A DNA stretch of 64,000 nt. Origin: Bryum argenteum. Lineage: Eukaryota > Streptophyta > Bryopsida > Bryales > Bryaceae. Positions 1 through 64,000 of this stretch are shown piece after piece; positions within the stretch are counted from its first letter, which is position 1, and every line of letters starts with the position of its first letter. A model generated the notes under the pieces. It saw only the letters and a program-made list of their open reading frames with translations, ran no database searches and had not been told where the DNA came from. Where the stretch lies: assembly GCA_037043015.1 (NCBI GenBank), contig CM073323.1:26936758-27000757 (forward strand), given 5' to 3'. The position numbers and the translations under genes were made by a program.

Positions 1-12
1 CCCCAAGCTCGC

Positions 13-909
13 ATGGAGTGGTCCAACTTACGAGTTCTCGACTTCCCGGATCTCCAATCCTTCAACACGGAGCTTCACCGAATTACCTCTCAACTCCGAC
101 TCTGCGGCGAGATTATCACGGACGCCGAACTCATCGATAAGACTTTATCCACCTTTCCTCCTGCTACTGCCATTCTTTCTCAGCAATATCGAAATATGCA
201 TTTTCCACGCCACGCGGAACTGATGTCTTACTTATTTGTAGCGGAACGGCAACAACAGATGTTATTGAAGAACGCCGAATCACGGCCAGCTCGTGAAGTC
301 CATATCACGGAGTCCTCCCCGTCCGTTCCACCCAAATCTGTTTCGGTACCTACCCTGACGCCGACACCTCCAGCCCCAGCAATCACCCCGGAGGTTAACA
401 GTACAGAGGCTGCAAAGCGGAATCCCACGAGCGGCCGGGGCCGTGGCCGTGGCAGGGGGCGCGGTGGCAACTCTGGGCGAGGTGGATACTCTCACCACGG
501 TGGCCGTTCGGGCAGATACTTCGATTCTTGTGATCGTGATTATGATAACGACCACAGGTATTACAACAACCAACACCCTTATGACAGGCCCTCTAACTCT
601 CGTCGTCATAGTCCGTCTAGAGAGTCTGAGGGGTCCGGACCCGTCACAGGAGCTTGTTATGAATGTGGTGATCCTAGTCATTACGCTAGGTCGTGCAGAG
701 CGTCACCGTATGTTCGCGCAATGTTTAGACAGTTTCAGCGAATGAAGGAGGCAAAATGGGAAACTCACACCCTTGATGCCCCTTCCTTCACTAGCTTCGA
801 TATCGAGAACCATATGGTCGTCCGTTCTCGGGAGGAGTCTTATACAGATACTGCCTTACTTGACTCCGCCTCGACACATACTATCCTACGTGACCCCATT
901 TTCTTTTAG
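13..909 (+). CDS. Copia Gag and N-terminal protease, partial polyprotein
   Basis: This open frame of 298 codons forms the capsid/nucleocapsid part of the retrotransposon polyprotein. A helical Gag region is followed by a Gly/Arg-rich stretch (bases about 430-500) and a CCHC zinc knuckle (CYECGDPSHYARSC, bases about 655-696), which in this family binds RNA. Near the end LLDSASTHT resembles the copia aspartic protease site, with DSA where the family usually has DSG or DTG. The frame stops at 907-909, inside the protease. The true start may be upstream of the window. Confidence 0.8.
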   Translation: MEWSNLRVLDFPDLQSFNTELHRITSQLRLCGEIITDAELIDKTLSTFPPATAILSQQYRNMHFPRHAELMSYLFVAERQQQMLLKNAESRPAREVHITESSPSVPPKSVSVPTLTPTPPAPAITPEVNSTEAAKRNPTSGRGRGRGRGRGGNSGRGGYSHHGGRSGRYFDSCDRDYDNDHRYYNNQHPYDRPSNSRRHSPSRESEGSGPVTGACYECGDPSHYARSCRASPYVRAMFRQFQRMKEAKWETHTLDAPSFTSFDIENHMVVRSREESYTDTALLDSASTHTILRDPIFF

Positions 910-1213
910 TCTTGGTCATGCGAGAGATACTGGTTGAATTGTGACCTTGTCACGACACGAAGCCGAAACTTGCGGTTTCGGGAGGGCGGGCAAGAGTGGT
1001 TCCGCGCGGGATTCCCCTCGGTATTGAGAGAGCTATGTATGCTCGATGCACCCCGGAGCCTCGATCGGCTCACGGGATCTACGTGCAAATGGCATTCACG
1101 CTTCCAGCTGTGGGACGGGAAGGCAATGATTATGATGATGCCATTGAAGCTGCGCAAAGATAAGCGAGTTCGACTAGAGTGATACGGGACCGATCGCCTT
1201 TACGCATTACCCA

Positions 1214-2160
1214 TCATGGCGGACGCGCCAAGGGAATGTAATTTGGCGGTGCTTCAAGGCCCATTTGTGGCATAAGCGACTTGGACATCCTGGCACGACT
1301 TTGTTTCGTCGGATGGTCCCGATAATCACCGGACACAACTTGAGTCCTGGCGATACGGACAAAGTGGCGGAGTGCCTTGCTTGTATTCAAGGCAAGTTTG
1401 GAGGGCGCCCGCGGTCGCAGATTGCCCTCTGTAACTCCTCGGCCACTCCAGCGCCTACATGGCGACATTTGCGGGCCTATTGAGCCGCATTCAGTCCGTT
1501 TTCTTACTTCTTGGTACTTGTTGACGCCTCGGCACACACGCTGAAGTTTCCTTACTCACCACTAGAAACATGGCCTTTCCCAAAATCTTAGCCATGCTTA
1601 TTCGTTTTAGAACCCACTTTCCCGATAGAAAAATCCAAAGTTTACGAATGGATAATGCAAAGGAGTTTAGATCCCAAACTTTTGAGGACTATCGACACCC
1701 ACGGGAATAGAGCTCACGTATCTTTGTCCCATACGAGCATTCCCAAAACGGTCTAGTGAAGCTTTTATCAAGAAGATTCACTTATCACCGCCCCCTCCTT
1801 ATTCATGCCAATATGCCTACCTCTATGTGGGGACATGCGGTTCTTCACGCCGCAACCCTTCTCGGACTTCGCCCCACACACGTTAAATGCCCGGACTCCC
1901 TTAGAGATGGTTTCCGGTAGAACTCCCAATATTAGTTATCTTGAGTGTTCGGTTGTCAAGTTTGGGTTCCGGCCCGGAACCTCAACTTCGCACTATTGTC
2001 GCCCATCGCCTTGAAGGCATTTACGTGGGCTTTGACTCACAAAGCATTATCCGCTATCTAGTACCCCAAACCGGTGCTCTACACGCGCTCGTTTTTGCAA
2101 ATTGCCGCTTTATAGAGACAGTCTTCCCAAAGACTCTATAGACCCACACCTTCACTGACT
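1214..2160 (+). pseudogene. Copia integrase remnant
   Basis: The GAG-pre-integrase/HHCC zinc-binding segment is visible at 1265-1400 (LWHKRLGHPG, then CLAC). The integrase core motif with DNAKEF is at about 1650-1670. An integrase C-terminal segment (LEGIYVGFDSQSIIRYL) lies at about 2010-2060. These pieces sit in different reading frames with stops between them, so the integrase is not functional. Integrase normally inserts the cDNA into the host chromosome. Confidence 0.75.
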
Positions 2161-2599
2161 TTAAGGTTGAGCCACCCAATCTTTCACCAAGAACCCCGAT
2201 CCACGAACCGCCATATAGCTGAAACCGAGGTCCGTAAACTCTTGCATCTTCACGAGTTAGCAACCCGCATTCCCGATGGTTTTGCCTCTACTTCCCGAAT
2301 TCTTGAAACCCAATTCCCGGTTCGGGCAATCCTCCCATAGCACCCAAGCGAGAAAGACCCTAAGACCCCAAAACCTTGAAGGCTCCTAAGGCAAATTCGG
2401 TACCTAAGGGACCCAAAGCCTCGAAGAATTCCCGAGCCAAAGAGCTCGTTGTCACACCCCCGTGAGTACGTAATCCTCGAAGTTCTTCATATAGAACCCG
2501 CACCCTTGTGTTTCTTCGAACCACCCTTTCCACCCGAGGTAGAAGCCTTTGTCACCTCCATCACCACCTTAGATCCGATCCGGTTACCTTAGAACAAGC

Positions 2600-3470
2600 C
2601 AAAGCCACCCCGAATGGCCACAGTGGCAAGTCGCATTGCAAGCCGAGTATGCTTCATTGCGCAAGCGCCAAGTGTTTGGTCACGTGGTACTTGATCTTCC
2701 TTCAAAGCCCATTGGCTACAAGCTCAGATTCACTCGCAAGCGCAACGAGAAGGGTGAGATTGTTCGCTACAAGGTGCGCTGCGTAGCCCAAGGTTTCAAA
2801 CAGCGTCCCGGGATCGACTTCGACCAGACTTACTCACCGGTGATCGATTCCACTTCCTTCCGGTACCTGCTCGCACTTGCTGTGCAACTCACGTTGTCCA
2901 CTCGCCTCGTGGACGTAGTCACGGCATATCTCTACGGCGAGTTGGACGAGAAGATTTATATCAAGCCGCCTCAGAATTTTTGAAGGATACTCCAAGACCT
3001 TCCGGCAAGTTTTGCGGCCTTAAGCTCTGCAAAGCTTTATATGGGCTGAAGCAAGCGGGGCGCGCCTGGTATCATCACCTCAGGAGGTTCCTTACTCATC
3101 AAGGCTTCACATGCCGCGATGCCTTACCTTGCATCTTCGTGCTTCGTCGAGATTCTGCCTTTGTTATCCTCGCAGTTTATGTAGATGACCTCAATTTGGT
3201 GGGATCGACGCATTGTGCACCGAGGTTGAGGAGCTTCTCACTACTCGATTCGAGATGAAACTCCTTGGCCGCACCACGTTTTGTCTTGGACTTCGGTATG
3301 CCATCTTCCCGACGGGAGTATTCTTCTCCACCAAGACACTTACACCAAGAAGTCGCTCAAGGCATTTAACATGTCCAACGCCAAGTCCCTTTCGGCACCA
3401 ATGATTGGAAGGAGCAAAGACGGGAGACGACCCGCACCGACCTTGCAAGGAGGAGGAGAATGAGAAGGAT
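2600..3470 (+). pseudogene. Copia reverse transcriptase remnant
   Basis: Reverse transcriptase makes cDNA from the element RNA. Frame 2636-2983 contains GYKLRFTRKRNEKG...RYKVRCVAQGFKQRPGIDF, the usual copia RT start. Frame 2980-3258 continues with LCKALYGLKQAGRAWYHHL and the catalytic YVDD (bases about 3178-3189). The frames change near 2980 and again near 3215-3280, so the domain is split by frameshifts although its catalytic motifs survive. Confidence 0.85.
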
Positions 3471-3519
3471 CGTGAGAAGTACCTCATTTGTGGTCGGAGC
3501 GCCGCTTTACCTCGCAACT

Positions 3520-4172
3520 CACACTCGCCCGACATCTCATTTCTGTTAGTGTGTTAGCTCGTCACGGGCGCAAGCCAACTGATCGACATTGGCGCGGGGT
3601 GAAGCACCTTCTTCGATACCTCAAGGGAACGGAAGATTTGGGTCTACACTACACGAAGGAGGCGAGTCCTAACATCACGGGATATGCGATTCCGGGTACA
3701 TCGCGAGACGAGATTAGTGGCAAGTCCAGGGGGGTATATCTTCCTCAAGAACGGAGCTCCGATATGTTGGAAATCTGTAAAGCAGACCGTCACGGCGATT
3801 TCGACTAACCATGCGGAGTTGATTGCGCTTCACGAAGCCGCTCGAGAGGCGGTTTGGCTCCGGACTATGGTGGACACGATTTCTGAGCAATGCGGGATGA
3901 GCTCGCAGCCCAAGGCGACCATTATCTTCGAGGACAACGCTGCTGCAGTTGCCCAAGTTTCTGCCGGTTTCATCAAGGCAGATCGAGTTAAGCACATCCC
4001 ACCTCAACTCTTCGGGTTTATGCAGGACCTCGTGGAGACGAATCAGATCGAGGTGAAGAAAATCGACACTGCGCATAACATTGCAGATATGCTAACCAAG
4101 GCACTCCAGCCTTCTAAGCATCGAGAGTTGGTTCGCGCAGCGGGTCTCCGCTCACTTCGAGACCTCATGTAA
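3520..4172 (+). pseudogene. Copia RNase H remnant and polyprotein C-terminus
   Basis: RNase H degrades RNA in the RNA:DNA hybrid. The first strand (bases 3590-3700, HWRGVKHLLRYLKGT then ITGYA) is in another frame from the rest. Frame 3684-4172 carries the remaining motifs: NHAELIALHEAAREAVWL, IIFEDNAAAV, RVKHI, and the typical copia end IADMLTKALQPSKH. A frameshift near 3690 divides the domain. The final TAA at 4170-4172 is the natural polyprotein end. Confidence 0.85.
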
Positions 4173-4254
4173 AGGGCGCACTCTTTTCTCCACTTGAGAT
4201 TTTTCCCACAGGGTTTTGCTCGAGGAGGAGTTTTTAATGAGGCGTTCCTTGGTC

Positions 4255-4263
4255 GAGGAGGAG
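4255..4263 (+). other. Polypurine tract of the copia element
   Basis: The purine run GAGGAGGAG directly precedes the TGTTGAG start of the 3' LTR. In LTR elements such a tract primes plus-strand DNA synthesis. A similar run sits at about 4223-4230. Confidence 0.7.
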
Positions 4264-4475
4264 TGTTGAGATAAGGATAAGGCGCCCTTCGGAACTTAGA
4301 GAAAATTAGAAGCTTCCACTTAGACTGTAGTTCAACTGCTAGTTCAATAACGTAAAAGGTTCTGAATCCTTCAATATAAATATGTGGTCAGGGAACACTC
4401 ATAACATATATTTCTCATTATATTGATATACTCATTGCTCTCTGTCTCTCTCAACAAAAACATTTCTTTCTTACA
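4264..4475 (+). repeat. 3' LTR of the copia element (about 212 bp)
   Basis: It begins TGTTGAGATAAGG right after the purine tract and ends CTTTCTTACA, giving the TG...CA ends typical of LTRs. A TATA-like TATAAATA lies at about 4375-4382. The partner 5' LTR is outside the window, so the right edge is inferred from the terminal CA and the change to AT-rich DNA. Confidence 0.65.
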
Positions 4476-4517
4476 TGAGTTTGAAATTGAAATTGTTTTT
4501 GGTAATTTAAAAAAAAA

Positions 4518-4695
4518 GTTGTATAAACTTGAAAACAATATTACAAGTACTTAAAAGTAACAATATATCAAAAATAAATTTGATACATCTTATCAATGGT
4601 AATATTGTGTTCAAGTTTATACAACTAACTCGTTACTTTTAAATACTAACCCATATCAAACAATTTTTTGATATATCTTAGTATTTAAAAGTAAC
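4518..4695. repeat. AT-rich compound foldback
   Basis: Two inverted repeats lie side by side. The arms at 4518-4544 and 4599-4625 are 27 bp with one mismatch, and the arms at 4632-4648 and 4679-4695 are 17 bp and perfect. The second loop contains a further short ATATCAAA/TTTGATAT stem. It lies just outside the LTR and looks like a remnant of a small foldback transposon. No coding capacity is seen. Confidence 0.6.
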
Positions 4696-5098
4696 AATGT
4701 ATCAAAACAAATTTATTTACGGCACGATTGTTATGCAATTTGAAACAAAGTTAAATCAAATTGTCCTACACAGATATTTCAAATTTTCATGAACACAATT
4801 TTTGATCAATTCTTTTAAAACAATTTACATGTAAGGAAATATAGTTTTTTCTTATCATAGCTAACTTTCACCATTTGGTAAACTTTTCTTCACCGATGGA
4901 CTTCTCCGGTGAACTTTTTCCGGTAAAACTTCTCCTTTAAGTGTTTAGACTACAACCTGTGAAGACTCCTCAAAAAATATTTTATTGCTTTTAATTCTTC
5001 TCGGGCACATTCACCACTTGCTTCATATAACCATGTCTTGGCCAAGCATTCTTGACCGACCGGAGGCCTTCTCCACCGTAGTGTAAACCGGCCCTAAG
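4696..5098. other. Spacer with a short GC-rich, exon-like patch
   Basis: Mostly AT-rich spacer. At about 4990-5097 base composition rises and the minus strand reads open for 20 or more codons in more than one frame, following a possible splice acceptor (CCTTAG) near 5095. It may be the last exon of a broken gene. I do not recognise the product. Array homology begins immediately to the right, at about 5099. Confidence 0.35.
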
Positions 5099-6548
5099 GC
5101 ATGGGGCGTCTAGGAATCTCTCTATGTTGAAATTTACTTGCTTCTTCAAATTGGCCTTGTTTTGGAGATTGTGTATCAAGTGTATCAAAAGGTGTTTTTA
5201 TTCTTAGCAAAGGATGACAAATTAAAAAGACAAGTCAGCTGAAATGTTGTGTTAATATGAGCAATGCCTCATTTAGTCAAGTCATGCACAACAAAGCTTG
5301 CAATTTTAATTGAGGACCCAGCCATGGGGATTGCTACATGCACAAAGCAAGGTAATATATCCATGAAGTTTGCAACGTACAAAAGTAAAGAAATGAAGCC
5401 AAGCCAAAGGTTATTCCAAGTCATGTAGAGTTCTTCTCATGTCCTTTGCACATTCATTGAATAAATTTAACTGTGAGGCATGAGATTTAACATGTTATAT
5501 GTTTGTGACAATTGCTTACCTCCAAAGTTTCAAGGTGCCTAAATTCGTTTGGTTTGCCTTTGATCGAGCTCCCATATACTTGATTGTTGGCCTATAAAGA
5601 CAAACTCTTTTGCAAATCGTAATTTTGTCTTCAAGAGATATTTACCCTTAAAATTCAAAACTACACTTAAAGCACGTTGAAATTTAGTGAAAAATATAAC
5701 ATATTTCTTTATAAACTAAAAATTTACTAGACATGGAGTACAAATGAGAAACTCAAAAATTCATGAAAAAGTTTAAGCTTCACTATTATTTCAAATTATT
5801 ATTTTCGGGAAATTTTCTTACATGTGTATAAGAAGTACTGAGGTATGTTTTGACTCTCTCTCCTTTTTTTCTTCTTTTTTATACTAACAACATTCTTTTA
5901 ATTGACGTCTTTATCCTCAAAAAACAACATTTCTATAAGAATTTTACATATTGAAACTACACATTGGAGGATTTGAGTATCTTCAAATTTTCAAGGAGCC
6001 CCACGATTTTCATTTTACTATTTGATTTATACTTTGGCCACACATGCAACCATGAGGAGCCTCCAATGTGTTACCTCTAATTGAAGTGCTTTCAATCTGC
6101 AAGTAGTTAAGTGTAGCATAATAACTACCTATTCTTGGTTGGAGCATTGACATAAAAGAGGTCATAAAGTAACATACTCTAAAACTGTGCAAAACTCATT
6201 TAAACAAATTTTTCATGAAGTGATCTAAGAATTTATTTTTGAAAAATGTGCAAATTTTGAGAGAGAGTAGTAATAAAAAAATCAAATTTCTCTAACTTTA
6301 CTTTATTTAGTTATGATAAGTGCAAGGACCCAATATCATAGGTATTTATTAAACTGATAAAGGTGTGGTGTACATTTGAAGATAAACTTAGAGCCTATGA
6401 TGTTAGTTATGGAAAAATTAGCCAATTACACCGTTTCAGGTGCTGCTTGGATTACAAACAATTTCTTTGAACGCTTTTCCCTTATATAAGAGGTAACCTT
6501 GTGCATCAACATATATAATTCATGAATAAATTACCCTTTAGTTAGTGT

Positions 6549-6628
6549 GTGTGTAATATTACAGAGTTTGTGTGATATTGCAAAGTTGATGTGATATTAC
6601 AAAGTTCAAGTGATATTATAGAGCATCA
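6549..6628 (+). repeat. Short imperfect tandem motif, about 20 bp x 4
   Basis: Four successive versions of a motif close to GTGATATTACAAAGTT occur with a period of about 19-21 bp. The same block is present in U3 (about 25005-25080) and U5 (about 50650-50725), and was lost in U2 and U4 by deletion. Related motifs occur inside the insertion at 42680-42775. Function unknown. Confidence 0.55.
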
Positions 6629-8708
6629 GAAAGCCGTCCCAAACAACACCCATTGTGCCATTTTGCAAGAACATGTCACCACAATGCGACGTTGTCGCAA
6701 AAATTGTGCTTCGTGGCAAAATGGCACAAGGAATATTGTCACTTTATCGGAATCGGGGTTGTTATTTCTCATCACTTGTCAATCGCTCGATTCTACGCTT
6801 GGTTCTACTGAATTTGCCGACCTCTTCAACTAGAGGGCTTGAAATTAATGGATGCTTGGAAATGTGATGGTGTACTGTAATTGGGATGGTCAACCTCTTT
6901 ATATTAGAGTTAAGGCCATCTAAAATTGAAGTCAGCCTCAACTCAAGGTTTGAATTACAAAGTGGGCCGCAAAATTGGCCTTGAAATACAAAGTCCACTG
7001 ACACACTTTGAAGGCGTACATTAGAAATGTTACTTTAGGTTGGGTCTTCCTAAGTGACCTAATATTAGGGCCCATTTCTAAGGCCCGTTTCCAGACCCTA
7101 ACATTCATGTATGATAGTACTTAAATTGCCCAAATGGGCCCAAGAGGGAAAGTAGGATGTCACTCCATGAGAAATTGAGAACTCATTTTTTTGGCTAGGG
7201 CCCATAATGGCCCTAAAAGAGCGCTCACTAACGGCTTAAATTTCAACATGCGAAATATGTAATGATGATAAGTGCGCAAGAAATTTTTGTATATTGGGAT
7301 AGTCTAGTAGTATTCATCAATTTTGGACTCTTCTCCAATTTGCTATGAATTTTTGAAGGTAGACATATAGATAATCCAAAATTGATGTCGTGATTTGACA
7401 CCCTATAATACAAGGGATGAGTTGTACATGGTACTATTGAATTGCAAAGCTAGTGTCTTTAATGGTAGAGTAGATCTTGCTCATGAGTGGGACCTCGCTC
7501 AACCCTCTCTAAGCGATTTGGCAGAACATCCCCAAGCTGGTACATACCGGCGTGCTTGCCTTGCTGCCCTACAACCCTGCCCGGTCAAATAAAAATTTGA
7601 GGATAAGTTTGCACTCTATTTTTGAATGGTAGATATCACCCATCATGCCACGAAGGGGTGCCACAAGGGTAAAATGGGGTCTTAGATCCCATTCCCAAAC
7701 TGAGAATTCCAAAAAAAGTGGCAAATTTTTTTAAGAATGAAAATATAATAGTGGCCGTTATTTGGCTAGGTAGGGAGTATGGGCGGGCAACCACGCTGGT
7801 AAGTACGAGCATGGGGATTTCGTGTCCATGTCCTCTCTAAGTACCTTCTCTTAACACTCACCTCTTTTTTCCACTTCTTCTTCGTCTCCAAATTTTCACT
7901 GTACAAAAATTACTGCACTTGACTCCACGTAGAGGTTCTTCTACACAAGAGATGTAATTTTTCAATTGATCATATACTATTGAGAGGTTTGATGAAGAAA
8001 AAAAAATTTGCACCTCTGGGTGAAAAAGCCCAGAGTTTCATTATTGGAAATGCTCCATTTTAGCGCACTCTCACTTGTGATATATATTATTTTCTGCCCA
8101 GGTTTTCAGAATTTAGATATGAACCTACGAGGCCAAATTCGCATGAGATTGACACTAGATATCACTTTATTGTATGGTAGACTGTCCTAAAAGCGCCACC
8201 TTAAGAGATGTGACCTATTGTTAGCACTACTAAATTCAAAATAAAATTATGACCACATTCAAAATAGGTTTTCGGGAGGATTGCAAATTTGCAACATGTA
8301 ATTCGCATTTGTGAATTTTATACAAAATTCCAAAGTGCTAAGTAAGACTTGACCCAATTGCATTGTATACAAATGAGGTACATCTATAATTTCAAAATCT
8401 ACAAATGAGGTACAGATCGCTTTTGGGTAGACAACGCTTTTAGGACTGCCTACCTTAAACAAAGTAGATGTTGACACAGGATAATAAGAGAGCGGTGCAT
8501 TGAAGAATTCAACAACTAATTATTTTTTCAACTGATAACACACTGATTGTCTCTAGAAAGAAAAGAAGAAGAAGCAAAGAAATCTCAAAAAAAATCAACA
8601 ACTCCACCGTGACACAGCCCATGATGCCGCGTCGTGTATTATTGATTTGAGCGCGTCTTGCAAAGGTTGACAACCCATGCTGTATATTTTATGCTTTGAA
8701 CCAAGTAA

Positions 8709-9107
8709 GGGCGAGTCTCCATGCTTGAACCGACCCGTCATATTTGAAGGTTCGTCCTGTAGCAAACCTTCTTTTAAAATTAGGGAGGAGAAATGATGGG
8801 TTGTCCTCATGTGAGGACCGTGCCGTGATAATCCTTCACTTGATTTAGAGAAAAGACAGAAAATAACTAATGCTAGCTCCTCAAACAAAGGAATTCTAAA
8901 AAGCATCCTAATTTGAGGGAAGAATAATCCAAGATAAGAATGAGGGTCACTCGTATTATTTGTTGGGCTTGCCAAGCCTCCTTGGTAGACCCGTCATCTA
9001 AAAAAACGAACCGCTTTTATTAATACGGGTCAGGTGTCTCCAAATTACATGCAAGCCACCCTCACCTTCAAGTAAATACGGGTCGGTTCAAGCATGGGGA
9101 CAGGCTC
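8709..9107. mobile_element. Tourist-like MITE (PIF/Harbinger type), 399 bp
   Basis: It is present only in U1. The ends are inverted repeats of about 30 bp, containing an identical 20-bp core CCATGCTTGAACCGACCCGT on opposite strands. TAA flanks both sides (8706-8708, 9108-9110), and the empty site in U3 (near 27315) has a single TAA. The TAA duplication and G-rich termini fit Tourist/PIF-Harbinger MITEs. No transposase is encoded. Confidence 0.8.
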
Positions 9108-9119
9108 TAAATACCCACT

Positions 9120-10305
9120 GCCTTCGAAAACAAAGGCATCGCTGCAACCAGATAATCCTGCCTACAGAAAGTTCCGAAGTATCAAAATACTACTTTAATA
9201 CAAAGTCGGAAAGTGCAGCTAAGATTCTCCTCGGATATTCAGATTTGACCAGGCCTCGTGCTTATCTTCTCGCCTTTCGTGCACCTGGTCTCCAGAACAC
9301 GTTAAACTTGCCAGCATCTCCAGCACATTTGTTGACCTCTTCCCAAGGTACGGCTTCCTCCTTCATCCTCCTCCTACAGACTCCTTGCGAACTTCTTCCT
9401 TCATGTTTATTGCCGGCGTGCTGCAGAAGCCCCTCATTTCTGCACTGGAGGTTGAAAGTCCAGCTTTCCGTTGGAGGAAGCATACTGTGCTCATCTGAGG
9501 AGGAGTATTGCCGGCCCGCTTTGTGAAGCTGGTCACTGAAGAAGGCGCTGGCGCCTTGGCTTGTGTTCTGCGGTATCATACAAGCTTCGACTTGCGGCGC
9601 TTTCTTTCGCTTGCGGTATTCTGCAAGCCTCGGTATCTCTTATCGTTCATCACGCACAACTCATCTGGGCGGACGTTTGATCATAGCCTGTAATTCGAGC
9701 ACGGCATTCCAGGTACGACTAGTTCTATGTGTCACAAGCTTTTGCATGTGGGTCGACTTCTGTCTCAGAATATGTGGCTAATATGGATTAGTGCTGGCTC
9801 GGTGCGTTGGAGCAGGAACCCCCTGCGTTCGGTACTCTCACCTGTGGAGTGGAAGTTGAAGGTCTCTAGCGTTATTTCTTACTCGCTCATACAGCACTCG
9901 GCAGGAGCGAGGAATAATCATCAGCATAAGAAGAGAAGCTTGGCTCTGTGAAGATGGATTGCTGATGTTGGCGCTTTGGCTTGTGGTAATCAATGCGAGC
10001 CTCAGGTTTCTTGTGGAGTCCATCTCGTATCCGGTCTTCACGTTCGATTTGTCTGCACGGAGAATATTCTTATCCTTAAATATCTGAGCACAACTTTTCC
10101 AGGTGAGACTGATTGAACCAGTAACAAGCGTCTGGTTGCGGATTGTCTTTCCTGATCGGAACATGTGTCACGTTTGAGGGTTAGGAGTTATTCATTTCCG
10201 AATGCCTGTTCGCATTCTGAGACGTTGGATCTTATGTTTTCATAGGATTACGTCAGGAATTAAAGGGCTACAATTGATAAGCGTAGTGAGTACGCATCGA
10301 GCATC
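9120..10305 (+). promoter_or_regulatory. Conserved leader and probable promoter of the kinase gene
   Basis: This stretch of about 1.2 kb upstream of the kinase start is strongly conserved in U3 (27320-28514), U4 (39190-40385) and U5 (52780-53975). It is richer in GC than the surrounding spacer. Short open frames in it are not kept consistently between copies, so it is more likely promoter plus untranslated leader than protein. A probable leader intron lies at 10103-10245. I could not fix a TATA box; TATATTTTA at about 8683 is conserved between units but lies far upstream. Confidence 0.5.
10103..10245 (+). other. Putative intron in the kinase 5' leader
   Basis: The donor CCAG|GTGAGA and the acceptor TTTTCATAG|G enclose 143 bp. 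The same 143-bp interval is found in U3 (28312-28454), U4 (40183-40325) and U5 (53773-53915). In U4 the last exonic base before the donor has changed from G to A. Splicing here would leave a leader of about 60 bases before the ATG. This is a prediction without transcript evidence. Confidence 0.5.
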
Positions 10306-12084
10306 ATGGAGGGCTCAAGTGAGTGTGAATTTCTTTCAGCTCAGTCGGTGGTTGCGACCGTGTCTGCTACTGCTTCTTTGAGCACGCAATATGAGAGTGC
10401 AGAAGATGCGAGCATGGTGGAGAGTGAGAGCCTGTCTAGCAGCATGGTGCAAGAGAGGATTGACGCATCAAAGTCGCACTGGAGTGAGCTGTCGGATAGT
10501 GATCGCAGCTTGAGCGGGGTGGAAGTGGCAGCAGATAACAGAGAAGTGTTCAGGACTCTGCAGTCGCATCCGGAATGGGGTCGCATGTTTTGGACATTTG
10601 ATGAGAGTTCTCATGGAATATTGGTGGTGGGTGAGAAGTTCGCAGAGGGTGGGCAAGCCGAGCTTTTCAAGGCCTATGTCACTTGGAATGATCCAGTTCA
10701 GAGGCAATATTACTTGGAGACTAAGGTGAAGTTTGCGTTGAAGGTTTTTAAGGAAGGTACTTGGTTACGGGATTTACAAGGACAATGGCCCCATGGATTT
10801 CTGAGATGGGAAAGAGATGAATATAAGCGAGCGAGGAATCAGTTGCCATTGTCACCAATTCGATATTATCGTAATGGTCTTGCATGTGGAACAATATTGG
10901 AGGATGGGAGATTTGCTTTTTTGATGATAATGCAAGATGAGGATTTGCAGAGCTTAATTCGACGACAGATGCATGGACCAAAATATGGGTGGGGACCACT
11001 TTCAAAGAATGAAAGTGAGGTATTCATGTACAAGATCGGACTTGGGGTGTTATGGTTGCATGAGCATGATGTTGTGCATAGAGACCTCAAGGCCGCTAAT
11101 GTATTATTAAGCAAGGATGGACACTGTTCTGTGGCGGATTATGAGTGTTCGATTGGTGTGATAGGAACAGGGTATTGGAGGGCTCCTGAAATATTGCATG
11201 CTTGCAAGTGTAAGACCGTAAGTCGGAAGCCAGAGTTGTTTTCAAAAGCAGCAGATGTTTATAGTTATGGAATGATATGGTATGAGCTCTTGTCTGGAGG
11301 GTCCCCATTTGAAGGTGAAATGGTGACGATGGAATCGGTTATTGAAGGGCAACGACCGACACTACCAACACATGTCAATGATTGGACAAAACAAATTCTT
11401 CATAGATGTTGGGACTCTATTCCTAGTGAGAGGCCCTTAATTCAAGAGATCTTGAGTGTTATTGCATTAAATACAAGTATGCAATGGATCAAAGATTGGG
11501 ATGAGGAGCGGATGAGGACAAAGGTAACAGACATTATAGAGTTACAACTTGGATGTGACAATGTTTTACACACGGCCACAAGACTTGGAAGTGGAAGCTT
11601 CAAGTGCTTATTGTGTTTTGAAACATGCAATGATTCATACATGATGAATTGTACAACATGTACGGATCACTATCTTCATTCAAGATGTGCAATCGTAGAG
11701 CGATTCTTTAATTCTTCCTCACATGTACATGAATTGAGAATGGATCATCCAAGGTGGAGGGGTAGTTCAAGATTGGTATGTGATGGTTGCCAATTGGAAA
11801 TTGGCAAGGAATTTTGGTATCATTGTCCAGTTGCAGAGTGTGATTTCGATTTGCACCTTGAATGTGCTAAATATGTGGGAAGGATTTTACATCCCTCACA
11901 CAAGGAGCACAGGTTAGTTCTTTCTTTAAGCTCTTCATTAACTAGTTTGAAAGATTCAAGTGTCACTTGTGAGTGTTGCAAACTCCAAATCAAATGCATG
12001 GAGTTTAAATATCATTGTGAAGAGTGTGTATTCAACATACATCCAAAATGCGCCGTACCAAATGTGAAGGTACATATGTGTTGA
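10306..12084 (+). CDS. TKL-like protein kinase with C-terminal DC1 zinc fingers (intact copy)
   Basis: 592 codons in one exon. A Ser/Glu-rich N-terminus (residues 1-80) is followed by a kinase domain of about 105-390. It has a loop GEKFAEGGQAELF at 109-121, lysine K146 (FALKVF), catalytic HRDLKAAN with D260 and N265, DYE at 278-280 in place of DFG, APE at 293-295, then DVYSYGMIWYELLSG and the RCWDSIPSERP end motif typical of TKL-like kinases. From residue 434 to the end are three Cys/His modules of DC1 type (first Cys pairs at 434/437, 492/495, 555/558), which in this family bind zinc. No signal peptide or membrane segment is seen, so it is probably cytosolic. The metal-binding Asp of DFG is kept, so activity is possible. 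The ligand of the DC1 part is unknown. It is the only undisrupted member of the array. Confidence 0.9.
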   Translation: MEGSSECEFLSAQSVVATVSATASLSTQYESAEDASMVESESLSSSMVQERIDASKSHWSELSDSDRSLSGVEVAADNREVFRTLQSHPEWGRMFWTFDESSHGILVVGEKFAEGGQAELFKAYVTWNDPVQRQYYLETKVKFALKVFKEGTWLRDLQGQWPHGFLRWERDEYKRARNQLPLSPIRYYRNGLACGTILEDGRFAFLMIMQDEDLQSLIRRQMHGPKYGWGPLSKNESEVFMYKIGLGVLWLHEHDVVHRDLKAANVLLSKDGHCSVADYECSIGVIGTGYWRAPEILHACKCKTVSRKPELFSKAADVYSYGMIWYELLSGGSPFEGEMVTMESVIEGQRPTLPTHVNDWTKQILHRCWDSIPSERPLIQEILSVIALNTSMQWIKDWDEERMRTKVTDIIELQLGCDNVLHTATRLGSGSFKCLLCFETCNDSYMMNCTTCTDHYLHSRCAIVERFFNSSSHVHELRMDHPRWRGSSRLVCDGCQLEIGKEFWYHCPVAECDFDLHLECAKYVGRILHPSHKEHRLVLSLSSSLTSLKDSSVTCECCKLQIKCMEFKYHCEECVFNIHPKCAVPNVKVHMC

Positions 12085-14044
12085 TTGTCAACATATTACA
12101 TAGAAATGTTGTTCTTTCGTGTTTTTGAATGGAGGGTGTTCACCGTGAAGGTGTATATATAAAGATGTTTTATAAAGTATTTTCCTTTCTATTCTTAAGA
12201 TAGCCACAATAATGAATGGTGTTTGAGTAACTCAAAATAGAAGAATTTATGATCGTTTGCTTCACTCCATGCTTATTAAGCACTGGATGGATTGACTCGT
12301 TTTTAGTAAAAACAACACATTTTTAAAAATGATTCTATCAATGGAAATAAGCGTAGTTGGGTGAAAGCGCACTAATTTTTGTGTGAATTTGTACTATCCC
12401 CTTATAAAACATAAACTTTGTACTTTTGTGGTTTTTTGGAAGACTGTGATGTAAAGTAATGTGAAAAAGGTGTAAAAATACATATTTAGAAGTGTTGCCT
12501 ATATTTTTTGAAATGAAGTACAATGGATTTATAATATTCATAAGTAATGTCATTATTGACCCTCAAAAAATTAGTACTTTAGAATTGAGATCTAAATTGG
12601 GCCTTGAAGTTGGTTACTTCTTGGAAAAACTGATTGTGACGTACTAGTCTTCCACCCTAGCATGCTTTGGCCCAGTTATTCATTACTTGTAGTTTACTTA
12701 TTGTATGTCTTGTGCACCAAAAGTGACATTGCACACTGATTACAAAGTCATAACGTATGAGTATTCAAAAGACATCACAGTATCTCAACAATTGCACTTT
12801 TGAATGAAAATGCTAGGAATACACTTACAAGATTTAGTTGTGCTCAAATAATAGCCTTCCAACTATGAAATTGTTCATAAATTTTACAATGGAAATATTT
12901 CAAAAACTAGGCTTGTTGCACAAAACTGAAAACCATAACTTGCCCTCATTTTCAATGGATTTAAGGGTTCCACTACAAAGACTAGATCAAATTTGGAATC
13001 CAATCTAACAAACAAAGTTGACGCCAACGGTGGAAAATTAGAAACATCTCCTCAAAAATCAAGTAATTTATACAGTCTTTTCAAGATAGAAAACAGTGTA
13101 CAACGAACATCACTGCACAACAAACTTCTACTTTATTCAGAAAAAGAATCCTTCAACTACAAAGTTGTTGGATTTCATCTTGAGATCATAGTTATGCAAA
13201 AAAACTCCATGAAAACTAAATTGAATTCTCATGAAGTGTTCTAAGAAATTAACCTTCATGAAGTGATCTAAGATATCAGCCTTGCAACAATGGAATCATT
13301 CTCAGAGTTTACAATGGAATTATTACAAAAACTAGGCACATTGTACAAAAATGAATACCATCACTTCCACACATCTTCGATGGATTTAAGCTTTCTACTA
13401 CAAAGACTAGATCAAATTCGGAATCCAATCTAACGAAAAAAGTTGAAATCCAACGGTGGAAGATAAGAAAGTATTTCTCAAAAACCAAGCAATTTATATA
13501 GTCTTCTCAAGATAGAAACATCCTTGCAAAACCAACACCTAATTTATTCAAAAAAAATCTTCCAACTACATAGTTGTTGGATATCATTATGAGATCATAG
13601 TTATATGAACAAAAAACCATGAGAACTAAAATGAATGGTAAAACATGCTCCATGTATAAAATATGGCCAATAACAAGAGTTGCCTTCACTAAAATGCGCA
13701 CCATCAATTTACACTTTATTTTATAAGTTTGCAATTTTTAGCACACAAACTAAACTGAATTTGGGACCCAATCCAGGTGATTTCATCCAAAATGGAATTT
13801 GGATAAAGAAGCTCTTTTCTCTTCAAAGTTGTTGCATGTCATCCAAAAATGTTGTTTTCTTGATATTTAGCCGTGTGAGGTTTAACAAAACTAATTATGT
13901 GCATATTAAAAGACCATAACGGTTTCAAAATAGTTAGCCTTTTTGGGGCAATTTTAGGTACTTTATAAACTTAAAAGACAAATCAACTCATTTCTAAAAT
14001 CCACATATTAAAAGAAAAGAAGACTCTCTAAACCATATTCTTCA
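12085..14044. other. Spacer downstream of kinase copy 1
   Basis: AT-rich DNA shared with the other units (from 30294, 42165 and 55749). An AATAAT at about 12209 could serve in polyadenylation. An internal duplication is visible: the block at about 12930-13250 resembles 13290-13600 (both contain 'ctacaaagactagatcaaattyggaatccaatctaac'-type sequence). No gene is supported. Confidence 0.6.
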
Positions 14045-14705
14045 GCTTAAGGGATATCATTCCAATAAACTCATCTCCCCGTAAGTGGAGAACTTCAATC
14101 TCCATATTAATTGAGGTCTTGAGCTTTAATCATGTGATACGGTGCCCAGAGTAATCAATTAAAATATTAAATATTCTTGCATCCATGATGTTCATAGCGT
14201 TCGGCATTGCAGTGAAAAGTTGTGAGCAATATACCCGCCCACCCACAGGCAGCTTCCTATAGCTTCCAAGGTATTGGACTTCAAGCCCATCGCAAGCACT
14301 TGTCCTGACCATCAGCCGGACCTCTCTGCCCCGATCTCTCATCAGTAGCTCGCTCACGTTTTTGTTTCAAGTTTCAGTTAGGTACAAGCTCCAGGTTAGG
14401 AACTATTTTAAAAATCCCTAAATTTATCACTCGCCAGTCTGGAAATCCACCATTTGACTCAAAAAAAATTAAAAAAAAGTTGTGAGCTAAAATGGTTTAC
14501 AAGTCACATAATGGCTTGGTGACATGTAATAACGTCAAACTTGGATAGTTCATCAAGCTTCGGTGGTGACATTTGAGAGGTGATGATGGGTGAGTTTCAT
14601 TCTTGAGGGCACTTTTGCCATGAGCCCCATTTGAATACATCAAGGTGCAATCCATAGTTTATCATATCACTTACTCTTACTCCCTCCTCCTATTAGAGAA
14701 CTTAA

Positions 14706-15556
14706 CCCCTAAAAATCCCTCCGTTTCCTCACCCTCCAAAACCAAAAACTATCATTTTTCACCTTTGTTGGGAAATGGGGAAATGGAGAAACTTTTTATT
14801 CTTGTTTTAGACTTTGAACCGAAAGATCTTGTACCTAACTTGTATAAAAAGGACTAGTTAGAATTCGAACCGTTGGATGTTTGTCATTTGTGAAATCATA
14901 ACAATCAAAGTTTGTCCAACACTTTCTTTTGCCCTTGTCGGAGAGGCATTGTCTAAATGGGTGCCAAGGGCAACTTGATGATTGTTACTCCAAACAATTT
15001 TCCCTCATTTTTTTCCATGTAGTGGAAGGTCTAAAAAAAACAATATAGTAAAACAAGCACCACATATGACGTATCAAGTTTAAGAAAAATTTGGTAGGTG
15101 AGTAGGTGCCTTTATTAGTATGTGAATGGTGAAAAAACAATCTTGGAAAAAATTCAATATCCCAAATTTTGGCAATTTTTGAAAGAAACAATTGTGAATT
15201 TACTAGAAATGATGAAGATTATATTTGAAAGTTTTGGAGGCTGTCCTTGTAAAATTGGTAAACTTTTTGACTTTGAACACTTTGGAATTTGAATATTAAT
15301 TTGGTAATGAACATATTTTTATTAAAAAGAAAAATTCAAAAAAGCTAATTTTAAACTGCCCTGTTTTGGAATTGAAAGCTAAAATTTCTAGATGAAGGTT
15401 TTAAAATAAAAATATGGCTTTGCAAATTATACCACATACACATTACACTATGGGGAGCACCTAGTAAAACTCTTAGCCAAAATATCTATTTAGCTTCTTA
15501 AAATGAGCTGCATGAAATCTCAAAAAACCAAATCGGATTTCTTGGTTTTTTAGGGG
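14706..15556. mobile_element. TTAA-flanked non-autonomous element in U2
   Basis: The ends are inverted repeats starting CCCCTAAAAA, and TTAA is present on both sides (14702-14705, 15557-15560). The empty site in stub U6 (57244-57247) has one TTAA. The interior is AT-rich without a transposase. The same insertion is carried by U3, U4 and U5, so it predates the unit duplications. TTAA duplication with ends starting CCC is the signature of piggyBac-type elements; the assignment is by signature only. Confidence 0.7.
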
Positions 15557-16054
15557 TTAAAGAGCATGCCAAAAGCCTTGGCATATAGAAGGTTATGAAA
15601 GCTTACTACCCGTGTTGATACTTGACGAGCAAGTGATTGAGACGCTAAGTCCCGTCATGAAGTCATACTTACAAAAAGAGGATCTTAATGTGAATAGACT
15701 TCTCCCAAAGTACTTGAAAATTTCATTTTTCTAATATTTTACTTGCAATGCAAACCGGACAATAGTGCACTTATGTAATGGTTATACTAAAGTCTATTAT
15801 ACAAGTTCAATATCAAAAGACTTATATAACAATTCTGTCAATTTATATATGTGCACTTCTATGTCTATTCGTCACCCTTTTTTAGATTCTAAATTCTAGT
15901 TCCCTTGCTCTCAATCAGGTATAGATTTCCAACTTTCCATTTAACTCTTAACTCTTATAAGTAGAGTATATCTTCATTATCTGAACTTTTAAATAGTTCA
16001 GACAGACCGCAGTAGCAAGCTTTCAGGCAGCGGCAGCAGAGTGGTAGAGCTGAG

Positions 16055-16264
16055 ATGCGAGTTGCCACCATCTCTCGGCACATATCACCCGCTTTTTGTT
16101 CAACATCAAATCCATTTCTAATACGAATCCACACGTGACTGGCACAGATCATGGAATTGTTATAAAGTCTTTGTTTATTCCAGCAGGTGAATTCTCAAGC
16201 GTATGGCGATGGCGGAGTTCAAATCAAGGCGGATGTGCGAGATGCTCTGGAGCGAGGTCTCGCT
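16055..16264 (+). pseudogene. 5' exon fragment of pseudouridine-5'-phosphate glycosidase (U2)
   Basis: After an ATG at 16055 the frame reads MRVATISRHISPAF, which looks like an organelle-targeting leader. After a short intron ending CAG at 16186, the frame reads VNSQAYGDGGVQIKADVRDALERGLA and meets a perfect donor GTAAGT at 16265. The last part matches the conserved N-terminus of this enzyme family, where VVALESTII normally follows in the next exon. That exon is not found downstream, so the fragment cannot make enzyme. The position of the first donor is uncertain. Confidence 0.6.
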
Positions 16265-18450
16265 GTAAGTTGCTCTTGAATCAACCATCATATTACATGG
16301 TGCACTCTACCACCTCTCCAAAGCTAAATATCAATTAGTACTCCTTAGGGGTCTCGGGGCACAGCTTGGGGGTGGACAATTGAAAGTGTGTAAAGTTATA
16401 AGGATGTAAGAAAATAGAATGCTTGTAAAGTGTTAAGACTTTATAGTTTCTAGAATGTTATTAACTTGGAGCCTTCAAGATGTTAAACATTTGAAAGCTT
16501 ATAAAACTGTAAAGGATGTTATACAGTGTTGATTGTGAAAATAATTTGTACAAAGGTTGGAATCAACTGTTGTTGAAGATTGATGAATTCCATATTGTTG
16601 ATGAAGTAGGATAGGTGTCAATGAAAGGAGTTTGACTTCAAATGCTTGCAACCGTTTCATGCTCATGGTGGTTTGGGGGTTAGCCTTTGAATTTGTAGTG
16701 TCATAGTGCAATTAGGGAGGAGAGCCGTTGTTGTCCTCTTCTAAGATCATGGGTTACCCGAAACCTCTCTCTCAACCCATTGACCTTAACCAACTATCTT
16801 TATTTACACCAACGTCTACCCCAAACTTTAGCTTAACTCTCCTTGATGGAGAGGCATACCCAAAGTGCCCTTTTGGGCACAGTAAAATTGAAAGTGCATT
16901 AAATCCCCACAAAAGGTTACCACAACAAGATGATAGGATTATGCATCCACCATACAAAATTGAGCAAACAATATTCATTCTGACATTTTTAAGTATCCTG
17001 ACCAAAACCTCAGAAACCCAAATCGGGTTTTTCATACAGTGAGTAAGGGGCTAATTCTTCATATCAAATGAAATATGTCATTAATTATTTTTTCAGCCAT
17101 ATATCGTACTTCCTTAAATTATTATTTACATGTTTGACTTTGATCGAATGGAGAAGGAAGAAATTATTGATGAGAATCAAAGTGATAGTCCATTATTCAG
17201 GGATTGAGTGGTTGATGTAAGGTCAATCAACCTCTTCTTGTGAGTTTGAGGAGTTCATCGGCTAAGTATAAAATCATTGAACAAGTTTTGTTTTGTAATG
17301 TATGAAATTTATTCAAAATAGTATTCAAAATATATTTTGCCATTCTTTGTGTGTTCATTGATTATTTGAGATTAGACAAGTTGTAAATGATATAGTAAGC
17401 ATGGGGCCGCTAAAAATCTCTCCATGTTGAACTTACTTGTTTTTCAAATTGTTCGTCTTTTGGAGATAGTGTATTTTATCTCCATAAGGTGTTCTTTATT
17501 TTAGAGAAGGATGACAAATTGCAAAGACAAGCCAGTTGAAATGTTGTGTTAAGATGAGTTATACTTTATCTAGTCAAGTTGCGCATAACAAAGCTTGCAA
17601 ATTTAATTGAGGACCAAGTCTTGTGGATTGTTACATGCACAAAGCTAGGTAATATATCCATGTAGTGTGCAACACACAAAAGTAAAGAAATGAAGCCGAG
17701 CCAAAAGTTACCCCAAGTTAAATAGAGTTCTTCTCATGTTCCTTGCACATATACTGAAAAAATTAAACTCATAGGCATGAAATTTAACATGTTATATGTT
17801 TGTGACACTTGCTTACCTCCAAAGTTTCAAAGTGCTTAAATGGTTTGGTTTGCCTTTGATCAAGTTCTCATATACTTGAATGACGTTGGGCAATGAAGTT
17901 GAACCCTTTTGCAAATCATAATGTTGTTTTCAAGAGAAATTTACTCCTGAAGTCCAAACAATTACACTAAGAGCACGTTGAAATTTAGTAAGAACTACAA
18001 CATATTTCTTCTTACACTTAAAACTTTCCCAACGTCGAATTAATCAAAAATTCATGAAAAGTTAAAGCTTTACTATTATTTCAAACTCTTCTCAAAAACA
18101 ATTTTACATGTGTATAAGAAATATTGATGTATGTTTTGACCCTCTCTTCTCTTTTCTTTTTCTCCTTATACTAACAACAATTTTCTAATTGACGTCTTTA
18201 TCCTCAAAAAACAACATTCTATATGAATTTTAGTTATTGAAACTTCACATTGGAGGATTTGAGTATTTTCATATTTCAAGGAGCCCCACAATTTACATTT
18301 TAGTATTTGATTAATACTTTGTCCACACATGCAACCATGGGGAGCCTCCAATGTGTTACCTCTAATTGAAGTGCTTTCAGTCCGCAAGTAGTTAAGTGTA
18401 GCATAATAAGTGCCTATTCTTGGTTGTAGCATAATAAGTGCCTATTCTTG

Positions 18451-19555
18451 GTTTTTGCAAAATGAACGACTTTTGCAAAAACCTACAATGCCTTTGAAAA
18501 AAATAAAATAAAATAAAATTGGCATACCTTGTTTATTTGTTGCCTTTGCAAACTCCTCATCCATCTCTCCCCTCAAAGCAATCAAGGTTTCTACTTCAAA
18601 GTCCCTCCACTTGGTTTTCATATCTTCCTCATCATCTATGTCTTCAAGATTTATAATGGTAGTTCTTGATTTCTTGGTGAGAGATTTCTCCTTTGGTGGA
18701 CGTCCTCTCTTCTTGGAGGAAGACCTTGATGTCTTTCCTTCTTCTTGCTCCACCTCCAAAATCTCCTTTCCTCTTAAAAACTGACGATAAGGGATTTGGG
18801 TTCCAATCTCCTCTAACTCTCTCTCACTACAAGGGAGTTTTTGATTAAGAGGTGAAGAGAGGGAGAGTGATCTACTAAGATGAGAAGAAAAGAGATTTGG
18901 AACATGCTGAAATTGCAATGGAGGGATTTCAGCAGGCACATGGTTTGGAGGCATTGAAAATCTCATCACTCTGAACTTTGGGACCAACACTGTTCTACAG
19001 AAATCCTAATTTCCCCATCTGCACCATACCTCTCCATTGATGTAGAAATTGCAATTTTTTTTTTGCGAAAACCAGCAAAAAACTGTGCATACTCAAAAAA
19101 CTGTATGGAGAGAGACAAAGAAGATAGGAGAAAAAATTCTCTTTATTCCTTTCTCTACGGTCCAACGGTCTTAAAAAGCTAAGTAAAAAGAATTCTATCC
19201 CAACGGTCTACAGTAACGTCAAAAAAATCAGGAGAAAAAATTTCTAAAAAAAAAAAATCAGCCAATGGTTGATCTTCAAACTAACGGCTCCCTTGATTTC
19301 TGCTAAGTCGAGCATTTTGCCTCGACTCAACGGAAAACCCGTTGGACCATATCAGATTATCCATTTGGCTGATTTTAGTACTTTTGGGAACCTCAAAGTT
19401 AATGATCATTCTCTTTTTTCAGGGTAGTGTAAAGCCAAGTGGGACCAAGTGGACTTTTCTCTCCAATCACAGATTTTAGAGGGCCGTGGTCAATCTTCAT
19501 GGTCCATGGTGTAAAGGGACCCTTAGTTTTTCTTCAAACCCCTCCCGCCTTTAAG
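18451..19555. other. Foreign segment replacing about 2 kb of unit sequence in U2
   Basis: Homology to U1 stops at about 18450 (matching 6128) and resumes at about 19556 (matching 8083). The segment has the promoter side of a minus-strand gene fragment at its right end. The left edge is preceded by a tandem repeat of about 26 bp (18399-18450) and starts with a 12-bp perfect hairpin (18451-18482). No target-site duplication or Helitron-like end is seen, so I read it as an insertion plus deletion of unclear mechanism. Confidence 0.55.
18528..18966 (-). pseudogene. First exon of an AT-hook and Myb/SANT-like (trihelix-type) protein, truncated
   Basis: From the ATG at 18966 the frame encodes about 146 residues. 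They include a basic AT-hook core KKRGRPPKEK, an acidic stretch, then WRDFEVETLIALRGEMDEEFAKATNKQ, the first helices of a Myb/SANT-like DNA-binding domain. The exon ends at a canonical donor AAG|GTATGC (18528/18527). An acceptor-like TTGTAG follows about 40 bp on, but no continuation of the domain is found, so the gene is cut there. Myb/SANT-like proteins occur both as plant transcription factors and as PIF/Harbinger accessory proteins; the fragment does not decide between them. Confidence 0.6.
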
Positions 19556-20069
19556 GGATATATATTATTTTCTGCTGAAGTTTTCAGAATTTAGATATGA
19601 ACCTACGTGGGCAACTTCGCATGAGACTGATATTAGATATCACTTTACACTTTTACAGTAAACAAAGTAGATGTTGACACAGGATTGAGCATAAGAGAGC
19701 GGTGCACTCAAGAATTCAACAACTACTTATTTTTCAACTGATAATACACTGATTGCCTCTGGAAAGAAAGGAGGAAGAAAGAAATGTTTTTAAAAATCAA
19801 GAACTCCACCGTGACACAGCCCATGATGCCGCGTCGTGTATTATTGATTTGAGCGCGTCGTGCAAAGCTTCACAAAAACGACCCATGCTATTTGATGCTT
19901 TGTATATTTGATGCTTTGTATATTTAATGAAATACCCACTGCCTAGGTAAACAAAGGTATCGCTGCCACCAGATAATCCTGCTTACAGTAAGTTTGGAAG
20001 TATCAAAATATCATTTTAGTTCAAAGTCGGAAAGTGCTGCTAAGATTCTACTCGGATATTCGGATTTGA
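19556..20069. repeat. Truncated pre-kinase region of U2
   Basis: It matches parts of 8083-9247 of U1, including the 'gtgacacagcccatgatgcc' block. It ends abruptly before the conserved leader and continues directly into U3. This is the remaining upstream end of the deleted kinase copy. Confidence 0.75.
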
Positions 20070-20223
20070 GCTTAAGTGATATCATTCCAAAATGAGCTGA
20101 TCTCCCCGTAAGTGGAGAACTTCAATCTCCATATTAATTGAGGTCTTGAGCTTTAATCATGTGATACGGTGTCCAGAGTAATCAATTAAAATATCAAATA
20201 TACTTGCATCCATGATGTTCATA

Positions 20224-20452
20224 AGGTAGGAGTGGCTAAAACCGTCCAGCCCCAAAAACCGTCCGAATTTCAGCTTTGCATACTTGGAATAGTGGTGTGA
20301 AATATTAATTATTTTTTGATAGTATGCAAACCTAGTGCAAATCCATCTTTTTAAAAAAAATTACATTTTTTAAGTAATCCTATAATTTCCTATAAATATT
20401 TGTACCCTGCTGTGCGGTTTTTGGGGCTGGACGGTTTCAGCCACTCCTACCG
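20224..20452. mobile_element. MITE with 37-bp inverted repeats and TA duplication, 229 bp
   Basis: Unique to U3. The ends read GGTAGGAGTGGCTRAAACCG and continue through about 37 bp with one mismatch between arms. TA flanks both sides (20222-20223, 20453-20454), and other units have a single TA at the site. TA duplication suggests a Tc1/mariner-type (Stowaway-like) MITE, although the terminal sequence is not the classical Stowaway one. Confidence 0.75.
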
Positions 20453-20698
20453 TAGCGTTCGGCATTGCAATGAAACGTTGTGAGCTAAAATGGTTTACAT
20501 GTCACATAATGGCTTGGTGACATGTAATAACGTCAAACTTGGATAGTTTATCAAGCTTCGGTGGTGACATTTGAGAGGTGATGATGGGTGAGTTTCATTC
20601 TTGAGGGCACTTTTGCCATGAGACCCATTTGAATACATCAAGGTGCACAGTTTATCGTATCACTTACTCCAACTCCCTCCTCCTATTAGAGAACTTAA

Positions 20699-21631
20699 CC
20701 TCTAAAAATCCAAGCGCTTCCTCACCCTCCAAAAACCAAAAACTATCATTTTTCACCTCTGTCGGGAAAAGTAGGGAAATGAAGAAACTTTTTTTTCTTG
20801 TTTTAGACTTTGAACCGCAAGATCTTGTACCTAACTTGTATACAAAGGGACTAGTTAGAATTTTAACAGTTGAATGTTTGTCATTTGTGAGATCATAAGA
20901 ATCAAAGTTTGTCCAACACTCTTTTTCGCCCTTGTCGGTGAGGCATTGTCTAAATGGGTGCCAAGGGCAACTTGATGATTGTTACTCCAAACAATTTTCC
21001 CTCAATTTTTTCCATGTAGGTAATCAAGTTGGGTATGCTCATGAAAAATTTTAGAGACACATTCCACTTTTTGACCTTAATGTACATTATTTTATGAGAG
21101 AATGTCTAAAAAAAAACAATATAGTAAAACAAGCACCACATATGTCGTATTAAGTTTAAGAAAAATTTGGTAGGTGAGTAGGTGCCTTTATGAGTATGTG
21201 AGTTGTGAAAAAAAAATCTTGGAAAAAATCCAAAATCCCAAATTTTGGCAATTTTTGAAAGAAACAATTGTAAACTTACTAGAAATGATGAAGATTATAT
21301 TTGAAAGTTTTGGAGGTTGTCTTTGTAAAATTGGTAAACTTTTTGACTTTGAATACTTTGGAATTTGAATAATAATTTGGTAATGAACATATTTTAAAAA
21401 AAAGAAAACTTTGAAAAAGCTAATTTTAAACTGCCTCTTTTGGAATTGAAACCTAAAATTTCTAGATGAAGGTTTTAAAATCAAAATTTGGCTTTGCAAA
21501 TTTTCACCACATACACATTACACTATGGGGAGCACCTAATAAAACTCTTAGCCAAAATATCTATTTATCTTCTTAAAATGAGCTGCATGAAATCTCAAAA
21601 AACCGAACCGGTTTCCTTGGATTTTTAGGGG
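20699..21631. mobile_element. TTAA-flanked non-autonomous element in U3
   Basis: Paralogous copy of the U2 element at 14706. TTAA lies at 20695-20698 and 21632-21635. Here the inverted repeats are clearest: CCTCTAAAAATCCAAG on the left against CCCCTAAAAATCCAAG from the right. It is about 80 bp longer than the U2 copy, mainly from a block near 21019-21105 missing in U2. Confidence 0.72.
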
Positions 21632-22138
21632 TTAAAGAGCATGCAAATAGCCTACGCATATAGAAGGTTGTGAAAGCTTACTACCCGTGTTGATTCTTAA
21701 CAAGCAAGTGTTTGAGACGCTAAGCCCTGTCATGAAGTGATACTTAGGAAAAGAGGATCTAAAGGCATGAATAGACTTCTCCCAAAGTACTTGAAAATTT
21801 CATTTTTCTAATATTTTACTTGCAATGCAAACCGGACAATAGTGCACTTATGTAATGGTTACACTAAAGTCTATTATACAAGTGCAATATCACAAGACTT
21901 ATATAACAATTCTGTCAATTTATATATGTGCACTTCTATGTCTATTCGTCACCCTTTTTTAGATTCTAAATTCTAGTTCCCTTGCTCTCAATCAGGTATA
22001 GATTTCCAACTTTCCATTGAACTCTCAACTCTTAACTCTTATAAGTAGAGTATATCTTCATTATTTGAACTTTTAGATGGTTTAGGCAGAACGCAGTCGC
22101 AAGCATTCAGGCAGCAGCAGCGGGGTGGTAGAGCTGAG

Positions 22139-22401
22139 ATGCGAGTTGCCACCATCTCTCGACACATATCACCCGCTATTTGTTCAGCATCAAATCCATT
22201 TCTGTTACGAATCCCCACGTGAGTGGCACAGATCATGGAGTTGTTATAAAGTCTTTGTTTGTAATCCCCACGTGAGTGGCACAGATCATGGAATTGTTAT
22301 AAAGTCTTTGTTTGTTCGAGCAGGTGAGTTCTCAAGCGTATGACAATGGCGGAATTCAAATCAAGGCGGATATGAGAGATGCTCTGGAGCGAGGTCTCGC
22401 T
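22139..22401 (+). pseudogene. 5' exon fragment of pseudouridine-5'-phosphate glycosidase (U3)
   Basis: Same structure as the U2 fragment. The leader starts at 22139 and the second exon reads open as VSSQAYDNGGIQIKADMRDALERGLA up to the donor GTAAGT at 22402. The intron contains a direct duplication of about 53 bp (22206-22316). No downstream exon of the enzyme is found in the unit. Confidence 0.6.
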
Positions 22402-25400
22402 GTAAGTTGCTCTTGAATCAACCATCATATCTCATGGTGCGCTCTACCACCTCTTCGAAGCTGAATATCAATTAGTACTCCTTACGGGTCTCGGGGCACA
22501 GCTTGGGGGTGGACAATTGAAAGTGTGTAAAGTTGTAAGGATGTAAGGAGAATGAATGCTTGTAAAGTGTTAAGACTTTATAGTTTCTAGAATGTTATTA
22601 ACTTGGAGCCTTCAAAATGTTAAACAATTGAAAGCTTATAAGATTGTAAGGATGTTAAACAATGTTGATTGTGTAAACAATTTGTACAAAGGTTGGAATC
22701 AACCATTGTTGAAGATTGATAAATTCCATATTGTTGATGAAGTAGGACAAGTCTCAATGAATGGAGTTTGACTTCAAATGCTTGCAACGGTTTCATACTC
22801 ATGGTGGTTTGGAGGTCAGCCTTGGAATTTGTGTTGTCATAGTGCATTTAGCGAGGAGAGCCATTGTTGTCCTCTTCTAAGATCATGGGTTACCCGAAAC
22901 CTCTCTCTCAACCCACTGACCCTAACCAACTATCTTTACTTACACCAACGTATATCCCAAACTTTAGCTTAACTCTCCTTGATGCAGAGGCATACCCAAA
23001 CTGCCCTTTTGGGTAAAACGGAAAGTGCCTTAAATCACCGCAAAAGGTTACCACATCAAGATGATACGATAAGGCATCCACTATCTAAAATTGAGCAAAG
23101 AATATTCATTCTAACATTTTGAAGTGTCCTGACAAAAACCTCAGAAACCCAAATCGGGTTTTTCATACAGTGAGTAAGGGGCTAAGTCTTCATATCAAAT
23201 GAAACATGTCATTAGTTATTTCTTCAGCCATATATCGTACTTCCTTAAATTATTATTTACATGTTTGACTTTGATCGAATGGAGAAGGAAGAAATTATTG
23301 ATGAGAATCAAAGTGATAGTCCAATATTTAGGGATTGAGTGGTTGATGTATGGTCAATAAACCTCTTCTTGTGAGTTTGAGGGGTTCATGGGGTAAGTAT
23401 AAAATCATTGAACAAGTTTTGTTTTAATTGTAATGTATGAAATTTATTCAAAATAGTATTCAAAACATATTTTGCTATTCTTCTTGTGTTTATTGAATAT
23501 TTCAAATAAACAGATTGTAAATGTTTTAGTAAGGCATAGGGCCGCTAGGAATCTCTTTACGTTGAAACAACTTGCTTTTTCAAATTGTTCTTCTTTTGGA
23601 GATAGTGTATTTTATTTCCAAAAGGTGTTTTTCATTTTAGAGAAGGATGAGGAATTGAAATGACAAGTTGGTTGAAATGTTGTGTTGATATGAGGAATGC
23701 TTTATCTAGTCAAGTCATGCACAACAAAGCTTGCAATTTTAATTGAGGACCAAACCATGTGGATTGCTACATGCACGAAGCAAGGTAATATATCCACATA
23801 GCTTGCAATGTACAAAAGTAAAAAAAAAAAAAAGCCAAGCCATGGTTACCCCAAGTTACCCCAAGTTCTATGGAGTTCTTCTCATGTCCCGTGCACATTT
23901 ATTAAATAATTAAACTCGGAGGCATATATTTAACATGAAATTAACATGTTATATGTTTGTGACACTAGCTTACCCCCAAAGTTTCGAGGTGCCTAAAATG
24001 GTTTGGTTTGCCTTTGATCAAGCTCCCATATACTTGATTGTTGACCTATAAAGTTGAACCCTTTTGCAAATCGTAATGTTGTCTTCAAGAGATGTTTACT
24101 CTTGAAATTTACACTTAGAGCACGTTGAAATTTAGTGAGAACTACAACGTATTTCTTAAAATTTTCTACACATGGAGTACAAAGGAGAAACTTAAAAATT
24201 CATGAAAATGGTAAAGCTTTACTATCATTTCAAATTGTTATTTTGGGAAATTTTCATACATGTGTATAAGAAGTATTGAGGTATGTTTTGACTTTCCTTT
24301 TTCTTTTTCTTTTTTCATTATATAAAAATCAGTTTTTAATTGGCTTCTTTATCGTCAAAAAGAACCTTTCTATATGAATTTTACTTATTGAAACTACACA
24401 TTGGAGGATTTGAGTATCTTCAAATTTTCAAGGAACCCTACGATTTACATTTTACTATTTATAAATACTTTGTCCACACATGCAACCATGGGGAGCCTCC
24501 AATGTGTTACCTCTATTTAAAGTGCTTTCGGTCCGCAAGTAGTTAAGTGCAGCATGTTAACTACCTATTCTTGGTTGGACCATGGCATAAAAGAGGCCAT
24601 AAACCAACATGCCCTACAACTGTGCAAAACTCATTCAAACAAATTCTTCATGAAGTGATCTAAGAAATTATTTCTTAAAAATGTGCAAGTTTTGAGAGAG
24701 AAGTTTTTAGGGAGCGTAGTAATAAAGGAATCATATTTCCGTAACTTTACTTTATTTAGTTAGGATAACGGCCACGACCCAATATCATAGGTGTTTCTTA
24801 AACCGATCAAGGTGTGGTGTACATTTGAGAATAAACTTAGAGTTTATGATGTTAGTCATGTAAAAATTAGCCAATTACATTGTTTCAGGTGCTGCTCGGA
24901 TTACAAACAATATTTTGAAACAATGTTCCCTTATATAAGAGGTAACCTTGTGCATCAGCATATACAATTCATGAATAAATTACCCTTTAGGTAGTCTGTG
25001 TAATATTACAGAGTTTGTATGATATTGCAAAGCTGATGTGATATTACAAAGTTCAAGTGATATTATAGGGAATCACAAAGCTGTGCCAAACAACACCTAT
25101 TGTGCCATTTTGCAAGAACATGTCACCACAATGCGACGTTGTCGCAAAAATTGTGCTACGTGACAAAATGGCACAAGGAATATTGTCACTTAATCGGTAT
25201 CGGGGTTGCTATTTCTCATCACTTGTCAATCGCTCGATTCTACGCTTGGTTCTACTCAATTTGCCGACCTCTTCAACCAGAGGGCTTGAAATTAATGAAT
25301 GCTTGGAAATGGGATGGTGTACAGTAATTGGGATGGTCAACCTCTTTATATTAGAGTTAAGGCCATCTAAAATTGAAGTCAGCCTCAACTCAAGGTTTGA

Positions 25401-28400
25401 ATTACAAAGTGGGCCGCGAGATTGGCCTTGAAATACAAAGTCCACTGACACACTTTGAAGGCGTACATTAGAAATGTTACTTAAGGTTGGGTCTTCCTAA
25501 GTGACCTAATATTAGGGCCCATTTCTAAGGCCCGTTTCCAAACCCTAACATTCATGTATGATAGTACTTGAATTGCCCAAATGGGCCCAAGAGGGAAAGT
25601 AGGTCGTCACTCCATGAGAACTCATTTTTTTGGCTAGGGCCCAAACTTTCCCTCCAAAATGCTACCATGTGAACAAAACATAAGCTTTGTGGGAAGTGGG
25701 CCGACTTTCAATATAAAGCCTTTGAGCCGATTTGAGGGAAATCTAAGCATTCTCATTGATTGATATTTAGGGCTTCATGATATGACGTAATATAAAGTGG
25801 CCCTAAGAGAGCGCTCACTAACGGCTCAAATTTCAACATGCCAAATATGTAATGATGATAAGTGTAATGATGATAAGTGCGCAAGAAATTTTTGTATATT
25901 GGGATAGTCTAGTTGTATTCATCTATTTTGGACTCTTCTCCAATTTGCTATGAATTTTTGAAGGTTGACATATAGATAATCCAAAATTGATGTCGTGATT
26001 TGACACCCTATAATACAAGGGATGAGTTGAACATGGTACTATTGAATTGCAAAGCTAGTGTTTTTAATGGTAGAGTAGATCTTGCTCATGAGTGGGACCT
26101 TGCTCAACCCTCTCTAAGCGATTTGGCAGAACATCCCCAAGCTGGTACATACCGGCGTGCTTGCCTTGCTGCCCTACAACCCTGCCCGGTCAAATAAAAA
26201 TTTGAGGATAAGTTTGCACTCTATTTTTGAATGGTAGATATCACCCATCATGCCACGAAGGGGTGCCACAAGGGTAAAATGGGGTCTTAGATCCCATTCC
26301 CAAACTGAGAATTCCAAAAAAAGTGGCAAATTTTTTTAAGAATGAAAATATAATAGTGGCCGTTATTTGGCTAGGTAGGGAGTATGGGCGGGCAACCACG
26401 CTGGTAAGTACGAGCATGGGGATTTCGTGTCCATGTCCTCTCTAAGTACCTTCTCTTAACACTCACCTCTTTTTTCCACTTCTTCTTCGTCTCCAAATTT
26501 TCACTGTACAAAAATTACTGCACTTGACTCCACGTTGAGGTTCTTCTACACAAGAGATGTAAATTTTCAATTGATCATATACTATTGAGTGGTTTGATGA
26601 AGAAATTTTTTTTTGCACCTCTGGGTGAAATAGCCCAGAGTTTCAGTATTGGCAATGCTCCATTTTAGCGCACTCTCACTTGTGATATATATTATTTTTT
26701 GCCCAGGTTTCCAGAATTTAGATATGAACCTACGAGGCCAAATTCGCATGAGATTGACAATAGATATCACTTTATTGTATGGTACACTGTCCTAAAAGCG
26801 CCACCTTAAGAGATGTGACCTATTGTTAGCACTACTAAATTCAAAATAAAATTATGACCACATTCGAAATAAGTTTTTGGGAGGATTGCAAAAATTAGCA
26901 ACATGTAATTCGCATTTCTGAATTTTATACAAAATTCCAAAGTGCTAAGTAAGACTTGACCCAATTGCATTGTATACAACTGAGGTACATCTATACTTTC
27001 AAAATCTACAAATGAGGTACAGATCGCTATTGGGTAGACAACGCTTTTAGGACTGCCCACCTTACACAAAGTAGATGTTGACACAAGATTGATAATAAGA
27101 GAGCGGTGCATTTAAGAATTCAACAACTATTTATTTTTTCAACTGATAACGCACTAATTGCCTCTAGAAAGAAAAGAAGAAGAAGGAAAGAAATTCCAAC
27201 AAAAATCAACAACTCCACCGTGACACAGCCCATGATGCCGCGTCGTCTTTTATTGATTTGAGCGCGTCATGCAAAGGTTGACAACCCATGCTGTATATTT
27301 TATGCTTTAAACCAACTAAATACCCACTGCCTTCGAAATCAAAGGCATCGCTGCCACCAGATAATCCTGCCTCCAGAAAGTTCGGAAGTATCAAAATACT
27401 TCTTTAATACAAAGTCGGAAAGTGCAGCTAAGATTCTCCTCGGATATTCAGATTTGACAAGGCCTCGTGCTTATCTTCTCGCCTTTCGTGCACCTGGCCT
27501 CTAGAACACGTTAACCTTGCCAGCATCTCCAGCACATTTGTTGACCTCTTCCCAAGGTACGGCTTCCTCCTTCATCCTCCTCCTACAGACTCCTTGCGAA
27601 CATCTTCCTTCATGTTTACTGCCGGCGTGCTGCAGAAGCCCCTCATTTCTGCACTGGAGGTTCAAAGTCCAGCTTTCCGTTGGAGCAAGATACTGCCATC
27701 ATTTGAGGAGGAGTTTTGCCGGCCCGCTTTGTGAAGCTGGTCACTGAAGTAGGCGCTGGCGCCTTGGCTTGTGTTCTGCGGTATCATACAAGCTTTGACT
27801 TGTGGCGCTTTCTTTCGCTTGCGGTATCCTGCAAGCCTCGGTATCTCTTATCGTTCATCACGCACAACTCATCTGGGCGGACGTTTGATCATAGCCTGTT
27901 ATTCGAGCACGGCATTCCAGGTACGACTAGTTCAATGTGTCACAAGCTTTTGCATGTGGGTCGACTTCTGTCCCAGAATAAGTGGGCTAATATGGATTAG
28001 TGCTGGCTCGGTGCGTTGGAGCAGGAACCCCCTGCGTTCGGTACTCTCATCTGTGTAGTGGAGGTTGAAGGTCTCTAGCGTTATTTTGCACTCGCTCATA
28101 CAGCACTCGGCAGGAGCGAGGAATAATCATCAGCATAAGAAGAAAAGCTTGGCTCTGTGAAGATGGATTGCTGATGTTGGCGCTTTGGCTTGTGGTAATC
28201 AATACGAGCCTCAGGTTTCTTGTGGAGTCCATCTCCTATCCGGTCTTCACGTTCGATTTGTCTGCACGGAGAATATTCTTATCCTTAAATATCTGAGCAC
28301 AACTTTTCCAGGTGAGACTGATTGAACCAGTAACAAGCGTCTGGTTGCGGATTGTCTTTCCTGATCGGAACATGTGTCACGTTTGAGGGTTAGGAGTTAT

Positions 28401-28514
28401 TCATTTCCGAATGCCTGTTCGCATTCTGAGACGTTGGATCTTATGTTTTCATAGGATTACGTCAGGAATTAAAGGGCTACAATTGATAAGCGTAGTGAGT
28501 ACGCATCGAGCATC

Positions 28515-30293
28515 ATGGAGGGCTCAAGTGAGTGCGAATTTCTCTCTGCTCAGTCGGTGGTTACGACCGTGTCTGCTACTGTCTCTTCGAGCAGGCAGTG
28601 TGTGAGTGCAGAAGATGCGAGCATGGTGGAGAGTGAGAGCCTGTCTAGCAGCATGGTGCAAGAGAGGATTGACGCATCAAAGTCGCACTGGAGTGAGCTG
28701 TCGGATAGTGATCGCAGCTTGAGCGGGGTGGAAGTGGCAGCAGATAACAGAGAAGTGTTCAGGACTCTGCAGTTGCATCCGGAATGGGGTCACTTGTTTC
28801 AGACATTTGATGAGAATTCACATGGTACATTGGTGGTGGGTGAGAAGTTTGCAGAGGGTGGGCAAGCCGAGCTTTTCAAGGCCTATGTTACATGGAATGA
28901 ACCATTCAAAAGGCAATATTACTTGGAGAACAAGGTGAAGTTTGCGTTGAAGGTTTTTAAGGAAGGCACTTGGTTACGGGATTTACAAGGACAATGGCCC
29001 CATGGATTTTTGAAATGGGAAAGTGATGAACATAATCAAGCGTGGAATTAGATGCCATTGTCACCAATTCAATATTATCGTAATTCCGTGGAATGTGGGA
29101 CAATATTGGAGGATGGGAGATTTGCTTTTTTGATGATAATGCAAGATGAGGATCTTCAGAGCTTAATTCAACGGCGGATGCATGGACAAAAATATGGGTG
29201 GGGACCACTTTCAAAGAATGAAAGAGAGACAGTCATGTACAAGATTGGACTTGGGGTGTTATGGTTGCATGAGCATGATGTTGTGCATAGAGACCTCAAG
29301 GCCGCTAATGTATTAATAAGGAAGGGTGGATACTGTTATGTGACGGATTATGAGTGTTCGATTGGTGTGATAGGAACAGGGTATTGGAGGGCTCCTGAAA
29401 TATTGCAGGCTTGCAAGTATAAGACCGTAAGTCGGAAGCTGGAGTTGTTTTCAAAAGCAGCAGATGTTTATAGTTATGGAATGACATGGTATGAGCTCTT
29501 GTCTGGGAAGTCCCCATTTGAAGAGGAAATGGTGACGATGGAATCGGTTATTGAAGGGCAACGACCGACACTGCCAACATATGTAGATGATTGGACAAAA
29601 CAACTTCTACATAGATGTTGGGACTCTACTCCTAGTGAAAGACCTATAATTCAAGAGATCTTGAGTGCTATTGCATTAATTACAAGTATGCTATGGATCA
29701 AAGATGTAGAGGAGGTGCGGATGAGGACAAAGCTAATAGATATTATAGAGTACCAACTTGGATGTGACAACTTTTTACACACGGCCACAAGACTTGAAAG
29801 CGGAAACTTCAAGTGCGTATTATGTTTTGAAACATGCAATGATTCATACATGATGAAGTGTACAACATGTACGGACCATTATCTTCATTCAAGATGTGCA
29901 ATCGTAGAGCGATTCTTTAATTCTTCCTCACACGTACATCTATTGAGTATGCATCTTCCAAAGTGGAGGGGTAGTTCAAGATTGGTATGTGATGGTTGCC
30001 AATTGGAAATTGGTAAGGAAGTAAGGTATCATTGCCAAGTTGAAGAGTGCGATTTCGATTTGCACCTAGAATGTGCAAAATATGTGGGAAGGATTTTACA
30101 TCCCTCACACAAGGAGCACAAGTTAGTACTTTCTTTAGTCTCTTCATCAACGAGTTTGAAAGATTCAAGTGTCACTTGTGAGTGTTGCAAACTCCAAATC
30201 ACATCCATGGAGTTTAAATATCATTGTGAAGAGTGTGTATTCAACATACATCCAAAATGCGCCGTACCAAATGTGAAGGTACATAGGCATTGA
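28515..30293 (+). pseudogene. Kinase-DC1 copy 2, single nonsense codon
   Basis: The copy is colinear with copy 1 over its whole length, but codon 179 is TAG (29049-29051) where copy 1 has CAG. The stop falls between the VAIK lysine region and the catalytic HRD motif, so the first product of 178 residues would lack catalysis. After it the frame is open for 413 codons to the end. It starts at an ATG at 29052 and keeps HRDLKAAN, DYE, APE and all three DC1 modules. This looks like a young pseudogene, unless the stop is bypassed or the second frame is used. Confidence 0.85.
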
Positions 30294-32867
30294 TTGTCAA
30301 CATATTACATAGGAATGTTGTTCTTTCGTGTTTTTGAATGGAGGGTGTTCACCGTGAAGGTGTATATATAAGGATGTTTTATAAAGTTTTCTTTCTATTC
30401 TTAAGATAGCCACAATTATGAATGGTGTTTGAGTAAATCAAAATAGAAGAATTTATGATCGTTTGCTTCACTATATGCTTATTAAGCCTTGGAGGGATTG
30501 ACTCGTTTCCAGTAAAAACAACACAGTTGGAAATAAATGTAGTTGGGCGAAAGCGCACTAATTGTTATGTGAATTTGTACTATCCCCTTATAAAACATAA
30601 ACTTTGTACTTTTGTGATTTTTTGGAAGACTGTGATGTAATATAATGTGAAAAAGGTGTAAAAATACATATTTAGAAGTGTTGCCGATATTTTTTGAAAT
30701 GAAGTACAATGAATTTATAATATTCATAAGTAATGTCATTGTTGGCCCTCAAAAAATTAGTACTTTAGAATTGAGATCTAAATTGGGCCTTGAAGTTGGT
30801 TACTTCTTGAAAAATCTGATTGTGACGTACTAGTCTTCCACCCTAGCATGCGTTTGCCCAGTTATTCATTACTTGTAGTATACTTATTGTATGTCTTGTT
30901 CACCAAAAATGACATTGCACACTGATTACAAAGTCATGACGTATGAGTATTCAAAAGACATCACAATATCTCAACAATTGCACTTTTGAATGAAAATGCT
31001 AGGAATACACTTACAAGATTTATTTGGGCTTAGATAATAGCCTTGCAACTATGAAACTTTTCATAAATTTTACAATGGAAATATTTCAAAAACTAGGCTT
31101 GTTGCACAAAAACAAATACCATAACTTCCCCTCATTTTCAATGGATTTAACTCATTTAAGGGCTCCACTACAAAGACTAGATCAAATTTGGAATCCAATC
31201 TAACAAACAAAGTTGACGCCAACGGTGGAAAATTAGAAACATCTTCTCAAAAATCAAGTAATTTATACACTCTTTTCAAGATAGAAAAGAGTGTACAACA
31301 AACATCACTGCACAACAAACTTCTACTTTACTCAGAAAAAGAATCCTTTAACTACAAAGATGTTGGATTTCATCTTGAGATCATAGTTATGCAAAAAAAA
31401 CTCCATGAAAACTAAATTGAATTCTCATGAAGTGTTCTAAGAAATTAACCTCCATGAAGTGATCTAAGAAATTAGCCTTGCAACGATGGAATCATTCTCA
31501 GAGTTTACAATGGAATTATTACAAAAACTAGGCACATTGTACAAAAATGGATACCATTACTTCCACACATCTTCGATAGATTTAAGCTTTCTACTACAAA
31601 GACTAGATCAAATTCGGAATCCAATCTAACGAAAAAAAGTTGAAATCCAACGGTGGAAGATAAGAAAGTATTTCTCATAAACCAAGGAATTTATATAGTC
31701 TTCTCAAGATAGAAACATCCTTGCAAAACCAACACCTAATTTATTCAAAACAAAAATCTTCCAACTACATAGTTGTTGGATATCATCTTGAGATCATAGT
31801 TATATGAACAAAAAACCATGAGAACTAAAATGAATGGTAAAACATGCTCCATGTAGAAAAACTGGCCAATAACAAGAGTTGCCTTCACTAAAATGCACAC
31901 CATCAATTTTGCACTTTATTTTATGAGGTTGCAATTTTTAGCACACAAACTAAACTTAATTTGGGACCCAACCTAGGTGATTTCATACAAAATGGAATTT
32001 GGATAAAGAAGCTCTTTTCTCTTCAAAGTTGGTGCATGTCATCCAAAAATGTTGTTTTCTTGATATTTAGCCGTGTGAGGTTTAACAAAATTAAATATGT
32101 GCATATTAAAAGACCATCACGGTTTCAAAATAGTTAGCCTTTTTGGGGCAATTTTAGGTGTACTTTATACACTTAACCCTTAAGCGGGCCGAATGTCGAA
32201 AAACGACATTTTGGATGACAGAAACTTTGGAGAGCCATAACTTCTTCATCCGGACTCCGTTTTGGACGAAATCACTTGGGTTGGGTCCCAAATCAAGTCT
32301 AGTTCATGTCATAAAAATCTCAGACCCATAAAATGAAGTATGAATTAATGGCATGCATTTCAGTGACAGCAGCCTAGTTTTAGACATTTTTTCCTTTGTA
32401 AAATTTAGGGCAGTTTTCACCATTGCAGGGCCATAATTTGCACAAAGAAATTTTTCTCATAGTTTTTTTTTGTTCAAGGATGCTACTGAGATGAAGGTGA
32501 ACAACATTCTAATTGGTGGCTTTTTCATTGCAATAAGTCTAATGGTAGCATTTTCACTTTAAAGTGAAAATGATGAAATTATGTGATCATTTTTGAGTAT
32601 TAATACATTATGATCTCGCAATCTATGAAGCCTCATGACTCAAAATTTGACCCACTTGATGTTCAATATGTCTACGACAAGATTGTACGGTTGAGATTTG
32701 GATAACACACTTTTACCTCCACCTATGACAATGCTTTTGAGGATGTGTTCATTTTACTACAAATGAGTCAAACCATTTAGGGGTTAAAAGACAAATCAAC
32801 TCATTTCTAAAATCCACATATTAAAAGAAAAGAAGACTTTCTAAACCATATTCTTCAGCTTAAGGAA
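30294..32867. other. Spacer downstream of kinase copy 2
   Basis: AT-rich, matches 12085-14044. It carries the TTAA element at 32177-32783 as an insertion. No gene is supported; the open frame at 31188-31415 is shared with copies at 12993 and 43861 but has variable ends and no recognisable domain. Confidence 0.6.
32177..32783. mobile_element. TTAA-flanked element, second type, 607 bp
   Basis: Absent from the matching site in U1, U4 and U5 (about 13973, 44833, 56788), which has one TTAA. Here TTAA stands on both sides (32173-32176, 32784-32787). The ends are CCCTTAAGCGGGCC and, from the right, CCCCTAAATGG. A perfect subterminal hairpin AATGTCG/CGACATT follows the left end (about 32192-32210). 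The interior is related to 57477-58045. No transposase. Confidence 0.7.
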
Positions 32868-33258
32868 TTTCATTCACATAAACTCATCTCCCCATAAGTG
32901 GAGGACTTCAATCTCCATATTAATTGAGGTCTTGAGCTTTAATCATGTGATACGGTGCCCAGAGTAATCAATTAAAATATTCAATGTACTTGCATCCATA
33001 ATGTTCATAGCGTTCGGCATTGCAGTGAAAAGTTGTGAGCTAAAATGGTTTACATGTCACATAATGGCTTGGTGACATGTAATAACGTCAAACTTGGATA
33101 GTTCATCAAGCTTCGGTGGTGACATTTGAGAGGTGATGATGAGTGAGTTTTATTCCTGAGGGCACTTTTGCCATGAGCCCCATTTGAATACAACAAGGTG
33201 CAATCCATAGTTTATCATATCACTTACTCCAACTCTCTCCTCCTATTGGGGAACTTAA

Positions 33259-34179
33259 CCCCTAAAAATCCAAGCGCTTCCTCACCCTCCAAGAAACCAA
33301 GAACTACCATTTTTCACCTCTGTTGGGAAATGGGGAAATGGAGAAACTTTTTTTTCTTGTTTTAGACTTTGAACCGTAGGATCTTGTACCTAACTTGTAT
33401 ACAAAGGACTAGTTAGAATTTTAACCGTTGGATGTTTGTCATTTGTGACATCATAACAAACAAAGTTTGTCCAACACTTTTTTTTGCCCTTGTTAGAGAG
33501 GCATTGTCTAAGTGGGTGCCAAGGGCAATTTGATGATTGTTACTCCAAACAATTTTCCCTCATTTTTTCCCATGTAGGTAATTTAGTTGGGTATGCTCAT
33601 GAAAAATTTTAGAGACACTTTCCACTTTTTGACCTTGATGTACATTATTTTATGAGAGAAGGTCTAAAAAAAACAATATAGTAAAACAAGCACCACATAT
33701 GACGTATTAAGTTTAAGAAAAATTTGGAAGGTGAGTAGGTGCCTTTATGAGTATGTGAATTTTGTAAAAAAAATCTTGGAAAAAATCCAAAATCCCAAAT
33801 TTTGGCAATTTTTGAAAGAAACAATTGTAAAACTACTAGAAATTGTGAAGATTATTTTTGAAAGTTTTGGAGGCTACCCTTGTAAAATTGGTAAACTTTT
33901 TGACTTTAGACACTTTGGAATTTGACTAATAATTTGGTAATGAACATATTTTCAAAAAGATATACTTCAAAATAGCTAATTTTAAACTGTTTGTTTTGGA
34001 CTTGAAACATAAAAATTCTAGATTAAGGTTTTAATATCAAAATTTGGCTTTGCAAATTTTACCATACATACAGAATACACTATGGGGAGCACCTAGTAAA
34101 ACTCTTAGCCAAAATATCAATTTATCTTCCTAAAATGAGTTGCATGAAATCTCAAAAAACCAAACCGTTTTCCTAGGGG
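33259..34179. mobile_element. TTAA-flanked non-autonomous element in U4
   Basis: Paralogous to the U2 and U3 copies. TTAA lies at 33255-33258 and 34180-34183. The left end CCCCTAAAAATCCAAGCG is intact. The right end has lost a few bases, reading CCTAGGGG, so the inverted repeat is damaged. Confidence 0.7.
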
Positions 34180-34734
34180 TTAAAGAGCATGCAAATAGCC
34201 TACGCATAAAGAAGGTCATGAAAGCTTACCATCCGTGTTGATACTTGACGAGCAAGTGTTTGAGACGCTAAGCCCCGTCATGAAGTGATACTTAGGAAAA
34301 GAGGATCTAAATGTGAATAGACTTCTCCCAAAGTACTTGAAAATTTCATTTTTCATATTCTTTACCGACGGTGCAAACAGGACAATAGTGCACTTATGTA
34401 ATGGTTATACCTAAGTCTATTATACAAGTTCAATATCAAAAGACTTATATAACAATTCTGTCAATTTATATATGTGCACTTCTATGTCTATTCCTCACCC
34501 TTTTTTAGATTCTAAATTCTAGTTCCCTTACTCTCAATCAAGTATAGATTTCCAACTTTCTATTGAACTCTTAACTCCCACTACAAGGATATATGTGACC
34601 TGATTGACAAAACACTGACGTAATTCGGTCAACTGTCCTGTCAATTAGGAGACCCTGATTCGGTCACTTATTAACAAAAACATGTCGATTCGGCTGTCAA
34701 ATCGGACAAGACTACACGTCAGCAAGTTCTTATG

Positions 34735-34906
34735 GTGAGAGGAAAAAAAAATACATTTTTTCCGCTGCCCGAATTTTTTGGGCAATAGTTACTTTCAAAA
34801 AGCTCTCCAGCGATTCCAGGCCGATTACTGCGGAAGCCCCGCACCTCGCCGGAATCGAACTCGGGACCCCGTACTTCCAAACCACTACCTTACCAACCCG
34901 CCCTCC
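34735..34906 (-). mobile_element. tRNA-related (SINE-like) segment inside the CACTA element
   Basis: On the minus strand a B-box-like GAGTTCGATTCC lies at 34851-34862, with an A-box-like GGTTGGTAAGGTAGTGG about 30 bp before it (34883-34899). This is the spacing of an internal RNA polymerase III promoter. The segment runs into a T-rich tract near 34740. No clear target duplication was found, so a degraded tRNA or tRNA-derived SINE are both possible. Confidence 0.45.
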
Positions 34907-34964
34907 ATTCAACTCAATAAATAAGGAATTTGTTTCAACTATATAGACTTGTTGTTTTCAAACT

Positions 34965-35314
34965 CAGCAGACTTTGGCGGCCATTTTGACATAGTAAAAC
35001 AACTTTTTTCAAAAACCTTTAGACTAAGAAAAGCTGGTAAATCAAGTTACGTTTCATCTCCAAAAATCCTTTTGTCATTTAAACCATCCATTCAAAAGTT
35101 ATAGACAAAATTCAAAGAGGGTGTTTGAAAATATCAAAAAAGAAAATTCCTTGCTACCCCTCTTTGAATTTTGTCTATAACTTTTGATTGGAGGCTTTAA
35201 ATGACAAACGAATTTTTGGAGATGAAACTTTACTTGGTTTACAAGCTTTTTTTATCCTAAATTTTTTTGAAAAAAACTATTCTACTATGACAAAATTCTT
35301 GCTAAAGTCTACTG
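34965..35314. repeat. Long foldback with arms of about 155 bp
   Basis: The arm 34965-35121 is the reverse complement of 35158-35314 with scattered mismatches, and the loop is 36 bp. The inner ends (CAAAGAGGG / CCCTCTTTG) match perfectly. A transcript through it would fold into one long hairpin. It lies entirely inside the CACTA element. Confidence 0.75.
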
Positions 35315-35458
35315 ATTTTTTTTAAATCCCTAAATGACCTTCACGCCCCCATGCGGCTTCTAGAAGTAGAAAGTGAGAAAATTATGGTTCTTGGGCTGTG
35401 AATTATAGGATGACATGTAAATGTTGGGTATTTTTCAAGTTTTGTTAACCCCAAACTG

Positions 35459-36021
35459 TCCGTGTGTGTTTTTGGGAGCTCAAAACCTTGAAACTACGAT
35501 TTTCTACCTCTATGCATTCCCAAGGCTGTAAACCAAAGTTATTTCTTTTTTTGAAACTTCCAACCGAAAGATCTTGTACTTAAGACTATTTTTAGTTATT
35601 TTTCAAAAAATGAACCGTTGGATGTTTACCATTTGCAAGATCATAACATCCAAAGTTTGTCTCCCAAGCTTTTTTGGGCATTGTCAAGATTGGTTTGGAA
35701 ACTTTGGAGGCTGCCCTTGTAAAATTGGTAAACTTTTTGACCAAGAGCCCTTAGGAACTTAAGTAGTACTTTGGTTATGAACATAATTCCAATTCTTCTT
35801 TAAAAACCTAAATTTAAACTGCCCGATCTTGGCTCGCACATCGATAATTGCCCTAGAATATTCAAAAATTGAAATTCCACTTTGCAAATTTTACCACACC
35901 CACTTTGCAGTATAAGGAGCGCCAAGTAAAAATATTAGACAGAAAATATTACCTTCAACACCTTTATCTAGGTTGCCCGAAATTGCAAAAACCCATTTCG
36001 GGCTCCAAGGACGGTTAGGGG
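35459..36021. mobile_element. TTAA-flanked element nested in the CACTA element, 563 bp
   Basis: TTAA flanks both sides (35455-35458, 36022-36025). The ends start CCCCAAACTGTCC and, from the right, CCCCTAACCGTCC. The interior, for example around 35560-35660, aligns by eye with the large elements of U2-U5 (shared 'ccgaaagatcttgtac' and 'gaaccgttggatgtt' blocks). It is therefore an independent insertion of the same family. Confidence 0.7.
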
Positions 36022-36320
36022 TTAAGTGCCCCCATTTTAGCAATTCCACGCTGGTCAAAAATAAAAAAGTTGACAAGAAGTTGACAAGGAGTTGACGAAA
36101 ACATTTATAATTTCCAAAGTGACAGAAGTTGGGCTGCAAGCCTGCGACTTCGTCATTTTGAACATTTTCTTGTCAACTATTGGTCATATCGGGCCCTATT
36201 TCCTTGTAGTGTCCTAACTCTTATAAGTAGAGTATATCTTCATTATATGAACTTTTAAATGGTTTAGGCAGACTACAGTGGCAGACTTTCGAGCAGCAGC
36301 AGCGGGGTGGTAGAGCTGAG

Positions 36321-36531
36321 ATGCGAGTTGCCACCATCTCTCGGCATATATCACCAGCTCTTTGTTCAGCATCAAATCCATTTCTGGTACGAATCCCCAC
36401 GTGACTGGCACTGATCATGGAATTGTTATAAATGCTTTGTTTGTTCCAGCAGGTGAGCTCTCAAGCATATGGCGATGGCAGAATTCAAATCAAGGCGGAT
36501 GTGAGAGATTGCTCTGGAGCGAGGTCTCGCT
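36321..36531 (+). pseudogene. 5' exon fragment of pseudouridine-5'-phosphate glycosidase (U4)
   Basis: The leader starts at 36321 (MRVATISRHISPALCSASNPF). The second exon ends at the donor GTAAGT at 36532. One extra T at about 36510 shifts the frame before the ALERGLA part, so this copy is further decayed than those in U2 and U3. Confidence 0.6.
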
Positions 36532-39500
36532 GTAAGTTGCTCTAGAATCAACCATCATATTGCATGGTGCGCTCTACCACCTCTCCGAAGCTTAATATCA
36601 ATTAGTACTCCTTACGGGTCTCGGGGCACAGCTTGGGGGTGGACAATTGAAAGCGTGTAAAGTTGTAAGGATGTAAGAAAATAGAATGCTTGTAAAATGT
36701 TAAGACATTACAGTTTCTAAAATGTTATTAACTTGGAGCCTTTAATATGTTAAACAATCGAAAGCTTATAAAATTTTAAGGATGTTGGACAATGTTGATT
36801 GTGTAAACAATTTGTACAAAGGTTGGAGACCGTTGTTGAAGATTGATGAATTCCTTATTGTTGATGAAGTAGGACAAGTCTCAATGAATGGAGTTGGAAT
36901 TCAAATGCTTGCAATCGTTTCATGCTCATGGTGGTTTGGAGGTTAGCCTTGGAATTTGTATTGTCATAGAGCATTTAGCAAGGAGAGCCGTTCTTCTCAA
37001 CTTCCAAAATCATGGGTGACCCAAAATCTCTCTCTAAACCCACTTACCCTAAGTATCTTTACTTACCCCAACATTTCCCCCAACTTTACCTTAGGACTCG
37101 TTGATGGAGAGGCATGCCCAAACTACCCTATTGGCAGAGTAAAATTAAAAGTGCATCAAATCACCGCACAACGTTACCACATACATGTAGATGATAGGAT
37201 TATGCATCCAAATGTAAAAAAACTGAGCAGACAATATTCGTTCTTACATTTTGAGGTGTCCTGACCAGAAACCTCAGAAACCCAAATTAGGTTTTTCATA
37301 CAGTAAGGGGCTAATTCTTCATATCAGATGAAATATGTCATTAGTTATTTTTTCAGCCATATATCGTACTTCCTTAAATTATTATTTACTTGTTTGACTT
37401 TGATCGAATGGAGAAGGAAGAAAATATTGATGAGAATCAAACTGATAGTCCAATATTTAGGGATGGAGTGGTACATATAAGGTCAACAAACTTTTTCTTG
37501 TGAGTTTGAGGAGTTCATGAGGTAAGTATAGAATCTTTAAACAAGTTTTGTTTCGTGATGTATGAAATTTATTTAAAACAGTATTCAAAAAATATTTGAA
37601 GGAATTGCCATTCTTCTTGTGTGTGTTGAATATTTCAAATTAGACAAATTGTAAATGGTATAGTAAGCCAGGGGCTGCTAAAAATCTCTCCATGTTGAAC
37701 CAACTTGATTTTTCAAATTGTTCTTCTTTTGGAGATAGTGTATTTTATCTCCATAAGGTGTTTTTTATTTTAGAAATGGATGACAAATTAAAAAGACAAG
37801 TCGGTTGAAATGTTGTGTTGATATGAGTTATACTATATCTAGTCAAGTCGTGCACAACAAAGCTTGCAATTTTAATTGAGGACCAAGCCATGTGGATTGC
37901 AACATGCACGAAGCAAGGTAATATATCCATGTAGTTTGCAACGTACAAAAGTAAAGGAATGAAGCCAAGCCAAAGGTTATCCCAAGTCATATAGAGTTCT
38001 TCTCATGTCTCCTGCACATTAATTGAACAAATTTAACTGCGAGGCATGAAATTTAACATGTTATATGTTTGTGACACTTGCTTACCCCCAAAGTTTCGAG
38101 GTGCCTAAAATGGTTTGGTTTGCCTTTGATCAAGCTCCCATGGACTTGATTGTTGATTTATAAAGTTGAACCCTTTCGCAAATCGTAATGTTATCTTCAA
38201 AGATGTTTACTCTTGAAATTTACACTTAGAGAACTTTGAAATCTAGTGAGAACTACATCATATTTCTTTATACACTTAAATTTTCTACACATGGAGTATA
38301 GAGGAGAAACTCAAAATTTCATGAAAAAGTTAAAGCTTGACTATTATTTCAAACTCTTCTCAAAAAATTTCTAACATGTATAGAAGAAGTATTGAGGTAT
38401 GTTTTGACTCTCCCTTCTCTTTTTTTTCCCCTTGAACTAACAACAATATTTTAATTGGCTTCTTTATCATAAAAAAGAACCTTCCTATATAAATTTTACT
38501 TATTGAAACTACACATTGGAGGTTTTGAGTATCTTCAAATTTCCAAGGAACCCCACGATTTACATTTGACTATCTGGTTTATTCTTTCTCCACACATGCA
38601 ACCATGGGGAGCCTCCAATGTGTTACCTCTAATTGAAGTGCTTTCGTTCGGCAAGTAGTTAAGTGTAGCATAATAATAACCTATTCTTGGTTGGAGCATT
38701 GACATAAAGGAGGCCATAAAACAACACGCTCTACAATTGTGCAAATCTCATTCAAACAGATTCTTCGTGAAATGATCTAAGAAATTTATTTTGGAAAGAT
38801 GTGCAAATTTTGAGGGGGAGTAGTAATAAGGAAATTAAATTTCTCTAACTTTACTTTATTTAGTTATGATAATTACTTCCAGGACCCAATACAATAGGTG
38901 TTTTTCAAACCGATGGAGGTTTGGCGTACATTTGAGGATAAACTTAGAGCCTAGGATGTTAGGCATGGAAAAATGAGCCAATTAAACGGTTTCAGGTGCT
39001 GCTCGGATTACAAACAATTTCTTTAAACAATTTCCCGTTCAGAAGAAAGAAGAAAGAAATAAATATTAAAAAATCAACAACTCCGTCGTGACACAGCCCA
39101 TGATGCCGCGTCGTGTATTATTGATTTGAGCGCGTCATGCAAAGGTTGACAAAAACGACCCATGCTGTATATTTTATGCTTTCAACCAATTCAATACCCA
39201 CCGCCTTCGAAAACAAAGGTATCGCTGCCACCAGATACTCCTGCCTACAGAAAGTTCGGAAGAATCAAAATACTATTTTAGTTCAAAGTCGGAAAGTGCA
39301 GCTAAGATTCTCCTCGGATATTCGGATTTGACAAGGCCTCGTGCTTATCTTCTCGCCTTTCGTGCACCTGGCCTCCAGAACACGTTAACCTTGCCAGCAT
39401 CTCCAGCACATTTGTTGACCTCTTCCCAAGGTACGGCTTCCTCCTTCATCCTCCTCCTACAGACTCCTTGCGAACATCTTCCTTCATGTTTATTGCCGGC

Positions 39501-40385
39501 GTGCTGCAGAAGCCCCTCATTTCTGCACTGGAGGTTGAAAGTCCAGCTTTCCGTTGGAGCAAGATACTGCCATCATTTGAGGAGGAGTTTTGCCGGCCCG
39601 CTTTGTGAAGCTGGTCACTGAAGTAGGCGCTGGCGCCTTGGCTTGTGTTTTGCGGTATCGTACGAGCTTCGACTTGTGGCGCTTTCTTTCGCTTGCGGTA
39701 TCCTGCAAGCCTCGGTATCTCTTATCGTTCATCACGCATATCTCATCTGGGCGGACGTTGATCCTAGCCTGTTATTCGAGCACGGCTTTCCAGGTATGAC
39801 TAATTCGATGTGTCACAAGCTTTTGTATGTGGGTCGACTTTTGTCCCAGAATATGTGGGCTCATATGGATTAGTGCTGGCTCGGTGCATTGGAGCAGGAA
39901 CCCCCTGCGTTCGGAAGTCTCATCTGTGTAGTGGAGGTTGAAGGTCTCTAGCGTTATTTCGCACTCGCTCATTCAGCACTCGGCAGGAGCGAGGAATAAT
40001 CATCAGCACAAGACGAGAAGCTTGGCTCTGTGAAGATGGATTGCTGATGTTGGCGCTTTGGCTTGTGGTAATCAATACGATCCTCAGGTTTCTTGTGGAG
40101 TCCATCTCGTATCCGGTCTTCACGTTCGATTTGTCTGCACAGAGAATATTCTTATCCTTACATCTGAGCACAACTTTTCCAAGTGAGACTGATTGAACCA
40201 GTAACAAGCGTCTGGTCGCGGATTGTCTTTCCTGATCGGAACATGTGTCACGTTTGAGAGTTAGGAGTTATTCATTTCCGAATGCCTGTTCGCATTCTGA
40301 GACGTTGGATCTTATGTTTTCGTAGGATTACGTCAGGAATTAAAGGGCTACAATTGATAAGCGTAGTGAGTACGCATCGAGTATC

Positions 40386-42164
40386 ATGGAGGGCTCAAGT
40401 GAGTGCGAATTTCTCTCTGCTCAGTCGGTGGTTGCGACCGTGTCTGCTACTGCTTCTTCGAGCACGCAATATGAGAGTGCAGAAGATGCGAGCATGGTGG
40501 AGAGTGAGAGCCTGTCTAGCAGCATGGTGCAAGAGAGGATTGACGCATCGAAGTTGCACTGGAGTGAGCTGTCGGATAGTGATCGCAGCTTGAGCGGGGT
40601 GGAAGTGGCAGCAGATAACAGAGAAGTCTTCAGGACTCTGCAGTCGCATCCGGAATGGGGTCACTTCTTTTGGACATTTGATGAGAAGTCTTGTGGTACA
40701 TTGGTGGTGGGTGAGAAGTTTGCAGAGGGTGGGCAAGCCGAGCTTTTCAAGGCCTATGTCACTTGGAATGATCCAGTTTACAGGCAATATGACTTGGAGG
40801 ACAATGTGAAGTTTGTGTTGAAGGTTTTTAAGGAAGGCACTTTGTTACGGGATTTACAAGGACAATGGCCCCATGGATTTTTGAAATGGGAAAGTGATGA
40901 ATATAATCGAGCGGGGAATCAATTGCAAATGACGTCAAGTCAATTTCATCGTAATTTCCTCGTATGTGGGACAATATTAAAGAGTGGGAGATTTGCATTC
41001 TTGATGACAATGCATGATGAGGATCTGCAGAGCTTAATCCAACGACGGATGCATGGACAAAAATATGGCGGGGACCACTTTCAAAGAAGGAAAGTGAGGC
41101 AATTATGTACAAGATTGGACTTGGGGTGTTATGGTTACATGAGCATGATGTTGTGCACAGAGACCTCAAGGCCGCTAATGTACTATGTAGCAAGAATGGA
41201 CGTTGTTGTGTGGCGGATTATGAGTGTTCGATTGGTGTGATAGGAACAGGGTATTGGAGGGCTCCTGAAATATTGCATGCTTGCAAATGTAAGACCGTAA
41301 ATCGGAAGCTAGAGTTGTTTTCGAAAGCAGCAGATGTTTATAGTTATGGAATGATATGGTATAAGCTCTTGTCTGGGAAGTCCCCATTTGAAGGTGAAAT
41401 GGTGACAATGGAATCGGTTATTGAAGGGCAACGACCGACACTGCCAACATATGTAGATGATTGGACAAAAGAATTTCTACATAGATGTTGGGACTCTACT
41501 CCTAGTGAAAGACCTATAATTCAATAGATCTTGAGTGTTATTGCATTAAATACAAGTATGCAATGGATCAAAGATTGGGATGAGGTGCGGATGAGGACAA
41601 AGGTAATGGACATTATAGAGTTACAACTGGGATGTGACAACCTTTTACACACGGCCACAAGACTTGATAGTGGAAACTTCATGTGCGTATTGTGTTTTGA
41701 AACATGAAGTGTATTCATACATGATGAAGTGTACAACATGTACGGACCACTATCTTCATTCAAGATGTGCAATCGTAGAGCGATTCTTTAATTCTTCTTC
41801 ACATGTACATCAATTGAGAATGCATCCTCCAAGGTGGAGGAGTAGTTCAAGATTGGTATGTAATGGTTGCCAATTGGAAATTGGCAGGGAATTTTGGTAT
41901 CATTGCCCAATTGGAGAGTGCAATTTTGATTTGCACTTAGAATGTTCTAAATATGTGAAAAGGATTTCACATCCCTCACACAAGGAGCATAAGTTAGTAC
42001 TTTCTTTATGCTCTTCATCAACTAGTTTGAAAGATTCAAGTGTCACTTGTGTGTGTTGCAAATTCCAAATCAAATCCATGGAGTTTAAATATCATTGTGA
42101 AGAGTGTGTATTCAACATACATCCAAAATGCGCCGTACCAAATGTGAAGGTACATAGGTGTTGA
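40386..42164 (+). pseudogene. Kinase-DC1 copy 3, multiply disrupted
   Basis: Colinear with copy 1, with three lesions. A single-base deletion at about 41068-41070 shifts the frame before the catalytic loop (copy 5' part open to 41240 only by frameshift). A TAG at 41525-41527 replaces the GAG codon corresponding to codon 381 of copy 1, at the end of the kinase domain. A 7-bp insertion at about 41702 (relative to U5) adds a stop before the first DC1 module. HRDLKAAN, DYE and the DC1 cysteines remain readable in the shifted frames. It shares the TAG and many substitutions with copy 4. Confidence 0.88.
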
Positions 42165-42459
42165 TTGTCAACATATTACATAGAAATGTTGTTCTTTCGT
42201 GTTACCGAATGGAGGGTGTTCACCGTGAAGGTGTATATATAAAGATGTTTTATGAAGTATTTTTCTTTCTATTCTTAAGATAGCCACAATAATGAATGGT
42301 GTTTGAGTAAATCAAAATAGAAGAATTTATGATTGTTTGGTGCACTCCATGCTTATTAAGCCGTGGATGGATTGACTCGTTTCCAGTAAAAACAATATTC
42401 ACATTGTTAAAAATGATTCCATCATTGAAAATAAACGTAGTTGGGTGAAAGCGCACTAA

Positions 42460-43240
42460 GGTGGGTGCACTTTGGAAAACCCATTGTACTAAAAAAGTAC
42501 TAAAAGTCAACTAGTTTTGAGAGGCAAACTTATGTGGTACTTTGACTAGAAATATTATAGGGTTACAAATAACTTAAACGAAAATGGATGAAATTCAATG
42601 CTAGGAACCCCAATTCCATTAAAATGGCAGTATTCCGGTAAAATGGCACACCTCAACTTTCTGAACTGTAGTTCTAAAACCATGTGATATAACAGAATTT
42701 TAAGATGATATTAAGGAAAAATAGTGACAATGTATATAAAGAAGTGATGTTACGAAAAAAATTGTGATATTACAGAATATAGCATTTTATATGAGCACAA
42801 ATGTAAGATCTAGTGTGACAAAATGGCACATGGCATAGTGCCATTTTAACGGAATTGGGGTTTAGGTGCGATAACGTACTAAAATTACTAAAGGCTTTTA
42901 ATTCTAGAAGTGATCAACGATGTATGTCAAACCTATTTATGAGAAATGCCTGCTATTTTGAAGGCAACACCGCAACACATGTACTAACGGTACCAATTTG
43001 TAGTTTCCTTAAAAATAAAAAGTGATAAAGTTACAACAATTTTGACTATATTTAATCTCTATCCACATGCTAAGGCCATTCTTGAGAAAGGGTGAGTACC
43101 AAAGAACCAAGTTTGGGTCATTTTTGACTGAATTCTATCCAAAAGCAATTTCAGCACTTTGACCGTAAATATCTCTATGACCGATAGAATTCCACCAACA
43201 TTGTTAATGTGCATTTGAAGGCTTTATACAAGTCTTTATA
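42460..43240. mobile_element. Unclassified insertion of about 780 bp flanked by TAA
   Basis: The other units run straight through this site. TAA is present at both edges (42457-42459, 43241-43243). The edges do not form a clear inverted repeat, so the class is open. It contains a smaller complete element (42606-42862). Confidence 0.5.
42606..42862. mobile_element. Small inverted-repeat element, 257 bp, nested
   Basis: The ends AACCCCAATTCCRTTAAAAT continue to a 24-bp inverted repeat with one mismatch. TAGG is present on both sides (42602-42605, 42863-42866), consistent with a 4-bp duplication. The interior has GTGATATTACAGA-type motifs like those at 6549-6628. No coding capacity. The superfamily is unclear. 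Confidence 0.55.
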
Positions 43241-45102
43241 TAATTGTTGTGTGAATTTGTACTATCCTTCTTATAAAACATAAACTTTGTACTTTTGTGT
43301 TTTTTGGAAGATTGTGATGTAATGTAATGTGAAAAAGGTGTAAAAATACATATTTAGAAGTGTTGCCTATATTTTTTGAAATGAAGTACAATGGATTTAT
43401 AATATTCATTAGTAATGTCATTATTGGCCCTCAAAAAATTAGTACTTTAGAATTGAGATCTAAATTGGGCCTTCAAGTTGGTTACTTCTTGAAAAATCTG
43501 ATTGTAACGTACTAGTCTTCCACCCTAGCATGCTTTTGCCCAGTTATTCATTACTTGTAGTATACTTATTGTATGTCTTGTGCACCAAAAGTGACATTGC
43601 ACACTGATTACAAAGTCATAACGTATGAGTATTCAAAAGACATCACAGTATCTCAACAATTGCACTTTTGAATGAAAATGCTAGGAATACACTTACAAGA
43701 TTTATTTGCGCTTAGATAATAGCCTTGCAACTATGAAACTTTTCTTAAATTTTACAATGGAAATATTTCAAAAACTAGGCTTGTTGCACAAAAACAAATA
43801 CCATAACTTCCCCTCATTTTCAATGGATTTAAGGGTTCCACCACAAAGACTAGATCAAATTTGGAATCCAATCTAACAAACAAAGTTGACGCCAACGGTG
43901 GAAAACTACATCTTCTCAAAAATCAAGTAATTTACACTCTTTTCAAGATAGAAAAGAGTGTACAACGAACATCACTGCACAACAAACTTCTACTTTATTC
44001 AGAAAAAGAATCCTTCAACTACAAAGTTGTTGGATTTCATCTTGAGATCATAGTTATGCAAAAAAACTCCATGAAAACTAAATTGAATTCTCATGAAGTG
44101 TTCTAAGAAATTAACCTCCATGAAGTGATCTAAGAAATTAGCCTTGCAACGATGGAATCATTCTGAGAGTTTACAATGGAATTATTACAAAAACTAGGCA
44201 CATTGTACAAAAATGTATACCATTACTTCCACACATCTTCGATGGATTTAAGCTTTCTACTACAAAGACTAGATCAAATTCGGAATCCAATCTAACGAAA
44301 AAAGTTGAAATCCAACGGTGGAAGATAAGAAAGTATTCCTCAAAAACCAAGCAATTTATATAGTCTTCTCAAGATAGAAACATCCTTGCAAAACCAACAC
44401 CTAATTTATTCAAAACAAAAATCTTCCAACTACATAGTTGTTGGATATCATCTTGAGATCATAGTTATATGAACAAAGAAACATGAGAACTAAAATGAAT
44501 GGTAAAACATGCTCCATGTATAAAAACTGGCCAATAACAAGAGTTGCCTTCACTAAAATGCACACCACCAATGTACACTTTATTTTATGATTTTGCAATT
44601 TTTAGCACACAAACTAAACTAATTTGGGACCCAACCGAGGTGATTTCATTTAAAATGGAATTTGGATAAAGAAGCTCTTTTCTCTTCAAAGTTGTTGCAT
44701 GTCATCCAAAAATGTTGTTTTCTGATATTTAGCTGTGTGAGGTTTAACAAAATTAAATATGTGCATATTAAAAGACCATAACGGTTTCAAAATAGTTAGC
44801 CTTTTTGGGGCAATTTTAGGTACTTTATAAACTTAAAAGACAAATCAACTCATTTCTAAAATCCACATATTAAAAGAAAAGAAGACTCTCTATACCATAT
44901 TCTTCAGCTTAAGTGATTTCATTCCCATAAAGTCATCTCTTCATAAGTGGAGAACTTCAATCTCCATATTAATTGAGGTCTTGAGCTTTAATCATGTGAT
45001 ACGGTGCCCAAAGTAATCAATTAAAATATTAAATATACTTGCATCGATGATGTTCATAGCGTTCGGCATTGCAGTAAAACGTTGTGAGCTAAAATGGTTT
45101 AC

Positions 45103-45507
45103 GGTCAGCCTGCCTATTTTCGACCGCCTTCCTATTTCCGAACTCTATAAGCCCATATAAAACCGAGCATTCCACTACCCAAAGTCGAGCTCATTAATAA
45201 CTTGCCTCTTACAAAAATGCCAGGTATTTTCCTCCCTTTGAGTGGTTCTTGTCCACATGTGGGTTGGTGTGTGATGGATGTTAAGGAATGAAACGCACGG
45301 TTTAATGCCCACCTATGCCCCATTATAGGAGTCTACTTGTCTCCCACTTTGGAAATTTATAATAAATGGAGAATTATTAAGAAAATTATGATTCAACTTG
45401 GTCTAACTTTCTACTTTATTTGCTAATTTGAGGAAAAAAGTTCATGTTCTAATTTTATGAAGAACTACAAGAACCCCTTAAAAGCTCGGGAAAAGGCAGG
45501 TTGACCT
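45103..45507. mobile_element. MITE with GGTCARCCTGCC ends, 405 bp
   Basis: Unique to U5. The inverted termini GGTCAGCCTGCC and GGTCAACCTGCC extend about 24 bp with a few mismatches. TTAC stands on both sides (45099-45102, 45508-45511), and the uninterrupted site in U2 and U3 has one TTAC. A 3-bp TTA duplication with one extra base is the alternative reading, so a PIF/Harbinger origin is possible but not certain. Confidence 0.65.
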
Positions 45508-45720
45508 TACAAGTCACATAATGGCTTGGGGACATGTAAAAAAGCCTAACTTGGATAGTTTATAAAGCTTCGGTGGTGACATTTGAGAGGTGATGATGGG
45601 TGGGTTTCATTCTTGAGGGCACTTATGCCATAAGCTCCATTTTAATACAACAAGGTGCATAGTTTATCTTATCATTTACTCCAACTCCCTCCTCCTATTA
45701 GAGAACTTAACCCCTATTAA

Positions 45721-46631
45721 TCCAAGCGTTTCCTCACCCTCCAAAACTAAAAACTATCATTTTTTACCTCTGTTGGGAATGGGGAAATATAGAAACGTTT
45801 TTTCTTCTTATTTTAGACTTTGAACCGTAAAATCTTGTACCTAACTTGTATACAAAGGGACTAGTTAGAATTTTAATAGTTGGATGTTTGTCATTTGTGA
45901 GATTATAACAATCAAAGTTTGTCCAACACTTGTTTTTGCCCTTGTTGGAGAGGCATTGTCTAAATGGGTGCCAAGGGCAACTTGATGATTGTTACTACAA
46001 GCATTTTTCTGTCATTTTTTTCCATGTAGGTAATCAAGTTGGGTACGCTCATGCAAAATTTTACAGACACATTCCACTTTTTGACCTTAATGTACATTAT
46101 TTCATTAAAAACAACAATATAGTAAAACAAGCACCACATATGTTGTATTAAGTTTAAGAAAAATTTGGTAGGTGAGTAGGTGCCTTTATTAGTATGTGAA
46201 TTGTGAAAAAAAAAATCTTGGAAAAAATCCAAAATCCCAAATTTTGGCAATTTTTGAAAGAAACAATTGTAAAGTTACTAGAAATGATGAAGATTATATT
46301 TGAAAGTTTTGGAGGTTGTCCTTGTAAAATTGGTAAACTTTTTGACTTTGAACACTTTGGAATTTGAATAATAATTTGGTAATGAACGTATTTTAAAAAA
46401 AAAGAAAACTTTAAAAAAGCTAATTTTAAACTGCTTGTTTTGGAATTGAAACCTAAAATTTCTAGATGAAGGTTTTAAAATCAAAATTTGGCTTTGCAAA
46501 TTTTCACCACATACACATTACACTATGGGGAGCACCTAATAAAACTCTAAGCCAAAATATCTATTTATCTTCTTAAAATGAGCTGCATGAAATCTCAAAA
46601 AACCGAACCGGTTTCCTTGGATTTTTAGGGG
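45721..46631. mobile_element. TTAA-flanked non-autonomous element in U5
   Basis: Paralogous to the copies in U2-U4, with TTAA at 45717-45720 and 46632-46635. The right end CCTTGGATTTTTAGGGG is intact; the left end reads CCCCTATTAATCCAAG with two changes. Confidence 0.72.
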
Positions 46632-47135
46632 TTAAAGAGCATGCAAATAGCCTACGCATATAGAAGGTTGTGAAAGCTTACTACCCCTGTTGATACTTAA
46701 CAAGCAAGTGTTTGAGACGCTAAGCCCCGTCATGAAGTGATACTTAGGAAAAGAGGATCTAAAGGCGTGAATAGACTTCTCCCAAAGTACTTGAAAATTT
46801 CATTTTTCTAATATTTTACTTGCAATGCAAACCGGACAATAGTGCACTTATGTAATAGTTATACCTAAGTCTATTATACAAGTTCAATATCAAAAGACTT
46901 ATATAACAATTCTGTCAATTTATATATGTGCACTTCTATGTCTATTCGTCACCCTTTTTTAGATTCTGAATTCTAGTTCCCTTACTCTCAATCAAGTATA
47001 GATTTCCAACTTTCTATTGAACTCTCAACTCTTAACTCTTATAAGTAGAGTATATCTTCATTATTTGAACTTTTAGATGGTTTAGGCAGACCGTTGTCGC
47101 AAGCATTCAGGCAGCAGCGGGGTGGTAGAGCTGAG

Positions 47136-47352
47136 ATGCGAATTGCCACCATCTCTCGGCACATATCACCAACTCTTTGTTCAGCATCAAATCCATTTTT
47201 GGTACGAATCCCAACGTGACTGGCACAGATCATGGAAGTGCTATAAATGCTTTGTTTGTTCCAGCAGGTGAGTTCCCAAGCGTATGACGATGCCGGAATT
47301 CAAATCAAGGCGGATGTGTGAGATGTTGTGGAGTGTGGAGCGAGGTCTCGCT
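47136..47352 (+). pseudogene. 5' exon fragment of pseudouridine-5'-phosphate glycosidase (U5)
   Basis: The leader starts at 47136 (MRIATISRHISPTLCSASNPF). The second exon ends at the donor GTAAGT at 47353. A TGA falls within the IKADV part (about 47318-47320), and an inserted block near 47330-47340 disturbs the ALERGLA segment. Confidence 0.58.
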
Positions 47353-48229
47353 GTAAGTTGCTCTTGAATTAACCATCATATCTCATGGTGCGCTCTACCA
47401 CCTCTCCGAAGCTAAATATCAATTAGTACTCCTTAGGGGTCTCGGGGCACAGCTTGGGGGTGGACAATTGAAAGCGTGTAAAGTTGTAAGGATGTAAGAT
47501 AATTGAATGCTTGTAAAGTGTTAAGACTTTATAGTTTCTAAAATGTTATTAACTTGGAGCCTTCTAAATGTTAAACATTTGAAAGCTTATAAGATTGTAA
47601 GGATGTTACACAGTGTTGACTGTGTAAATAATTTGTACAAAGGTTGGAATCAACCATTGTTGAAGATTGATGAATTCCATATTGTTGATGAAGTAGGATA
47701 AGTCTCAATGAATGGAGTTTGAATTCAAATGCTTGCAACCGTTTCATGCTCATGGTGGTTTGGAGGTTAGCCTTGGAATTTGTAATCTCATAGTGCATTT
47801 AGACTGAGGAGAGTTGTTGTTCTCGACTTCTAAGTTCATGGGTTACCCGAAACCCCTTCATAAACCCAATGACCCTAACTAACTATCTTCACTTACTCCA
47901 ACGTTTATCCCAAACTTTAGCTTAGCTCTCGTTGATGGAGAGGCATGCCCAAATTGCCCTTTTACGCACAGTAAAATTGAAAGTGCATCAAAAGATGGAA
48001 AAAGATGTACTTGACATCAATTATTTTACCACATTTAGATGATAGGATTATGCAGATGTCCATCGTAAAATATTGAGTAGAAGATATTAATTCTAACATT
48101 TGTTTAAGTGGCCTGACCAAAACCTCATAAGCCTGAATACGGTTTTTTAGACGGTAAGGGTTAAACTTTCCATAGATACCAAATGAAATATGTCATGAAA
48201 GTCATTTATTATTTTTGAAGCCATATACA

Positions 48230-48586
48230 AGAGAAATCTGCTAAGTAGTCTCCAGTTTAGACCCCAATTGGTCCCCAGTCCGTCGTTTCATGCCATGTTT
48301 TTAGTTATCCGCTAAGTAAAACGGATTGGGGACTAAATGCACCAAATTGGGGACCAGATATAAACTAGGGACCAAATCACTCGGTCTTCTACGCATCACG
48401 TTGTGGGCTCGACGCCAACTTGAATTGGAGACCAAAGTCAGAAAAACATCAAACTCATGCATTTTTGAGTTTAGTCCCCAGTTCGATCTTAGAGTAAAAC
48501 TTTGGTGCCTAGTTCGACGTTTGGTCCCTAGTCCGACCAAAACTGGGTGTTTTGGTTCCTAGTCGTTGTACTTAGTTGATTTCTCT
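48230..48586. mobile_element. Foldback-like insertion, 357 bp
   Basis: Absent from the corresponding place in U2-U4. The inverted ends AGAGAAATCTGCTAAGTA and, from the right, AGAGAAATCAACTAAGTA differ at two positions. Many inverted TGGTCCCYAGT / ACTRGGGACCA motifs fill the interior. The target duplication is unclear because flanking bases differ from the other units. Confidence 0.5.
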
Positions 48587-49252
48587 ATTGTATTTACAGA
48601 TTTGACTTTGATCGGATGGAGAAGGAAGAGAATATTGATCAGAATCAAAGTGATAGTCCAATATTTAGGGATGGAGTGGTAAATCTAAGGTCAACAAACC
48701 TTTTTTTCTGAGTTTGAGGAGTTCATGAGGTAAGTACAGGATCTTTAAACAAGTTTTGATTTGTAATGTATGAAATTTATTTAGATCAGTATTCCAAAAA
48801 TATTTTTAGACGATTCCCATCCTTTTTGTGTCAATTGAATATTTCAAATTAGACAAATTGTAAAGAGGGCGGCTAGGAATCTCTTTATGTAGAATCAACT
48901 TGCTTCTTCAAATTGTTCTCTTTTTGGAGATAGTGTATTTTATCTCCAAAAGGTGTTTTTTATTTTAGATAAGGATGACAAATTGAAAAGACAAGTTCGT
49001 TGAATAGTTGTGTTAATATGAGTAATGCTCTATCTAATCAAGTTGTGCACATGAAAGCTTGCAATTTTAATTGAGGACCAAGCCATGTGGATTTCTACAT
49101 GCACGAAGCAAGGTAATATATCACATAGTTTGCAACGTACAAAAGTAAAGAAATGAAGCCAAGCCAAAGGTTATCCCAAGTCATATAGAGTTCTTCTCAC
49201 GTCCCCTCCACATTTATTGAACAAATTTAAGTGTGAGGCATGAAATTGGACA

Positions 49253-49581
49253 GAGGAGGTCGTGGGTTCTATTCCCCATGCCGGCATGGTGCTCACCACT
49301 ATAGTCCACCCAACTATTGTGGGGGGTCCTTGGACCTTGTTGTATGGGTACCTCAAAGCCCTTTGGGGGGATACTATGTCAAGTATCTTCAAGGCATTAG
49401 TAACTAGGCTAGAAACTAGCGTAGTTATAGTGTCCACCCTCGAGAGGGGGAAGTAGTATTGTTTCAATTTCCCCTTGTCCGGTGGCCATCGGGATATTAA
49501 CATTACGAACGGACACTTCATTCACGCCGGCCCCTTGGAAAGGGACCGGAGTTTCTATCTTATCTTATCTCTATCTTATCT
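49253..49581 (+). mobile_element. tRNA-derived SINE, about 329 bp, 5' truncated
   Basis: A 9-bp direct repeat AATTGGACA flanks it (49244-49252, 49582-49590), and the other units have this site once in slightly different form. Near the left end lies a B-box-like GTGGGTTCTATTCCCC. The right end is a simple TTATC-type repeat. No A box is present, so the 5' end is probably lost. Open frames within it are chance. Confidence 0.72.
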
Positions 49582-52371
49582 AATTGGACATGTTATATGT
49601 TTGTGACACTTGCTTACGCCCGAAGTTTCAAGATGCCTAAAATGGTTTGGTTTACCTTTGATCAAGCTCCCGTATACTTGATTGTTATCATATAAAGTTA
49701 AACCCTTTTGCAAATTGTAATGTTGTCTTCAAGAGATGTTTACTCTTGAAATTCAAAATTACACTTAGAGCACGTAGAAATTTAGTGGGAACTACAACAT
49801 ATTTCTTTATACACTTAAAATTTTCTACACACGGAGTACAGAGGATAAACTCAAAAATTCATGAAAAAGTTAAAATTTTACTATCATTTCAGATCATTAT
49901 TCTCGGAAATTTTCTTACATGTGTATAAGAAGTATTGAGGTATGTTTTGACTTTTATTTTCTTTTGTTTTTTCTTCAATCATACTAAAAATCAGTTTTTA
50001 GTTGGCTTCTTTATCATCAAAAACAACATTTCTATATGAATTTTACTTATTGAAAGTTCACATTCAAGGATTTGAGTATCTTCAAATTCTCAAGGAACCC
50101 CACGATTTACATTTTACTATTTGGTTTAAACTTTGTCCACACATGCAACCATGGGGAGTATCCAATGTGTTACCTCTAATTAAAGTCTCCAAGTAGTTAA
50201 GTGTATCATAATAACTACCTATTCTTGGTTGAACATTGACATAAAAGAGGCAATAAAATAACATACTCTAAAATTGTGCAAATCTCATTCGAACAAATTC
50301 TTCATGAAGTGATCTAAGAAATTATTTTGGACGAATGTGCAAATTTCAAGGGAGAGTAGTGATAAAGAAATCATAGTTCTCTAACTTTACTTTATTTAGT
50401 TATAATAACTGCAACCTTGGACCCAATATCATAGGTGTTTCTTAGACTGATAAAGGTGTCGTGTACATTTGAGGATAAACTTAGAGGCTATGATGTTAGT
50501 CATGGAAAAATTAGCCAATTACACGGTTTCAGGTGCTGCTTGGATTACAAACTATTTATTTAAACAATTTCCGTTATATAACTAAGAGGTCACCTTGTGC
50601 ATCAACATATATAATTCATGAATAAATTACCCTTTAGTTAGTCTTTTTAATATCACAGAGTTTGTGTGATATTGCAAAGTCGATGTGATATTACAAAGTT
50701 CAAGTGATATTATAGAGCATCACAAAGCGGTCCCAAACAACACCCATTGTGCCATTTTGCAAGAACATGTCACCACAATGCGACATTGTCGCTAAAATTG
50801 TGCTTCGTGGCGAAATGGCACAAGGAATATTGTCACTTTGTCGGAATCGGGGTTGCTATTTCTCATCACTTGTCAATCGCTCGGTTCTACGCTTGGTTCT
50901 ACTAAATTCACCGACCTCTTCAACCAGAGGGCTTGAAATTCATGGATGCTTGAAAATGGGTTGGTTTACTGTAATGGGTTGACCAATTCATATTAGAGTT
51001 GAGCCCATCTGAAATTGAAGTCGGTCTCAACTCAAGCTTTGATTTACAAAGTGGGCCGCAAAATTGGCCTTGAAATACAAAGTCCATTGACACACTTTGA
51101 AGGCCTACATTAGAAATGTTACTTTAGGTTGGTTCTTCCAAATGGGCCTAAGTGACTTAATATTAGGGCCCATTTCTAAGGCCCATTTCCAAACCCTAAC
51201 ATTCATGTATGATAGTACTTGAATTGCCTAGATGGGCCCAAGAGGGGAAGTAGGTCGTCACTCCATGAGAACTCAATTTTCTGGCTAGGGCCCATACTTT
51301 CCCTCCAAAATGCTACCATGTGAACCGCCACATAAGCTTTGTGAGAAGTGGGCCAACTCTCAATATGAAGCCTTTGGGCCCATTTGAGGGAAATCTAAGC
51401 ATTCTCATTGGTTGATATTTAGGGCTCAAAGATATGCCGTAATATAATGTGGCCCTAAGAGAGCGCTCACAAACGGGCCACAAGTTTTTGTATATTGGGA
51501 TAGTCTAGTTGTATTTATCAATTTTGGACTCTTCTCCAATTTGCTATGAATTTTTGAAGGTTGGCATATAGATAATCCAAAAATGATGTCGTGATTTGGC
51601 ACCCTATAATACAAGGGATGAGTTGTAAATGGTACTATTGAATTGCAAAGCTAGTGTCTTTACTGGTAGAGTAGACCTTGCTCATGAGTGGCAGCTCGCT
51701 CAACCCTCTTTAAGCGATTTGGCAGGACATCCCCCAAGTTGGTACTTACCGACGCGCTTGCCTTGCTGCCCCACAACCCTGCCCGGTCAAATAAAAATTT
51801 GGGGGTAACTTTGCACTCTATTTTTGAATGGTAGATGTCACTCATCATGCTAGGAAGGGGTGTCGTAAGGGTAAAATGGTGTCTTAGATCCCATTCCCAA
51901 CCTAAGAATTCCAAAAAAGTGGCAAATTTTTAAAAAAATGAAAAAAAATAATAGTGGCCGTTTTTGGCTAGGCAGGGAGTATGGGTAGGCAACCGCGCTG
52001 GAATTCAGGAAAGTACCAGCGTGGGGATGTCGTGTCCACGTCCTCTCTTAGTACCTTCACTTAACACTCTCCTCTTTTTTCCTCTTCTTCATCTCCAAAT
52101 TTTCACTGTACAAAAATTACTGCACTTGACTCCAAGTAGAGGTTCTCCTATACAAGAGAGGTAATTTTTCAATTGACCATATACTATCGAGTGGTTAGAA
52201 GACCAAAAAAATTTTGCACCTCCGGGTGAAATAGCCCAAAGCTTCATTATTGGTAATGCTCCATTTTAGAGCACTCTCTCTTGTATATATATTATTTTCT
52301 GCTGAGGTTTTCAGAATTTACATATAAACCTACAAGGCCAACTTCACATATAACTGATTGAAGGTATCACT

Positions 52372-52512
52372 CTTTAGTGTCTATTCGTGAAAGGGGTGAG
52401 TAGTACTCTTCTTCTACCTCTTTGTCATGTGGCCATCGAGGTAAAGACATTACGAACAGACGTATTCACGCCAACCTTTGATTTGAAGATTGGAGATCTT
52501 ATCTATCTATCT
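52372..52512 (+). mobile_element. Second SINE copy of the same family, 141 bp, 5' truncated
   Basis: A 10-bp direct repeat AGGTATCACT flanks it (52362-52371, 52513-52522). Its body shares 'gtggccatcg', 'cattacgaac' and 'ttcacgcc' blocks with the copy at 49253-49581, and it ends in a TATC repeat. It lacks the promoter part. Confidence 0.75.
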
Positions 52513-53975
52513 AGGTATCACTGTACTGTAAACAAAGCAAATGTTGACACAGGATTGAACAAAAGAGAGCGGTGCACTTAAGAATTCAACAACTATTTAA
52601 TTTTTCAACTGAAAACACACTAATTGCCTCTAGAAAGAAAAGAAGAAGAAGGAAAGAAATTTAAAAAAAAATCAACAACTCCACCGTGACACAGCCCATG
52701 ATGCCGCGTCGTCTATTATTGATTTGAGCGCGTCATGCAAAGGTTGACAACCCATGCTGTATATTTTATGCTTTAAACCAAATAAATACCCACTGCCTTC
52801 GAAAATAAAGGCATCAATTCCACCAGATATTCCTGCCGACAGAAAGTTCCAAAGAATCAATATACTATTTTAGTTCAAAGTCGGAAAGTGCTGCTAAGAT
52901 TCTCCTCGGATATTCGGATTTGACAAGGCTTCGTGCTTACCTTCTCGCCTTTCGTGCACCTGGCATCTAGAACTCGTTAACCTTGCCAGCATCTCCAGCA
53001 CATTTGTTGACCTCTTCCCAAGGTACGGCTTCCTCCTTCATCCTCCTCCTACAGACTCCTTGCGAACATCTTCCTACATGTTTACTGCCGGCGTGCTGCA
53101 TAAGCCCCTCATTTCTGCTCTGGAGGTTGAAAGTCCAGCTTTCCGTTGGAGCAAGATACTGCCATCATTTGAGGAGTTTTGCCGGCCTGCTTTGTGAAGC
53201 TGGTCACTGAAGTAGGCGCTGGCGCCTTGGCTTGTGTTTTGCGGTATCGTACGAGCTTCGACTTGTGGCGCTTTCTTTCGCTTGCGGTATTCTGCAAGCC
53301 TCGGTATCTCATATCGTTCATCACGCACAACTCATCTGGGCGGACGATTGATCCTAGCCTGTTATTCGAGCACGGCATTCCAGGTACGACTAGTTCAAGG
53401 TGTCACAAGCTTTTGCATGTAGGTCGACTATTGTCCCAGAATATGTCGGCTAATATGGATTAGTGCTGGCTCGGTGCATTGGAGCAGGAACCCCCTGCGT
53501 TCGGTACTGTCATCTGTGTAGTGGAAGTTGAAGGTCTCTAGCGTTATTTCTTACTCGCTCATACAGCACTCGGCAGGAGCGAGGAATAATCATCAGCATA
53601 AGAAGAGAAGCTTGGCTCTGTGAAGATGGATTGCTGATGTTGGCGCTTTGGCTTGTGGTAATCAATACGAGCCTCAGGTTTCTTGTGGAGTCCATCTCGT
53701 ATCCGGTCTTCACGTTCGATTTGTCTGCACAGAGAATATTCTTATCCTTACATCTGAGCACAACTTTTCCAGGTGAGATTGATTCACCCAGTAACAAGCG
53801 TCTGGTCGCGGATTGTCTTTCCTGATCGGAACATGTGTCACGTTTGAGGGTTAGGAGTTATTCATTTCCGAATGCCTGTTCGCATTCTGAGACGTTGGAT
53901 CTTATGTTTTCGTAGGATTACGTCAGGAATTAAAGGGCTACAATTGATAAGCGTAGTGAGTACGCATCGAGTATC

Positions 53976-55748
53976 ATGGAGGGCTCAAGTGAGTGCGAAT
54001 TTCTCTCTGCTCAGTCGGTGGTTGCGACCGTGTCTGCTACTGCTTCTTCGAGCACGCAATATGAGAGTGCAGAAGATGAGAGCATGCTGGAGAGTGAGAG
54101 CCTGTCTAGCAGCATGTTGCAAGAGAGGATTGACGCATCGAAGTTGCACTGGAGTGAGCTGTCGGATAGTGATCGCAGCTTGAGCGGGGTGGAAGTGGCA
54201 GCAGATAACAGGGAAGTCTTCAGGACTCTGCAGTCGCATCCGGAATGGGGTCGCTTCTTTTGGACATTTGATGAGAAGTCACGTCGAACATTGGTGGTGG
54301 GTGAGAAGTTTGCAGAGGGTGGGCAAGCCGAGCTTTTCAAGGCCTATGTCACTTGGAATGATCCAGTTTACAGGCAATATGACTTGGAGGACAATGTGAA
54401 GTTTGTGTTGAAGGTTTTTAAGGAAGGCACTTTGTTACGGGATTTACAAGGACAATGGCCCCATGGATTTTTGAAATGGGAAAGTGATGAATATAATCGA
54501 GCGAGGAATCAATTGCAAATGACGTCAAGTCAATTTCATCGTAATTTCCTCGTATGTGGGACAATATTAAAGAGTGGGAGATTTGCATTCTTGATGACAA
54601 TGCATGATGAGGATCTGCAGAGCTTAATCCAACGACGGATGCATGGACAAAAATATGGGCGGGGACCACTTTCAAAGAAGGAAAGTGAGGCAATTATGTA
54701 CAAGATTGGACTTGGGGTGTTATGGTTACATGAGCATGATGTTGTGCACAGAGACCTCAAGGCCGCTAATGTACTATGTAGCAAGAATGGACGTTGTTGT
54801 GTGGCGGATTATGAGTGTTCGATTGGTGTGATAGGAACAGGGTATTGGAGGGCTCCTGAAATATTGCATGCTTGCAAATGTAAGACCGTAAATCGGAAGC
54901 TAGAGTTGTTTTCGAAAGCAGCAGATGTTTATAGTTATGGAATGATATGGTATAAGCTCTTGTCTGGGAAGTCCCCATTTGAAGGTGAAATGGTGACAAT
55001 GGAATCGGTTATTGAAGGGCAACGACCGACACTGCCAACATATGTAGATGATTGGACAAAAGAATTTCTACATAGATGTTGGGACTCTACTCCTAGTGAA
55101 AGACCTATAATTCAATAGATCTTGAGTGTTATTGCATTAAATACAAGTATGCAATGGATCAAAGATTGGGATGAGGTGCGGATGAGGACAAAGGTAATGG
55201 ACATTATAGAGTACCAACTTGGATGTGACAACCTTTCACACACGGCCACAAGACTTGAACGTGGAAACTTCAAGTGCTTATTGTGTTTTGAAGTGTATTC
55301 ATACATGATGAAGTGTACAACATGTACGGACCACTATCTTCATTCAAGATGTGCAATCGTAGAGGGATTCTTCAATTCTTCTTCACATGTACATCAATTG
55401 AGAATGCATCCTCCAAGGTGGAGGAGTAGTTCAAGATTGGTATGTGATGGTTGCCAATTGGAAATTGGCAAGGAATTTTGGTATCAATGCCCAGTTGCAG
55501 AGTGCGATTTCGATTTGCACCTAGAATGTGCTAAATATGTGAAAAGGATTTTACATCCCTCACACAAGGAGCACAAGTTAGTGCTTTCTTCAAGCTCTTC
55601 ATCAACTAGTTTGAAAGATTCAAGTGTCACTTGTGTGTGTTGCAAACTCCAAATCAAATCCATGGAGTTTAAATATCATTGTAAAGAGTGTGTATTCTAC
55701 ATACATCCAAAATGCGCTGTACCAAATGTGAAGGTACATAGGTGTTGA
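53976..55748 (+). pseudogene. Kinase-DC1 copy 4, kinase and zinc fingers separated by a stop
   Basis: The frame is open from 53976 to a TAG at 55116-55118 (codon 381). This gives a 380-residue protein with loop, lysine, HRDLKAAN, DYE, APE and nearly all of the kinase C-lobe. The same frame continues open from 55122 to 55748 (208 codons) with the DC1 modules, the first of which is shortened by six bases near 55290. The kinase-only product might still fold. I call it a pseudogene because the same stop is in copy 3, which is clearly dead, but a truncated functional kinase is possible. Confidence 0.78.
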
Positions 55749-56871
55749 TTGTCAACATAATACATAGAAATGTTGTTCTTTTGTGTTTTTGAATGGAGGG
55801 TGTTCACCGTGAAGGTGTATATATAAAGATGTTTTATGAAGTATTTTTCTTTCTATTCTTAAGATAGCCACAATAATGAATGGTGTTTGAGTAACTCAAA
55901 ATAGAAGAATTTATGATTGTTTGGTGCACTCCATGCTTATTAAGCTCTGGATGGATTGACTCGTTTCTAGTAAAAACAACACATTTTTAAAAATGATTCC
56001 ATCATTGAAAATAATCGTAGTTGGGTGAAAGCGCACTAATTTTTGTGTGAATTTGTACTATCCCCCTTATAAAACATAAACTTTGTACTTTTGAGGTTTT
56101 TTGGAAGACTGTGATGTAATGGAATGTGAAAAAGGTGTAAAAATACATATTTAGAAGTATTGCCGATATTTTCTGAAATGAAGTACAATGGATTTATAAT
56201 ATTCATAAGTAATGTCATTATTGGCCCTCAAAAAATTAGTACTTTAGAATTGAGATCTAAATAGGGCCTTGAAGTTGGTTGCTTCTTGAAAAATCTGATT
56301 GTAACGTACTAGTCTTCCACCCTAGCATGCTTTTGCCCAGTTATTCAATTTAAGAGAGTAAAACTTTGAAAATCAATATAAAATGTAATTTCTATTATTA
56401 GTAATTGGAAATTGCTATGATTGGCTGAAATCACATATTACATGATAAAATGGAGAGAGGCCACAAGTAACCTATGAGGAACCTTATTAGTTTCCCGAAA
56501 TAGTAAGTTTTCTTACACTAAGAAAACTTTGCCCTGTTTGTGTTTGAAGGCTTATTCTGAACAATCTATGAATCCAAACGCGGTTCTGTAAATTGGATGT
56601 GGTTCCCAACTTATCAAACTTCTGGAATGTTAAAAAAATTCCAAAAAAAATCTTTTTCAATCCAGGTACAGCTCCTCAAAATTCGGGATCGACCATAAAA
56701 TGGTCGATTGGGCTCGTAGGGGTTAAAAGACCATCGCGGTTTCAAAATAGTTAGCCTTTTTGGGGCAATATTAGGTACTTTATAAACTTAAAAGACAAAT
56801 AAACTCATTTCTAAAATCCACATATTAAAAGAAAAGAAGACTCTCTAAACCATATTCTTCAGCTTAAGGGA
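55749..56871. other. Spacer downstream of kinase copy 4, partly replaced
   Basis: Unit homology runs to about 56345, then unrelated AT-rich DNA follows to 56722, where a TTAA element end rejoins unit sequence at the position matching about 13907. No gene is supported. Confidence 0.55.
56345..56722. mobile_element. Right end of a TTAA element, left end not found
   Basis: The right end read inward is CCCCTACGAGCCCAATCGAC, followed by a subterminal hairpin TCGACCAT/ATGGTCGA (about 56689-56707). TTAA stands at 56723-56726, and the uninterrupted site in U1 and U4 is a single TTAA. The left edge has been lost together with about 1.2 kb of unit sequence. Confidence 0.5.
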
Positions 56872-57335
56872 TTTCATTCCCATAAAGTTATCTCCCCATA
56901 AGTGGAGAACTTCAATCTCCATATTAATTGAGGTCTTGAGCTTTAATCATGTGATATGGTGCCCAGAGTAATCAATTAAAATATTAAATATACTTGGAAC
57001 CATGATGTTCATAGCGTAGTGAAAATATTTGAGCTAAAATGGTTTACAAGTCACATAATGGCTTGGTGACATGTAATAACGTCAAATTTGGATAGTTTAT
57101 CAAGCTTCGGTGGTGACATTTGAGAAGTGATGATGGGTGAGTTCCATTCTTGAGGGCAATTTTGCCATGAGCCCCATTTTAATACAACAAGGTGTATGGT
57201 TAATGATGTTACATACTCCAACTCCCTTCTCCAATTAATCAACTTAAAGAGCATGCAAAGAGCCTAGGCATACAAGAGGCTCAGAAAGCTTAGAACACGT
57301 GTTCAAACCCCACAAGCAAGTGTTTGAGACGATAA
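56872..57335 (+). repeat. Array stub U6
   Basis: It matches the first 400-500 bp of a unit and then, after 57247, the sequence that lies to the right of the large TTAA element in U2-U5. The TTAA element itself is absent; a single TTAA stands at 57244-57247. Homology ends near 57335 and marks the right border of the array. Confidence 0.75.
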
Positions 57336-57476
57336 GTTGTTGTCGTCTTAAGTTTACGGTTTCAATCTCAGCTTTACAACAAAGTTAGTCATGCAAGTGA
57401 TTTGTTGTGTCTTGGAGTTTTTTGGAACCTTAACAAAGTTGTACTAAAAGTAACTCAAAAATCTTGGACCCTTTAA

Positions 57477-58045
57477 CCCATTGACTCTGAGTAGCTCTAT
57501 TCCTTCCACTATTGGTAATCATTTTTATTTTATTTTTATTTCCAATTTTAACCTAGTTTATGTAGCCCTCTTTTTAGCTCAATTTAAGATGTGATATATA
57601 TATATATGGCATTCATTCTAGTACACGGGATTTAGTTCAGGACTCAATTTCCTTTATAGCATTTGAAGCGTTTTTCATCATTGCCTAGATTTTTTTTTAA
57701 TGATTTTCTTTGTACAACTGTGTACTTGAGAAAAATGTGAATATCATTTTAGTTGGAAGTTTTTACTTGCAATTGTTAGTAGCAACTCCATTCTAAAGTG
57801 AAATTGATGAGATCTTGCAATCTTTTCCAAGTTCTAGCACATTGTAACCTCACAATCTATGAGGCCTCCACATTTGGCCCGCATAATTTACAATAAGATA
57901 ACAACATAATTATGCAACAAAGATCTAAATAGCTCACATTCAAATACAAATATGGGTGTTGAAAAGATGTTTCTCCACCAAAAATACCCCTAAATCTTTG
58001 AGGATTACAGTCAACAAATAGAATCTTATTAATTAGTATGTAGGG
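57477..58045. mobile_element. TTAA-flanked element, second type, degraded, 569 bp
   Basis: TTAA lies at 57473-57476 and 58046-58049, with CCC and GGG next to them. The middle and right parts resemble 32400-32660 by eye (shared 'aaagtgaa.ttgatga' and 'aatctatgargcct' blocks). The terminal inverted repeat is weak. No empty site is available for proof. Confidence 0.5.
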
Positions 58046-58049
58046 TTAA

Positions 58050-58704
58050 ACTATTTTCAGAGTCTAGCGATATTCAAGGTTCATGAATCAGCAGTCATGA
58101 CAAAGTAAGAACTTCCCCAGAAACCGTTCGTGGTGAACCCAAATGAATCAAGACAGAATGAATCAGAGAACATGTCCCAATCGGCAGATACCAATTGATC
58201 ATGTGACCACAGCTTATTGCAGTTTATCAAACTTCCAGCAAATGAATGAGACCTTCATTGATATATTTTCATTTTCATCAGAACATGAACACTTAAGGTC
58301 ACTCATGAATTGCTTCCGATACACCCCACTAATGCTCAAGAATAGTCAAAAACAGTTTTCCATGAGAATTTTTGATATGACTATAATCTTGAGATGTATT
58401 CCAACAAGTTTGTATGTGGAAGATGTGGCAGAATTTCGATCCAAATAACTACAGTATTGAATTTGCAAATACATGTTTTCTGTTGAGCAATGCATTCTTT
58501 ATCAATTCCTGGATTTTTGATTTATTTAGTCTTACCCTTCGGACTTCACATGCCTTTTCCATCGATTTAGAGTGACCTTTATAATTGAAATTGAACATAC
58601 CTGCATGTGAATATTCAAGCATTTTAAAGTACTGACAGGGCAAAAATTATATTTACAAATTCACAAAACATATATGCATCACGCAGAAGCTCATGTCTCT
58701 GGTC
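58050..58704. other. Spacer before the tRNA gene
   Basis: AT-rich. An open frame of 101 codons at 58143-58448 has no recognisable domain and unbiased composition. I see no supported gene here. Confidence 0.5.
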
Positions 58705-58776
58705 TATCAGAGCGAGGTTTCGATCCTCGGACCTGTGGGTTATGGGCCCACCACGCTTCCGCTGCGCCACTCTGAT
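58705..58776 (-). tRNA. Initiator tRNA-Met (CAU)
   Basis: The minus strand folds as a complete cloverleaf of 72 bases. The acceptor stem AUCAGAG/CUCUGAU starts with an A:U pair and is followed by discriminator A. The anticodon CAU (complement of 58742-58744) sits on a stem with three G:C pairs next to the loop. The T loop reads AUCGAAA instead of the elongator TTCRANN. These are marks of the eukaryotic initiator tRNA, which starts protein synthesis. No intron is present and CCA is not encoded. Confidence 0.96.
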
Positions 58777-59020
58777 GCGCTGATGGCATGTCAGACGAAT
58801 TACTAATATATATAGTCACGAAGTCAACTACTGCTCGGGATTTTTCAGGATTTTAGGTCCGGCACAGCATCAATCAGGGCATAAAATACAATGGAGATGC
58901 AAGAAAATATTATGGAATGACAATGCTACACAAATCCTGATAAAGAAATAACTGATTCAACTTGTTCTTGGAAAGAAATGCATACGAGTGAGATAAAAAA
59001 ATACAGCATTTTATAGAGTG

Positions 59021-61109
59021 CTAACGAAGAGGACATTCCTGAAGCACTTGCAGCTGTTGCGGTAACAAGTTCCAGTCACCGTACAGAGCATGAAGGAGCT
59101 GATTGCTGTGAGGCCTCAAGTTGGCTTCAGGGAGGCAGCACAGCATCCCCAACTGAAGCACGCGAGTAATCTGCTGTTTCATCACCTCGTCATCGGTGTC
59201 ATTCTCCTTGAAGAAAGCATCGATCATGTCTGCCCGGAGCCCTGTCTTGAGAATCGTTTCAGGGGGGCGTCTGAACACCATCTCCAACGCCATCACACCG
59301 AAGCTGTACACATCCGACTTCACGGAGGCAGCATCCCAGTCTTCTGAGACCAACTCCGGAGCAATGTAAGGAGAGCTCTCTCGCTCCCCGTCGACGAGGT
59401 GATTGACACCGAAATCTGTCAGCTTCGCATTCATGTGCTTATCCAGTATCACATTCCTGGGCTTGATGTCTCGGTGCAGCACAGCTGGCTTCTCCTGGCA
59501 TCCGTTGTGAATGTAATCCACGGCCGCCGCCACTCCTCGCAGAATCTCTAACCTCGATGACCATGTCAGTGTTGGAGAGTAGAGATGAGTATCTAAGAAG
59601 CCGTTGTCCATGTACTCGTAGACTAACAGGAGCTCCTCTTGCTCGTCACACCACCCCAGCAGTGTAATCAGGTTCCGGTGCCGCGATTTACCGATCAACG
59701 TGAGCAGGTTCACGTGAAACTCCTCGCCTCTCGAATTGGGAGTGAACTTTTTGATGACCACAGTCTCACCTTTGATTAGGCCCTTGTAGCAGAGGGCGTA
59801 GCTTCCCTTTTTAAAAAGTGTGAGAGAGCTGAAGCCATTTGTGGCCTCCACGAGCTCCGCGTAACTGTACCTGTGAGCACCCAGGTAGTCGCTGTAGTGG
59901 TTCACTGGCTTCGGTAACATACAAGCGTCCGTGTGCCATCGTGAAGGTGGCAACGAGATGGTCCAGTCGCCGCGCAAGGCTTGCACGAGACGATTCGTGC
60001 AAGGTCGCCATGGTGGATGCAGAAGCGTGCACAGCATCCCCAACTGCAACACGGTCATGACCTGATGTTGGCAGTCGAGCTTCAAAAACGGGTCTATCAC
60101 TTCCAGCAGCTGTCCCTTCTTGTACGCGCTCCACACCCACTCCACTAAATTCTCGTCCTCGTTCTCTTCCGAGTGGAACCCCTGTGGACGTCGCCCGCAT
60201 ACGACCTCCAGAGCCACCATGCCGAAGCTGTAAACATCCGCTTTCTTCGTCAACTGGCCGTAAAGATAGACCTCCGGCGCCATGTACCCCAACGTTCCAC
60301 CTACAGGTGTTGATGTCATTCTCGAGCAACTGGTGTGGCCTCTTAGGTGAGCTAACCCGAAGTCTCCGAGCTTGGGTGTCATTTCAGCGTCCAGAAGCAC
60401 GTTGCTGGGTTTGATGTCGCAGTGGAGAATGCACTTCTCCCATCCGCCGTGCAGGTACTCCAAAGCAGAGGCGATTCCTTGCAGAATCTGGAACCTAAAC
60501 ACAATCATCGAGCATGAGTATAGCTTCGTTTTCTGCCTAAACTGATGCAGATTCAAGCGGGTTTACTTACCGAGTTTGCCAGCTTAATGGAGACGGTAGA
60601 GATGGATAAGCGAGTTTGTGATACAAGTGCTGGTCCAAGCTTCCCTTGGCCATGAACTCATACACCAGAAGGAGCTCGTCTCCATCGTGGCACCAGCCAA
60701 GTAAAGACACCAGGTTGCGGTGGCGTAAGCGGCCCATACTCAACACTTCAGCTAGAAACTCACGTTCGCCCTGTTTCGAGTTCTTCGCCATCCTCTTGAT
60801 AGCCACCATGCTTTGATCCTCTGCGCCCTCCACGACTATCCCCTTATAAACGGAGCCAAATCCTCCTCTGCCCAGCAGCTTCTCGTTGCTGAAGTCCCTC
60901 GTGGCCACTCTGAGCTCCTCGTAACTGAGCCTGCGAGGACCGAAGTTGATAGCATCCAAATCTGACGATGATGATGCCCCCGAAAATGGGAGCACCGTCT
61001 TCTTCGATCCAGCTCGCCACTTCCTTGTTCGATTCCTCAGAAGGGGAATGAGCAGTCCTGCTAGTAGCCCAACTGACAGAGCCACCGCGATATACACCCA
61101 CACATTCAT
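59021..61109 (-). CDS. Receptor-like kinase with two tandem kinase domains
   Basis: Two exons (61109-60571 and 60494-59021) give 670 residues. A membrane helix lies at about 4-24, then a basic juxtamembrane part. Kinase 1 has LGRGGFGSV at 80-88, K105, HCD at 204-206, DFG at 224-226 and APE, and ends near 355. HCD in place of HRD makes it a non-RD kinase. Kinase 2 follows a short linker: a poor loop KKGSYALCYKG (about 408-417), K428, HRD at 520-522, DFG at 540-542 and APE at 558-560. The ATG at 61109 is the first in frame after an upstream stop at 61152-61154. Acceptor-like sites at about 61135-61148 suggest that an exon with an extracellular part may precede it, but none was recognised. The kinase sequence resembles lectin-type receptor kinases. 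Confidence 0.85.
60495..60570 (-). other. Intron of the dual-kinase receptor gene, 76 bp
   Basis: The donor CTCG|GTAAGT and the acceptor GTTTAG|GTTCC join the frames SWQTR and FQILQGIA. This restores the usual kinase sequence around the catalytic-loop helix. The phase is correct: 539 plus 1474 coding bases make 671 codons including the stop. Confidence 0.88.
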
Positions 61110-61184
61110 TGCTCGAAACACGTACTCCAGTTCTGCGAGCAGTAGCTGCTGTCAACATCGACATGTACAAGAGGGTACACACAC

Positions 61185-61340
61185 GACTCTGTTCCTTTTA
61201 AGACACTTCTTCCCGCATTGACTAACGAGACAAATCCCCTGAAAACACAAACTGTACGAAACGAATCTCTTCCATTTAAGACACTTCTTCCAGCATTGAC
61301 TAAGAAAACAAATTCCTTGAAAACACAAACTGTACGAAAC
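61185..61340. repeat. Direct repeat, 78 bp x 2, upstream of the receptor kinase
   Basis: 61185-61262 and 61263-61340 are adjacent and close to identical, sharing AAGACACTTCTTCC and AAAACACAAACTGTACGAAAC. They lie 75-230 bp upstream of the kinase ATG, in its probable promoter, leader or preceding intron. Confidence 0.85.
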
Positions 61341-63191
61341 CATGCCACCCAAATTCAAACAAGTTGCTGCAGATGCGCAACAACGTGAGCATGGATGTAC
61401 CATCACGACATCATGGCACATAGCCGTTGAATATAACGCTCAGTCAGACCAACTAAATTAGACCAACTAAATGATCAGTGGCGATCCTGATTAATAAGTC
61501 GTTTACAATCAAAAATACTGGATCTCACTTGGACAATCTCACTTGCGGAAGGTTGACTTGGATAAGTTCCCTGTTCTGATCTTTGATGACCAACAAGATA
61601 TGGCAATATAATATCTTTTTCAAATTTCTGGTAAGCTGGCGGTTTTGAGCGGATCGTGCGGATGCCTATGCAACCCACGAGAAGAGCATCATCAAGCATG
61701 CGAATTGTATGAATCTTACTAGTAATTTAGTAACCAAGTCAAGGAGGGTACCAACAAGATCTGTGTCTGTTTGTTTCATCAATGATGCTGCCTTCAAAGT
61801 TACATGTCACAAAAACAAAACACCATGGAAGCACGAGTTTCAAAAAATCAAACATTAGATTATAAACATGAAAACTCAAATCAGTGAGATGCTTGCCTTA
61901 CCATTTCGTCACTTCCGAACTGACAGATAGTTGGGCTTCAAGCAACACGCTTCTTCAAGGAGACAAAGCTCTCAGCACCAGTTTTGAATTTAGGTTGAGC
62001 TTGATCCGAAGGAGCTCCACAATCACAACAAGGAAGAATCACAGCACGTTGCATTGTTTGCAAAGAATCGCAAAACCTTAACCCCAGTTTTGAACATAAT
62101 TCAACGTGCTTCCAGATTCCGAGCTCCCACGGACATGGCCACTACACCGTCGAACTTAAACCCTAAACCCTATACCTTAGGTCCCGAATTGCGCCTTCTT
62201 CGGACTCGAAGGTTGCCTCATCTTAAGCGCTATTGATATAGTATACATACTAATGAGGATTCCCAACTACACTGATGCTAGAATAGTAAAATGCATAGCA
62301 TTTAATGCTATTTGTCATGATGCGCTCATGTCCAAGAGGGTTGAGTGTAGCATACATTGTTCCCATGCTGATAGGTATGCAGATTAACCACCACAGGGAT
62401 AGTACCTCTTTGAGGAATCTGTTATTCTGGTCAAATTTAACAGCCTTCTCGCATGTACTGTTTCTTACTTTGAAACTAGGTGATGAAATCAAGACAATGG
62501 ATAGGGTTGCAGAATGTTCAAAGGTGTTGAAGACTTTGAAGCCTATCATTTTTAAGTGTTAACCTAGAGCCCCATTGGTCTTACTGTTGAGCTATAAGTT
62601 GGTGACTCTTAGCTCAATGCCCAACCAAAAGAGGAAAGAAGACACTTATGATAGACAATATCCACAAAGTGTTGTTGCCGTTGCAAACGATACCAACTAG
62701 TTTCTCACAAAAAAAACATTGTGGACATAATCAACTATCGATTTCAAACCCTTTGTTGATCGTAGTAGACAAAAGTCTATGATCAGGGAAAAGTAGCATG
62801 TGCTAAGTTCTAGAGAAGATTAGAAGTCACCATTCGCCATGGAAGATCATGGAAACCAAGTGCATGTGCAAACCTTCTTCCTGATCCTCATACACAAGGA
62901 AAGCTGCAGCAGCTCAGGCTCAAGAATGCTATGCTAAATTCATTCTTCAAGACAGCACGATCTAGCGGTAAGAGAACAAAACTTCCGAGCTTGCAGGCAC
63001 TACAATTCCACCGGCCAGTATAAATCTACACTTCGCACCACTTTCAAGCACACCATTCGGAGCCGAAAACTTCAGATTTGACGAGATACGAGGTGCTCAC
63101 CGAGTGAAACGTTGTATGAATGATTCTCCGTGTTTCGTATTCTTCACCAGTGAGATTGCGCTTTAAATCGAGATGACTGATGGCGGTTTGC
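61341..63191. other. Intergenic region between receptor kinase and glycosidase gene
   Basis: No gene is firmly supported. Open frames of 60-100 codons (minus 61475-61699, plus 62305-62562) show no domain I recognise. Richer GC around 61900-62230 with short exon-like stretches may be a gene start or broken exon. A telomere-like motif is noted separately. Confidence 0.45.
62158..62174 (+). promoter_or_regulatory. Telobox-like motif
   Basis: Two and a half copies of the plant telomere repeat (AAACCCTAAACCCTATA) stand at this place. In plants such teloboxes are common near promoters of growth-related genes, but the two copies may also be chance. An ATG at 62136 is close by. Confidence 0.35.
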
Positions 63192-64000
63192 TTATGACCC
63201 TTCCACTAATCCTGCAGTGGCAACGGCAATTTGCGACCCTATTCGAGCATTGTTTTTAATCAACGCAATATCTGACGTTTCAGTCAAGGAAGCTCATCGG
63301 TACCAAAAGAGCACAAAAGAAACAATGAGTGATGTTCCTGACTTGTTTTTTTGAAAGAAGAAAAAAAAAAAAAGGATACTTGCAGCTAATGAAGCACCTC
63401 CAGTCAACTCATTGACACGTTTCAGTACATACGGGGTCACCGCAGCGCCCATTATGTTCTTCTCCCTGCCATAACAAATGACATTGATACATCAAAAGAT
63501 CTAGTACCTCGATGGCTCAAAACCAGCGGAAGATCATTCAAATATGTGAGAAATACGATTCCTTACTTCAGCTCTTTCAAGGAGGTCTGTATGGCAGCCT
63601 CGACAGGCTCAGCTGCAGCTGCAAAGTGAGATGGCACAGGAACAGCTACTAGAATTCCGCTTTCAAGACCCACACTCGAATTCGCTGCTGCATTACAGAA
63701 GGAACACGTCAAGAATTCGTTAAAGCAATCAATCGAATAAACACAATTCTTGCACGAACTGAATGACTTCTCGATGGTGAAATTCTCGGCTTAAGTTTGT
63801 TGTAAGAACACAAGTTAGTTAACCTCCAAGCAAGGTGATGTTACCAGTGACTGCAGCACATTCTTCTGGTGTATCCAATCGAGATGGGGCCTGCACCATG
63901 ACACGAGAATCATTAGTTACCACGAAAACAACATGAGCACACAATGAAGAAAGTGTGTTGCAGGAAGTGGTGTAAGTTCACCTTGCAGCCACTTCTAGGA
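63192..64000 (-). CDS. PUMY: Pseudouridine-5'-phosphate glycosidase, last five exons (gene runs off the window)
   Basis: This enzyme splits pseudouridine 5'-phosphate into uracil and ribose 5-phosphate in pseudouridine breakdown. Exons on the minus strand: 64000-63982 (PRSGCK), 63890-63845 (APSRLDTPEECAAVT), 63687-63567 (GLESGILVAVPVPSHFAAA to SLKEL), 63465-63380 (EKNIMGAAVTPYVLKRVNELTGG then ASLAA), 63271-63192 (NIALIKNNARIGSQIAVA, then the stop TAA at 63194-63192). All introns have GT...AG ends and the phases agree through the five exons. These are the conserved C-terminal blocks of the family. The N-terminal exons lie beyond 64000. Confidence 0.9.

Follow-up and report, generated by a model that had tools for sequence, protein, structure and literature searches.

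Short TTAA-flanked elements in the moss Bryum argenteum and their probable piggyBac relatives bearing transposases

Described piggyBac elements and their likeness to the moss elements

PiggyBac is best known from insects and serves as a genome-engineering tool, and ends starting with CCC are a feature of the insect elements. Duplication of TTAA also occurs in Kolobok and Sola3. The T. ni piggyBac (PDB 6x67, 6x68) shares with the elements described here the TTAA target and its duplication, the CCC ends, a PF13843 transposase with three catalytic aspartates, a C-terminal cysteine-rich motif and asymmetric ends, while its sequence similarity to the moss elements (5.5–5.8 kb) is only remote. In the available part of one study (PMC7351741), the left end of this element carries a palindrome over bp 17–33, which recurs here in one end of some elements; its asymmetric ends are termed enigmatic, and its transposase is of 594 aa. 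The open reading frames (ORFs) of the moss, measured from stop to stop, are longer, at 887 and 910 aa, and their N-terminal part is long. The piggyBat element of Myotis (PDB 9c0f) was the top PDB match of one moss ORF (L071), with the cysteine-rich C-terminus aligned; however, an excerpt of PMC8086355 describes simple 15-bp terminal repeats for piggyBat, in contrast to the inset palindromes of family A and of two moss transposase elements.

Plants are named as piggyBac hosts in PMC8086355 and PMC10813416, and a review passage (PMC10004981) lists piggyBac among the superfamilies of angiosperm MITEs, which are short non-coding elements like those of the moss; that passage gives no transposase source for them, whereas one is present in the moss genome. 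The parts of two repeat tallies at hand count 1230 piggyBac entries (122,417 bp) in Ceratopteris (PMC6890710) and a single entry of 75 bp in Stipa (PMC8319324). No report of an endogenous moss piggyBac appeared in titles or abstract openings among the matches listed in the open-licence literature. As far as these partial sources go, endogenous piggyBac elements of land plants are thinly documented.

Elements within the window

The window, that is, the whole analysed stretch of 64,000 nucleotides, contains three short non-coding families (A, B and C), bounded by TTAA and starting with CC(C), as well as one solo end (D); a further candidate (E) is weak (Table 1). That the plant is a moss is also indicated by one plastid gene, PsaB. 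The word TTAACCC was observed 16 times against 8.52 (sd 3.02) expected, and 16 or more were reached in none of 100 shuffles; the words at 48158–48164 and 62078–62084 had no partner in the window. MITEs of the window lie within a cluster of kinase genes and within a CACTA element.

Table 1 Features of the window and transposase-bearing elements elsewhere in the genome (window positions unless a contig is given)
Feature	Position	Strand	Remarks
Family A, copy 1	14702..15560 (TTAA to TTAA)	+	Non-autonomous; ends CCCCTAAAAATCC...TTTTTTAGGGG
Family A, copy 2, next tandem unit	20695..21635 (TTAA to TTAA)	+	Same ancestral insertion; left end CCTC
Family A, copy 3, third unit	33255..34183 (TTAA to TTAA)	+	Same ancestral insertion; query for genome-wide search
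Family A, copy 4, fourth unit	45707..46635 (TTAA to TTAA)	+	Same ancestral insertion
A-less site, further tandem unit	57244..57247	.	Single TTAA
Family B element	32173..32787	+	TTAA both sides; ends CCCTTAAGCGGGCCGAATGTCG...TTTAGGGG
B-less sites, three other units	13971-13974, 44833-44836, 56788-56791	.	Single TTAA each
Family C element	35445..36025	+	TTAA both sides; ends akin to A and transposase-bearing elements
CACTA-type element with C as cargo	34579..36211	+	Ends CACTACAAGG...CCTTGTAGTG; TCC flanks
Element D, right end	56623..56726	-	End at 56722, then TTAA 56723-56726
D-less sites	13906-13909, 32106-32109, 44768-44771	.	Single TTAA each
Element E, decayed candidate	57473..58049	.	TTAA and CCC/GGG at both sides
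Transposase-bearing element	C3:11945956-11951424		5.5 kb; TTAA both ends
Transposase-bearing element	C8:14124498-14130255		5.8 kb; TTAA both ends; 428 bases between L071 and L080 unread

The four copies of family A go back to a single insertion event common to four tandem units. The initial annotation had listed an ancestral site, three further insertions and a likely fifth; the left boundary of C lies at 35449 instead of 35459. In the case of D, no left end was recognised, and so it is regarded as a solo end and not as a full copy. The proposed fifth site at 57477 is retained as the decayed candidate E, which showed 71% identity to B across 185 bp. TTAA on both sides, as had been described for every full copy, holds for A, B and C; their ends start with CCC, except in the second A copy, and carry short inverted repeats.

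Uninterrupted targets with a single TTAA had been reported at three sites, and we found them in paralogous units for A, B and D. The BLAST matches at two of the B-less sites (13971-13974 and 44833-44836) overlap by exactly 4 bp. These empty sites may be ancestral rather than products of excision. For C, no empty site was found in the window, because this element is nested in a CACTA-type element that is present in one window unit only.

Copies and transposases elsewhere in the genome

Searching the genome for further copies and their flanks, as the initial annotation had proposed, bore out the TTAA signature. TTAA stood directly before exact A ends in 420 of 431 cases and before exact B ends in 351 of 366. 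Among 30 fetched A loci (two of which, L031 and L032, represent a single insertion), 26 had TTAA on both sides; the other four had CTAG/CTAG (L037), ATAA/ATAA (L059), TTGA/TTAA and TTAA/TCAA, one each. The target duplicated on insertion is thus of 4 bp and mostly TTAA. The A copies are 86–92% identical to the window copy, and all 40 scored full-length places of B, the query counted, are 99–100% identical. The C copies were also considered as independent TTAA insertions, which was rejected: their outer flanks are identical in 30 of 30 fetched loci, since they are carried inside copies of the CACTA element.

At least 116 matches to the piggyBac transposase domain PF13843 (116 scored among 775 candidates; best E-value 7e-82) were detected in the genome, distributed across contigs C1 to C11, and none in 14 control genomes. 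Every scored match was above the cut-off and the majority were stop-free in the matched stretch. Stops are present in some of them. For one transposase stretch, the 40 scored places, among them the query, all showed 99–100% identity, and four of them, on four contigs, reached the full score. The description of all copies as non-autonomous is therefore correct for the window and does not extend to the genome, where transposase-bearing copies exist.

The longer relative that had been called for was found in the elements on C3 and C8, whose ends align with A and C on both sides, with a homology of about 70–76%. The C8 element is inserted in a B copy, where its flanks read ATGTA-TTAA and TTAA-TACTCAA; the window B has a single TTAA at the same point, and thus TTAA was duplicated around the C8 element. 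Of two other transposase lineages, one has four copies with 3′ ends in which TTAA is followed by CCCTTAAACGCCC or a near variant of it, and the other has two copies with TTAA followed by CCCCTCAAGGCCC; in both, homology ends at TTAA or within 2 bp of it. The lineages are about 31–44% identical to each other. None of the transposase-bearing elements found has ends identical to those of A, B or C, and the end homology seen for A and C was matched by no transposase partner identified for B, D or E. L073 and L076 are decayed, with no recognisable paired ends, and a TTAACC end 3′ of L081/L082 was absent from the 1 kb read on that side. A candidate left end of L061/L062/L065, TTAACCCCAAATTCC, was discarded because it is coding. 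Pairing A ends with nearby transposases by coordinates (by eye, with 100 of 420 A ends listed) was unconvincing, as the orientations conflict.

When compared with PDB sequences at E-values up to 0.001, the L071 ORF matched solely piggyBat (9c0f, the best match, E = 3e-26) and the T. ni piggyBac, and D268, D346 and D447 of the latter each align with an aspartate. The elements with homologous ends are thus predicted to encode a piggyBac-family transposase with a DDD triad. In a motif scan of 15 ORFs, several of which are broken or cut, the second aspartate was recovered in 12 and the third in 7; the first-aspartate pattern, which was overly strict, was recovered in none, although the residue is visible in the L071 alignment and in other translated ORFs. 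The C-terminal cysteine-rich motif was present in 9 of the 15, and most of the remaining six stop short of its expected position. Perhaps the moss transposase has an extra N-terminal exon, which is suspected upstream of the C3 ORF. A single-sequence structure prediction of the L071 ORF (mean pLDDT 34.4) was left out of the argument.

Some elements appear to be asymmetric, with a palindrome centred on bp 25 at the gene-upstream end and, at the other end, one lying about 22 bp further inside. The bp-25 palindrome scored 8/8 in the C3 element, 6/8 in the C8 element, 6/8 in B and 7/8 in D, each at one end, and at least 6/8 at the A right end in 26 of the 27 loci recovered from the 30 fetched; in random sequence it occurred 297 times in 50,000. 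C scored 4/8, and the palindrome was absent from E and from another six ends, all of them 3′ or opposite ones. In a de-duplicated scan with one representative per cluster (177 TTAACCC words, many of which may be chance or coding), at least 6/8 at bp 25 was reached in 1 of 38 clusters, with one 49-member cluster represented by C appearing to include A ends too. There is no overall enrichment, which counts against the generality of this palindrome.

Alternative explanations and proposed activity

We are all but certain that the elements in the window are non-autonomous, MITE-like members of piggyBac and that autonomous-type elements with a DDD transposase reside elsewhere in the same moss nuclear genome. 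Assignment to another TTAA superfamily, Kolobok or Sola3, is highly improbable: the duplication by itself does not distinguish these from piggyBac, and B, D and E are without an identified transposase, but the longer elements that share end homology with A and C encode PF13843 transposases, whose PDB matches are to piggyBac and piggyBat only. Even less probable are MITEs of Tc1/mariner (Stowaway) or PIF/Harbinger (Tourist) with a TA or TWA duplication at sites where TTAA is merely favoured. If all sites were TTAA, T-TA-A could be read as a TA duplication; however, the CTAG/CTAG and ATAA/ATAA loci repeat all four bases, which refutes both TA and TWA as far as two loci can, and the coding relatives are piggyBac. 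Contamination by animal or fungal DNA deserves equally little credence. Animals are where piggyBac is best documented, but the 116 places are spread over 11 contigs, those of C3 and C8 being of 30.6 Mb and 18.5 Mb, and related MITEs lie within the kinase gene cluster of the window and in the CACTA element.

It is also unlikely, though less so than the foregoing, that the elements are fossils without recent movement. The divergence of the A copies and the stops in some transposase matches would fit this, but the 40 places of B and the 40 of the transposase stretch, with their near identity, do not; from the latter, movement appears to have been recent. The piggyBac reading of the initial annotation is hence supported by TTAA flanks throughout the genome and by transposase-bearing relatives. 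TTAA and the CCC ends make it probable that B, D and E belong to the same superfamily, as does the bp-25 palindrome in the case of B and D.

By analogy with insect piggyBac, the encoded DDD transposase would cut at the CCC ends and TTAA hairpins may form after cleavage; insertion at TTAA would duplicate it and excision would leave a single TTAA behind. It is probable that a piggyBac transposase of this genome mobilises the window MITEs, and piggyBac may be active in the moss at present.

On balance, we lean slightly towards a picture in which the moss houses a diverse endogenous piggyBac community with large MITE bursts, which has moved recently and may still do so, and in which some elements keep insect-like lopsided ends. 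If this is true, end asymmetry would be an ancient functional property of piggyBac and not a quirk of insects, and the moss would be a source of plant-native transposases. Many open transposase frames, copies that are nearly identical and plentiful MITEs in a moss would extend the known range of piggyBac and, besides offering this plant-native source, would give an independent way to approach the asymmetric ends.

TTAA-bounded elements in the window and in the genome

The window contains short non-coding TTAA-flanked elements of three families (A, B and C), one solo end (D) and one weak decayed candidate (E), with element boundaries verified by eye, by aligning unit against unit and by script. 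The word TTAACCC was counted 16 times where 8.52 would be expected, and none of 100 shuffles produced as many; two of the words, at 48158-48164 and 62078-62084, have no partner end and may represent chance occurrences or solo ends. Repeated tandem units, at a unit-to-unit spacing of about 12-18 kb, extend over 5095-57247. Protein kinase and C1 domains were detected in one intact window ORF, and the kinase/C1-domain genes of the units differ in state, with 10306-12084 open over 592 aa and the ORFs of other units shorter.

Positions of the elements in the window and of the transposase-bearing elements on contigs C3 and C8
Feature	Position	Remarks
Family A	14702-15560; 20695-21635; 33255-34183; 45707-46635	
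Family B	32173-32787	
Family C	35445-36025	
D, right end	56623-56726	
E	57473-58049	
CACTA-type element	34579-36211	ends CACTACAAGG...CCTTGTAGTG, TCC flanks; carries family C
C3 transposase element	C3:11945956-11951424	5469 bp including both TTAA; entire length read
C8 transposase element	C8:14124498-14130255	5758 bp; 428 bases between loci L071 and L080 unread

Family A is a single insertion common to four units, and a further unit without it has one TTAA. Family B occupies one unit, with a single TTAA at the corresponding site of three others, while D, of which one end only is present, has uninterrupted TTAA at three sites. The window spans C3:26936758-27000757 in a genome of 258.8 Mb in 25 contigs. 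The 114,600 bp contig C12, with two full-length PsaA/PsaB matches without stops, is taken as the plastid contig, and the genome as that of a plant. A PsaB piece of 466 aa gave 1082.9 bits against PDB 7ksq, 6l35 and 8htu, all from the moss Physcomitrium patens, 1068.2 against 9lut and no more than 1045.5 against the remaining chains, flowering-plant ones among them, in the best 60 of 170 matches; on this basis the genome is taken to be that of a moss. In the genome, 40 of 3869 first-look candidates for family A, which are not copy numbers, were scored and 30 loci were fetched, including two (L031 and L032) that represent one ancestral insertion. The right ends of L043 and L052 were taken by direct reading of the locus sequence. 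TTAA was identified on both sides in 26 loci; the exceptions were CTAG/CTAG (L037), ATAA/ATAA (L059), TTGA/TTAA (L055) and TTAA/TCAA (L052). As CTAG and ATAA are each present on both sides, the duplication covers all four bases. Exact 22-base ends numbered 431 for A, with TTAA preceding 420 and not 11, and 366 for B (351 and 15, respectively); the backwards-read patterns of these ends, with or without TTAA, gave no matches in all four genome searches. The initial annotation's observation of a single TTAA at uninterrupted sites of paralogous units was confirmed, here for A, B and D, and its expectation of TTAA flanks on nearly all genome copies was supported by the exact A and B ends and the fetched A loci.

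The 30 fetched family C copies (40 scored, 96-100% identical) all had the same outer flanks and are thus carrier copies rather than 30 TTAA insertions. The CACTA class appears to have amplified this piggyBac-type MITE (short non-autonomous element) as cargo.

Transposase genes and the elements that bear them

Searching the genome for the piggyBac DDE domain (PF13843) gave 775 first-look candidates; all 116 that were scored were above the cut-off (best E 7.4e-82), the majority with no stop codon interrupting the match, and none of 14 control genomes had a match. Non-autonomy, which the initial annotation assigned to all copies, holds for the window elements and not for the genome, where a transposase source is plentiful. 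Fifteen transposase loci were read, and the stop-to-stop ORF over the domain was at least 887 aa in seven of them, three of which continue past the end of the locus; in the other eight it was broken or did not reach this length. Identities were about 31-44% across lineages and 51-98% inside groups, and Pfam found PF13843 alone in five ORFs. Against PDB sequences, the ORF of transposase locus L071 matched piggyBat (3e-26) and Trichoplusia ni piggyBac (6.6e-26), with an aspartate aligned at each of D268, D346 and D447, the T. ni active site according to PMC7351741 (numbering confirmed by script for D268 and by counting for D346 and D447). Upstream of the C3 transposase ORF, the minus strand of L079 is open from an ATG at C3:11950858, starting with METSTNRASK, and this stretch may represent an additional first exon.

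The C3 and C8 elements were delimited by retrieving the sequence at the margins of two transposase loci; both start with CCCCTAAGTGCCC on the gene's 3′ side and with CCCCTAACTGCCC at the opposite end. The left part of family A (up to 371) showed about 70-74% identity to their 3′ subterminal part and family C about 73-76% to both sides, with higher identity in short 44-bp subterminal matches. In end alignments of six sequences from A, C and the transposase elements, three of which are A copies of one insertion, 43/121 and 59/143 columns were invariant. A longer transposase-bearing relative, which the initial annotation proposed to look for, was found for A and C, with homologous rather than identical ends; none was found for B, D or E. 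The C8 element is itself inserted within a family B copy (99.5% over 184 bases), with TTAA on both sides versus one in the window's B. In two further lineages, represented by 3′ ends only, homology ends at or within 2 bp of the junction of TTAA and CCC (4 and 2 copies).

In L065 (3496-4113), A/C-like sequence lies immediately next to the TTAA that bounds a transposase element, and another GGGG end precedes the left TTAA in L054; from these arrangements, elements seem to reuse one another's TTAA. Beside the C3 element lies a small element (L077, 44-145) with CTCCCTCTGTCCCA ends adjoining TA, which we take to be Stowaway-like.

Palindromic repeats at the ends

According to PMC7351741, bp 17-33 of the insect piggyBac left end form a palindromic repeat bound by a dimer of the C-terminal domain. 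In the C3 (8/8 pairs) and C8 (6/8) elements, a 17-base palindrome centred on bp 25 was identified on the side upstream of the transposase gene. The B left end (6/8) and the D right end (7/8) have one as well, as does, with at least 6/8, the family A right end in 26 of 27 recovered loci (3 of 30 not recovered); 297 of 50000 random window 17-mers score at least 6/8. The opposite ends of the C3 and C8 elements have a palindrome at bp 47 (7/8), for which the control is loose (137 of 5000 random 100-mers reach at least 7 anywhere in bp 9-60), and the best palindrome of family A left ends was at bp 46.5 (6/8) in 22 of 29 recovered. The bp-25 palindrome was not seen in C (4/8) or E, and only one of 38 clusters of the 177 TTAACCC words scanned, with one representative each, passed at bp 25. 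It is therefore a feature of some families.

Recency and origin of the elements

A 1149-bp C8 transposase stretch had 205 candidates, and the 40 scored places, query counted, were 99-100% identical, including four full-score matches (on C8, C4, C2 and C1). Family B likewise gave 40 scored full-length places at 99-100% identity, query counted (5817 candidates), whereas the other 29 fetched family A loci were 86-92% identical to the window copy; judged by this divergence, family A is older than both.

The window elements are piggyBac-type and, in the window, non-autonomous: the TTAA target with its duplication, the homologous ends of A and C, the catalytic residues and the near-identical copies were all observed. 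B, D and E would probably also belong to the piggyBac superfamily. The genome's piggyBac transposases would mobilise the window MITEs, presumably through hairpin chemistry and with precise excision, and the system may be active at present. The moss genome holds a plentiful and recently expanded transposase source.
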